A DNA stretch of 64,000 nucleotides from Macrocystis pyrifera (Eukaryota > Sar > Phaeophyceae > Laminariales > Laminariaceae). Shown in pieces: positions 1 through 64,000 of the stretch (positions are counted from its first letter, which is position 1; each line of letters begins with the position of its first letter). Below the pieces are notes generated by a model, which had not been told where the DNA came from, did not search any database, and saw nothing but the letters and a program-made list of their open reading frames with translations. The DNA is taken from positions 4,499,862 through 4,563,861 of the forward strand of contig JASSKH010000029.1 of NCBI GenBank assembly GCA_031763025.1, read 5' to 3'. Both the position numbers and the translations under genes were made by a program.

Positions 1-3000
1 TTCAATACCGATAACTTCTGACAGGTCGGTGGTGTGGGTATCCTGCAGGGTCGCTTGTGGCTACTGGGGCAGCCGGAGGAACAACATCTCTGTAGCAAAA
101 TATGTCGGGAGACAGCACTATCACCCCTTGACAGGCAGCAAGTATCCCATGACTGGCCTTGAAGAACGCCAAACTGCTAGGTTTTAGTGTGGTACATTCA
201 GCCCTACACCTTTAGCCGGAGCACGGTTTCCCTCAGCCTACAAATCTCCTGATATACTTTCTCTGCAGCCGACGTTGGAGTCGTTGCAACAGGGAAGAAA
301 GCGCCACCCGAAGGTAATGGCGGCGTGTGTAGAATGCAACCGAACCTTGCACACCGATTCAAAAACAGTTGTACATCAGTACGTACGAACTGCTATAGTA
401 CAGAAAAGTAACACGCGAGTAAAGCTGTTGATAACGTGTCGAATTTCATGGTTTTGAGGTACGCAGACACTCCTTAACGTACGACCACGACACGGCGTAA
501 GAGGCGAGACTCGGTACATTTTGGCCGGCGTCGGAGACTACTCGTATAGTAAGACGGAGGAACTACGTCAAAGCGTTATGAGTTAGCCGAACGTCTCCAA
601 CGCACGTGTCGTGCTGTGCGCGAAGCAGCGTCCTGATTCGCACCCTATTCTGTACCACGAGCACGATGACCAACCAAAAAACAAAGCGCATTGCCTGCTG
701 CCTTCGGCTCTTTCACTGACTAGACATTCGAGCCCCGCTCGTTCCAGCGAGCGACTGACTGGCACACCATCTACAAGGAACGCGTCTCGCTATCGGCGGC
801 GCTACTCGTACATCCCCAGGTGATTGTAAGCACTTACCAGACATCAATAGCTCAGGCCGCAGAACACTGCCCTGCCTTACATGCCGCCAAAACTTTGGAG
901 ACTCGGTCAGTGGACGTCGACAGAGGGGGCACGCACGCCCGCGGAACAACCTCCGGGAAGGCACATTCTTCGCAGGAAAGAGCGACCCGTATGGTAAGCA
1001 CCTGCTTGTTCACGGCCCTGGTAGTCGCCTGCGGAGGCGCTATACCGTTTGTTTGATGTCCTCTCTTTTGGGAGGCGTTCGTTGTTTCGGTTACATCCGG
1101 TAGAACCCCGCAACTGCGGTGTTCGGCAAGTCTCTTGAAGTCAGTTGTCTTTAGAATCGCCAGGGTGCTGTAGCAGAGCGCTCGCTTACGTGGAAGGCCT
1201 ATCATACTGCTGCCCTTTTGTATGTCCGTTCTATGCGTACAATAGTTGTGAAAGCTTCCGTTTTTGTTTGGTTGAGAGGACGCCAAGTTTAACCCCTGCA
1301 AAATATGAATAATATCTCGTAATGCGCGCCTCTAAATGTTAGGATGCGAAACAAGCAACCCTGCCCCAGTGGGATTGGAGCGGTTTTGTCGACGGCAGCC
1401 CCATCCGCCCTCTAGGCGGCTCGGCATGACAGCGTCGGTCAGCCGGTACCATACCATACTGTAGGCCATACGCTTACCGCGAAGCCCAGTTCGAGACAAA
1501 CCAATAATGTAGCATAATAACGGTACGACATCAACTACCGATGCCCCAGCGCAGGACGCGCGTTTCAGGGATGCAGTGCTTTCTTTCCCTCCTGAAGATA
1601 TGTTACGCCCCTCCTACTGTCTGCCAGTGTTCGTGTCGCGCACGCACCCCGTACACCGTACTCGTACTCGTAGCGCCCGAGAATGTTTCGCGCCGAAACT
1701 AAGGGCATCGCGGTGGGACTTTCCACGAGACGATTCGGTTTAATGCACCTACATGTACCACTATTCCACTCTTGCTTACCTGCGACTAATCATTCAGCGG
1801 CGTCTGTAGCATACGCAGTGGTAGATAATACATACCTAACCCGCAGGAACTCCATTACAGCATCGTGTAGTAGCCCATCCATCGAGAGGCTACTCGCGCG
1901 TGCCCAGGCCTCCTTGACGGCTGGAGCCCCATCCCGCACACTCATGTCCTCCCCCGTTAAAATATATATCGCGCTCTTATGGCGCACCACGGTCTCGTGC
2001 CGCTACCACTAATACTACTGTAAGAACATCGTCGGCGGTTCATCAGGTCTGATGGCGGTCGTCGTCTGTAGAGGGAGCCATGAAAGCGCGAGTGCGACGG
2101 AGGCACAGGGCGGCGGGAGAACGGCGGGTATGAGGGGCGGTGCCACGGCACGAACATTCGGGCGCTATGCACACCGCTCTCGGTGGTGGTACGCCGATAT
2201 TTGACCGTCCTGTCCGCAGTGTTGCAAGCAGTCGTGCAATACCACACAACAATACTGCGGTACAGACAGTGTGAGCTGTCGTGCGTGCGCATGAGCGCCT
2301 GGCTGCTGTACCGTTCTATTGGTGACGCACACGGCATGAACCACGGTGTGGGTATGCATTGGCTTTGATGTATTATTTGCATGCCGCGTGTCGCGATAAG
2401 AACGAAAGCGACGAGGTTAGAAGACCATACGTGCGCATTCACTGCGATCAGCAGAATATTACCGCCGGTACTATTGCCTGTATATGGGCTATCGACCGCG
2501 TGATACCGCAAGTATGCAGAAAATCGAACACATATGATCCATAACATATACCAGGTATCACACACATGCAGCTTACGCTCGTGGTGCCGGTGGCCGTCGA
2601 ACATCAAACAAATGCCCCATAAACACAAAACACACTGATACTGGCATTATATTGCTGTGATGCGCAGGTGTGGGTTTTTCAATGCACCCTTCACGCAACG
2701 AAACAAACATCCCCCACCGAACACTCGTTGTGCACCCGCGGTACACCTTCAAAAAACTTCAGCACAATCTATACAAACGACTTGTGCACCAGGGTGCGAC
2801 ACATTCGGCGCTCTCTCTCCATGCGTACGTCAGCAAGAACAGACGACGTGTCATCACGAGTTTCAGGAAAGGGGCTTTTTGACTGCACTACATACTAAAT
2901 ACCAGGTACACTGCGCGCGACTCTCATTCCGGATGATCGTCATAACATTTTAGGTATGGTACAGTATAGCTATATTTTCCTTCCCTCGAACAGTGTTAGT

Positions 3001-5500
3001 CTTCACTGATCGTCTTCGTCTTTATTCTCTGTCTGTACGCATCCACGGGTAGGAATCCTTAGCCGCATCGTCTTGTTTGCTGCTAGCTCGACGTAGGCGC
3101 CCAGTACAACCTGTGTCATACGAAATAACGCTGTACACCAAACGGTACGTCAAGAGAATACCGGGTACCGCAAGATACTATCAGTGTATTTTGCGGCGTC
3201 GTAGTGACGGCCTCCTACAACTTTGTTTCGTACCCCCCGTGGCCGTGCCATATTTTTACCCTGCCAAAGGTACTTCTCCCGTTTGCCTAGCAGGCGGCCG
3301 TATCTCTTGGTGCTGCACGCACCAGGCACTATAGTAGTAGTTACCGTGTATTGTTTGGTCAAGTTGCTCACCAGCGAACGGCACCACCCGCGCAGATGCG
3401 GCATGTTCCCGCGGTTTGTGTAGAATTATACGTACGATATCTCGGGTAACTGTCTGTATCTCCATACCAGGTAATCGTATCCTCTGCCGGTACAGCAGTA
3501 CAGTACTACAGTAAATGCGTATACGTTACATGATTGATCGCTCTCGGCTTTTGGACCGCCTACCGCAATATCTCTTGCTTTCGCGGTGGATCTTAGCGCT
3601 CCCGTCTCGCCATCAGGCCGAATCGACGCTGTAGCGAGTTGGTGCGAATCGCCACCTTGCCCGGTATGCGCTGCTCAGTGCGCACGCACGCAGCAGGGGC
3701 TGGCTTGTTGATGTCTTCCCCCCGCTTGTTTCCGGAACGCTCTGCAGCGACACATATTATAGGTGCATAGCAGGGCAGGCATAAAAAAATGCCCAACAGT
3801 CCAGTTCGATTGTTTACGATTCGAATTCTTGTTTGTATAACTTTGTGACGCACCGCGTTCTGAGATCGTTTCGGTGCCTCACCGGTACTTGCCGGCGCAG
3901 GTGCCTGCCTGCCTGCGCTTACCTACTACGTGACCATGCACGCAATCGCATAGATAGTTCGATCGCACAAACAAAGCATGACGATGACGATGGTGGACTC
4001 CTGTAGTGTACGTACCAATACTACAAATAGTCAGTGTATACCCACAACACACAGCAGCTGGTGCAGTAGAAAATAATACCTACGGCAGCAGCAAGCAAAT
4101 GAATGTAAAGTCATATAGATCACACAAACAACCCACGCCTGAATACGTCTCATCGAAGGTACCCGACACACAATCCAACACCACGATGCAATGCCTATTG
4201 CTGTTCTGAAGAGTAACATACTTTCCGTAGCTAGTATTAATAGTGCACTCGTGGTACAAGCAGTGCAGCAGCAGTACATACATGCAAGCGTATAGACCCG
4301 CAGCGCGTCCATACCTCTGGTGATAGACCATGCGCGCCCGATGCCCTTAGAACACTACAGTAGCAAGATATTGCCGCTGTGTGCAGAGATGTCCGGCGGA
4401 CCTCTTTCGAGTCACTGTTCACGCTCCGCAGTGACTGCCGTGTTGGCATGCAGCAGTCAGTTATTAATAGTGTGCTCATACATACCACTCTTTACTTTTT
4501 CTGTACGAGTAGGGATACTAACAAAACGCGAAATAATAAGAACAGAAGAATACGAAGGCGGGCCTGCTGTGACAATGCGGGATACGCTGGGATGTCCTGA
4601 TCTCTTTATTATTCGCGCTCTTTGTCTTCTCGAGGGGCGCGCACTACGCACTACCAGGTACTATTAATACGTGTGCAGATATTCAAAATACAAGCACCGC
4701 ACGATGGTACAGCAGTTGTATGCGCATTCACTACTGCAGTGTAGTACGTAATTTTTTACGACCTCTGGTACTATTTATTTTTGTACTGTGTGTTGCTCGC
4801 CATCATCGTATAGTCACTCACCCAGTACCGGCAGCGCAATACGGCGGGTACATCACAGCAGCAAGCAGCAGCAGCAACAGCAGTAGTAGTCGACAGATAC
4901 AGCCAGCCTGGACCAGGATCTATTTATTTCGAATTTAGTGGACTGGAATGAATGTCTGTGTGGGAGAGCCTCGACGCCTACAGAGTACGTGCAGCAGTAG
5001 TAGGCAGAAGGCAACTTGAGGGTCCAGAAAACGTTTCATCGAAGTGTGGAACCACACCTCGTCTACACATCAAAAACGGAGCAAGAAGCTGTCACGCCGT
5101 GACGAAAGATCATAAAAAGTAGACCGTCCGCAATCCGCACACAGGGGAAAAATGAATGAGCAGAGACAGGCCGGACATGGGGGATTCAGCGAGGGTGAGG
5201 GTCAGGTCACCCGTGCGCATCTGCCGTCCAGACGTCCAGCAGCAGCCGGTGTAACTCGTCTCCGACAGGGAGGAAACGAGGGCACGGGGGCGCTGCATAC
5301 ATACATACCTTATTTGCTTGTTCGTCGCATCATCCCCCACACAAAACAATACATACGAATACAACGCTCGATATTTTTTCGCAAAAATAATGAGATCAAC
5401 TTTTTAGTGTATAGTAGCACAGAGGTGTTCACTCGCACAGCAGCAGGAATAGCAGCAACAGCGCAGAGCTGCAGCAGTAGCAACAAAACAGAGTGTAGCT
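1..5500. other. Gene-free stretch, no supported gene
   Basis: I see no convincing coding region in this stretch. The open frames are short, overlap on both strands and show no recognisable domain. It contains three TATTAATA words (4235, 4462, 4662) and several TACCAGGTA words (2549, 2900, 3465, 4652), which are discussed as possible transposon scars. A CAG/CAA-like simple stretch lies near 4858-4895. It may be intergenic DNA upstream of the large + strand gene. Confidence 0.5.
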
Positions 5501-5996
5501 GATGCGCCGGGCAGACTTCGAACGTCGAGCAACATTGACATTTGATTTTTTCATCACATCATCACTACAATCATGAGGAATTGAAAACATTATTTCGAGA
5601 TACTGGACACATATCTTCGAGATCGGTCAAATCTCCCTACTTTTCCTCTGTCCCTCTTTTTTTATATATACAAATCATAGGCACGCAGCAATCTACCATC
5701 GATCATAAGTGTTTACATCTACCAGGTAGCAACCAACCAAGGCGCGGTCACGTTGATCGCGGGCTGGCCACAGGGGGGGGGGAAACCAGCTCAGCAACCG
5801 GAGGCAAACGCAACGTCCGAGATATCCTCCGGCCTCTGGCGGGACACGACGGACCCAAGGCGCTGTCACCGACGGCCGAGCGGAGACCGTTGAGATTCAG
5901 TCTTTTAGAGTTACTCTTGGGTGAGTCGTTCAAATTCTTGCGCGAGAACAAGCAAGACAAGAAGAGGCAAGAAACGCAGCGGGGTACCAACACAAA

Positions 5997-6006
5997 TATT
6001 ATATAG
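5997..6006 (+). promoter_or_regulatory. Possible TATA box upstream of exon 1
   Basis: A TATTATATAG sequence lies about 240 bases before the proposed start codon, in an otherwise GC-rich stretch. A transcription start near 6030 would fit normal TATA spacing. A donor-like GTGAGT at about 5920 could instead mean that a non-coding leader exon ends there. Neither can be decided without transcript data. Confidence 0.2.
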
Positions 6007-6238
6007 AGCGAACGGCCCCGTCCCGAGCGTCCGTCGGACACGGGAGGAGCCGGGGGTGGGAGGACTTCGGCCACGTGTTTTGAGTCACTTCCGCGTCGGT
6101 GGTGGTGTCAAGGTCGTCGTCGAGAAGGCAAGGGAAACGAAAACCTCAACACCACGCGCACGGCGCCCGGCCAGTGCGCGACGGAGCTAGGCTGGCTCTT
6201 CCGAGGAACATTGGAGATTGGAGGCACCCTCGCCTGAC

Positions 6239-6453
6239 ATGACGCCAACGCCAACCGATGTCGGTACCTATCGCAACACACACGCGGTGGGAGAAGAGGC
6301 GCGGGCGGCAGCGCCTCTCCCAATGAAAGGGAAGGGCCTCGAGCGCGACGACACGAGCAGCGTGAGCTCGCATGGCTGTGGCGGCGTTCCCTCTCGGCCT
6401 GGTTCCACGGAGCCTCCCCATCGCGGCCGACCACCGCCCATCACCACTTCTCT

Positions 6454-6494
<41 letters not shown>

Positions 6495-6623
6495 CGACCG
6501 GAGGAGGCGGGGGGCCTGGGAACATGCCAAGCGGAATCAGTGTGCAGGAGCTGAAGCAGATGACGGCACTCAGGATGGCCCATGAGCAGGCACACCTGCG
6601 CGCCAGCAGCCCCTTCGCGAGCG
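6239..6623 (+). CDS. Exon 1 (start, polyQ, first VQELK motif)
   Basis: The ATG at 6239 is the first in frame after a TAG at 6188. The exon encodes a basic, Pro/Ser-rich leader, a run of about 13 Gln from a pure CAG tract, then GISVQELKQMTALRMAHEQ near its end. It stops at a GTGAGT donor (6624) in phase 1, which matches the phase of the acceptor at 29624. The motif is complete within this exon, whereas the second copy in the gene is split by an intron. It could instead be the only or last exon of a separate short gene. Confidence 0.6.
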
Positions 6624-6919
6624 GTGAGTGCCCCCTCCGCGCCCGTGAACGATCTCGGCTTTAGCCCTGTGTCGCGCGCTCTTATGTATCAGTACGAGAA
6701 CGTAAAAATGCGGCTTCAAGTATAGCTACACTCGCAGAGACCTACAGGTAGACATAATAGTGTGCATAGTACACATTGCAGAACTTTTAAACTTGTAAAA
6801 TCAGTGCAGTTTCGAATCTCGACGTTCGTGTAAATGGTACAACAGGAGCAGGAACGAAGCGAAGGTATTCATGTATGCTGTTTCGTGTGTACAGGTGTAG
6901 TGCAGCGGCAGCTGAGACA

Positions 6920-6960
<41 letters not shown>

Positions 6961-9900
6961 GGCTCGGCTGCTTCTGCTGCCACCAGCTGTGCGATCGTTG
7001 CCTTCCAGTTGGTTGCGCTCCGTATCCGACGTCATCCAGTAGACCCATGAGCCATGAAGGTCCCTACCACCTAGCACTGTTGTTGCTTAGGAGATACCAC
7101 GCACCCGTACTTCATAGCCGTCAGCTCTTCCTGGTCGCTCGTGCTGCAAGACCGATTGCTCCTTGGGATGAAGTAACAAGACGATCGCAAAATGCAACTC
7201 GGTAGGAGTACGAGTATGTACGAGCTACGTGTAGTGTCGTCCTACCGCTGTATTAGTAGTACTGGTACGTGATAAGAGCCGGTGTATGTACGTCGTATGC
7301 CAGGTATGCAACAGCGTGTCGTGCCGACTGGTCCCATTCGAGTTGCGAGTTGCGAGGAGTGGTTCTCGCGTTTACAGAGGCGTGCTTGTTTACGTGCGTG
7401 TGCTTGAGAAACCATGCCGTGCCTGCCTTCCTTTGCTGGCTCGACATGGACAGTACCACGATGGGCCTTCCTTTGCCCGACAAGGACAACGTCACGGCTC
7501 CTGCGCTAAACATTATACTGGTCATGTACTGGTGTGGTCTATATGTAGCAGCAGGAGCAGCATTAGCGTTGGCACGATACACCCAGATACACCAACCCTT
7601 TTAGAACTGCCGTCCCGTTTCGGGGGCAAACCACACTAATCCTAAGTAAATTTTACCCAGAACGGGACTGCAGCCCTAAATGGATTGTAGTCACGCCTTC
7701 TGTCGACCGCGACAGCAGTCGCTCGGTATTTTATTGCCGGCCTCGGGCCGTCTTCGTTGATGGCACGACAGAGTCATTCGTTGATCGCACACACAGCAGT
7801 CAACCGCCACTTCGCGCCGTCGCTCCTGGATGATAGCACGCACTCTGTCCGTGTATGTAAGATGCGTGTAGTCTTGATATTTGTACGCAAAACAGTTATT
7901 ACATTTCCGTTCAATGTTGTATGATACCATCAAAAAGAGCAAGATCGTTGTGTTGCGAGGCCCCTACCCCGGGCTTCCTCCATTTATCTAGTGCTGGTGT
8001 TTCTTACCAGAGGTACCTCGGTTCGAAAATTGGCACGGCTGTTCGCGGGACACGATCCGACCCGCGGGTCGAGTCAGGAAGTATTCAAAATATCACTTGT
8101 CGGGTCGGGTGATGAGGTTTTCAAATGTCGCGGGTCGGGTCAGGTCGAGTCAAGATTTTTTCGAATCTCACGGGTTGGGTTTGTCGGGTCATGAGTTTTT
8201 CAAATCCCACGGGTCGGGTCGGGTCGGGTCGGTTCAAGAAGTGATGGAAAGCGCACTAGTAGGGGCAGCATCACCCGCGAGTTTTTTTCATGCTAATCCG
8301 CCGGTTGGACCCGCGCATCCGACCCGCGGATCCGATGCTTCAAAGTATTTTTTTTCCCGCTTCTGCCCAAAAGCTCTTCTTTCGTACCAACACTTGAATG
8401 ATGTTCATTTGCCCTCATATTCATATCTTGTACGCATTAATAGCACCGCTACATCTATACACACGCATGTCTCCATTAATCCATTTCCATTACAGCCAGG
8501 CCACATAAAAGTGCGGAGTACGAATGTGGAGATAAAATGGTTTCCGAAGCGTCGACCCACCGTCGGATCCGCGGGTCGATCCCGCGGGTCGAGATAAATG
8601 GTCTCGATGATTTAGGTGACCAAATCCGCGCCATGCCTCATGTCTCACGTGTCAATCAATCGGAGCCTGGCGTGTCGGGTCGGGTCGGGTCAGGAGGTGT
8701 TCAAAGTCTTACGGGTCAGGTCGGGTCGGGTCGGGTCTAAAGGTTTTTGAATCTCGCGGGCTGGGTCGGGTCGGTTCATGATGTGGTTAAATCTCACGGG
8801 TCGGGTCGGGTTGGGTGAAGAGGCTTCCATTGTGGGGCGGGTCAGTTCGGATGAGGTGACCCGACACGACCCGAGCTGACCCATGAGGTTTGAACTGACC
8901 CGCGAACAGCCCTGAAACTGAGTTTCATACAGTCGGAAATCCGGAAACCAATGTAGTTGTCGTTTTATCAAATTGTCAGTTTTTTTTTTTCCCCGTTTAA
9001 ATTTCGGTCAAGTCTCCCCTAAGGTTGCCTTTTGCCCTCTCCTTTCTGGTATATAGATATACATCGCTGATCGAACCTCCTTTTTACTTTCTTTTACCAG
9101 GTACCTGCCTGATATACGCACGCCACTCGTGCCTTGGCAGAAGTTATTTACCTCGGGACTACGAAATACACGTGACATGCTATCGAATTTGTTAAGAAAA
9201 AAAACACTACGTACGGGCCCTGGCTTTGCTTAATGCATTTCTATATTTCTATGATATTCTTGTATTAATAGTAAAATGTCGCTGGGCGCTGGGGACTGGG
9301 GAGGAGGACGACTCAGCGTGGAACGGTTCGATATGAAGACAACAGCGAACAGCACCAAAACGGCAACACAAATACAATAACCCAACAACAAGAACAGCGA
9401 ACAGCGAGCCACATCAGCAACAAGTATTTGCAACAGACAGCAGTACATACCAATGCTGATACCGCTCAACATGTACAATCCCAATGCTTCTTATCCCCCC
9501 CCCCCCCCCCCCCCCCCCTATTATATATTATATATGGTTGGGTTGGCGTCGGTTGGCAACGACCTGTAAAACATGCCGCTCACTACGTGAGCTAGACATG
9601 CAGGGTACCGCTTTTTTTTTTTTTTTTTTTTTTTTTTCGGCGGTCGCCCACAGCTGGTTGTCGAGTTAGATCATTTGTGCGAGGTAAAGAACCTTTACTC
9701 TGCACAAGGGAATTGATCGTATCACGTAGTGTTCAAGGTAAGGCACCCAAGAGGCAGTTACATAGTACTACCATTGCTGTCTCTGGAAGTGGCTACACCG
9801 GAAATTTAACTAACTCATTGAAGCTGTCATCCCTATGCAAGTCTGCCTCACAAGCGGTTATTAGTAGGATCAGCTCACCCTTGATGCGACTCGCCGGACA

Positions 9901-12900
9901 CCTCACGGCGCTTCGCGCTTGGTGCAAGCAATGTCTGCCTAGTCGGTGAAAACCCGACATGCCCCGTCCCGGCATTGTAGGGATGCGAGGGTATATGGTC
10001 ATACGACTACGGCCATGCATGATAATGAGTACACCACCCCCCTGCAGTGCCTAGAATATGCAGGAGAAGCATGGGAAGGGAACGCGAAACTCGTAAAGCA
10101 GTTGGAAACAGGACAAATGACAGCAGCTAAAAAAATCCTAAGATGCTCAAGTACGACTATTAATAGTAATACAGCATTAAGAGCAGAACTGGGAATGCGC
10201 CCACTCAAGACAAATAGAGACATGAGAAAGTTGAACTGGCAATATAAAGTAGGGAACATGCCAAAAAAGAGGTTGCCAGCCATAGTTGACAGAGCTGTAT
10301 GGGAGAAAGTAACAAAAGGGCGAGCTGGAATAAGGTGGGATGGCGTAGTTGAGGAAGTATGGAAGGATCTAGGGGGAAACCAAGTAGAGATGATGTCCGC
10401 CGGGAAGTTTGGGAGGTACAAGGCAGAAGTAGAAGAAAGGATAGAAAGACGGGAAAGGCTAGCGCTATGAAACAAGGTGGAATCGGAAAAACACTTGGAG
10501 ATATACGGGGGATTGAGGGAAGGAATAGGAATGAAAACGTATTTGCATGGCCCAATGGACTTCGCGAAACAACGCTGAAACTGCGCTTTCGTGTAGGGGA
10601 CCTGGAGCTGCCAGAAAGAAGAAAGAGGTACACCAGTAGCCGGGAAGAGGAGGAAGTAGACGCACAGATGTGCCCGTGTGGCAAAGCAATAGAGTAGAAG
10701 GAGGAACGCGATGTGTTAGAAGAGGAGATGAGGAAAATAGACGAATGTGACATGGAGGACTTTGATACAATGAATAGCAGCGAGAAAACGATCGCTATCC
10801 TAGAAGATAGATGGTGGCCACAGGAGGCCAAAACAGGAAGGGGATAAGATTAGCAAAAAGTTTCTACGTAATTTATGGAAACAACGTAATGAGCGCCCAA
10901 TTGTTGGAGGTGTCTATTAGGAGTAGGAAGGGTGCTCCGTCTCGAAAGGGATGCGTGGTCAATGGTCAAATGACTGATGCAAGCAACAAACGAGTACGCT
11001 CCCCCCCCCCCCTGCAGTGCCCAGGCGAACGACCAGCAACGACGGCTGAACTGCTGCCGCTGCTGTGTTGCTGCTGCTGCTGCTGCTGCTTTTTTAGTGC
11101 TGCCGCGTTCGCGGAAACCACAACACATTAACACATTACGCCTAATCGTATTGCTCGTACCTGGTTCTGCTGAAAGCATTCCAGGTAGGTGATACTCACA
11201 CAGCGGTAGGGGTCCCTCTATAATGCCGGTTTTATAATGGCGATGCCCGATATCCGTACCGGCAAAATCGCGTGGCACAGATGGGATAAAATAAATCCAG
11301 TGTGGCAAGAGTGCGGAATAATCCCGGCGCCCGCTTTAATGCCGGTGTATTGGCCTGGCGCATACCGACACCATAGAGGGACTATTAATAACCACTCCTG
11401 CAGATATTGTATTCAAGATCACACGTTTTGACGATCTAGATATTCCGGGGCAGGTATGAACAGATAGATAGATCCCTGACGTGTGTATGATCTGCGCGAT
11501 CTGCTATTGGTACGAGTATTGCCTAATGCCTGGTAGGATCATGTCTGTCAGGTGAGATGGGTATGTTGCGGCGCTTGCGCACGCACAACGTGTGCCTGGG
11601 ATCCGTAACCTGCGTGTTTCGGCTCATTCACAACATCTCATGACGGCACTACAGAGAAAATTTGTGGAAGACTAAACCTTATCCGTCCCCAATCCCCGGG
11701 TTTCCGGGTAACTCTACGAACGGTATCGGCCAAGCCCGGTACCTTATACCAGATACTACTGCTGTCCCTGGATATAAAGACCGTTTTGATTGAGTGGTAC
11801 ACAACCTGTCCTTGCATTTAGGGACAGTGGTACCTGGTATAGTACTAGCGTCATTCCAGGTATCGTATGCAATATACGCACCAGGTGCCTGGCACGAAAC
11901 AACGCGTGTTGTAGGGTTAGACTATTACGGGAGACCATAGTAAATAGGACCTACGGTACACAAAAAAAACTATATATTTCCCTATTATTGCCTACAGTAT
12001 TTGGTCCTATTTAGTATGGTCCCCCGTACTAGTTTTTTAGATTGCTGGGAGAATCGTGCCACACCAGGGATTCGCGAAAAACACGAGTGAAATCCTACGC
12101 CTTCAGGATCACCGTCCCGTCTTGAGGGACACACTAGTCGGAGTTTTCGTGATTCGTTCCCAAAACGAGAGTGCAGCAGTCCTACTAAAAGGGATTCAAG
12201 TCTGAAATGCGCTCACTTTGGTGCGGACAAGCCCCTTAGACAAGCAAGCTCGTATGTACTTGGATTTTGTTTATTATTGATGGAGGAAGCGACTCATGAG
12301 GCATTGTTGCCTATCGGGTGGTACATCTGCCGTGCAACACGCAAGGTAAATCCCCCCCTCCCCACTTGGAGATGAATTTCCGAGCCCGTTGCAACAAAAC
12401 GAGGGGGGCACACTCAACGAAAAATATCGGGTTGGGAATGACCTCGTTGAGAGATTTCCTTTGTAGACGCATCGCTCGGCGTTTCTGCACTCTCGCCCTG
12501 CTGTTGAGAAAATCAGCCTATTATTAATACTAGAAGTTCGTCCCCTAGGGGGCGTGCTATCTTGAGTGATGCCTTTTCGGTCGGGAACTCCCTTCCCTCC
12601 TTCTTTCGTTCGTTCGTTCCTTCCTCGCTTCCTTTTTTACCTTCCTTTATTTCATCGTTGGTTTGTTTGTTGGTGGATTTGTTTGTTTCTTGCTTCCTTC
12701 CTTCCCTTCCTTCCGTTCTTCCTCTTTTTCCTTCCTGCTTTACTTTCTCTCCTTTTTTTCCCCCCCTCTTTTTTCTTCTTTTCACCGCCGTGCGCTCCGT
12801 TCGTCCTGCTTCTTAGTGTCAGCAGATATCGCCGTTTGTCACTCGAAAATTCTTTGCGTTCGGGCGGCACCAGTTCTGTGCCGGTTCCATTTTTGTTATC

Positions 12901-15900
12901 AATCAATACTGTACTTGGTGCTCATTTGGAGAGCCCGGCAGAGAGTTAGAACGGGAAATAGTCATGCACAACTTAGTATTGGCTGGTGTACGTAATACCC
13001 GGCACCTCTCTGTCCCGAAATATGGAGACGATTTCTATACTCACATCAAATAAAACGATCTTTGCAGTTAGGGACATATTGATACCACGGGGTCCATAGT
13101 TAATAGGACCTATGGTGTACATAAAAACCTCTATATTTACCTATTTTTACTAACAAAATTTGGTCCCGTTAACTATGGACCCCCGTAAATAGTGGTGTTC
13201 TACACCAGTGGCACGAAGTACGCCATACACTTTTGTTATAGAACTGTAGTCCCGCTCTGGGGACAAATCGGTCAAAAACCGAGCATTACGGGGGACCATA
13301 GTAGAGGGGACCATACATTGTTTGTAAAAATAGGGAGGTATGTAGGTTTTTGTGTGTACCGTGGGTGCTATTTACTATGGCCCTCCGTAATAGTGTATGT
13401 CGCCGAAACGGGACTGCAGTCCTAAATGGGTGAAGGTATTGGCCGGAAATGGTGTACGAGCTGGAGTTCAGACGCTTCGACCATGTCTTAACTGCTGTGG
13501 GATTTTGAAATCCGAAAAAGTGATGCGAGCCTCTGCTCTTTTACGTCACTTGGCGTACTTTTTTACCCAAAGTCCGAGCCGGCTTGAGGTCGCTCTCCTC
13601 ATGATTCTTGCGGCCCTTTGGCGAGGAGTGTCTAGACCCCGTTCTTCCTTTCTCCAAGCGCTTTTTTTCTGGTGGAAACCCTTTTGGGATCCAGGGAAAG
13701 CGATCAAGCGAAACGAGCTCTCTGGTGTTATCAAATGGTTTGTGTGAGGGAGCGGTGCAGCAGTGTAGACAAGCATTGATGTCGGCCCCATATAGGCCAA
13801 AAGGTCATTTCCAGGCATTTTCTTGGCTATGTATTATATTAATAGTTGATGACATTCTTACGGGTTGTTGTCAGTAGAGCAGTTTCATACGTAATGGTCG
13901 CAAAAATAGGGAACGTTCGGGATATATCCCCGCACGGATCGAAACGCGCATCCGGTGCCACGCCAATTGATGCACCCACCGGCTTGGCCAGCAGGGATGT
14001 CGATGAAAGGGCAGAAGCTTTCGCGCGCATCACCGTGCTTGGATTTTTTGGCGAGCCAAGTCGTCATCGCCTATGCCAAAGCAGGTCAGGTCGCAGGGCC
14101 ACAGCACAAACTCAAGGTTCGAACGTGAAACGGCCAGTGGAGCTTCCCGACCGGGGGGAGCTATTGCGGGGGTTTCGTACAGAAATGCATGGCTTTGGTT
14201 ACTGGCGCTACGTAGTTAGGGCGGCCTAGACCAGTTACTTGCCGCTTTGACACCTCGCCGTATTGCCGGGCTCCTCACGGGTCGGGTCGCATCGGGTCGG
14301 CCCAGGAGGGTTTTCAAACTTTCACGGATGGAGTCAGGTCACACTTTCCCGACCCGACCGAACCCGATCTGACCTGACCTGCGAAGTTTTACCCAACCCG
14401 TGAAATGCGTATTGCTGTAATCCGACGTCGTTGAGTGTAGGTATCAACCCGTTGGGAACCCAGCGAAAGGGATCGCAACAGCAGTGAGAGGCGCAGCTGA
14501 GGCGTGAGTAGTGTTCTATGATGAGCGCCTGTCGTACAGGTATTAATAGTTGGTGTTGGATATCGGATATCGGATATCGATTTCGATACGATAGCGCTAA
14601 ACACAAAAAAAAAAAAACGGTTGCACGTAGTCGATACGATCTCTAATGTATATATTATGGTACGTACGTAGGAGCTTTTGTTTACTTTGTATCTGCTTAT
14701 AGTGTCGGATGTCGGACATCGATTTCGCTACGATAGTGATGACCAAAAAAATCAATTGTACGTAGTCGATGCGATTTCCAATATCTGCGTGTGTTCTTCA
14801 AATTAAACTGTTCTTTCTACCCGTCGACATCCAGCACGATCAGTGTCCGTGCCGATTCTTCAATCCTATATAGAGATACTAGTTCTGTGGTCACGAAGCT
14901 ACGCCACGGAGATGATATGTGGTACGTGCTCTGGAGCTTTTGTTCAGTTCGTATCTGCATACAAGTCACTGGGCTGCCAGGGGGTGGAGAGCAAAGCACG
15001 TTCGAATACGACACATCTCGAAAAATCGATACGATATCCAACACTATTATAACAGCAGCCGTATATACAACTGAAGCACTTGTAGATGGTGTTTCGAGCG
15101 GTAAAGTTACCAACCTTTTCAAGTCTGTATAAGGCAGCAGCTGTTGATAGAGTCGCTTCGTCTTATGATGGATGCCGCGATCGTAGTTTCTTCTGCGCCA
15201 ATGTTCCGCTCTCAACCCCCACGAACGATGTCCAGCAGTTGACAATTATCCTGCTGTGCCCATGTGACAAAAGCTTGCTTCGAGGGTGGGTTTTCTGTCG
15301 GGGAGGTATCCCACTTTATCGCGGTTTGAATATCATATCCATTGATTCTGTTTATTTTTTTCCAACCGCCTTATCAACTATTATTATTAATAATAACATT
15401 ATTACCAGGTACCTGGAATATAGTGTGTCGCATGTTGTATACGATCGATCGTGTCATGTCAGGTGTGAACAAAGTTGTGATACTCCTTCTCTTTTTGGCG
15501 TTTCCTGATATTCTGATCACTTGGTCAACTTGATCAACTTGATCGCCTGGTCGCTTGGGTCGTTTGTGTCACTGCCTGCTGGTGCGGGTGCTGGTCCCAT
15601 TAACGACAGAACTACTGCTGCACGTGCGTACTCTCTTCACGCTTGACATCCTTTACGTATTGCTATTGTAGCACCGTGTCGGTATAATGGTGGTACTGGC
15701 ACATGCGTGTAGTCGCAGTGCTGGTGCCATGATCGCGTCGCAGGGTGCTACCGGGAGTCCCCGCCAATGGTGATGGTCCTGATATGTGCCAGGTATACTC
15801 ATGCTTTATCTTCGTCGTACGGAGTATCAGTAGGACTCGGTTTGCGGCCAATCACAGCGTCCCTCTCATGGACTCCCCCTTCCCCCCAAACGCCCCCCCT

Positions 15901-18900
15901 CCTCCCCGAGACATCTGTTGTCTTCGTCCCTCTCTCTGCCGCGATCACTCCTGTCGTGCAGAAGTATACGAATGTCGCCGTCCCCTCACCGGTGCGCATG
16001 CCAGGAATCATACAAGCCTGTGCGTTGCACAGCTGTAGTACATACACATACTGCTGTATCAGGTATCACACAGGGTGCGTACATGCTTCGAGTTTACAGC
16101 TTCATTATCGTTTCGGGGATACCGCTCTTGAAACAATGCTTGGGAGCACCTTGTGCACTACTGCTGTTGGTAGTCACAAGAGGCAATATTGTGTAATTTC
16201 CCCGTGCTTCTTGGTAATATGTACCACCCCGTTTATTTATCGGAATTGATGTCGAGACTGGGCATTCTTCGTCATTCTGGAGTGAGCGGTATAACTCACC
16301 AGATACCACTATGACTGTTGATGTATGCGCCGTTTTGATTCACCCTTGATGTATGAACGGTATGATATTTTGGGAACAGGGTGGTAACCTGTAACACAAC
16401 AAGAAAAAAACGCCGCCTGGGGTGATATGCCGAGCCGAGTGCGCCTCCAGACTAAGCGGGGACAGGATGCGTGCACACGGCGATAATGATGGATTTGGAG
16501 ATGTCTCGAAGAAAATCGTTCCATATTATAGGGGGCATCTATCTGTCGGCGTCTGCGCTTTCCCCGTCGCCCAATGAAATCCGCTTGGAAATTCGCCCGA
16601 AACGGCGTGTCGTCATCTCGCGCGTTTCACTCGTCCACGGACGGCGTGCATGTCCCACCACTATGTTGCGGAGTATCGGGATCGTTTAGACTAGATATCA
16701 ATGTGCAAACGATACTTACATCTTGGAACAGAGTGGTAATGCTCGCGTGTGCGACACGTTTAGGTACCCGCGGCGCCATCATCATCCTTCTTTTTTTTTT
16801 TTTTTTTTTTTTTTTTTTCTCGTCGCGTGTATGCACAGCCTTAACTTAAGTACCGCTTATGTACCTCTGTTCGCAGCAGCAGTGGTATTAATAGTATAGG
16901 TCACCAGGTGCCCCTTGTATGTTGACACGTCAGGTCTCCGCGGTGTTTTCCCTTTTGACTTCCGCTCTGTTCGAAAATTTAAGGACGGTTTCGTCTTCAG
17001 ATTAGCGTATAAACGCTCCCTTATGTTGTCACCCCCCCAGAGAGGACTATCTTTTGCCTTTTCCATTTTCGTTAAGGCGCTCCTGTGCGTTTAGACACTG
17101 CTGTATGTGTTCGAGGACGACTAATGGGAATTCGGTTTCTTGCGTGGCGCCTTTGTTTTTGTGCTGCCGAGCTACGAGATCGAACGTATTCTTACGTAGT
17201 TGTCGGGCATATTTACTTTCGAGCCGTCTTGTACTACAGCAGTATTAAGAGATGGTGAGATGCTTCGGGACGTGAGAGAGCGTTCGAAGAGACCTACCTG
17301 ATCACGAAAAAAGACCGATACGCAAGAGCTTTTTTTTTGTCTTGGTGATTTCTACATCCGCTCTTGAAGTTGGGTGCGAAACGCCTCCATGGCGCTCAAG
17401 CACCAATAATTGAAGTTTTACTCCTGCAATCGTGAATACATGCCTCTCGGTGACGTCGAAAGTCATTTCAAACCAACTCTCCGCTCGGGTGCAAGTCCTG
17501 CAGTGATGTGCGATAGTGTCTCGCTCGCCTGTTCGCGGCCCATGAGCGTTTCGCCTCTCTTCAGGTTATCGTAGTCTCAACACGGCCCGGCACGGGATGA
17601 GGCAATACGTAGATTGTAACGCCTTATCGACCCCGTGCGGGATGCTCTTGAACTAATGTACGCACTGCTGCTGTAGCTGCGTGCGGTAGTTTGCGGAGTC
17701 CTTGTGCCGTCGCATCTGACAGGCACGTTCGTGGCTTCGCGTGTGTGTTTAGCCCTAAAGATAGTGAGTCAGGGTGTTGGTCTGCTATTACGGGGGACCA
17801 TATTAAATAGGACCTACGGTACGCACAGAAACCTATACATTTCCCTATTTTTACTGGCAATATTTGGTCCTATTAACTATGCCCCCCCCCCCCCATAATA
17901 ATCAGGGTGTTGGCCTACTTTTAGCGTCACCCAAGTACTGACAGTTCCTTTAGTGCTCCCACTACGATGCTGGTGTGCCCCTACAAACAGTACTGGCACT
18001 ATATAGAGCCCTAGCCCCAACCCAGAGCCTAGCGGCAATCGGCACGACTCCCTCCGCACGCTGCCACATTGGTTAATCCCACCAGAAGTGCCGAGCGATC
18101 GATCTCACCGGCAATGTATCGGGCAGCCGGCACTGCTCAACCCGGCGATATAGAGGGACCTCGCTGTAGTATAATTTTTTGCGTACGGGCGAGGAAAAGT
18201 GTTGTGCTGTGATTGTATAGTAGCTTTGGCTTTTACCCCCACCCGACTGCGGCAGTATTATTACGGGGGGCATAGTAAATAGGACCAAATATTGTTGGTG
18301 AAAATAGGGAAATATATAGGCTTTCGTGTGTACCGTAGGTCCTATTTACTACGGCCCCCCGTAAAGGTAGTTTCTTCGGTTTGCCGCCACCGAGCTACGG
18401 AGTGGTAGCTAGCCGTGAAATTCGACCAATTCACTCACCGCTCTGTGGCAGTACACTGAAGCATTGTGGTGTGATGTACTGCTTCCCCCTTCCTCTCTGA
18501 AAAAACCGAGGCTGAAAAGGAAACGTCGTATATGTGTGTGTACGAGGACAGGCTTTGTTCTGTTTCGTTTTTGTTTTATTGGCTCACCGGTTTTACTCGC
18601 GGGCTCAACTCCGTTAGTTTTTTTTTTTTTCTTTTTTTCTTGTCCGTTGTCACCCTTCTGGATAGGCCGTGCTCAATGGTGTAGTCCCCCCCCCCCCTCC
18701 CCCTGTAAATACATCCGTACGTACCTGGTATGTTAATTAATAATACGGCGCAGAGGGCTCAACGTTCCCCCTGCTCGTCTATTTTATTTACATCGGTTTT
18801 TGCTCGACGCGCACGATCGGCGACTTGCGTATGGATATTTAGATATGTATCATTCTCCATTAATATTTCAGGTACACACCCTGGTATATTTCTTAATCAT

Positions 18901-18977
18901 GCCATTTGGTCGCGCTCGCCCTCTTTTTCTCTCTCCTTCCATCACTCGTGAGTCAGACCCGGGTCACACAAGCTGGC

Positions 18978-19026
<49 letters not shown>

Positions 19027-20302
19027 ACCTCCTCTCCGCAGCTGTTCGTGCCTTGCATTATTTTTCCCAAGAAGACTTCAACCCTTGTGCCATCACCGCG
19101 TCTAGCCGCGCCTTTGCCGGCAGACGCTGTCGGCAGTCGATTCCGTTTTATTTGTACGTTTTCTGCAGATAATTTTCACAGTCTCGCCGACTCCAGGACC
19201 AACGCTTTTACGGGGGGGCCATAGTAAACAGGACCTACAGTACACACAAAAAACTACTTATTCACCTATTTTTGCTAACAATATTTGGTCCTGTTTACTA
19301 TGGTCCCCCGTTATGGCAGCATTCGAGGGCAACCCTTTATGACTGCTGTGCCGTGTTGGGGACAAAACCACTCAGCATTTTGAGCGGTTTTTTTCTCTCC
19401 GAAACGGGACTGTCTTGCACGAAAAAGGTTATAATAGGCCACCGGGGCGAGATACATTTCTAGGAGGATGATACTCAGAAATATGTCCTGTGCACGCGAG
19501 AGGCGAGATACATTTCTAGGATGATGATACTCAGAAACATGTCCTGCGCACGCGCAGCGGTGAACCGCACCGGCCGAGATTCGAACTCCAGCGCAACGGC
19601 CAGCGAGGATGCTGCTGGCCCACGCGTGAGTCGATGTATGACCGCATGTGATGTCGTCTCAAGGTAGCCGTACTCTGTGCGCGGTGTGCTTGGTTGTTGT
19701 CACCAGCCTGGGCTATCGTTGCTGTTGTTCTCCCATGTACACAGTGTGTTTTGTACGGAAGTATCCAACCATTTTTTCGAAAAAAATGTGGGAAAAAACC
19801 GTCTCGGCTCTTGAGATCGAATTTTTCCTCAAAACTCATTTATATGATACTTGATACAGGAGTACAGCAGCACCAGGTACAGCAGTGGATACAACTATCA
19901 ATATGAACAAGAGAATTGTACGGTTAAGAGAGGCCAAATCCGCTGGACCCGCCTATACTTTCAAAGCGATATACTTCCCCATTGTGCTGGATAGGAGAGA
20001 AGGCTATAATAGTTTGCTATAATAGTTTGAAGAGAGGTGTTTTCGGCCGGTACCGCACCTCTCTTACGTCGGGGTGTATGTACCCACTGCTTGCTGTGCT
20101 GTTTTTTTGACGGAGAGGCACGCTAGAGTGTCCTCCCTGTCCGTCAGTGGTATCCTTGCGGCTGTCGCTTTTTTTTGTTCAGTGTGTCGTTACTGATGTT
20201 GTGTTGTTTGTTTTGCGGTGTTGGTTGATGTTGTAATTGCGTTGTTGTGTTGTTAGCATTGCGTATTTTTGTGGCGCTTTCTTGGCGGAAACCCAGACAT
20301 GT

Positions 20303-20343
<41 letters not shown>

Positions 20344-23300
20344 GTGCTGGTGCTGGTGCTGCTGGTGCCGGTGTGCATGGCATCTGGCGCTTGTTGATTG
20401 TTGGTGTGCGGTGTCCGGCGATATCTGTCCCTACGACCCATGTATTTCAGGGGGTACAATAGCGGGATGACATGGCATATATAGGAGGATACTCGTTTGA
20501 TTCGTTTGAGATGGTTTAAAATTCACTATACGAGAGGGTGATAAAGTAAAGATGAATGGGGTGGGAAGAGACGAGCCAGACGAGACGACGCATCAAAGAA
20601 AGAGGTAATAAGACGAGAGGGTGTAACATATCAAAGGATGAAAACGAGACGAGGCGATATGAGAAAGAAATCATAAGATGATACGGGACGAGAAAAAGCG
20701 TTCCTCCGCAGCTTGCTTGCACTGCGCGACTTTTCTCTTCGTTCTCTCTGTCTCTTTCTTTGCTTCTATCTGCCTCTTGTCTCTCGCGCTCTCCCTCACC
20801 CTCAGTTGATTCTCTATATTTTTTTTTATCCCTCACTCTATGTTCCATAGCTCTTTGTTCTTTCTCTCTCCCTCCATCTCTTCATCTCACCACTCCTCTC
20901 CAATCCATCCAACATCCATCCACACCAGCCCCCAATCCGATCCATGCACCGTTATTATTATTTTTTTTTTCTTGTGTTATCGCGATTATTTTCTGACATT
21001 TTTTGACGGGAGTGATGATGCTGAATTCCCTAAGGACGGTTCGTCGTCGCGCCGCGCCCCCCCCTCCCCCCCCCCCCCCCCCCCCCCCCATCCATCCACC
21101 CTTAGGTTTTCCACACCACACCCGCAACTCTGTTAGGACTACAGTCCCGTTTTGGGGACATACTACTTGGAATTTGAGTATTTTGTCCCCCAAACTGGAC
21201 TGCAGTCCTAAAACCCTTACGACACGTTCCTTCTACGATTACGCAGGTGTTATCTCGTACGACACATCGAAACTGCGTACTTGGGCAAGCGAGCGCGAAG
21301 CTATAACCCCCCCCCCCCCCCCCCGTTTTTTTCTTTCTTTTCCGAGGAAAACGAAAACCCTCTTCTTTACGACGCACGGTTCATCGAGGGTGGGGTGCGA
21401 ATTACCCGTGTGTGGTAAGTGTGAACTAGTTTTTTGTTTTTGTTTTTTGTTCTTTGTTCTTTGTTTTTTCAGTGCGTCGCCCGTGTTAAGTCGAGGTGTA
21501 CGAGGGACTACAGCTGGCGTTGGATATCGTATGGAGTTTTTCGATGTGCGAGGCATCGAACTGTGGAACGTTCGATGTGTCGTGTCGAGCGTGTGTTGCC
21601 GTCTGTCTCCTGGCGTCCCCGTGTTTTTTTCTGTCTTGCCTTTTTGCACCGCCGAGAGTCACTAACCGTTTTTCTTCTGCAAAGTTTGTCCTTGACTAAT
21701 TCCAAGTAGTTTGTTCCCAGAAAGGCGTGGGTGGTGTCGTAAAGGCGTTATTCTGTGTCCAAGGGACCGACCTTTTCCTCTGCGACGTGCTTTTTGTGTT
21801 TTTTTTTTTAATGTTCCTTTTTGAATGTTCAAGCTTAGTGTTTGTTCAGTACCGTGGTACTTACATGTACAGGAGCATGCTTTTTTGTTTGTTTGTTTTT
21901 CCGGTTTGCTTGTCCTTCTCCTCTCCCCGATTCTTCCTTCCTTTTTTTCTTCTGCTGTTGTCTTGACTTTCCGGCGTCGTTGCCCTGGGCTTGTCATCCA
22001 TTAATTGTTTTCCCAGTAGTCAATTCATGGCTATGTACCTTTTAGAGTCCTTTTTATTTTTTTTTACAACGGGCTAGATCATGCCGGTAAGCTGATGGGA
22101 GATCGTCATCGTCATGTACACCATGAACAAAACAACAACGAACACAAGGCAACAAAATCAACACAGAATAGTATAATTAACATATGCCACACGGGTGAGA
22201 CGAAATACAACAAACAGCTACTCGTACTAACGTGACCAGCGGGTCAAACTAAAACCAATCAACCCAACTCTCCCGACAAACAAAACTGTGTCTACTTTTT
22301 TTTCGTTATTATTGCGTTCCTCTTTTGCGAAACTAATTACAGTGGGTTGGGTTACAAGCCGTATCCCCACAAGCCCCAACCAACCTTCAATCCTCTTGAT
22401 TAACACCCCTGGCGCTTGTTCTGTGGTACTCAACAGAGAGCTAGCTAACCATGAAGCCCATCGAATTCGCAGTTCCGCCAATTTACCCTCCTCCTGCGTG
22501 CTGAACGAATGCTACAGTATGTATTTCTGTGGGAAGAGCAATCAGCACGGACCGCGAAATTCGATGCAAAACGAGGAGCGGTGGGGATGCTGACAGAAAA
22601 CTCTCTGCGCGATAGCAAGGAAGGCACGTATATACCGTATATGGGGGAGAAGGGACGACACCTGTGTCCACGGCTACCGCTCAAAGGCTGCTCGTAGTCC
22701 AGAATGTCGCTGAGGGTTGAACCTCCTACTACTGCTGTTGTCAATAAAATGTGTAGAAGAGTAGTGGTCCCCATCCAGTGCCGGTTGAGCCGTGCCGAGT
22801 GCCCAATGCGCATAGCGCCGGCGAATTCACTTGGCACAAGCGGGATTGACCAGTGTGGTAGTTTGCGGAGTACTGCCGGTTGCCGGTAGAGTGTCGGTAT
22901 TGTTGACTGGCGCATACCGGCATTGTAGAGGGACCAGCACTACTGCACCTGGTACACATGCCACCCTGTCCCGTTGCACAAGGACCGTTTGTCCAGTACT
23001 TGTTCAGCACAAACGGCGTTGGTATTCGAGGATGCGGAGTTGTGCTGTGAATGGGCGCGCTGAATGTCTCGGGGCCGGGAGAACGGTTTGATAGTCGCAC
23101 TGTAGATGCAGGGGAGGAGCACTACAGCACACCACGTTCGATCCCAGCGTTGCAGCCTGATCGTACGGTTCCGGAGGTTGGAGTTCCTGTGCTTTGATGG
23201 CCTACAGCAGTAGTAGTGACGTCATCGTCGCTGTTGTCATTCGTGGTGTCTACTCTGTAGTGTCCATGTTGTTGAGAACGATACTCGCCGCGTACAGCAG

Positions 23301-26300
23301 TGCAGAAGGGCGAAGCTGAACAGGGCGCCGTTTGTATCACCGAGGTGTCCCCGGTGGCTTGGTAGGTGGTCCGCGTGCCTATGAAGATCAATTTCGTGGG
23401 TCCGAGTCTCACCGATTGCATGCTCGTAGGGACTCTTTCTTGCATAAAAAAAATGGTTGGCGGAAAGCGCGAGAGCGTGAGTCAGCTACATTCGATGAAA
23501 GTCGACGGGCAGTGCGAACGCTGAACCCTATTCGCGACCAAAATAATTAAGGCACGTACCGGGGGCAGAAGGGACGGACTTGTCCAGAAGATCGCCGGGG
23601 GTAAAACCTCCTACGAGTTAGGCTTGAAAGTAGTGCTGATGAAATTAAAAAATCACATCATACATGTCTATTTATTTCAGTCTCAATTCCAATTTTTCGG
23701 CAAAAAAGAAGTGGCATTATACTATTGCGCCTTGAATGTATACGTGCAAGTATCATACATCCACACACTCTGTGCTCTGTAGCCAAGAATATCTCTTGTC
23801 TTCGCGCTTTTCTTTCTTTTTTTTTTTCCATCCTCTTTCTTCAGTCTTTTTGGATGTTAGTTCATGATATCGGTGAGGTGTATGATGTACGATGCCTGTC
23901 CCCCTTGAACATGGCACCTTTTGAGTAGACGTCTCTGATAACCTACACACCGCCTAAAACGTGCGGTCGAATGATCACATACATCAAGCTGGCAAGATGA
24001 GGTTCGAGGAATTTTTCGATCTCTCCCAGCTTTGTCTTTATTCCTTTTTTTCTTGAAACAACTCTTTCCTTTTTATGTTGCTGCGTAGAAATACACCGTT
24101 TTACTGCAATTCAGTTCAGATGAAAAGGTTGTCTGTCCAAACAAAGAGACCCATAACTATTGTATATGTTGAATGTACAATATATGGTTATTGTCGAATA
24201 GTCCTATTAATAGGGTACGCTCGTATGAAAAACATGAGCATGCTGTGCTATCTAAAGTCGAGAGGAAAACTTGCCAGAAAAGGAATAGAAACCAAAGAAA
24301 TAAGAGCCATTCATACGACCTACTGCTGCTGTCGTAGTAACAGCAAATTGTACGAATGTCGGCGGTGTCTACGCTCGGGCGCTTGTCGCCTGGCTCGATT
24401 ATACTGATGTACATCTACGGGTCAGATGGACCCGAGAGATGGGGCAAACGGGAAAGTTTTGAATCAAATCAAGAAGCGTTGCAGGACAACGGAGATCGCT
24501 ACTATTACGGGGGACCATCGTAAACGGGACCAAATTTTGTTGTAAAAATAAGGCAATATGTAGGTTTATTGTGTGTACCGTAGGTGCTATTTACTATTAA
24601 TATGGTCCTCCGTAATATTAATAATAGAAAGTAACCGAGTACGAGGGCACGGCCGAACTCATGCCACGAACAGGATGAATGTTCAGAAACCGAACACTTG
24701 GTGAATTTCACCGATCATGAAGATTTTATTGTATCAGATCATAAAGCAAAACCGTACACTAAGTATCCATACGAAGACTACGGCGGTAACAATAACAATA
24801 GAATGCTCTTCACGTATATATAGCACACCAGATATTTACCAGGGTACGTACGTATACAGCAGTCACTGGTACCCCCGCCACTGGTGTAGTATCTACTATC
24901 CGCAGCAGCAGTCGTACACTGACCATAAACCCAAAACTATTCGTGAACCATTTCTAGATAGTACATCACTCGTGAAGCTATCGAACAGGACACCTACGCA
25001 GAAAGACGGTAGTAGCGTGGGCGACGCAGCAAGTATGCCCGGACGGGCCCTACGCCAGCCACGTACCGGTCACGGCCAGACGACGCACGCCCACACGACT
25101 GCTGTGATTACCAGTCACTACGGGTGACCATATCGACAGTGAAAGGACCCATCGTACGTACGAAAACCTATATATTAGGGCATTTTTACTTACTGCTGTG
25201 GGCATGTATGGTGCTGATTTTTGTATGTCTCCCCGCAATGGTCTTGTTGTCCTCTGTGTCGGGAGAGAGACGGGAGGCTATGTACCAACCCCGCCCTCCG
25301 CTACGAAACGAGCGCAGGCAGCTTTTGATGGTAAAGCAGTGGTGGTCTCTCTGCAAAGCCGAACGGTTGAGTGTACCGGCTCCGGCTGGCCCGCCGCGTG
25401 TGGTGCCTGTGAAAACGCTCTGGCACAGATGGGACTAAACTGTGTGGCAGTGTGCGGAGTAGGTGACTGTACTGCTGTATTACGGGGGTACATAGTTAAT
25501 ATTACCTATGGTGTACATAAAAGGCTATATATTTACCTATTTTTACTAACAAAATTTGGTCCCTTTAACTATGGTCCCCCGTAATAGTCGGCTGGCGCAT
25601 ACCGGCACTATATATAGCGGTGATCGGCACTACCGCTTCTACTTGGCAGGTCTGCATGCTATTCGTAATTGGCATATTGTACGGGTGAGCAGACCTCGGT
25701 TGTCGTGTGTACCAATCCTCTGGGCGTGCGTACATATAATGACCGACTGGTGTTCTCATTAGTGTCTGAACGATCCTTATATTTCCGTCCCAGAGCGATA
25801 TGTTGCTGTACCCTGATTATTTATACATTGGTTCGTGATACTTTGTCTGTGGTAACGTGTATCACACGGGTGATTGAGAAAACAACTCCCTCCGGGATAA
25901 ATTCTTGGGCCGTTTTTTACCCGAAACAAGAACAAGCGCACACATCTAGAGCTGGCGACGTTGCCCAAGGTACGGTCGGGATGTTTACATACACTGACGC
26001 GACGCCCGGCGTTTGTTTCTCGCTCTCCCCGTTGCCAAGAACAATCCAGGCCTCTGGAAATTCGTCCGTGGGGTGGGGTGTCTTATCTTGCGTGCTATAA
26101 TTTGCACCTTCAGGCACGTATGGTGTGGTATGGTACGTGTGATGAGACGTATACTCGTACGAGGGAAACGCTTATGCCTGCTGCGAAAAAGGACCCTTGT
26201 CTAATTCCAAGTCGTTTTATGCCCGAAATGCGGGTGCAGGTTCTAGGGGAGTAACGCACATTTATTGTACGTAGGGATGTGAATTGCCTGACTAAAGGTA

Positions 26301-29300
26301 TCTCGCCGACACTTCTCTTTCCCCCCCCCCCGCCGCCACTTTAGGGCGCGCGTTCATTTTTATGGAGAGAAGAGCCCAGGATTTTTTCGCGCCACGTCGC
26401 CTCGCGCGGAAATCGTGCAAGCACACACGCTGCTATGAATAGGCGCACGTTACTGGTGTCTGTCTGCGAGTCATTTTTTTTGCCTGAGAAAAAGGTCCTT
26501 CAGCCGGATTCAAGCGCACGCAATCGATATGACTGTAGTCACAGCGGTAATTACCAATTTTAGTTCGTAGTCGTCCTGGCCCGGGCGGCCGGCACGGAAA
26601 ATGATTGCCATCCATTGCCCGTGTTCTATATTCCCCCGGGGTGGCCGACAGCAGCTCTGAAGAAGATAACAAGAACGCCCCCCCCTCCTCTGGTGCGTGT
26701 TGCCCCCGCCGATCTCTATTAATAATACTTTGGGCTCCTTGTGTGGTGCTGGCAGGTATTATCGTGGATAAGGTTTTGTAGAGCGGTAGTTCGGTCTGTG
26801 TACAACAGGGCTTGTCCGCGAGTCGTTCGCCTGGGTTTTATGTACCAGGTATTTATGTACGGTAAATGTGTGCGACTGCTTCGTGATGGCTGTATTGTTT
26901 TATGACGGTTCACGATTTGATGGTTTTGACTACCCGTACGTAGAGGTGTAGGTTTGGAGCTTTGCAGCTTTCGAGGCTGTGAAGCTTTGAAGCTTCCATG
27001 TTGCCTCCAAGCAACCTGCAGCGGTCTCCCCGCCCCCCTTTTTCTTTTTTCTTGTTGCCGGTGAAAAGGCAGAAAGGGTTGCACCCCCTATCGTCGTTGC
27101 TGCTGCTGCCGCTGCTGCCATCGCTTCGGCTCTGCAGAGGCGTGGCGCGCGGTAGGGATACCAGCCTACCCGCGGGGTACTGTTGCACGTGGTGTTCGAC
27201 ACCAGGGATCAGGGGCCTGTTGTGTTGAAGATGCAGCTTGCAGCTAGCTTTTCGCATCTCTATGTACATATATGCCTGGTTCGGTCTATATGCCTGGTAT
27301 GTTTTTTTTGCGGCATTCTTCATGGCACCTATGTGTCCATGATACTGCAAAACCTGATACGACAATACCTGGTGCTTCCAGGCAACTAAATAAATGGTGC
27401 TGCATGTAGGCCGGGGCGGAGGCGGAGGCGGTGGCGCCCCGGCCCCGGGCCCGGACGGCCGCCGGAGGCCGTTTTTTCTGACGTATACGTATGCGTATTT
27501 ATACTCGAAATGTGTGTCTTTTACGCGCTCGTTTTATCCTGTTGTAAATATGGTGCCGGTCGGCTTAGAATGCTACGCAAGTCGCAAGGAAAACGGCACT
27601 AAATGTCAAAACGTGCAAAAATGGCAGCGAGCAGACCTATTTTGGCGAAAAACACGCCTATTGTTTTTTTTCGCGTGCGGCGAAACGGAGCCGCACCCCC
27701 CCAAAAAGGCCGCACTTTTTTTTGACCTGCGGCGAAAAAAAGGTACCGTCCACACAAGACCAGCCGCACCACGCCTACGGCTCGTGGCAGGGAAAACGGG
27801 ATTTACGGGAAAAGTGCGCGCGAGCGCAACTTTTCACCGCCTATTTTATGCCCTGTTTTAGGCAAGTATTACACTATGGCAGGTATTTTCCGGTATGATA
27901 TATGTTATTGCCGATATATCGTCATGGTAACCCAGCCAGTCTCGTTTTAGAGGGTTTGTTTTACACACGCACGCTAAAGGCATGCTGAGCTCTTGCATAT
28001 TATGACGATATTGCTCAAGTACCGATACACCACAGCTTTCACGAACTGCGGCACAAACAAAAGGTGGAGCAAGAGAGGGAGGCAAGAGAGAAGAGAGATG
28101 AAAGGCTAAGTCGATCGAGAGAAAGGCTGAGTCGATCGAGAGAGAACGAAGACGGCGTGATTGCGGAGCTGTTCATATTTTGTTCACGTTCAATCGTGTT
28201 TGTCGCTATGTATGCTCGGAGGGAGTAAAATGGGCAAACATTTAGATGTTCCGCACCAGCTACTCGTGGTGTTTGAGGGCTTGGAGCATCAAGTGTTATT
28301 ATTTCAATCCGCGGTTTTCAAAACCTAGAAGTTGTAGTTTCGGCCGTCGAATTTCCGCCGCTTTGCATAACCCTTACGACGGAAAATAGCTCTTGATGTG
28401 AAGTAACTACAAATACAAAAGTACAGCGGACGGCAAATTGAGTTTTTCGCACGTTGGTCTTCGCGTCTTTTGCCAGCGTTGGGAATGAAACAATAGCCGT
28501 GTTCGGGACGGCACTATTAATAATAAACAAAATAACTTCGATCGTAATCGATACGATTTCGATATTTGATGAATGGAAGCCTTTGTCCAGTATCTGCATA
28601 AAAATCACCGGGATGCTGTAGGGGATGGAGGACTAAACGCTTTCGATTTCGAACGTTCGCTGTTTCGATGTTCCGATGGTTCGAACCTTTCGGTACGATA
28701 CCCAACACCATTTATGCTAATGGGAACTATAAAATATTGATATTTGTGTATTTTCCACAGCATCAACCCAATCCTCTTGCGACGAGCTAGCCGGTCGGTG
28801 TTTGTTTTCGAGAGTCACGTACAATCTACGAGCACTACTTGTATACTGTGGCCTGTGGCCCGACACCCTGCCCCCCCCCCCGTGTATTCTTGCTGTGACC
28901 CAGCCCCCCCCCCTTTTTTTGGCTTGATGGTTGTGGTATTTCAGATGTATCTCCCCTCTCCCTCCAGCTAGTAGCAAAGGCAGTGTGCGATTACACTCAC
29001 AAGCACCTCCACAGACATCGTTTCCACGCACAGATCGTGGGGTAGCTCAACACGAACAAACACGAACAAAGATACCCCACATATGCTACACCCGGGCAGC
29101 TCACGGCGACCACTGCTCATCACAGGTTCCATGTCCTCTCACACTCTCGTGCGTGGTGGGTTGCTATTAGGCGTTCCCCTCGCGGACGTACGCACAACCC
29201 CCCCCCCCCCCCCCCCCCCCCCCTCGAGCTCCCCACCGCTTCTCAAACTACACACGTTTTTGTCAAGTTTTTCTACCTGCAATGAGTATGGGCTAATTAT

Positions 29301-32300
29301 TGCAGTAGGAGAAGGGCTCGGTGTCAACGTGTGCGTGGCCCACGATATCCCCGTCCTTCCTACCTCCGCTGGTCTGTTTCCATGCGTTCTTAAGTGTTCT
29401 CGCCCATTGACTTGAGTTTTTTTCTTTTTTTGGAAGCACAGGGTCCAATCCGCTACAGTACACGGCAGGAGTCGGATGTCCCCGGTGCTCTTTTTTTTGT
29501 TTTTTTTTTCAATTCTTTGTCGCCGATTGGCTGATAATCGTTTTTTTTTTTTTTTTTTTTCAATTCTTTGTCGCCGATTGGCTGATGATCGTTTTTTTTT
29601 TTTTTTTTTTTTTTTACCCAAAGGTTCTGATCAGCAACAGCAATCGCGAGGCTCATCCCCCGCCCGAGAAGAGATTGACCGCGAAGCCAGCGTAGATTCC
29701 GGTGTCAGCGGTGGAGGTAGCGGTGGGGGTGGGAGTGGGAGTGCCGGAGGAAGGCCGGCAAGAACGGCCTCTTCTAGGAGCTTGGGAGCAGCTATAGGCG
29801 GAGGAGGAGGAGGAGTAGGGGGGGTTGGCGGTGTGCAGCTGACGGTGGGGGACAGCAACCAACGTCCCCGACGTCACAGCATAGTTGGTTCGGAACTGTC
29901 GCCGAGCGGAAGCGGAATGCTGGTTGGGTTGGGAGCAGGAGACGGAGGAGGAGGCGGAAGTGGAGGAGTGGGGGGGGGAAGCGAAGTCGTGCCTCCCACG
30001 CCTTCTAGCTCGGGCAGCGGTGGCAGCAACCGGGGCGGGTCGAGGAGCAGTCGCCCTTCGCCGTCCCCCCCCCAGGGCAGGCAGGCTTCGTCCCCGACTC
30101 CGCCGCCGCCGCCCCCGCTGGCGCCGGCCCTGTCTAGATCCGCGTCTTCGAGGTCTTCGCCGACGGCGTCCGCCATGCCGCACGGGCTGACCGTGCAGGA
30201 GCTGAAGGAGTTGACGAAGGTGAGGCGGGCGTGTTTGGGGCACGGTGTTGAAGGTAGAGTAGGGCAGGGAGTTGGGTGGCGGGGGGGGGGGCGTGCTCAT
30301 TTTGTTGCTTGCCTTCGTCATTTGACCAATGACCACGCATCGATTTCGAGACTGTTCGCTGGGTGCGGGGGGGGGGCGTGTACTCGATGTCATGCATGGC
30401 CGTAGTCGTTTGAACATAGACCCTCGCATCCCTACAATGCCGGGACGGAGCACGTCGGGTTTTCACCGAGCAGGCAGACATTGATTGCACCAAGCACGAA
30501 GCGCCGTGAGGTGTTCGGCGAGTCGCATGAATGGGTGAGATGCATCCTACAGTAGTAAGAACCGTTTGTGAGGCGGCTTTGCTTATATAAGACAACTTCA
30601 ACAAGTTTGTTTATTTTCTGGTGTGGCCAATTCCAGAGACAGCAATGGGTTTACTATGTAACTGCCTCGTGGGTGCTTTGCTATAAGCACTACGTGATTC
30701 GATCATTCCCCTTGTGTGGAGTAAAGGTTTTCCTCCCAGCACAATGCGCACAAATGACTTAACTCGTTCGTCAGCTGTTATCGACCGCCACTTTTGTTTT
30801 TTTTATACGGTACCCTGGTTGTCTAGCTCACGCACTAAGCGGCATGTTTTACAGTGTTGTTGCCAACCGACGCCAACCCAACCTATGTACGGTATATAGG
30901 GGGAGGGGGCGAAGGTAGAGGTGAGGGAATATGCGGGGCGGTGAGGACGTTGTTGGCCCGTTCGGGTATTGCGACAAGTATCGGCCTATGAGTGTATTTT
31001 CATGTCTGAAACGTTGGTGCGGTTTTAGAAGGGTCGAAATGGATTGACGGGGTAGAAGTGAAAGCTTTAATGAGGAATACAGCACGTTTGCTAAAGTAAA
31101 CCGTCGTGCCGTATTGATGTTGCGTGCGCGTTCGCAACTGAATAGGTTCGACGCTACAGTAGCTTGGACCCGCGCTGGGAGTAATCGACCTCTGTTTTTC
31201 AACTCGTGTTTCCCCCCCCTACCCCTCGGCCCCCCCCACCCCCCTTCCCTCTTTTCGGCCCGGACGTTGCCCCCGCGCGGCCCATCTCATCCATGCCGTC
31301 CCGTCAAACCCTCGACACCGCCATAAATCGTTGTCGAAACGGCCAGATGCGACTCGCCAGGGAAGCGTTCAACATCCCCGTCTACTCCGTGCTTCAGGGC
31401 AGCGGCGGCGGTGGTGGCGGTGGCCAGCAGCAGAACCCCAGTTTAGCCGGCGCTGTCGCCTCCTCCTCTTCCTCCTCCGCTGTCGGCGGCGTCGCGGGCC
31501 GTACCCCGGGCAGCCCGGGCGGAAGCAAGGCGAGTGTAGGCGGCGGTGGTGGCGGCGGCTCCTTACAGCGGGGCCGCGCGTCCTCCCCGTCACCCCTGCT
31601 GGGGGGCCACGCTCTCCCTCCTCACCACTCCCAACAACAGCAGCAACAACGCCACCACCACCACCTTGCTAGCCACAGCCCTGTGACTTTAGCGCCTCGC
31701 TCCACGCCGTCGTCTCCCGACCATGGAGGGGAACGGCCGCACCGGCGAACTCGAAGGGGGGGGCGGCGGGGGCGGAACAGGTGGGGATTGGAATTGTGCC
31801 GTTTTGCACTGTTGGCGTTTTTGCTATTATTACGGGGGTCCGTAGTTAATAGGACCTATGGTATACATAAAAACCTATATATTTAACTATTTTTACTAAC
31901 AATATTTGGTCCTATTTACTATGGACCCCCGTAATACCATAGTCGTTTTTTTGTTGAGGAGGGGGATGGAGGATGATTTTTTTATTTTAGGAGCACTGGG
32001 GTCCGGGGCTAGGGCGTGATGCTCGGTCCCCTTTTTTTCTGGAACCATCCTCTGAATCCTCGGCGCTCGACCATACTCCTCGCTGCACGAATTCGCCGCT
32101 CGCAATATTTGGCGACATGAGCGGGTCTCTACAACGGTTTCGGCGTTTACGCGATGGGCATTCATCCCTTATCGTGTCGTCTGCTCAGACACCGCCCGCG
32201 ATGTGAGACTGCAAGGTCTAGCGACTGTTCTGTCAGCGTGATCAAGCGCATGGTATTCGGGAAAAACAGAACCACCGAGCCAGCAGTCAAAGCTGATGTG

Positions 32301-35300
32301 CCCTTCATTTGAGAGATGCCGTCTCCACTGCGCTGGGTCTCTACAACGGCTTTGACGTTTGCATTGCGGTGTCTGGAGTGCATAGCGACTGTTGTGTAAA
32401 CGTCAACAAGCGCATGGTATTGGAGGAGCACCGTAGCTACTGAGCTATTTAGTTGCAGTCAGCGCTGATGTGTTTTTTTTTTTAGATACGCAACAACCAC
32501 TTCGTTGGCGCAGTGGACGCATGCTGCGGTACCTCTCTTGAGAAGTTCCATACCTTACCCAAAACCCGCCTCAGGACAACATGCACACTCAACCTGATGG
32601 GCAATCCCATGGCCTAGGTCCGTAGCGAAAACAATGGTAAAAGCGGACGATTTTGGGTAGTTCCTCTGTCGAGAAGCCTGCCGTTATCCTTGCGCGACAG
32701 CAAGGTCTTTGCCGTCGCGGGTCGGGTTTTGTTTTCTTCGAGGGTTTTATCCCATACACCTGTAGATTTATTGTACGCATGTGCTTGCCGCACAATCGTG
32801 GCTGATATTTAGATCGTTAGATGTTGCCGATACAGCAGTTGGTTCATGTTTTTGTCTTCCATACCGGTTCATACTGTTCATGGACGTTCGTCGTACGCTT
32901 TTCTTGGGCAAGAAATATCGTGGTTCATGTGATGTGTCGGCTGTAGGTGGCTTCTCTGCTCTTGTCTCCCTGCCTTGCCAGGCGTGCCCCTTGTATTTCG
33001 CTTGCCAACTGCTGCGGCTACGCTCTCGAAACCCCGCTCTCTTTCTGTTATCCTCGCCTTACCTCTTCTCCACCACCCCATTTACCCTACGCCACGCCAT
33101 CCTCCCCAATCCCGCTTCGGACACTGCTGAACTATCGTGGGACACTCGCTGCGCAGGTCACCTCGCCCCGGGGATCAATTCTCGCCCAAGCTAGACGGTA
33201 GCGTCGGCGGCGGTGCAGGTGGTGTTGGCGGGGCGGGCGGAGCAGGCGAAGAACACGAGGGCTACTCCAGCGCTAGCCCGTCCCCGCGGGCGCGCAGGAG
33301 ACAATCAGACCCCTGGGCTGACTTAGACGATCACCTCCGCTCGGCCTCGCAGCCCCGAACGATGAACCGTGGCGACGTCGCTCCTCGTGGCGGCAGCAGC
33401 GGCGGTGGGGGTGGCACGGTGGGTAGTGGAGGAAGGAGGGACGCTGACTTTGGACGTAGCAGAGGTGGCGGCGGCGGCGGCGGCGGCAGTAGTCGGGACT
33501 TGAGCGGTTTCTCTGCCAGCCCCAGGCTGACTTCCCACATGGACCTCTACACGAGTGGGGGCGGGAGTGACCCCCGCCACCAGCAGCGCCTTGGCAGCAA
33601 CGGCCAGCAGCCGCAGCAACAACACCCTCACCGGCACCCCCACCATCAACACCAGCACCCACACCAACACCAACATCAACACCATCACCAGCAGCACACA
33701 CCACCGCTGCCCCCGCCGCCGCCCGAATCATTCAGCCTCCTCGACAATCCGGACGCCGCGGTGTCTTGTGCCGGGGGCGGGTCTTCGCGGCGACCGCAGT
33801 CGCTGCCCCTTTCGGGTTCTCGCGTGGGTGTTCACGGCCTCCTTCCGTGGGATTCGCGGGGCGGGGACGGGGCGCTCGGCCCCCCTTCTTCCCGCGGAGG
33901 TAGCAGCGGCCGCGGGTCTCCTGTGGAGATGGCGTGGTTGCAGGAGATTGAGAGGCGGCGGAGGGAGGCGGGTGGTCGCTCGTTAGCTGAGGCAGAGCGG
34001 GGGGTGGGGGCGGGGCGCGGGAGCGCGAGCAGGAGAGGATGGTGGTGGCGCAGCAGTCGGAGCGGCCTCGGTCGATGCACCACCTCGACCGCAGGCAGCT
34101 GCTGAACGAGCAGGTGAGAACCGCGGGCGTATGTCCCATGGATTGTGTGTATGTTGTTGCTCAATCATGTTGCGCAGTATTGTGCGTGGAAACAGGGAGG
34201 TGATTCATCTGCACACGTATGTACGCGTTTTTTGTCCATGGTTCGGAGTTTTGTTTCTACTTACGTACCAGCTATCTGTTCTGTTTTTTTTTAATTGTTT
34301 GTGCTGCATTTGACGCTTGTGTCGTATTGTTGCCACGATGTGTCCTATTTTTTCAATGATTTGTGTGTTTGTCTTTGCTTCGGTCACGTCAACATCCGTA
34401 CTCAGTTCCCTCTGACTCCCTCTCCCCCTCCCCCGCCCCCCGTATTATATACCTGGTATATATAGCTTGGGCTGGCGTCGGTTGGCGACGACGCTGTAAA
34501 ACAGGCCTCTCACTGCGTGAGCTAGACAGCCAGGGTACCGTTTTTTTTTTTTTTTTTTTTGGCGGTTACCACGGTTGGCGGTCTAGTTAGATAGTTTTAT
34601 GCGGGGAGAACCTTCACTCTGCACAAGCGGGATGATCGTATCACGTAGTGTGTATATGGTGAGGCACCCACGAGGCAGTTACACAGTGAACCCATTGCTG
34701 TCTCTGGAAGTGGCCACACCAGATATTAAATCAGTTCATTGATGCTGTCATCCATATGCAAGAAAATCCGCCTCTAAAGCGGTTCTTAGTAGGATGCAGC
34801 TCACCTTTCATGCGACTCGCCCGAAACTTCACGGCGCTTCGCGCCTGGTGCAAGCGATGTCTGCCTGGTCGGTAAAAACCCGACGTGCTCCGTCCCGGCG
34901 TTGTAGGGATGCGAGGGTCTATGGTGATCCGATTACAGCCATGCATGATAATGAGTACACCCCCCCCCGCCCCCCGAACCTCAACACGCGTTCTATCGCT
35001 CCCTCCCGGTCCCCGTCCGGACCCGTGTTCCTCCGTACCGCAGCAAGCCTACTTGAGGGAGAGAATGGAGGGCGGCCGTCGCATTCCAGGCATGATCGGC
35101 CCGGAGCGTACCACCGCCCTTCGAGGTGGCTACGACCCCCGCGACGACCCCGCCTCCCCAGCCGGGGCACTCCCGCTTGCACCGAGCCAACAGCGAGAGC
35201 ATCGTCGGCGCCTCTGCTCACGCGCTCACAAGTGCTAACGCTGGTCGGGACCCGCGGTACGCCAGTGGTGGTGGCGGCGTCCATGCCGCCCGCTTCTACC

Positions 35301-38300
35301 CCAGGGAAAACGGCGGAGGTGACGTCGGGGGGGGCGCGGGCGCGGGTGCGGGTGGTAAGTACGATTTCGAGTTCTATGATGCGCAACAGCAGCAGCAGCA
35401 GCGGCAGTTGTCGTCTTCGTCACTTCAGCGGAACAGCGGTGCCGGCATGGATCCCAACACCGGCTCCCTGCGATCTGACGAGCTCAGCGGGGGGGACCAC
35501 GGCCGGTACGATGTACACGGCAGCCACCATGGCAGCAGCGCTAGCGTTAGTGGAGGTGGTGGCGGGACGGGGGGGCCTCGAGGGAGTCCCCCCCTCCCGC
35601 CGCATGGCCCGCTCCTGGCTTCTCGGCGAACCGATGGAGGCGCGGTGTCGTCCATTGCCTCTTTTCACGGTGGCGGTGGCTTGGGTGGTAGTGGCAGTGG
35701 TAGGGGGTACAGCGGCGGCAGTGGTGGGGTCGGTGGGGGCGGGGTGGCGGGCATGATCGGGGCAGGTGGAGTGCGGCACGGGTCGTCGCCTTCGCTGGCC
35801 GACGGGGTGCGGGACGACATATCGTTCACGGTGAGTTGGTTGGATGGCAGTTGCAGCGACCATACACGGGGGGGGGGGGGGGGGGGGGGGGGGGGGTCTC
35901 ATTTGTCGTTTGTCTCAGTCGTTTGACCATTGAACACGCATCCCTTTCGAGATGGAGTAGTGGGGAGGGGGATCGGGTTGGAGTGTGTGTTGGTGTTGGG
36001 GCTTGATAATGAGGTTGATTGCGGTTAGTTTAGCCGCCATTCATCCCACGTTTAGTTGTCCGTCTCTTCATGCCGTCATAAACGCCGGACCTTTTCCTTT
36101 GTCACATCTCCGGTAGTCAGTACTTCGTAGGTGTGTGACGTTCGTCCAATGCCCTCCAAGATCCTCTGCCTGACAATAAGAGCAGGACCTCTGCCATTGC
36201 TCGGGCGGTCGAAACGTACCCTGGTACCCAGTTTACAAAATAATATTTGTGGTTCCTATCCGGTACGGAGTCTGGTGTAGGGGTTTGATTTGTTGTGTTG
36301 TGTTTTGGGGTTGTCGCTGGATTATAGGGGGTTAGGGTTGCGGTTGCCGAGGGAGAGGTCTCGTGTAGAATGAAATTGATGGGTTTGTGTGGTCTGGGTT
36401 TCATTTTGTTTTGCCGGTGTTGGGGGCTGGCCGGTTGACTCGGAGGGGCCAGTTGCTCGAGCTCACCAGGATAATACCGCCGTGCCGCGCCTCTCGGTCG
36501 TATTGCCTTGTTTGGGCTTGCGTTGGTCTGGATTGGGTCGGTTTTTGACCGGGTTGGTATTTGGTTGTTTTTGGTTGTGGGATGAGTTGGTTTTTGTTGA
36601 TTTTGGCTGGGTTCGGTGTGCTTTAGTTAAGGCAATGTTGCGCTTGTTGAGTGCCATCGCTATACCGCTAAAGCGGACCGTATGAGTCGCGCGTGAGGGA
36701 TACTTCCTTGGGCATATGCAGCCGTTGTCGCGCCGCGAACTGGCGTTCTGCGCCAGGCGTCTTAAATCTGGCGCCTGCCGCTACTTACCTCTTGGTCGTT
36801 GCCATCAGCAAGGACGGGCCACCGTCCATGTACCATAATATAGTATCGCGTGCGGCACTGCTGCTGTGTGCGGTAGTTGTGTACCACCACAATATCGTGT
36901 GCAGCAATATCGTAAACCGCAGTACCATGTACGGTAGTGTGTTGCCGTAGTATCGCGTACCGAACTAACGAACTTGGGTGCCGTACCAAACTCACGTTTG
37001 CGTACCATGTCGTGGGCCGTACCGATCACCATTCAGAATACGGAATGCCGTACCGTGGAACAGCCGGGAGGCAAGGGACAACCGTGGTCATTGTACTCAC
37101 CTGTTGGTACCCTCCACACTTCCCCGGCTCTGCCCCTCCCCCCCCCCCCCCCCCCCCCCCCCCTCCCTCGCCGTTACCACGTAGGTGGCGGAGTCTGTCC
37201 TGGTGACACCCAAGAACCCCGGCGCGGCTACAGGGCAGTGGAAGAGTAACCCGGGGCCGCCATCATGGCAGGGGTCTGCTCCTCCCGGCGCCATGCTGCC
37301 CTCTCCCTCTTCTGCGATGCACGGGAGAGACGTCCACGGGGGGCAGATTCAGCAGGGGGGGGGCGGCCAACAGCAACAGCATGGTTACCAACAGGTGCGG
37401 AGCTTTTTTTTTTTTTTTTTTTTTCTTGTTCATTTGTAGGTTGGTTGTTTTGTTTTTTTTTTTTCGTCGAGGCCTCGTCGGAGGTGCGACTTTTTTTTTT
37501 TCTTTCGGTTGTTGATTGGGTACTCGTTGGAATAGGTTGGTTGATTGCTTGTGTTTGTGAGCAGTAAAGGCCACGGTGTGGTAGGGGGGGTAGGGGGTGT
37601 GGAGTTATCGGGGGTAATGTCATGTGGTGTCAGGGTTGGCAAAGGTGGTCGTGGCGTTTGAGTTGCTGTTGGGGGTGGAGTGGTTAGGTTGTTGGTTGGT
37701 GGTGAGTGGTGTGAGGGGGGATTGCTTTGCGTTTTGTATTTTCATGTTAGTGTGAGGTGGGTGGGCGCTTTGGTTGCTTTATTGCTTGGTGGTTTTCTTG
37801 GTGTTTTCGTCAGTGATGTTGTCGCTGGTGGTGATGTTTCTGTTCTTTGTCGGTGTCCGGTTTTTGTGGCGTCGGTGTCGGTGTCGTCGATATCTGACTT
37901 CCTGTCTCACCGCCACCGAGCTAGAACGCCCTTTGAACCAACGGTTGGCTGCTCCGGTCGTCGTGTGCGCCCCTCGTCCTTCTCCCCTACCTACTCCGCC
38001 CCGCGGTAAAAACGTTTCCGCACCAACACGCAGCAGTCGTATGCTTTAGCGTCCCGCCGCGCAGGGGAAAGCCGCGGCGGCGGTGGCGGCAACAACAGTA
38101 GCGGTAGCAACGCCAGCACCAGCGGGCAGGCCGGTTTGCACCGAGACACAGCTACCGGTACCGGCAGCGGCGCCGCGGCGGGGAGAGGTATCTCGCAGTC
38201 CCAGCCCATTGACCTTCACCATCACCACCCCTCTCCCACCTACCTACCGGCCCGGGGCGCCAGGAGCACATGATGGACTACCAGCCCGAATCGATCATGA

Positions 38301-40308
38301 TTGGCGGAGCTGGTGGTGGTGGGGGGGTGGCGGCTATCGAAGCTCCGGCGGCGGGAGTGGCTTGAGCAGCGGGCACGCTAGCCCTTCCCTCTCGTCGCAA
38401 AATCTGCATGTTGTCGATCCGGGACACCACGGGGGCAGTGGCGGTGGCAGCAGTGCCCCAAGCTCTTACCAGCGCGAATCCTTCTCCGCGATGGGAGGAG
38501 AACTGGCGTCCTCGCTTAACGACGCGGGTGGTGGGATCGGCCTGGTTAGCGAGGTTGGCTTTGCCGGGAACCGTGATGCCTCCTCTTCAGCCTCCGGTCG
38601 AGGAAACGCGTCCCCTCTCCATGGTAGCATGGGCACGCACACCGTCTCCGACGGACGAGCTTCCCTGGGAAACAGCAACAGCCCCCTCATGGCCGGCCTG
38701 ACGTTCTCGCTCGACCTCGCCGGGTACACGGGGAGCAGCCTTAGCGGCGGTGCCAGTAACAGGGGGGCGGGGGGCGGAGGGTATCGGGGGGTTGCAGGAA
38801 GCGAGGGCGCTCTTAGCGCCCACGGCAGCGCCATAAACAGCCCCACCTTATTCGGGTTCGAGATGGACGCCGCCGGCAAGACTCGGAAAGCAATTCACGG
38901 TGGCGGTAGCAGCAGTGGTACTGGCATCGGTGCCAGCGGTGGCGGCGGCGGTCTCCCCAGCAGCGGCTCGGGGCGCCTAGCGGGCCTTCACGGTGGAGGC
39001 GGATTGGGAGGGGGGGGCGGGAGCGTCGGCGGAATGTCGGCCTCTTCTCCTTCCTCGCCCCTCAGCGTTACCGGGTTCGGCACCGAAGCATCGTCGTCTC
39101 TGCCACGGCAGCTGGACATCGGGCCGTCTCTCGTCGGGAGCATGGGTCCTCCCCCGCCCCGTGTGGACACAAGCATATTTGCGTTCGGCAGGAGCGGTGG
39201 CGGTGTCGCGTCCGTAGACGAGGTGAGAAGAGGATACGAAAGAGGCCGGAGGGCCGCCCGGGTGGATGGGTAGGGGGGAAAGCGTGGTTGGTCTTGGTGG
39301 ACATTTTCGAGAGAAGCACGCCGTTCGAATCTTTGTTGGATGGTTTTGGCAAAACTTCGTCTAGACTAGCCCCCGTTGTGGGAAGCGGGTAAAATCCGTA
39401 TCCGCGAGGGGAAAACTTAAATTTCTTGAAGTGTACGGCGTCCGCATCTGGCTCAGTACGCCTACGCCTTGGCCTCCGTAAAATCAGAGGCCATGACATG
39501 AGTCAACAGTGTTTGTTTGCATGTATACATCGCTCTTTCCACGGCGTTGCTTTAAAGAGCACGGAATCACCTCATGATGACGGAGGTAACGGAGTTGTAG
39601 CGCGTTCCTAGTTTGAAAGGTGTCCAGTCATTTCCCTTGTAGACGCGTACAGCGCAACACTGCCTCCTCCCTTCATGTTTTATTTTTATTGTTTTCATCA
39701 ATCCTAAATACATCTCGCCTTTTGGTTGTTCCAAAAAATACCTGTGTGGATCTATACGACGTCAAAATATTCAAACGTGGAATACACGTCGTTTTTCGTT
39801 CTGATTTGTCATGTTTTTTTTTTCCCGTTTTTCTTGCCGGTTGTTTTTACGCGTATTTTCCTCTCGTGTTTCGGCTTTGATTCAGCTTCAACACTCTTTT
39901 TTTCTCGATTCACACCGCACTCTCTGTTTCTTTCGGCCTCTCATCCACACATATATTTTCGTGTCTGATATTTTGGGTTTGCGGCAGATCTCTGGTCGTT
40001 CCCACAGTCGCGGTGCGTCCTCCACGCCCGTTGGAAGAGACCCCGCGAAGGCCCACCCAGGCACCATAGGCAGCAGCCGCAACAACAGCGTCCACAGCAG
40101 CCCCGTTCTCTTGGCTACGAGTAGTGACAGGACGGGGGCCGATGGCGTCACGGCGCTGTTTCCGTCCCTTGACCTTGGGGGAGATGTTGGCAGCGGAGGG
40201 GGTGGCGGAGGCGGTGGGGGCGGGGAACGAGAGGAAGGAGGAGCGGCCGGTGGAGCCGGAGGGGCTCCCGGTCCCAGCGGACTGGGGGAGTTCTTGGGTG
40301 TGTACTAA
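6239..40308 (+). CDS. Eight-exon gene for a low-complexity protein with two VQELK-type motifs
   Basis: Eight exons join in consistent phase: 6239-6623, 29624-30219, 31347-31780, 33157-34113, 35044-35830, 37185-37394, 38034-39222 and 39988-40308, with the TAA stop at 40306. Every intron is GT-AG. Introns are phase 1, 0, 2, 0, 0, 0, 0, and phases close only if one base is restored in exon 4, two in exon 7, and one removed (or two restored) in exon 5. The product is about 1,620 residues, mostly Ser/Gly/Pro with polyQ, polyG and a His/Gln-rich block. Two similar helical-looking motifs stand out: GISVQELKQMTALRMA (exon 1) and GLTVQELKELTKMRLA (exon 2/3 junction). Basic-directed phosphosite-like motifs (RRHS, RRRQS, RANS) suggest a regulated scaffold. 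I recall VQELK-like motifs in stramenopile proteins but cannot confirm a family or function. Linking exon 1 to the rest across 23 kb is the least certain step. Confidence 0.6.
6455..6493 (+). repeat. (CAG)13 microsatellite coding polyQ
   Basis: Thirteen uninterrupted CAG triplets lie in the coding frame of exon 1. Pure CAG coding tracts are usually length-variable. A CTG tract of the same size follows at 6921, in the first intron. Confidence 0.95.
6921..6962 (+). repeat. (CTG)n tract, complementary to exon 1 CAG tract
   Basis: About fourteen CTG units lie 430 bases downstream of the (CAG)13 in exon 1. In a transcript the two tracts would be perfectly complementary. Confidence 0.9.
7601..7679. 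mobile_element. MITE-4 copy (palindromic, about 80 bp)
   Basis: The left end reads TTAGAACTGCCGTCCCGTTT and the right end is roughly its inverse, ACGGGACTGCAGCCCTAA. The same palindromic ends recur at 12103, 13236, 19336 and 21133. It is non-coding. Confidence 0.6.
8037..8911. mobile_element. CGGGT-repeat element with 13-bp terminal inverted repeats
   Basis: GGCTGTTCGCGGG at 8037-8049 is matched exactly in inverse at 8899-8911. Between them lie degenerate tandem CGGGT pentamers, often followed by TTTCAAA-like or TCACGGGT phrases, around a non-repetitive centre (8270-8560). The repeats are on the + strand on both sides until about 8850, where the complement begins. A small related palindrome lies at 14275-14405. 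It encodes nothing I recognise. Confidence 0.55.
9095..9103. repeat. TACCAGGTA word (possible TA-CCWGG-TA scar)
   Basis: This is one of 18 exact copies of TACCAGGTA or its complement TACCTGGTA in the window. The set is given under findings. Confidence 0.4.
9495..9518 (+). repeat. C24 homopolymer before R repeat copy 1
   Basis: A pure C-run is followed by TATTATATA and then the start of the R repeat. C-rich sequence also sits just upstream of the other two long R copies (34428-34440 on +, 30898-30910 on -), so it may be part of the element or of its preferred target. Confidence 0.85.
9536..10041 (+). mobile_element. R repeat copy 1 (SINE-like, about 500 bp, poly-C end)
   Basis: It runs from GGTTGGGTTGGCGTCGGTTG to the tail GATAATGAGTACACCACCCC. 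Close copies lie at 34465-34960 (+) and 30377-30883 (-), with a fragment near 43813 (-). All share internal blocks such as GTGAGCTAGACA, GTTGTAGGGATGCGAGGGT-like and GCCATGCATGA. It includes an internal T-run of about 23. No protein is encoded. I could not find convincing pol III A and B boxes, so SINE is a working label. Confidence 0.6.
10052..11011 (+). pseudogene. 5'-truncated non-LTR retrotransposon, C-terminal end with poly(C) tail
   Basis: The fragment encodes the part of a LINE polyprotein downstream of the reverse-transcriptase core. It begins LEYAGEAWEGN and continues ALRAELGMRPLKTNRD, then, after a stop at 10468, another at 10576 and a frame change, KLRFRVGDLELPERRKRYT, the Cys motif CPCGKAIE, EDRWWPQ and SRKGCVVNGQMTDASNK. 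It ends GAGTACGCT followed by a C-run. The 10-bp CTGCAGTGCC, preceded by C's, flanks it at 10042-10051 and 11012-11021 as a target-site duplication. Stops and frameshifts show it is dead. An in-frame ATTAAT insertion at 10158 looks like a transposon scar. Confidence 0.8.
10158..10165. repeat. TATTAATA scar inside the LINE ORF
   Basis: The scar adds Ile-Asn between STT and SNTALRAEL. Removing six bases gives STTSNTALRAEL, which fits the TSN-x-ALRAEL pattern I know from related LINE proteins. A TA site has thus become TA-TTAA-TA. Confidence 0.6.
11211..11382. mobile_element. MITE-2 copy (172 bp)
   Basis: The left end is GGTCCCTCTATAATGCCGG and the right end is CCGACACCATAGAGGGACT, which are imperfect inverted repeats. 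A second copy at 22765-22936 has exactly the same length, and a third at 25343-25622 carries a nested MITE-1. The right end abuts a TATTAATA word at 11383. Confidence 0.65.
11925..12028. mobile_element. MITE-1 copy
   Basis: It runs from TTACGGGAGACCATAGTAAA to TATGGTCCCCCGTA and is preceded by TA. It is a nearly full-length palindrome with an asymmetric AT-rich centre (CTATATATTTCCCTATT) that defines orientation. Confidence 0.8.
12103..12187. mobile_element. MITE-4 copy, diverged
   Basis: CAGGATCACCGTCCCGTCTT and, at the other end, ACGAGAGTGCAGCAGTCCTA match the inverted ends of the 21133 copy. It is diverged. Confidence 0.4.
12590..12790 (+). repeat. Polypyrimidine CCTT/CTTT tract
   Basis: About 200 bases of almost pure C/T on the + strand, built of TTCC and TTCG tetramers. 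Reading frames through it are artefacts of composition. A similar pyrimidine tract lies at about 20690-20960. Confidence 0.8.
13085..13188. mobile_element. MITE-1 copy (degenerate left end)
   Basis: The left end CCACGGGGTCCATAGTTAAT is mutated. The right end AACTATGGACCCCCGTAA is intact. The internal sequence is the same orientation as the 25480 copy. Confidence 0.75.
13236..13425. mobile_element. MITE-4 copy interrupted by MITE-1
   Basis: TTATAGAACTGTAGTCCCGC (13236) and AACGGGACTGCAGTCCTAA (right end) are the MITE-4 ends. The element is split by a full MITE-1 at 13286-13390. Without the insertion the two halves match the size of the intact copy at 21133. Confidence 0.65.
13286..13390. mobile_element. 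MITE-1 copy nested in MITE-4
   Basis: TTACGGGGGACCATAGTAGA to GGCCCTCCGTAA, 105 bp, inverse orientation relative to the 13085 copy. TA follows on the right; CA precedes on the left, so one side of the target duplication has mutated. Confidence 0.8.
14275..14405. repeat. Palindromic CGGGT-type element
   Basis: TCACGGGTCGGGTCGCATCG on the left is mirrored by CCCAACCCGTGA on the right, around a short centre with ACCCG units on the opposite strand. It shares vocabulary with the larger element at 8037-8911. Confidence 0.5.
14553..15044. mobile_element. MITE-3 copy (492 bp)
   Basis: Perfect 13-bp inverted ends, GTGTTGGATATCG at 14553-14565 and its inverse at 15032-15044, enclose a non-coding sequence rich in TATCGATACGAT. 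A partial copy sharing the GTATCTGCATA interior lies at about 28545-28712, and a solo end at 59983-59993. Confidence 0.6.
15045..17787. other. No supported gene
   Basis: Short overlapping frames only. It holds TATTAATA words at 15385 and 16886, TACCAGGTA at 15403, TACTGCTGTA at 16049 and a T-run at about 16789-16818. I see no domain. Confidence 0.5.
17788..17898. mobile_element. MITE-1 copy with expanded C-run at right end
   Basis: The left end TTACGGGGGACCATATTAAA is intact and preceded by TA. At the right end the CCCCC of the terminus has become a run of about 13 C, so homopolymer expansion occurred inside the element. Confidence 0.75.
17990..18162. mobile_element. Possible diverged MITE-2
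   Basis: The right part, GGCGATATAGAGGGACC, resembles the MITE-2 end, and GCCGGCACTG occurs inside. The left end is not clear, so this is weak. Confidence 0.3.
18261..18364. mobile_element. MITE-1 copy
   Basis: TTACGGGGGGCATAGTAAAT to TACTACGGCCCCCCGTAA, inverse orientation relative to the 17788 copy, preceded by TA. Confidence 0.8.
18979..19026 (+). repeat. C48 homopolymer
   Basis: An uninterrupted run of C. Similar long C- or G-runs recur across the window and some are poly(C) tails of retroelements. Confidence 0.9.
19208..19313. mobile_element. MITE-1 copy
   Basis: TTACGGGGGGGCCATAGTAA to TACTATGGTCCCCCGTTA. The last bases are mutated from GTAA to GTTA. Confidence 0.75.
19336..19420. 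mobile_element. MITE-4 copy, partial
   Basis: TTATGACTGCTGTGCCGTGT followed by GGGGACAAA and later CCGAAACGGGACTG match MITE-4 ends. The right terminus is diverged. Confidence 0.4.
19447..19557 (+). repeat. 56-bp tandem duplication
   Basis: Two copies starting GCGAGATACATTTCTAGG at 19447 and 19503, with few differences, ending CACGCG. A B-box-like GAGTTCGAATCTC lies just downstream on the opposite strand (about 19578-19590), but no tRNA folds there. Confidence 0.75.
20304..20370 (+). repeat. CTG / CTGGTG microsatellite
   Basis: About eleven CTG units pass into imperfect GCTGGT repeats. The frames on either strand are compositional. Confidence 0.9.
21133..21212. mobile_element. MITE-4 copy, best preserved (80 bp)
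   Basis: TTAGGACTACAGTCCCGTTT at the left and AACTGGACTGCAGTCCTAA at the right form an inverted pair of about 30 bp around a short AT-rich loop. This copy is the reference for the family. Confidence 0.65.
22765..22936. mobile_element. MITE-2 copy (172 bp)
   Basis: TGGTCCCCATCCAGTGCCGG at the left and CCGGCATTGTAGAGGGACCA at the right. It has the same length as the 11211 copy and the shared internal word GTGTGG, and TGGCGCATACCG near the right end. Confidence 0.65.
22937..24504. other. No supported gene; weak repeat pair
   Basis: Only short frames. A degenerate repeat occurs at about 22615-22735 and 23551-23625, sharing AAGGCACGTA, AGAAGGGACG and AACCTCCTAC in the same order. TATTAATA lies at 24205 and TACAGCAGTA at 23203. 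Confidence 0.45.
24505..24615. mobile_element. MITE-1 copy with internal 6-bp scar
   Basis: TTACGGGGGACCATCGTAAA to TATGGTCCTCCGTAA, flanked by TA. It is 111 bp rather than 105 because TTAATA has been added after a TA inside the right arm, giving TATTAATA at 24595. A second TATTAATA directly follows the right end at 24616. Confidence 0.85.
24595..24602. repeat. TATTAATA scar inside MITE-1
   Basis: Ten other copies read ACTATGG or a close variant here. This one reads ACTATTAATATGG. The six extra bases account for the whole length excess of the copy. Confidence 0.8.
25118..25190. mobile_element. MITE-1 fragment
   Basis: CTACGGGTGACCATATCGAC and then AAAACCTATATATTAGG resemble the left half of MITE-1. 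The right arm is missing or unrecognisable. Confidence 0.45.
25343..25622. mobile_element. MITE-2 copy interrupted by MITE-1
   Basis: TGGTCTCTCTGCAAAGCCGA at the left and TGGCGCATACCGGCACTA near the right match the 172-bp MITE-2. The span of 280 bp is close to 172 plus the nested 105-bp MITE-1 and its TA duplication. Confidence 0.65.
25480..25584. mobile_element. MITE-1 copy nested in MITE-2
   Basis: TTACGGGGGTACATAGTTAA to ACTATGGTCCCCCGTAA, 105 bp, flanked on both sides by TA. It is inserted at the TA that ends TACTGCTGTA. Confidence 0.9.
25623..27393. other. No supported gene
   Basis: Short overlapping frames without domains. Contains TATTAATA at 26717 and TACCAGGTA at 26843. Phrases such as GGACCCTTGTCTAATTCCAA near 26189 resemble 21693 and may be old MITE-4-like debris. 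Confidence 0.45.
27394..27861 (+). CDS. Doubtful open frame, 155 codons
   Basis: An open frame starting ATG GTG CTG, Gly/Ala/Pro-rich at first, then basic and Lys/Arg-rich. I recognise no domain. The DNA is unusual: a GC-rich inverted stretch at 27410-27475 and a perfect hairpin near 27677-27698 (GTGCGGC...GCCGCAC). The frame may merely reflect this composition, or a repeat. Confidence 0.15.
   Translation: MVLHVGRGGGGGGGAPAPGPDGRRRPFFLTYTYAYLYSKCVSFTRSFYPVVNMVPVGLECYASRKENGTKCQNVQKWQRADLFWRKTRLLFFFACGETEPHPPKKAALFFDLRRKKGTVHTRPAAPRLRLVAGKTGFTGKVRASATFHRLFYALF
28545..28712. mobile_element. MITE-3 partial copy
   Basis: It shares ATCGATACGATTTCGAT, GTATCTGCATA and the terminal CGATACCCAACAC with the 492-bp copy at 14553. 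One end seems lost. Confidence 0.45.
29510..29615 (+). repeat. 51-bp tandem duplication with T-runs at the exon 2 acceptor
   Basis: CAATTCTTTGTCGCCGATTG at 29510 recurs at 29561, each followed by a run of 20 or more T. The second T-run is the polypyrimidine tract just before the acceptor AG at 29622-29623. Confidence 0.85.
29624..30219 (+). CDS. Exon 2
   Basis: Starts in phase 1 after ACCCAAAG; the split Gly codon is followed by SDQQQQSRGSSPAREE. The body is Gly/Ser-rich with RPRRHSIVGSEL (a basic-directed Ser) and a Pro-rich segment (SPTPPPPPP). It ends HGLTVQELKELTK exactly at the GTGAGG donor, so the second VQELK motif continues in exon 3. The frame runs without a break. Confidence 0.75.
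30280..30362 (-). mobile_element. LINE 3' end with poly(C) tail, in intron 2
   Basis: On the minus strand this encodes RCVVIGQMTKASNK, matching the extreme C-terminus of the retrotransposon at 10052-11011, followed by GAGCACG and a C-run. It is a severely 5'-truncated insertion. Confidence 0.7.
30377..30883 (-). mobile_element. R repeat copy 3, in intron 2
   Basis: The complement starts GGTTGGGTTGGCGTCGGTTG and ends GAGTACACG plus a C-run, immediately followed in that orientation by the LINE 3' end. Internal blocks match copies 1 and 2 throughout. Confidence 0.65.
31347..31780 (+). CDS. Exon 3
   Basis: The acceptor AACGGCCAG is the first AG after a long pyrimidine-rich stretch (31205-31255). 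The exon opens MRLAREAFNIPVYSVLQ, completing the second VQELK motif. Then come polyGly, polySer, RGRASSPSP and a Gln/His stretch. I place the donor at GTGGGG (31781), phase 2, because it matches the phase of exon 4. Another donor nearby is possible because the 3' part is G-rich. Confidence 0.65.
31830..31934. mobile_element. MITE-1 copy in intron 3
   Basis: TTACGGGGGTCCGTAGTTAA to ACTATGGACCCCCGTAA, 105 bp, flanked by TA on both sides. It lies 50 bases into intron 3 of the large gene. Confidence 0.9.
31935..33156 (+). other. Remainder of intron 3
   Basis: No coding signal. Two related stretches (32125-32230 and 32330-32430) share GGGTCTCTACAACGG and AAGCGCATGGTATT, a degenerate local duplication of about 200 bp. 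Confidence 0.5.
33157..34113 (+). CDS. Exon 4 (one frame break)
   Basis: Phase 2 start completes an Arg codon and reads SPRPGDQFSPKLDG. It has Gly-rich runs, RRRQSDPWADLDDH (basic-directed Ser), HMDLYTSGG and a His/Gln-rich block near 33620-33700. After EMAWLQEIERRRREAG the frame must move by one base within 33995-34020, a G-run region, to reach REREQERMVVAQQSE and DRRQLLNEQ before the GTGAGA donor. The charged tail looks like a short coiled coil. Confidence 0.65.
34465..34960 (+). mobile_element. R repeat copy 2, in intron 4
   Basis: Starts GCTTGGGCTGGCGTCGGTTG, ends GATAATGAGTACAC plus a C-run reaching about 34977. The upstream leader contains TACCTGGTA at 34450 where copy 1 has only TA, consistent with a 7-base scar. 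Confidence 0.7.
35044..35830 (+). CDS. Exon 5 (one frame break)
   Basis: Begins QAYLRERMEGGRRIPGM after CCGTACCGCAG, which continues the charged tail of exon 4. The frame must change near 35135-35160, a C-rich region, to enter SRLHRANSESIVG and the rest: a tyrosine/phenylalanine patch (KYDFEFYDAQQ), polyGln, Ser/Gly-rich spacer and DGVRDDISFT at the GTGAGT donor, phase 0. Confidence 0.65.
35869..35955 (-). mobile_element. LINE 3' end with poly(C) tail, in intron 5
   Basis: On the minus strand, CATCTCGAAAGGGATGCGTG and TCAAACGACTGAGACAAACG match the 3' end of the retrotransposon at 10943-11000, followed by a run of 28 C. It lies 39 bases after the exon 5 donor. Confidence 0.65.
35956..37184 (+). 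other. Remainder of intron 5
   Basis: G/T-rich on the + strand with no coding signal. A C-run of about 27 (37137-37163) precedes the acceptor CCACGTAG. Confidence 0.55.
37185..37394 (+). CDS. Exon 6
   Basis: Exactly 70 codons, phase 0 at both ends: VAESVLVTPKNPGAA, a Pro/Gly/Ser stretch and QQQQHGYQQ at a GTGCGG donor. The acceptor is preceded by the long C-run. Confidence 0.65.
38034..39222 (+). CDS. Exon 7 (two frame breaks)
   Basis: Opens QSYALASRRAGESRG in frame with exon 6. Near 38248-38265 (CCCGGGG) and again near 38315-38330 (a run of G) a single base must be restored to pass from PIDLHHHHPSPTY to HMMDYQPESIMIGG and then to GGYRSSGGGSGLSS. The rest is uninterrupted: Ser/Gly-rich with TLFGFEMDAAGKTRKAIHG and a final DTSIFAFGRSGGG. 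The donor is GTGAGA after VDE. Confidence 0.65.
39988..40308 (+). CDS. Exon 8, terminal
   Basis: Acceptor GCGGCAG after a pyrimidine-rich stretch. Encodes ISGRSHSRGASSTPVGRD, a Ser-rich segment, LFPSLDLGGD, a Gly run and GPSGLGEFLGVY, then TAA. Phase 0 start agrees with exon 7. Confidence 0.7.
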   Translation: MSGRSHSRGASSTPVGRDPAKAHPGTIGSSRNNSVHSSPVLLATSSDRTGADGVTALFPSLDLGGDVGSGGGGGGGGGGEREEGGAAGGAGGAPGPSGLGEFLGVY

Positions 40309-41464
40309 GAGATGGATGCGGCTTGTGTGGGGAGGGAGGCGTGTGTGTTTCTTTCCGAGCGGACGACATTTCCTCTCGGGCAGTAGCGGTGTGTTTGTGT
40401 GAAAGTATAGGGGGTGGTTGGACGCTGCGGTGTGTCACCGCGTGGTGTGGAGTGGGCGTGTGTACTGACGAGATCTCCACGCGGCGTGGCTGCCTCACGT
40501 GGAGGAACATGCACGCGTGCACGTGGCGGACGCGCGCTTGCCCCATGGAGCCACTTTGGCGGGCGAGACCGTGCGTATTTTTGAGGTAGTAAGTTAGATA
40601 GGCTGAGGGTGATCGTGCGGCTCGAAATGATGCGGTGTATGATGTGTCCCCTCTGCATGCTAATCTGCGCCCCGGTTGTGGTTTTCTATGTTTCCTATTA
40701 GTCTCCCCGTCCAACGCCCCCCCCCCCCCCCCCCCCCTCCACCTCGCTCCTCCAGCTATGTGAGTGGGTGTTGCGGGAATTTGTCGTCGTCGTGCTCGTC
40801 GTCGTCGGTGTGTGCGCGTTCTCTCTGTCCGAGAGCATGCTTGTAAATTTGACTTGTTTCCTGTTTTTTTGTACCTGCTGCCACGGGCAGACAGACGGTT
40901 AGCGAGCGGTGCTCTTGTTCGTTTGGTGTTTTGTTTTGCTCGTGAGGAGCCGTACTGGCCCTGTTTGCCCGCCCCCTGACCTAGCTTGCTTTGGCTTGGT
41001 TAGCTCCTTCCTGCGTGCCTGTCATGTCTTGTCTTTTGTTAGACCTCGCGCCGGTGTCCTGTTTCGGTAGCCCGCGCTTTGAAGTGCGGGTGGGCGATTA
41101 TCGCGAGCGCAATTTAGAGATCGGTCGCCCTGCGCTCGACATTGGGACTTGGGGAGGGGGTGGGAGGCAGGTCATGAGGCTATCGTGTGGTTCGTGAGGA
41201 GTCCCGATAGTATTTAGCTCCTCTCGGTTTACCTGCAGCTTTTGCGTTGTGCCGAAGGACCGGCCGTTGTTGAGTTTTTTGTCCCTGTGTGTCCCTCCCC
41301 CCCTACCTCCAGGGTCGCTGCGGTATGTTGTGGATCCACGACGACCACAGGGAGAGGCGGGGGGGGGTACGTGTTGTAGACGAAGGAGAGCGAGATGGTG
41401 GTGAGGGAGAGGACAGGAGAAGAAGTGGGTGTAAAAAAAGTTGATGGTTGATTTTACGGTGCAG

Positions 41465-41512
<48 letters not shown>
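41465..41512 (+). repeat. C48 homopolymer
   Basis: An uninterrupted C-run. No retroelement end is recognisable next to it. Confidence 0.9.
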
Positions 41513-43812
41513 AGCCAACCCACCCCGTACAAGTCTTTCCTCCTTCGGTCTCGTTCGCGGCGATAAACCTTTTGTTGTTTGAACCGCCATGACCACCGCT
41601 GGCTATATACTGGCGCATTACTCAGGTGTGCACGCACGACCTTGAGTGCGGGTTTGCTCATTTCGCTACGGTCATCGGCGGTGTGAGTTGAGCGCTGTCG
41701 GCGCTCTGCCGTCGTCCGTGCGAGTAAAAAAGGGGTCGAGTAAAGGGTGCGGCGGGGCGGGACGAAAGGGATCCGAGAGCATGGAACATTTCGGAATTCG
41801 AGTATTTTATCGGTGCTATTGTCTAGTCCAATTCCGAGTGCGAAGGCGCATGGCTTTTTGACGTCGCCTCCGCCTCTCCCCGCTAAGTTCGGGCGCTTTA
41901 GCTCACTCTTATCGTGTTTTCTCTTTGGGTTTTGATGTTTCCTGTCTGTTGCTACCTCTGTGCTTGGTCTTGGTGTTTTGTCGTCGCGGCCTTTCGTTCA
42001 AGTAAGAGAGGGAGGCTTTTTTTGGGAGGGGGAAGGAAGGGATAGGCGTAAGGAAGGGATGCCGGGGGGTGAAAACAGAGCCCGGTATTCCGTATCTCGA
42101 TGCTTGAGTCCTCAAGAATACCTGTCTCTCTCGCGTGCGTTTTTTTTTTGCTGTTTGAGCCTCAAACGTCTACTACGAAAAGCCCAGCGGGTTTCGGCTG
42201 GAAAGAAAAATGTGAGTGAAGGAGATGCGAGCGTGTTTGCGTCATTCGGAGGTGTGGATTATGTCTCCCGCATCTGTGTTGTGGGAGGTTCTCCGAAGTC
42301 CATGATTTTGGGTTTCGCGGGCGGTGTCTCGCTTACAAGGCGTCCTGACCGGCGGGCACCCAACATGATGGCGAGAAGGCAACAGTTTGACTCTCGGTAT
42401 TGAGCTTGTTCACCCCCGCTGAGAACATAGGTGGTGGCGGTGGTGGTGGCGGTGGTGATGGTGTCGGTAGTGGTGGTGATGGTGTGTGTGTTTTTTTTTC
42501 TTTCCTTTCCTTGTTTTATCGCTCTCCCTGATTTGCAGGGGGGACATCGGGAGGGGAGCTAGGGTATCAAAAGGGATACGCGAGGCAGGGGCGATGGCAG
42601 GGGTCACTCACCGTCCCCGTCCTTGGGGCGCTATAAACCGTTTCAGGAGCGCTAAATCCGTAGTGTGGTGGGTATATTGTTATGGCTTCATTGACATCTT
42701 GCCTCTTTGCCACTCATGTGTGCCGGCATTTGTTATGGTCGGTCGTGCCGATAGCTCGGGTTGTCGTTGAGGGGTGGCAGGTATCGACCGACCTTGCGGC
42801 CAGGGAGGGTGTCTCTGTGCGTGGCTATTCCCGATCCGCCACGTACGTTTTCCGTCCGCCACCCCCATTCCCTGCCTGCCGCTATCCGCCGCCCCTCTTG
42901 ACCCTGTTGAGTCCGTAATTTCGGGAGTTGTTGTGGTGGTGTAGATGGCTGCGGAGCGGCTGCGGAATTCTTGGCCGAGTTTTTTTAGTGGTTCGAGTCG
43001 GCTTGTTTTGTGATCGGCGTCAAAAATGCGAAGCGGTGTCTATTTCTTGCTGAGGGTCTGCGGCGTTTCTTCGCCAGGTGCCGTGATGAGAGTGTCATCC
43101 GAGTTCGCCGGGTGGGGTGGGCCTTGTCTTTGCACCATCAAGAGAAGCGACGATAATCTTGGGGATTTAGGATGGTGTTTATAGATGCGCCCACCGGCAA
43201 TTATCGCTCCAGCAGCACATGCTCTATTTTCTTGCTGGCGTGCAATGACACCACGTGGTTGTCCGGTTGTCTCCCCCGCCCGGCACGAACGTCCCCTATG
43301 CGAATTTTAAGATGTCTCAGGCGTTGTTTGTCTCTATTCCTATCGCGCGTGGTCGCCGGTGTTGTACCCGGGTTTGGTGAGTTTCTTTCCGCGTAGCGCA
43401 AGATTGCTGCGCCAGGGAGATCTGGTTGGGGGAGTCTTGATGGAGGGGCAGGGGGAGATGAGGAGTGGGGGGGGAGTTGTACCCTTCAGTGTGGCGGGAT
43501 GTTTTGCCTCCTCTTGCGTCAATGCTTGACAATCATCGTGTCTGGATGTACTGAATTAGTTAAGAGCACGCGATGTCTGCTGGCCGGTGTTTAGTTGTCT
43601 CCATCCTTTTTGGGTGGAGTTTGGCCTTGTCTTTCAAGTAACGGGAATTAATAGGAGGGTGTGGGGGGGTCAACGGTCATTCGTTGAGTGCGGTGAGACG
43701 GGGCTGAATGCCACCAGGGGGCCTTGAAGTGTCTGTTTGTTTTGAAGCCTTCCGGTATCGGTGAAGGTGCTCATGGTGAAGGCGCGAGTGAAAGGGGACC
43801 GGGGTGGGTAGT

Positions 43813-43870
43813 CATTGTCATGCATGGCCGCAGTCGTATGCCCATAGACCTTCGCAGGAACTGGGCACGT
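43813..43870 (-). mobile_element. R repeat fragment
   Basis: TCATGCATGGCCGCAGTCGT and GGCACGTCGGGTT match the 3' part of the R repeat in reverse orientation; the rest is deleted or diverged. Confidence 0.5.
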
Positions 43871-44423
43871 CGGGTTTGCAGGGCGGGGGTGGGATTCAAG
43901 CGACAGAGGACTGGGGTGTGCTGGTGTCGTCGCGATCTGGCAGCTGGAATGCAAGGGTGACAACTGGCGATTTCAGCGCGGTTTTTATCGCTGTCTGGCT
44001 CTCCTCGTCTAGAAGGCCTGGCGGTGTCGACTCGCGTGCGTTGCGTAAGAGGGATGGGGTTGTGTTTGTCTCGTGTGTAGTAAAACTAAAAGTGGCGGCA
44101 AGCAGGGGAGGGGTCTGGGGCGTTATCAGCGCTGCATCGCCGGAGTGGCTGCATGTGACACGACCGAAAGCGAAGCGTTACTTACGTTGTGTTGTGATCG
44201 GGCGCGCTAGTGTGCGTACGCACTGTTGTTGTGGTTAATAGCACTGCTAATGTACTGCCCGCCTCGCTCCAAGTTGAGGAGAAGGAAGAGAGGGAGGGAG
44301 AGACAGGCGAAGTGTATTTTGTTGTTGTTTTCGATGTATCCTAAGGCATGCTGTGACCAGCAGAGGAGTGGTTGATGTCCTATGACTAGAGTCCCCCCCC
44401 CTCCTCTCTCTTTTCCCCCTTTT

Positions 44424-44540
<117 letters not shown>

Positions 44541-46850
44541 CCCCCCCCCCCCCTTCCGCACTCTAGCTCTCTTACACTGTTGGTCAAACAGTACTAGTTG
44601 ATGTTCTGCGTGCGTTGTTTTCTAAAGTAGATGCTGGCTTGATGGTGTCGTGATTTGGCTCGCTCTTGGGGAAAATATTTTCTCCTTGTTTGATGGATTG
44701 GTGCATGAATGGGTCTACGTGTGCTGTGCCTCTCACTCGGTAGGCGTTGTTGTCTATCCTGCCGGATAGGGCGGGAAAAAATAATGCAGAGTGCATGGAT
44801 GATTTATCTTTCTTTTTTCTCTCTGTACCCCTGTGTAGCCGAGAGGTCAAGACGCGGGGTAGCGATTTTCGGGGTGTGGATGTGTGTGCGTAGCGATTGG
44901 GTCCGTCTCAGTTGTAAGCCTCCGTTCACTCCGTAGGCTTAGATGTGTGTTTGAGGTGGTTCGATGCATAGGAGTGAAACTCGGGTGTAGGTGGGCGCCC
45001 CGAGCTTTCGCGCCGGGAACCGCCCCATGCGTCTCTTCGTGTGATGGATAGCCGGAGAGGGCGAGACGGCTCAAGAACGAATGAGGTTGGCGAGAGGGCC
45101 TTGAGGCGGAGCCCCCCCCCCCCCCCCCTCCCGTATTCCTGTTCTTATTGGCTGCTGTTTAATTTAGGTGTCCGTGTCTTCCGGTTTGCTGCTTGAAACA
45201 ACGCCTACTAGATGCCCATGGTGGTGTCCATCTGGGAGGGGGTCCATTGACCCAATGTACGATGATTTGAGTGCAAGGTGCCTTTGATGGTGTCTATATC
45301 TGGGCGGGGGGGGGGGGTCGATTGGTCCAATGTACTATGATTCGAGTACATGATATTAGTTGCTGAGTTGAGTATTCCCCCTTTTTTGGGGGGGGGGGGG
45401 GGGGGGGGTCTATGGTTTCTGTTGTAACGGTGACCGGTGTTGTTGTCTGTCTTCGGCTCACTGTCTGGCTGTAGTCGGTGAAGAAGATGGCAGCGAACGT
45501 TTTTGTTGGTTCCCGGACGCTTGTGGACGGGGGAGGCGTTGCTCTCCGTTGGTTTCATGTTTTATAGCCCGATTTGAATTGAACGTGAGACGTTTTTTTT
45601 GTTGCTTTTATGTTTGATAGCTTGGCTTGATTTGCAGGAGATTTGTTTTTGTGTTGTTTTTGTTTTTATATTTTTTTATACCTCGGCTTGACTTGCATCC
45701 CTGCCGGTCGAAAAATCGATGCGTTTCAGACTGGGCTAGTTCTTCAGAACTGCGAAGCGCGCGGCCGGAAGTAGGTACCAGCGTATCATCTGTTTTTGCT
45801 TTCTCTGTTTCCAATGGTTGTTCGCTTACATTTGATACGGTCAATAGCACCAGTCCAACAACCTGTGCTACAAGCCTATCACTGTACTATATACATAATA
45901 GTAGTACGAAGTACTTTGTTACGTCTTGACTTACGTACAGCCAGTAGCAGGGGTCTCAAGATTTGTGCTACAGGGCATAGTGTAGTACCCTAAATATATT
46001 AGTGCTTTCAAGAAGTCTCTTCCCTATCTGTTGCGCTGTTTTTTTTCGTGTGCTCCTGTTTCGGCTGCGACTCGCTGCGCGTTGTGTAGAAAGCAAACTG
46101 CATCCTGTTCGTTCGTGTTTCTGTTCCGATTATCCTTGATGTGAAAAAAAAAGCGCATTCATGCATGCATGCTTGCCTGGGTGCGTTTAAAAAAAAATAA
46201 TACTACTACATTTGTTAGCTTTTCATTCAAATATCGTCTTGTCTTGGGGTGGAAGATGGGGGCGCGGTTGTTTTTTTTCTCGGCGTTCTTTTCTTATTTC
46301 GATGCGGTTCAGTCAATCACCCGGCTGCTGCAGTGCCAGTAGCTGTATGTAGGCGGGGGGGGGGGGGGGGGGGGGGGGAAGGGGGGCTTCCTCCGTGTCG
46401 CAATGCAATCTAACAGTTATTTTGTGCGGCATCGGATGACTGCCGTCTTTCGTTTTCGCCTCTGTGTTTGTGTTCCTCGTTGTTGTTGTCGTTTCCTTCT
46501 TCGGCAGCCTGCGTTCTTTACTTATTATCTACTTTTCGCGGTTGTTTCTTTTTGTGTGGTCAGTTACTCACGTGCTTGGCCTCGTGGTGCTTGTATCCTT
46601 TTCTGTTTCGGCACAACTACGAATGATTTTTATGCATGTATGTGCTGCTTGTGGTGGTCAGGGGACATCCTTGTGTGGTCAACCCGGCAATATTAGACCA
46701 TATGCTTCTTATTTTCATACACGTAAATGGGGGACGGACACGGAAGGAAGGGGGAGAGACGGAGGGGGGGTCCTCACATGATACAACACAAGCAGCAGAC
46801 GTCGTGGTTGGGTTGGTCGACGTGCCGAGTGGTGTTGATTTCTTGTGAAT

Positions 46851-49500
46851 GAGATGTTAGAGCTGTGGGTGTTGGATGTCCCTGTAGTCCCTGTAGTAGT
46901 AGAGGGAACATTTTTTCAGTCTTGACCCAAGCTGCCTACGGTTTGTTTCGTTTCCTTCTTCTTCTCGTTGTTGCCCGCCCACCCGTTTCCTTTGTTGTGT
47001 TTGTGCCTCGTTCTCGTGTGTGGGGTGAAGTACACCTATACATACGTGTTTAGGCCGATTCGAATCGTGCATTAGACCCCTGCTATGTACGCAACGTAGC
47101 AATAGTTTTTATGCGTCGTCAGCGTTGTTGGCGTTTCGGGAGAGTCTTTTTTTTTTTTTCGCCCCTTCGCTGAAGGCAGGATGACCAGTGCTAAAGACTT
47201 TGATCTATATCTACACTTGAACAGAGTCGGACAGACGAGATTACTGTTGTACAGATCAGGCAAATCACCTGCACGGGTTTGCATTATCTATACAGGTCTC
47301 CATGGGGCTGATCTACGAGATCTGGACTACCAGGTATCTATTTATTAAGTACAGGTACATGCTTCCGCAGAAAGCAGCGATCTACAGGGCGCGGTCATGC
47401 ATGGGTGTCATGCGTGTGCCCGGGTTTGTATGCAGGCCGTAATATGACCTGGTGTATATATATTGATGTGCATTATCGGCACACTTTTCCGATCGATGAT
47501 CTGTAGAGTATGCATGATCTATATATACAAGTATAGCTTCCAAGGTCTAACCCACGGTCTATATTCCATCCACTGCTGTAGGTCAGGCAGACCCTTACTG
47601 TACGATGTGTGGGTACTTTCTTACGATCGGTCGCAGAAGTTACTGCATATAGTGATAACAACGTATCGTTGAGCTCAGAGTTGCTCTGAGAGGGAACACG
47701 GAATCGTCAGACAAGCTCTCCTACATGGCTGGTATCGTATGTGAGGTGCCACTGTATGCGGGTACTCGTAATGATGTATTCATTACACTGTTAACAATTA
47801 TCCATTTCACGCAGACAAACCGAGAATGGAACACAACAAATCGAACACCATCATCACGAGGAACCCGATTAGCATCACATTTGCATAACTCAATAGACGC
47901 CACAAAGCCCATCGACCCCCTCCGTGGATAGAGTGGACGATGTTAAGGTCTATCTACAGCCTGTCTCAGCGACCCAGATCACAGCGCACTACCCTTACCA
48001 TATTTTCCCGTCGTCACTACAGCAGTATTCCCGGTACGTGTATTCATATCATGAGACACAGCAGTAGTAGTTGCAGTGCGCGCATTACGTACGTACGTAT
48101 TATATACGTAAAACAAAAATAGCCCGCAGCTCCCATCGCCCGCGAGCTATTTAATCGAGTAAAATTTCCTCGCGTTGTTCGTATGGCTTCTACCTCTAGG
48201 ATGAAATCGTATACACCACGGTGAGAAGTGTTGTTATAGGATAGTATTTCCAAGTCGTCAGCATTACAGAAATGAGTATACCCTGGTACGAGTTTTTTTG
48301 GCCATGGGCCCTACCGATGGAAGGTTCTGGTCTGGCCGGACGCAGCGTGAAAAAGAAAGAGTTGCTTACTCGTGAGGACCTTTAGCCTGACGCGCATAGC
48401 TGCGTCGGGTACGGCGGAGGCACAGCAGCAGATGGCACGGTACTACCTGCTGCCGATTTATAGCCCCAGACTGCTGTAGGTCTACTGTTTTGGTTTATCC
48501 CGCCTTCCCGCCCCTTTCTCCGTTCGAAGGTGGGTGAAACCGTAGCGGCCATATATGTATGGTGCTGGTGCTGGCCACACTTCCTAGATATTCAGGGTTT
48601 GCGGCGGACTGGTAGCGATTCCGGGCTCACTATATACAGATATAGCAGAATGGGGTATGTCGGCGGTTTTCTGCCCTTGGTCTCTGCCTCTGGTCTCTGT
48701 CGTCCGAAACTGCGCGTATTGGCCAGTCGGCACGGGGGCGGCGGCTCTCGGGTTCTGGCAATGCGATAGGGAACGAGAAGCAGCGGCTGGTGCCACGACG
48801 GTCGTACCACGCCAGTGTAGCCCCCGTCCCGAAATCATAGAGAGGCGTAAAACACGGAAACTCGAAGGGTATACAACAAACCCTGCTGATGGTATTTCGG
48901 CGGTACCCACATTCACACACCAGAGCAAACACCGGAAAAGGTCAAACGTTCAGTGAGCCAGCCAGGCAGCTGAGCATATCATACCTCGAAAAAAGAGGTC
49001 GTTGTCCGTGAAAACGGCTGACAATGACCTTGTGCCGCGGTGTGTGTAGCTTTTCGCCGTGGATCCTCATATTCATGCTATATCTACGACTGAATTGCTT
49101 TGTTTGGTATATCTCAGCGGCTACATCACACACGCGAACGATATCTTGAATGTGTCGCTTGCGAAGTCGAGGACCCGTCTGCTGTCTGTTTAGCGTCCAC
49201 ACAACGAGCACACAAGTTATCGAGCACACGGATCCATAAAATTCCTGAACTACGTGACCCACTTTGTGTGTGTTGGGCCTTTCGTAGACTCCGGTCGTAG
49301 ACTCCGGTACAAGCCTTCCGAAAGCCTCACAATGTTACCTAGTATGTTTTTCCTTTTTCCAACGTGCCTCTGATCTGGTGACGGGCATCTATTCCGTAGT
49401 CGGCACGCGAACGCAGCAAGGCGAGAGGCAAAGGGTGTACCTGGTACGCGTCAGCTGAACGTCCATTTTTCCTTCCGGTTGGTTCTCCGTTCATACGTGT
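46851..49500. other. No supported gene
   Basis: Short frames only. A few GATCTAGAT-like phrases near 47300-47530 resemble the satellite at 55083. TACCAGGTA at 47328, TACCTGGTA at 49438 and TACAGCAGTA at 48018 are present. Confidence 0.5.
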
Positions 49501-52500
49501 ATGTTTCTTCACGTGCCCATCCGACTGGGGTGATTGGGTGTGGGTCTAATCTCCTCTGCTAGTACTTACTGCACTGCCAACCACCAAGGTTCAAAGGCCT
49601 CTCCGCAGCTGTCCTCGAGGCAAAGCCACTACTCTAAAAAAAAGAGACGCACTACGACATATACTAATCCCGACTCCGGCCCGGTGCTGGCTACCGATAA
49701 TCCTGATGATCGCCCTCAGTCGAAGACGCTCCTTTGTCGGACCCTTCTTCTTACAGGATCACAAAGGACGCAGACCGGGTTTCTGTTGTTCGGTGTAATC
49801 CTCGACACAATTCTACAACCACACGAAGGGCCCTCAACACATTTGTCTGGCTAAGAACCAGCATCAAACCTTTCCCTATATATTCGGGCCAACCAAATAT
49901 ATACCTGAACCAAGCATATCTTCCCCCCCCCCCCCAATATATTTACGCCAAGTATACCCTTGACAGAGCTTGACAGAGTCTGACCAAATCGTCCCCCTTA
50001 GAGCGTACTTCTTGAAGGCACTTCCTCGCCTCTCGGACTCCTCAGGTTCGCACAAAAACCAAGGTCCACCAACTACCAGGCGGTTTGCAGTGGTCATGAT
50101 GCAGTTGTCACCCATCAATGGCCGGGCTCATCCACAGAACACGATGCCGGAGTGCAGCGGAACGCCTATCGCCTCCACCCAACCAGAAATTGCGGCACTT
50201 TCATTAGAAGGTGAACCCCACCGCCCAAGCTGCGACCTTATCCGCAACGACGTCTGGCTCCGGTGCTTTCACGAGTGCCCAGTACCTACAAACACCCAGT
50301 TCTTGTAGAGGTTTAAGATGACCCCATCTTATGACTGACTACGAAAGACAACCGCTTCTTATTAAACCGCTTCTATTGTTGGTTTCCTTGACGATCCTGG
50401 TCTCCTATCAATAACAACGATCGCCATCTAGGCTTTCGGAATCACTAAGCGGAACGTCAGCAGAGATTCTTGGTGCCGTGAGTGGCGTAAGACCGGCAGT
50501 GTCACCTCCACAGTAGCAATAGCAGGTAGTGGTTTTTAGAGTGTATGCCTAACTCACTATGCACCTATGATATGCGTGCTTGCCCGCCTTCCATTGTGAT
50601 GATAACCAAGTGGGACTTCCTAGGACTTGGAAGTCGCCAAACATAAATACGAACAGACGGAGGCGCTACGAGTAGCACACACTGTGGGTGGTCTACGTAC
50701 GACTACAGACCCCTGCGCTTGCGGAGGTGACCACCAAATCCAACAACGTCAATGGCAGTTGCCATTTCGCTGCAACAGTACGCACGGCAGACAACTATTG
50801 TTGATTTGAGACATGTGACGCCACGCTGACCACTACCGACCTGGCAACTCCCGCTTCGACCTGTTTTTTGGTATTCGCTCTTCCGGACCAGAGATATTGC
50901 ACAGCATACAACAGTGCGGTAAGTGGGATACCTTTGGGCCTAAAAGCGTTCATACTGACGATAATCCTCAACTTACATCTGCAATCCTTTCGTTTTTTTG
51001 GTCGTACCTAAAGTATATTGTAGTTGAGCCCGAGTATTGTGGTAGGGGGAGTGGAATGCAGGAACTGGCTCGGAAGGCAGCTTCTCTCGTTTGGGAGACT
51101 TATTTATTGGATATCGTGGTATTTCCTCAGTATGATGAGAGAAAAGAGAACAGTTCCGGAGTGGTTCGATTGGGGCCTGCTTCGAGGTATCAAGCCGACT
51201 CTGTTCTCCTTCTTTTAGTGCGCTAGACGGGTTAAGACACGTATCCAAGGAACCTTCCTCGGGTGCTTGTCTGCTCTTCTCCTATCGGCTTTCCTTACCA
51301 TTACACTGCAAGGGAAACTTGAGAGCCCCCGGAATAGTCTCAGGGGTTTCAGGGCTTTGGTACTACGGGCTATCTCAAAACCGCTTCCATAGCCCGATTC
51401 TTTATAAGACCACATTAGCCTACTCTGGATAGTCGTATTTAGCAAACCACACGACGGTCGATGGATGATAACGAAATTCATCCGAAAAGACCGGGAAGGG
51501 AGGTCGAAGATGCGGCTATTCGGAACGGCGATATTAGGTTATAGATTTTCCCACACTTCGTGGTAAGGCCTAGACGTTGGGTTGTTATTGTTCCGGAGTG
51601 GCCCCGAGCGACCCTGATAGTTGAACTTTTGTTGGTGCCTGTTCTACGCGAGCCTTCCGTGGTTCCACCTTTTTGACCCCCTTTTCAGCTTTCATAATAT
51701 GCAGCCTATGGGAATGTGCATATCAAGTTGCGTGTACGTTTTTTTCTTAAAGTCGTTTTCTGGGTACGCCACAAACTTCCGCGTGGTACGGCGGAGAACC
51801 CAAGAAAAAATACTGCAGGTACTCCTCCCATCGTGGCATGGGCACGTGTTATCCGGTGTGTCGTCACCAGTATGTTCGGGCCCCTCCCGACGCTGCGGCC
51901 GCCCCTTGTTCGCCGACAACGTCCACCCTTGTTTTGTCTGCTTCGGCGGTTTCACCAATTGTACCGCGCTCCAGGGTGTCATCGGTCTGGTTTATAAGGG
52001 CTGGCATTCCGGATCAGGCCAGACTGGCGCGCGGATTGTTGTACTCTACAGCATTCAACGTAGAGTACTCCTCGTTTAGAGAAACGACGTGCCTGCGCTT
52101 CTTCAAAGCCAATTCGTGTTTCGCATTCGTCCCGACGAGTCGCTGGCGATGCCTGTCCCGCACCTGAACGGCTGTCGTCCGATATATCCGTCGCGGTTAT
52201 TGCCTTGACTTATCGCTTCCGACAAGCCCGGCGCCAGCAGCTCATGGCATCTCACATACGTTGTCCACTACCTCTGGGACTCTAAACGTAGCCCGCCCCG
52301 TCGCGCATGCCGTTCATCATAGCCTCCGCCCGCGGAGTCACTCCGCCTTGGAAAACCCAGCTCATAATCGCCGTGACCGGGTTGCGTCGGGCCAACTCAT
52401 CAACAGTTCTGTCGCCTACAGCTCCCGCCTCCGGCTTTGGGATTGGTGTCCTGCTCAAACCACCTCCGACCATTATTCCCTTCCGCAGTCTTAACCAAAT

Positions 52501-52900
52501 GCCAGAGCCACATTCACTGCTACGCGGCTTTATCCTACAGCTCCCATCGCCATATTCACGACTCTAGGATCTCTGCATTCGCACCGACAGCCGTGACTTT
52601 TCTCGCCGCTCCAATAGGATTTCCCGCTAGCATTGGAGCTCCCCCGACAATCGCGCTAGCCACCACAGTAGCGGCAGGCGCGACGACGGACACCTACGGT
52701 TTACCACACCCCACCCTTGTCTCGAAGAGGACCAACAACACGATTCGATGGAAGCGGGCCAGTTCACCGTCAATGCCATCGCGGTGGGTTTTTACTGCCT
52801 GCCAGAACAAATGCTTGAGCGCCTTTGATGTGTAATTCGTTGAAGCAAGACAAGGACCATCGCATCAAGCAGACAGTAGTGACGGTGCAGCTGTCATCCC
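49501..52900 (+). other. Possible decayed retroelement coding region
   Basis: Composition changes here, with many overlapping frames of 80-150 codons but no intact gene. At about 51575-51679 the + strand encodes RWVVIVPEWPRATLIVELLL followed by a stop. This resembles the W-P motif region of some retrotransposon polyproteins, possibly DIRS or Ngaro type. The resemblance is faint and nothing else in the region confirms it. Confidence 0.2.
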
Positions 52901-53280
52901 TTTGTCGCCACCAGTAGTTATACACGGTCTTACCACATTCCATCTGCGAGTGAAGTTGACGCTTATGTTTGTGGTCATGCGGCAGGTCCGGTGGGGATTC
53001 GGGCTCGTGCATAACTACGTACGTACCAGATACACCTCTTCGGTTGTGTGCTCTCAAAGGGTTTCCCCTATACAATGAGTCTAGCACGCTAACTCGTCGT
53101 CACTTCGTACTCACGTCGTTTGGTATACGTGGCGCTGCCAACGAAGACGGCCGTCTGCGATCTAGACCAGGCTCGAATAGAACAGGCACGTGCTCAGCCT
53201 TGATTTGCTTGTCGTCGTTGCTCCCAACACCTGTTGCGGGCATTGCCATCCCCGCATCACCGTTCCAGAGGCTAGTACTA

Positions 53281-53690
53281 CTGTAGAGGTAGTAGTAGTA
53301 GTCGTTGTGGTAAGGAGTAGCAGTAGTAGTACTACATGGAACACCGCGTGGGGCACCGCGTGGCACACCGTGGGAGACCACATGGGACACCGCGTGGAGT
53401 ACGTACCGCTTGGAAAAATATCCAAAGAAGGATGCTGCGAGATACACATAGAGAGTACGTGACTGCAAGTGCGAATGATTAGTTACACGCCGGAGATTTC
53501 ACTTGGTTGACCACGTAGGTCCCATGGGATTGCCATGGGCTCCCGTGGGATACGCAATCGCGGCGCTTGATAGCCCGTGGGGGCCCTCATGAAACCCCAA
53601 GGGCTCCCCTATGGGTTGCAGTGAGAGTCCATGAGGTCGCTCGTGGGCGCCCGCGGGACACCATGGGACCCCATGGGACTTCCCACACGT
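53281..53690. repeat. GTA triplets and CCATGGGA-type minisatellite
   Basis: 53281-53335 is rich in GTA/TAG triplets. 53338-53400 repeats ACACCGCGTGG-like units and 53518-53690 repeats degenerate CCCATGGGA and GCCCGTGGG units, both palindromic in part. The frames are compositional. Confidence 0.6.
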
Positions 53691-53699
53691 AACCGACAC

Positions 53700-55082
53700 T
53701 AAGTACAGTAGTGTCGGACATTTAATATACCGAGGGAAAAGTTTGTGAGCGCATCTACAGTGCATCAGGCAGTAGATGAGCATCTCCGGGGAGTAAGCGT
53801 ATTTTTCGGGGGAGGTCACCTACTGATATATTTCAGTTAGCTATTTAGGGTACTCGGGACTCCAGAGGGAGGAAAAGGCGTCGAAAACAGGTAAATGGAG
53901 ATTGCAGGACAAGTGACTGTGCAACATCCTGTGAAGGTACTACCCACTGAGCTACGTATAGGGATAAAATGCCGATCGATTACCCAGCCCAGGGTAATCC
54001 TTATAACACCCCCCCCCTCTGAACGGCGGGATCTTTGGGGCGTCGGAACCGCATACGTCTGTACGCTGACCTACCCGGTTCGTTTCATTACCTGGGGAAT
54101 CAGGGAGATGTGCTTGTTTTTAGCAATGCACGCGCAAGCGTTTCTGTAAAAGAAACGTTCGAAAGGAGGTTCGAACCCGTGACCTGGACGACAAGGTAGT
54201 CCTTATAACATTCCGCCACACAAAGCAACTCGGGCTGCTGGAGTAGGAGAGATGTGTCCGAACTGCGATGTAACAGTACGAGCAGACCATGTACGACACG
54301 CGTGCAGGATGATGGTGGTACTCGTAAAGCGCACGACAAAAGTTCAAAATCTCCTATTTTGGCTAAGGCTAGCGGCTTCCTATGATGTCAACGTTAAGCG
54401 CAGGCATAATATAGGATATAGAGCGGCGTCCTTGCTGAACACAAATGCTTAAAAACTGTACATTCTTGAATTATATAAAAACCCAGCCTGAATTTCTTGC
54501 CCGTTACATTCTCAATACATGTCGCGAACTGCTTGTACTGCTGCACGATCTTCCTATCTACCTGGCTGGTATTTTTAGACACTTGAATGACAAGATCTCA
54601 CTCGTTTCTCTTGTAGCCACTTTATGTCGACATGCATACTGCAACAGACCGACCCTCACACCTGTCTCGCTCGGTATATTGTCCCATCTCACAACTCACA
54701 ACCCTCCTCAGCCCGTAATTGCCGACGGGAAAACGGTTTTGTTGAGAATCCTATTGAAATACCTGTTATTATTAGGGTTATGGTAAGGCTCTCATCCTTC
54801 TATTATTGCTTGCCGACGACCATTGTTTCTATTTTCATATATATCTTGTTGCCTACGTACGAGCAAGTTGTCGTCGACCACCTACCGCAAGCACATCATA
54901 GCACAGCACAACCCATACGTCCTGCGCAGAGCGGCAAAGAAAGTACGTGCCGATTAGAGCGCGACAGCGCAAGCCACCAGAAAAAGTCGGAGAGAGCCAG
55001 CATGTCGTCGAGCATCTGTGCAGCTCGGTGTGTCAAAACGAACGAAGACATCGAAATTTGCCCGGCCTATATATAAATTTTC
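53700..55082. other. No supported gene
   Basis: No convincing coding region. A tRNA-like B-box stretch on the minus strand near 54160-54230 was examined and rejected. Confidence 0.45.
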
Positions 55083-56910
55083 CACACTGGACAGATCAGA
55101 TCCCTATTCGAGGATCTAGATCCTTTTGGATAAATAGATGCTTGATCTGTGTGATCTGCGGGATCTAGATGTTGTTATGCGGTCGGAATCTGCACGATCT
55201 AGCCATTGCACGCATATTAGCCTGGATGGCATCTGCATGATCTATATTTCGTTCATGTTTACCTACTGTAGTAGGTGGGATCTGTATGATCTGCGGGATC
55301 TAGATCGTATTTCATTGATAGGATCTGCATGATCTAGGTATTTCAAGCATCATTGCCTGAAATCTGTATGATCTAGATCTTTCACACATGTTCGCCTGGG
55401 TGGGAGCTGAATGATCTAAATAGTTATCACATGTTTACCTGGGTGGGATCTGTACGGTCTGCGGCATCTGCTATGTGCCCGTGGGTGATGGTCACATATC
55501 AGTACATACCTGGTAAACGTAAAACATACGTTCGGAAACACTGGTATCATACAATCAGAACTTAAACTGTTCGTGTTCATCGACATTTACGCATATGACA
55601 TCCAGAGAGGTGGCTTGCGGATCAAGCTCCTATGCACACACTGCCCAGCTTCACAAGCACACCATCACACGTAGATCTGCAGCATGGCAGGCGTCGGTGG
55701 CAGCAGCTCTTCTAGTGGATTTGCGAATGATCTCGGCAGCGCGCAGCAAGCAGGTTCCTCTGCGGATCCTGGATTCGAGATGATCGAGTTGCTGGAGGAT
55801 GCGGATGGTAGCGGCGAGGAAGGATCTGTACGATCTAGCTCTTACATACACGTTTGCTTGGGTGTGACCTGTTTGATCTAGATGTTTCGCATATGTCTGC
55901 CTACTGTATGTAGGTGGGATTTGTATTATCTACATGTTTCACACATCTTCGTCTGAGTGGGATCTGTAAGTCTTAGATATTTCACACCTTTGCCGAGTTG
56001 GGTTCACCACTTTGTAGATATTGATAATATTCCAGGAATATTCCTATTCTCTCTCCGTACCTGGTATATGGATGTACGTACAGGTACTGCAGCGACAATA
56101 CTTAAAAAAAAAACGTGGAGGGGGTGGGGGGGTGGAAAGTGATATAGCTCCACGGTCTATAATAGTGCCCAGCACCATATCTCTTCAATTTCCTGGTTTG
56201 CGACGCTTTTTTTTCATTTTTTGTTGCATCCGACGTTTGTGACCGTTTACGGTTCGAGCTTCGCGCTCACGGCCTCCACGGCTCCAGCGGAGCGTTAATT
56301 GTATTTCTGCACCTTTTGGGTGAGAGCAGGGTGCCAAATGGGATCACACCCGGCTGGGATCAGGTCCAGGTGGGATCAGGAGAATCAAGCAGGGGCCTGT
56401 TTTGTTTCCCACTTTGCATGGAAAATATTCCCAGAAACTTTGTTCTCTGCAACATGAGAAACTCTCCTGTTTTTGCCTTGGTGGGATCTGTATGATATGC
56501 GAGATCTAGAGCATATTTCACCGATGGGATGGATCTGTGTGATCTGCGGGATCTAGATATTCTTTTACTGATGGGTTTAATATGATCTAGATATCACGCA
56601 AACGTTTGCCTGGATGGGATCTGTACGATCTATTAATAGATGTTTGATACACATGCATGTTTGCCTGGGTGGGATCTGAATGATCCAGACCTTTCACATA
56701 ATGTGTGTGTGGTATGACCGGCTGATACATGTTTCGCGGGGTAGATCTTGTATGAATCTTTATGATTCGCACATCTTTCCATCTGTATGGTCTGCATATG
56801 GTATGCATTATCATCTGCACCATGTCATGTTTCGCCGTAGAATCTGTATGATCTAGAACTTATTATGCACAGCTTTCCGTATCGATTCAGATGATCTACT
56901 ACGGCTGTAG
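55083..56910. repeat. Degenerate GATCTGTATGATCTAGAT satellite
   Basis: Units of roughly 50-65 bp recur at 55083-55470, 55795-55990 and 56470-56910. Their core is GGGATCTGTATGATCTAGAT followed by TTTCACACATGTTTGCCTGG-like text. Spacing is irregular, so it is an old, decayed satellite. The 155-base frame at 55684 is not supported as a gene. One unit carries a TATTAATA scar at 56631. Confidence 0.7.
56631..56638. repeat. TATTAATA scar inside satellite unit
   Basis: Other units read GATCTAGATGTTT (for example near 55876). This unit reads GATCTATTAATAGATGTTT, six bases longer, with TA turned into TA-TTAA-TA. Confidence 0.75.
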
Positions 56911-57652
56911 ATCATGATCCGTCTGAGATGCGGAAGTTTCGTATGTACGTACTCGTAGGAGCTCTTGGCAATTGCAAGTCGCCATTTTGCATCTAAATTC
57001 GTGGGTGTCTCTGTCCGCTTCGCTCCTTATTCCCCCCCCCCCTCGTGAGCGAGCATAGCCGGCGGCGGAAGCCGCCCGCGGAGCGAAGCGCCTTATATAT
57101 ACATACATGGATCTCAACACCCCCATGCAAGAAATCCACGAGTTATATCATGATTTTCTGTACAGTACGAGTAGCAGCCTTCGACTACACAGCCGTGACA
57201 CACAACCCGCTGACGCCACACGTCATACCTGTCAGCGCCCTTCCTTCGTATGGTGCTCACCGCAGCTTCCTCCTTTTACTGAACCCTGGCTGATGAGAGG
57301 TCCGCGGTGTTTTTTTTTTTCGCGCCTTCACCATTCACTTCGCCGAGCACATTTTGTCCAACGAGATCAGATATTTTCTGGAGCAAAAACCATGATCGGC
57401 GGGCGAGCACGATCAAAAGAGTCAGCACTACTACTAGTAGAAGGGGCGATTCAGCTGTGAAGTGAAAACAGAACGAGCAACAACGGTCGGTGGGCGAGAG
57501 CGTCATCAGCGGGAGGGGTGGATGCAGCTCTGCGCCGTGTATAGAAATACCAAACAACCAGGTATCGGGCCGGAGGAGTCGGAGTGGTCGTCACTCGGAT
57601 CCTGGGATCGATGGCTGCACAGCAGCCACAAAAATGAAGAAAAAAGAAACTA

Positions 57653-57757
57653 TTACGGGGGTCCATAGTTAACGGGACCAAATATTGTTAGTAAAAATAG
57701 GGATATATATAGGTTTTTGTGTATACCATAGGTCCTGTTAACTATGGACTCCCGTAA
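57653..57757. mobile_element. MITE-1 copy
   Basis: TTACGGGGGTCCATAGTTAA to ACTATGGACTCCCGTAA, 105 bp, TA on both flanks, inverse orientation relative to the 25480 copy. Confidence 0.9.
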
Positions 57758-60450
57758 TAGGAGCTGATACGGACGCAACACCCCAAGGCCGTCCGACAGG
57801 TGATTACGCCGTTGCAGCCCTATGCCCTCCGCTGCTGCTCTATGCTACCAGGTATACTATAACATGCGCTCACAACTCGCACCCACAGCAAAGAAGGTCT
57901 CACTCTCAATCTCGGAACAATCTCTTCATGCCGGTGTTTGTGAAATACTGCAGCGGGTATGGGTACGCGGTACCAACATGCGAGGTTGATATCCACTACT
58001 TCATGTACTCTGCATAAATTTCCATCCCTCGTACGTATAGCTCTACCGGTAGCACACGGCCTCTGCTGCGCTGTAGCGCTCTACAGAGCTTTGCGCACGT
58101 TTACCAGGAGGATTGGTGCGCGGCCGCTTGGATGAGAAGAGAAGATGCGAATCTCGAATCTACTCAACCGAATCGGGATCAGGGGTTGCTGGAACTCAAT
58201 CCCCTGACGTAGATAAGCGATAAAATTCTATATAAAATGGACGGAGACAAATGTGGAGATTCGACATCCCAACAGTGAGTTCGAGGTGGAATGCCCTCTC
58301 TTTTCACTCGGCATGCTGACGCGATGGGGCTCGTGCGTAGACCTTCTGCGTGGAAGCCTTTCTTGGCCTGGTGTGGTCATCTTGTGGACGGTGAGACGAC
58401 ATACCGCTCTGGACAAATCCTTCTGCGTTCTTTCTGTTGTATTTTCGTACGAGTACGAGTACTGCTGTCCGAAACACGATCGAAGTCGGCTACGTTGACG
58501 TCGCGCGAAGCACGCCGCTCGAGAGCAGGCGGCGCCTCGGCCACAGGTAGACTCTCGTCGGATGTATACGCTCATGTTTGCGTTCTAACGTAGGTGTGGC
58601 AGTACCCTCACATGGCATTTTTAAAATGGTACAGTATGGTCATTGATTTCGTGGAACGAGTACGTGCGTCTATTCCTGGTATGGCAATGGATCCGTATGT
58701 ACTGCTGTATTAATAGTATCAACCTACTTGTTCGTTTCAGACGAGTACGTCCTACGCGCCAAGCAGGTTGTAGGTACTCTGTCCAGGCAGGCTTGATGTT
58801 GCGACGTCACTACAGTCGTGCCTCACAACAGGCCGGACGAAACCTGGCTCGAAGGTGCCGCGTTGAAAAGTCTGTAACACATGATCGCCCCTTTCTACGG
58901 ATCGGGTGAGATGCGTGGCGCCACGGGTACTCGTACAGCGTACGGGTATTCATTACTCGTACGATGTACCGGTACTTTTTGGCACGATATATACCGGGTA
59001 TATCATACCCCGCCCCACCCTCCACCTGCCTGCGGTACCGGTGTTGCATGAAATGTCTTGTACGTGGTAATGGGTGTCTTCTCGTAATTTTTTACGCCCG
59101 AATCCCATCGTCGTATTCTACATACCCTTCTATATGTTTTTTGCTATCTCCCATTAGACTATATACTTAAATACTCGGGGTACCGAGCGTACGTTTCGTG
59201 CTCCGAGTACTGACAGGATTGCAGGACTAGACTGGCGGCCTGAGTAATGCGAGTACTGCGAGTATCAACAGTGCTGAAGGCCCAAATACTGCGATGACTG
59301 CGAGTATGAGCAGTACTGAAGGCCCAAATACTGCGAGTACAGAACTCCGAGTACAAACATTAACCGCAGTAAAAATTCGGAATATTTGACGTAATCAGAC
59401 TATCAACAGTATGAAACCCGTAAAATACTGCTGAGTACCCCAGTTGCCCCCCCCCGAACGTAATTTGCTCCAACTCCCACTCCTGGGACCATCGGTGAAT
59501 GCGTTCTGCATTATAATGGGGGTGGAATTATCGAAACGGCGCACAGATGGATTAATATGCTTCTTACTCCGAGTATACTGCGCACATCGAGGGTATTTTG
59601 GTACTCTGAGTGCTCACAGTACCAACGGGCGGAGTACTGCCAGGACTTTTCGGCAATACCCAAACTGTAGTATCGAACCCTTAAATACTTCCAAGTACAG
59701 CAGTACTTCACAACAGTATTGCACCCCGAAATACTGCGAGCATGGTATCATTAGTATCCGCAGTACATCGAGAATCCTTATTGGCAATACATCTCCCCTT
59801 CATAAAAATATAGAGTATAAAACGATCCTGGAGACAACGTAAGCAACGCGAATGATACTCGCTCGATTGCGACACAACACGGTTATACATATAAACCCTC
59901 CTATGTGTTCTTGGCATCCTGATACATATACAGCAGCACCCCAGGCAGGCACGGTACATGTTCACACCAGCTATGATGCGTAGTGTTGGATATCCTATCG
60001 AAAGTGCCACTTCGATACCTGGTGTATCGCACCGAACGCGCTTTACCTTCTATCCCCCGGCACCCCTGTGCGTTTAATCCTGATTCTGAATGAACGCTCA
60101 GCAAGGAGATAAGCAAAGACCTTGGCAAAATTTGTTTTGTCCGGTTTTTTTTATTACGATACCTACCTACTGTATGTACAATATGATCAGTGACGTCAAT
60201 AGCAATAGCTCTTTTTAAGCTACGATGTGTGTCATCGCCAAAAAAGGAAACATGGAGCACAAATCGTTGAATAGTCGCTGAAAACAGCATCTATGCCGCA
60301 CGTAACAGCAGTACTCGTCCTATCACTGCTGTACAACAACAGCAGTAGTAGCGATAAAACGTCAACATAAGAAAAATGCGTACCCGGTCCCAAGTACGGC
60401 GTGGTAGCGAAAAAAATACACGTGGAATGTTACAAGAAGGCGTTGAATTA
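57758..60450. other. No supported gene; minisatellite at 59255
   Basis: Short frames only. Contains TACTGCTGTATTAATA at 58700, a MITE-3 end (GTGTTGGATATCC) near 59983 and the 42-bp tandem repeat at 59255. Confidence 0.45.
59255..59338 (+). repeat. 42-bp tandem repeat
   Basis: Two units starting ACTGCGAGTATCAACAGTGC and ACTGCGAGTATGAGCAGTAC, each ending GGCCCAAATACTGCGA. The surrounding 59170-59760 is rich in degenerate GAGTACTGCGAGTA phrases. Confidence 0.7.
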
Positions 60451-60555
60451 TTACGGGGGTTCATAGTTAATAGAACCTATGGTGTAGATAAAAACCTATA
60501 TATTTACCTATTTTTACTAACAATATTTGGTACTATTTACTCTGGTCCCCCGCAA
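60451..60555. mobile_element. MITE-1 copy
   Basis: TTACGGGGGTTCATAGTTAA to ACTCTGGTCCCCCGCAA, 105 bp, TA on both flanks. Its interior is nearly identical to the 25480 copy. Confidence 0.9.
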
Positions 60556-61128
60556 TAGTCAGGATCTGTGTGCGTCGCATAGTACGTCAACCCATCATAA
60601 TTGCATTGGACATTGGAATGGGCTGGTTGCCGCAGAGTAATACGTACAGCAAGCAGCACGGCAGCTGCTTTACCCTTACAGCAGATGGAACTCGATGAAG
60701 CAAGAGTCATTCTATTCGGAGGGCTGAAATGCGACATAGCGCAGCGTGGAGCAGTACAGGTTTATTTTGCGTATACATAGACGCTATCGTGTCGTAACCT
60801 AAGCATAGGCAGTGTGATACCAAAATCGCCCGTCTAAAAAAATTGAAAAAATAAGAAGGAAACAACAGACAGGTGAAACATGGAAATAAATAGGTATAAA
60901 TAAATACCAGGTATGTATATTGACACTTCGTTCGTATTCGTTTACCAGGCACGTATCAGGTATCCACGGTACGTGTTCAAGCACAACCCTTGATCCTCAC
61001 AGGAGTTAGTGGAGAACATTTACCATGGTGGTGTTAGCTGTAGCCTCAAGTGGTTGTTATCGTGCCCGGTCCTTGTTGCCATTACAAGCGGTGGCCGTTG
61101 TCCATTGGCCAGGTCGTGGCTTTTTTTT

Positions 61129-61575
61129 GTCGAGTGACACACGTTGTTGCAGCTTCTCGAAGCGACTCGAGACGAGCATGGCAGAGCCGCACGAGGCCGG
61201 CCCGGTAAGTTGATATGGCGCTCAGAGTATATTGAACGAGCTTCCAGGTTTTGAAGAAGTCGCATGCCGTGGGGGCTGAGTATCGACGACTGTTGTCCTC
61301 GCCTCTCCCACGACGTGCATGCGGTGTGCCTGTCTTCCTGATGTTGTCTTGCAAGACCCGTGGTCAGCACTAAAAAATGTTTTTCGATCGAGAGCGCGCT
61401 ACTCAGCTCCTCGAAGATTCTCGATGAAGGGGCGACCGGGCCACACTAGGCCGGGCACGTACGTTGAGATGGAGCTGTGAGTAAATCGGACACGTGTTCC
61501 ATTGCTCGGCTCAAATGCTTGTAGGCGGAGCATTAACGACGGTTGTGGTCGTGTCTGGTGATGGTGTCTTGGGCC
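61129..61575 (+). repeat. Degenerate tandem duplication, about 230 bp
   Basis: The two halves (61129-61360 and 61385-61575) share, in order, TCTCGAAG, GGCCGG, GTTGA-ATGG and GATG-TGTCTTG phrases. It is imperfect and non-coding as far as I can see. Confidence 0.35.
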
Positions 61576-63057
61576 AAGCAGGCGCAGGAGATAGATAGAA
61601 TGGGGTCAATACCCCTCGTTACACTGGCCTATATTTATGTGTCAAACCCTCAAGACACGGCATGGCATAAGGTCTCCGTATTCGGATACAGACTGAACAG
61701 GCGCGAAAACGGTCGCGGTACGTACGCCCTATTCGGGGGGTTGGAACGACGCCGTTGTGTGAACTGCATGGTGAACAAACCAGGTGCTTTGATTCGGCGC
61801 AGATGTTTCTGTTTTTAAAATATTGTTTTAATAGAGGATCCCTGTGGACGAAATATGGCGTGTACGTACGTGATACCAAAAATCCTTGTTCTCTCTAAAG
61901 GGATACATTTTGGGCCCTCGCTCTCGCTGTCGCTCCCTCGCCCCCGAAAGGATGCTCACTATGAGCCCATCGCCGTTGGTAGATTTTTCCTGACATCCAC
62001 TGAAAGCCAAGCACGTCAAATACCTTTCTCTGTCGGACAACACGCTTGTTCGTAGTGTGTTTACGGCGTTACGGCTCCCCGAAAAGCATAATGGTATCAT
62101 TTGTCGAGGTTATTCCTTGACAGCCACGTGGGGTCCTTGCGTAGAAGCGAGCTCATCGCAGTCGTGCAGATCTACGTATCGAGAGCTGTGCTCCTGAGAG
62201 GTGGTTTGAACTGCTTTTCTAGAGGTGTGCCCCAAAAGTTGGCAGTGGTGGGGACGTCGTTCCGCCGGGAAATGACATTTTCTTGTCCTCCCGTCTCCTT
62301 GCGCTATAGTACCGCTATTTTCAGTATGGAAAAAGGGAAACCCACATAGCGGGGCATTCGAATCTCCACCCACCCCAAAGCTCTTTCGACTCCCGGCAAG
62401 TCGAGTTGCTCTGTTTCATGCCAATTCCGGGAAGGGGTAGTACAGCCAGCAATCATACGAGGAAGACCGCGTCGGCCCCCAGCAGGCTATCACCCCCAAG
62501 TCAGGCCAGGAAGCACACGATCGCACACAAATGCACGAGCCATCATTTGCTTCGACCCACAGACAGTCTGCAACCAAGCCCGGAAACTCCAGCGACGACC
62601 ACACTGGGCCATATGGTCGTGTTCCTTGTCCTGCGTGACTGCCATGGTGTCTTGCCCGTGGATATCTCAGTGACATCCCAATTGGGGTGGTGCAAGGATG
62701 TGGTTGACTCTGCCTTTGTTTCTTCCAGATTGCGGTCAAATATTTCAAGGGGAAGCCATCCATTGGTTCTTCCAACAAAGTGTTTGCCCGCTTCAAACTA
62801 TGAACACGTACCGGGTGTACTGCTGTACAGTATTTTGTCTCCGTCTCATAGAAAGTCCGACCTACTCCCTTAAAAAAAATCGACGTGTCGTCGTGTAGAC
62901 AAGCGAAATGGTATCGATTGGACGTCTGGATTTAGTGTCGATCGGTATGGTGTCCAACTCGATTCCTTCACCAATACCAGCATACCAACGCCGTAGATTT
63001 GCCAAGAGACATCGTAGGTCGCATTGATGGGAGGCACGCCTGCCGAATGTCTGCACT

Positions 63058-63714
63058 ATGGACCGCTCGGGATATTTTCACTGTGAGCAAAGCTCGCAAT
63101 GGTTATTTTTCCGCCCAGGGCGTGTTCGAACGTTCGAACCCTTGTTTTCTGGATTCATTGCCGAATGCCACTGCTTCGATCGACGGATGAGGCACGATGT
63201 AGGCAGAATTCTCCTCGTGCAGATGAGCTACTCGTATCATGTTACTTACAAGGAACCTGGTATAATGTTGCGACGCTATCTGGTGGGCGTGTCTTCACGC
63301 GACTTGACGGGGTTGATTGGAACGGAACGACATTCATCACTGATCGTTCGTCCCATTCCGAGGGCTTTTCAGTGTTTGGTTACATGTTATTCCTGGCCGA
63401 CGCTATCTGGGCGTGTCTTAACGCAGCTCGAACGGTTTGATTGGAACGGGACGAAATTACTTGCCGGGCGTTCGTCCCTTTCCGAGGAGAGTGTTCACTG
63501 TTTGGTTCCATGCGAATCCTGGACTACAGACTCCGAGCGAAGAAGAATCCAGCCGAAATGTTCGGTGGAACCGTGCGTTTCGACTCCATCGGGACCGCGC
63601 AGGCCCTGTTATTCCAACAGAAATATCGTATACCATATACAAGCGGGTCTCGTCGCCGGCTCCGTGCATGCTCGTAGTGGCCGAGGGTGTGTCACAGGCA
63701 AATTGAGGCTGTAA
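63058..63714 (+). CDS. Doubtful open frame, 218 codons, over a DNA repeat
   Basis: A 218-codon frame with no recognisable domain. It crosses a tandem DNA repeat of about 130 bp (63273 and 63402 onward, both with CGCTATCTGG and later TTGATTGGAACGG). The two repeat copies give similar peptides, VDWNGTTFITDRSS and FDWNGTKLLAGRSS, but in different frames, so translation of the whole frame is doubtful. Confidence 0.2.
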   Translation: MDRSGYFHCEQSSQWLFFRPGRVRTFEPLFSGFIAECHCFDRRMRHDVGRILLVQMSYSYHVTYKEPGIMLRRYLVGVSSRDLTGLIGTERHSSLIVRPIPRAFQCLVTCYSWPTLSGRVLTQLERFDWNGTKLLAGRSSLSEESVHCLVPCESWTTDSERRRIQPKCSVEPCVSTPSGPRRPCYSNRNIVYHIQAGLVAGSVHARSGRGCVTGKLRL

Positions 63715-64000
63715 GTGCGAAACGACTGCCAAGAGGTGATAAATGCGAAACGACTGTCAAGAGGTGTAGTAGCAGTGCGAGTAAAAGGGCAAGTTTTCGA
63801 ATACATGAAAATGAGCGAAAGCTTCAATATTTTTTGTGAAATGAGATAACAGAGTTTGCTTCGTGCCGGTTCATACAGTCAGTGAAAACATCTCAACATA
63901 CGTTTTCTCTGACTCCTTTTTTTTTTCCACAGCACAAAGCTTTCGGAGCTCGTATTCTTCACAGGTACCAGGTATGTCTGACTGACAATGTAGCTTTCCC

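Follow-up and report, generated by a model that had tools for sequence, protein, structure and literature searches.

Excision of transposons is usually hidden in genomes, since precise repair, gene conversion or ragged deletions erase the departures. Tc1 of Caenorhabditis elegans targets TA and leaves a short terminal remnant upon excision, the usual footprint holding one 2-base overhang (TACATA or TATGTA), and the footprint of Sleeping Beauty is TAC(A/T)GTA. For the Stowaway MITEs and Osmar elements, footprints were attributed to end-joining repair in yeast assays (PMC4561436, PMC1925063). Genome-scale excisions of DNA transposons, including Mariner elements, were recorded between Asian and African rice (PMC4423477), and a brown alga, Ectocarpus, contains the abundant non-autonomous Mariner-Tc1 elements TcMar-N1_Ec32 (PMC12477816); the main text of the latter source contains no words beginning with "excision", "footprint" or "MITE". 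Here, the window is a whole stretch of 64,000 nt of Macrocystis pyrifera (JASSKH010000029.1, positions 4,499,862 to 4,563,861), in which the word TATTAATA is very probably the scar left by excision of the element MITE-1, presumably through a Tc1/mariner-like transposase supplied in trans. We infer the type and superfamily of this transposase, the break and its stagger (2 or 3 bases). The reading of these words as MITE-1 footprints, proposed in the initial annotation, was well supported by the match of flanking bases, by shorter paralogues and by a genome-wide excess.

The window was compared with a further sample of 20 stretches of 10 kb (L009-L028, five contigs, 200 kb in total), six of them on the contig of the window and none overlapping it. 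Loci L001-L008, which were fetched for carrying TTACGGGGG, were included in the 285-kb BLAST set except L006, omitted because it overlaps L005, and stayed outside the 264-kb counts; L029-L031 were outside both. MITE-1 is about 105 bp long, with the inverted repeat TTACGGGGG(A/T)CCATAGT and without coding capacity. The 36 copies were 81-92% identical to the consensus, TA stood on both sides in 27 of them as a target-site duplication, and column conservation dropped from 88-97% at the TA to 30-69% beyond it. A recount gave 12 resident copies in the window rather than the 11 initially counted. Copies lay on the forward strand at 13286..13390, 18261..18364 and 57653..57757, and on the reverse strand at 11925..12029, 13089..13188 (eroded at the 13089 end), 17788..17898, 19208..19313, 25480..25584 and 60451..60555. 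The others were 24505..24615 (forward), which has a scar inside and is 111 bp long against the usual 105, 31830..31934 (reverse), which among the 36 is nearest to the consensus (92.3%), and a diverged relative at 25120..25216 (reverse, E = 9.6e-5).

All 18 coordinates reported for TATTAATA in the window were exact, and none had been overlooked. Eleven sites, listed like the others without strand, were 4462..4469, 9263..9270, 11383..11390, 12522..12529, 13837..13844, 14541..14548, 16886..16893, 24205..24212, 26717..26724, 28515..28522 and 58708..58715. At 4235..4242 the next bases are GT, in keeping with the target preference of MITE-1, and the scar at 4662..4669 is preceded by AC. Three sites lie in recognizable contexts, namely an open reading frame (10158..10165), the MITE-1 copy at 24505-24615 (24595..24602) and a satellite-like unit (56631..56638). 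The TA duplication at the right end of the same MITE-1 copy forms the start of the word at 24616..24623, element and scar sharing a site there; the word at 15385..15392 is doubtful and, given its TTA-rich surroundings, may be no scar.

These counts far exceeded chance. Dinucleotide shuffles of the window averaged 0.65 copies and never exceeded 4. Among the 8-base palindromes of the window TATTAATA ranked first, with 0 to 9 copies for each of the fifteen others made of A and T only. In the 200-kb sample it was observed 47 times against 2.4 expected, more often than any other A/T palindrome that is not microsatellite, and only the microsatellite words TATATATA (84) and ATATATAT (89) surpassed it among palindromes; L030 had none and L031 had four. 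The genome-wide count, named beforehand as a possible refutation, showed a large excess, with 94,130 copies of TATTAATA against 7,522 of ATAATTAT, its reversed palindrome of identical composition and the one palindrome compared genome-wide. One-mismatch neighbours of TATTAATA were also in excess (155 vs 55 expected), TAATAATA and TATTATTA among them possibly as microsatellite, and the same was seen for the neighbours of TAATATTA (166 vs 51), where the excess is probably microsatellite. The suggestion that scars outnumber resident MITE-1 copies held, but modestly, with 65 scars against 50 copies in 264 kb; the genome-wide figures are about 87,000 excess scars and, by estimate, 65,000 copies. 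Scar and resident-copy counts were only weakly correlated over 26 stretches of 10 kb each (rho 0.32, p 0.11).

Paralogues revealed the state of the sites before the scar. Among 68 TATTAATA sites in the 285 kb, 11 had a spanning paralogue, and the other 57, being without a spanning alignment, were uninformative. At 9 of the 11 a paralogue shorter by exactly 6 bp was found, with plain TA in eight and AA in one, against 2/156 and 2/179 in the controls; the remaining two represent one duplicated site. In this comparison of paralogous sites the insert-free form was present at all nine informative ones. The individual cases were of unequal quality. The shorter paralogues of L026_5204 (8 of 17 alignments) have AA instead of TA, that of L012_7144 carries one extra base change, the match of L016_215 is weak (70% over 114 bp), and the short form was present in only part of the paralogues of L016_8996 (1/2), L017_2843 (3/5) and L025_2056 (1/2). 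An open scan for small indels found 245 sites, 31 of them of 6 bp, with TTAA in just three and not above CAG, because close paralogues are rare among the sites.

The three prior states described initially were all recovered. For the scar at 24595, 22 of 27 alignments with further MITE-1 copies were 6 bp shorter, with TA in 21 and TG in one. At 56631, two of three spanning alignments were 6 bp shorter, and plain TA is kept in two sister units of the satellite, at 55321 and 55822, in the form GATCTAG, while the units at 55278, 56484 and 56672 differ otherwise at the matching position. The scar at 10158 added the residues I-N, and two residues were missing at this place in 100 of 108 spanning related proteins. 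Its open reading frame does belong to a many-copy protein family; the label LINE given to it is unverified because no Pfam match was obtained; with E up to 0.01 allowed, a Pfam scan covering ten ORFs of the window found no family. Scans of the window with Rfam (gathering threshold) and for tRNAs gave no matches.

The bases outside TATTAATA and those outside the TA duplication of MITE-1 share one target preference. For the MITE-1 profile, 61 of 117 TTACGG[GAT] sites had no preceding TA and were dropped, and 57 TATTACGG termini were used instead. The profiles of 130 scar sides and 57 MITE-1 sides correlated at r = 0.92, whereas 500 random TA sets gave a mean of 0.01 (sd 0.18, maximum 0.51). AC adjoined 35% of scar sides and 32% of MITE-1 sides but 6% of TA sides overall, the scar sides differing from the latter with p = 4e-23. 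The scar was also uniform. Among the products possible from MITE-1 ends (28 combinations of end lengths, some yielding identical words), TTAA was the sole strong enrichment, with 65 against 1.46 expected, and TTAAA followed with 9 against 1.09. TATTTA/TAAATA, the MITE-1 equivalent of the one-overhang Tc1 footprint, stood at background flanks (6.7% AC). Since 54 of the 57 TATTACGG termini in 264 kb lie within MITE-1, a second family with such ends is unnecessary.

The observations show the scar, its origin from TA, and its target preference, excess and uniformity, and the following course of events very probably accounts for them. MITE-1, a 105-bp non-autonomous inverted-repeat element starting TTACGGGGG, inserts at TA, with TAC-TA-GTA as its favoured target, and the TA is duplicated. 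A putative Tc1/mariner-like transposase acting in trans would then make staggered breaks slightly inside the element, and end joining would retain overhang bases from both sides, so that TA-element-TA would become TA-TTAA-TA, with a gain of six bases over the site before insertion. The favoured break would leave 3-base TTA 3' overhangs, in the geometry of Sleeping Beauty and mariner, the last two bases pairing TA:TA with a one-base fill on each side; such pairing would account for the dominance of TTAA. Alternatively, a 2-base TT stagger filled on both sides would give the identical product. Because the scar has two TAs, it can be a target again; departures would make new landing sites, and scars could accumulate as short TTAATA repeats. 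Two scar-beside-scar and two scar-beside-MITE-1 sites were present in 264 kb.

It is very unlikely that TATTAATA is instead a preferred target, an element CGGGGG...CCCCCG having inserted at the central TA of an existing word. The resident junctions are identical either way (TAT-TA-CGGGGG...CCCCCG-TA-ATA) and the flank match is predicted by scar and target alike; however, the roughly twelvefold excess of TATTAATA over its reversed twin and the 6-bp-shorter paralogues of empty words (9/11) would be left unexplained. In addition, plain TA occurs in one aligned unit elsewhere (L014, 68% identity) of the satellite that surrounds the resident copy L015:4106. At the sequence level, the paralogues argue against an element boundary at CGGGGG, though not for each single resident copy. 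An origin of the scars from another family with ends starting in TT, MITE-1 being incidental, is improbable too. It draws on the unseen autonomous partner and on the presence of further TA-flanked scar-like words, TACC[AT]GGTA and TAC[AT]GTA, but MITE-1 owns nearly all TATTACGG termini counted above, scars and MITE-1 have equal target preference, and when TA-flanked inverted repeats were scanned for, the sole class starting in TT with more than five pairs was TTAC (23 pairs).

Loss of MITE-1 by internal deletion through replication slippage of its hairpin, with no transposase involved, could in principle occur in an inverted repeat, as we would reason, but varied breakpoints are then predicted, whereas TTAA alone was strongly enriched among the 28 combinations, and this origin is highly improbable. 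Scarcely credible is the view that the word reflects function or composition, be it a binding site, a microsatellite or a sequencing artefact. Although a few sites lie within TTA-rich DNA, as at 15385, TATTAATA outnumbers its reversed palindrome twelvefold, for which reason a microsatellite origin was set aside, and the sites with paralogues are 6-bp insertions in unrelated repeats and a reading frame.

The TA duplication and the short, non-coding inverted-repeat structure of MITE-1 fit a Tc1/mariner-type MITE, and so does TA-TTAA-TA against plain TA in paralogues, since footprints of that type hold the duplicated TA and a few end bases. Other classes were considered and rejected. MITE-1 is not Stowaway sensu stricto, as its ends are TTACGGGGG and not the terminal inverted repeat consensus CTCCCTCCRT (PMC1925063). 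Against piggyBac or Kolobok, which target TTAA and duplicate it, MITE-1 copies have TA on either flank and TTAC within their left end, and the shorter paralogues are without TTAA. Tourist MITEs of the PIF/Harbinger type duplicate TWA as a 3-bp direct repeat and mostly excise precisely; in MITE-1 the left flank reads TTA and the right flank TAA, which is no direct repeat, and the retained scars contradict precise excision. A motif scan of the sampled sequence found no transposase, and a search of it for a longer element sharing the ends of MITE-1 found just three TATTACGG termini outside MITE-1, one truncated by the end of its locus. The inverted repeat L024:691-953, once a candidate source of TACC[AT]GGTA, was single-copy in the sampled sequence and is probably a fold-back rather than an element family.

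Somewhat short of an even chance, in our judgement, is the broader view that the genome is a near-complete ledger of departures, with about 87,000 identical MITE-1 scars exceeding the remaining copies beside the scar classes of other families, uniform through self-complementary TTA overhangs and building up TTAATA repeats. A single word search counts and places the departures, by which the ratio of insertion to excision, the accuracy with which ends are joined and the re-targeting of scars could be followed over evolutionary time. As the scar is six bases long, the reading frame is kept in coding sequence, where two extra codons arise in two of three frames, as at 10158, and a stop in the third.

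Like MITE-1, the Stowaway MITEs and Osmar retain the TA duplication and a few terminal bases (PMC4561436, PMC1925063), but the footprints of Osmar5 and of Triticeae elements are variable and retain between 1 and 4 bp of terminal sequence, in contrast to a single dominant product at tens of thousands of places. In rice, 8 of 94 excisions were perfect, leaving exactly two TSD copies, and the others had deletions or filler (PMC4423477); the rice and kelp ratios are not directly comparable because the former comes from a two-species comparison and only clean scars are visible here. TcMar-N1_Ec32 resembles MITE-1 as an abundant non-autonomous element of a brown alga. By title and abstract opening, none of the literature matches listed dealt with counting excision scars across a genome. 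Sleeping Beauty and mariner share the TA target with MITE-1, and their 3-base 3' flank overhangs become the footprint (PMC7827188), whereas the MITE-1 scar retains four bases, perhaps because TTA overhangs pair via TA. Footprints of the Tc1/mariner type are already known; what appears to be new is a uniform scar at such density.

The 8-base palindrome TATTAATA, which reads TA-TTAA-TA, was present 18 times in the window, where dinucleotide shuffles averaged 0.65 and reached at most 4, and the initial annotation was exact in the number of these sites and in every position. No other 8-base palindrome was as frequent in the window, and the fifteen remaining palindromes composed of A and T alone occurred 0-9 times each. 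In 20 stretches of 10 kb from five contigs of the same genome (200 kb), 47 were observed against 2.4 expected, and the only palindromes to outnumber it were two microsatellite words, TATATATA and ATATATAT. Counting in the whole assembly (537,376,219 bases, 223 contigs), as had been proposed, gave 94,130 TATTAATA and 7,522 ATAATTAT, its reversed palindrome with identical base composition, and thus an excess of about 87,000. The GC content of the sampled sequence was 49.3%; passages of PMC10498591 describe the published giant kelp genome as 537 Mb in 35 scaffolds and 188 contigs (223 in the table), with a GC of 50.37%. The palindromes GTACGTAC (13 copies) and CATGCATG (8 copies) were also common in the window, and GTACGTAC was common in the 200 kb as well (22 against 2.5 expected).

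The inverted repeat MITE-1 is 105 bp long and has the ends TTACGGGGG. In the sequence examined, a search with these ends identified 36 copies, 27 of them with TA on both sides, and the copies were 81 to 92% identical to their own consensus. A profile search of the window and the 20 stretches (264 kb) gave 50 copies, of which 12 rather than the 11 counted earlier lay in the window. The same 264 kb contained 65 scars, in agreement with the earlier statement that scars outnumber resident copies; over 26 stretches the correlation of the two numbers was only weak (rho 0.32, p 0.11), which was of no help to the interpretation. Genome-wide, TTACGGGGG occurred 82,183 times and its reversed word 4,112 times, which, at 60 exact ends per 50 copies in the 264 kb, suggests a rough total of 65,000 MITE-1 copies.

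TATTAATA and MITE-1 had the same target preference. Outside TATTAATA, T, A, and C at positions -3, -2, and -1 had frequencies of 0.51, 0.62, and 0.56, and outside the TA of MITE-1 0.46, 0.61, and 0.55. The ten-position flank profiles of the two correlated at 0.92, while 500 random sets of TA sites reached at most 0.51. The site was adjoined by AC on 46 of 130 sides for scars, on 18 of 57 for MITE-1, and on 1,750 of 28,739 for TA sites. Most of 18 other word classes tested alike had an AC share of 0 to 12%; the exceptions were TAC[AT]GTA (22.9%) and three classes one change from the scar (20.4, 22.7, and 26.7%), which we read as decayed scars. The correlation of 0.64 for TAATA/TATTA is expected, since this word is part of both the scar and the MITE-1 junctions.

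Paralogues indicated the state before the scar. In 285 kb (the 264 kb and loci L001-L008, fetched for TATTAATA, less L006), 11 of the 68 TATTAATA sites had a spanning alignment, and nine of them had a paralogue that was shorter by exactly 6 bp; the remaining pair (L001_1758 and L002_1758, named by locus and position) are one recently duplicated site with the scar in both copies. As controls, random positions with paralogues had a 6-bp gap in 2 of 156 cases and other TANNNNTA sites in 2 of 179. The short form was TA at eight sites and AA at L026_5204, and by these alignments the ancestral state is TA. The clearest cases were L028_1615, where all three paralogues were short (91 to 95% identity), and 24595, a scar within a MITE-1 copy, for which 22 of the 27 alignments were 6 bp shorter, as expected from the change of TA to TA-TTAA-TA claimed there. 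The short paralogue of L016_215 is known from a weak match, and the short form at L012_7144 carries one further base change. The scar at 10158 lies within a reading frame and adds the residues I-N; among 120 proteins listed of 446 related ones, 100 of the 108 spanning the site had a two-residue gap, which bears out the scar-less prior form claimed for this site. An unrestricted survey of small indels (245 sites) yielded three TTAA insertions, the same number as for CAG, and was of no help to the interpretation. In a dispersed repeat family that includes window 13286-13390, L026:5204, and L014:1155, one copy carries MITE-1, another TATTAATA, and others neither, the insert sites being nearby and not identical. 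Six diverged satellite-like units starting GGATCTG occupy window 55278-56700.

Resident copies can also be read as CGGGGG...CCCCCG inserted at the centre of TATTAATA, which would then be a target and not a scar. This boundary is unlikely: it explains neither why TATTAATA is in excess nor why it derives from TA, and the resident copy at L015:4106 lies within a satellite for which a unit aligned from L014 (68% identity) carries plain TA. The interpretation of TATTAATA as a MITE-1 excision scar is supported by the shared flanks, the short paralogues, and the excess of the TTAA product. When the products that keep 0 to 6 bases of each MITE-1 end were enumerated (28 combinations, some of them yielding identical words), TTAA was observed 65 times against 1.46 expected, followed in fold by TTAAA (9 against 1.09) and TTATAA (1 against 0.13). 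Other products that occurred were at about 1 to 5 times expectation, some overlapping scars or MITE-1 ends, and the single-overhang products TATTTA and TAAATA had background flanks (6.7% AC). Of the products enumerated, strong enrichment was seen for TTAA alone.

Each scar contains two TAs and can be hit again. In the 264 kb, TATTAATATTAATA was found at two sites and a MITE-1 abutting a scar at two; one of the latter, the MITE-1 at window 24505-24615, has a scar adjoining at 24616 and another inside at 24595.

Other words resembled scars. TACC[AT]GGTA was counted 76 times over the 264 kb, 44 times in the A form and 32 times in the T form, where about 1.7 are expected from dinucleotides, and it also formed tandem CCTGGTA repeats. 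It may have been left by a second transposon family with overhangs paired around a central mismatch, but a form exactly 7 bp shorter was found at only one of its nine sites with a paralogue, L027:8797. Paralogues had plain TA in place of TACTGTA within one MITE-1 copy and of TACAGTA in a 92% identical duplicate (L017:9195 and L021:5814); both words are possibly 5-bp scars of the Sleeping Beauty type from yet another family. For most of the remaining TAC[AT]GTA sites that have a paralogue, no plain-TA form was seen among the alignments listed. L024:691-953 (263 bp), TA-flanked with perfect 20-bp inverted ends CCAGGTCCGG... and single-copy in the sequence examined, is probably a fold-back. L010:1611-3185 holds a long reading frame with a motif that we take to resemble a copia-type retroelement protease.

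Comparison of the sequences shows that MITE-1 inserts at TA and on removal leaves TTAA with both TAs kept. Removal presumably involves staggered cuts by a Tc1/mariner-like transposase, and the TA target and the footprint, the two features on which the assignment is based, support membership of that superfamily. Sleeping Beauty and mariner are described in part of PMC7827188 as cutting three bases inside the end, leaving 3-base 3' overhangs. Such overhangs from TTA ends would pair through TA, and one base added on each side would give exactly TTAA; the 2-base TT stagger modelled in the initial annotation, filled on both sides, would also give TTAA. Both models fit the data. We lean slightly toward three bases, consider two bases a tentative second, and regard another geometry as improbable.

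Comparison with known systems is limited, because a word search detects clean scars only: footprints of plant mariner-like elements are mixed according to a portion of PMC1925063, whereas the kelp scar is uniform, and the rice excisions given in an excerpt of PMC4423477, 8 of 94 of which were perfect, are unlike the one-product pattern of the kelp.
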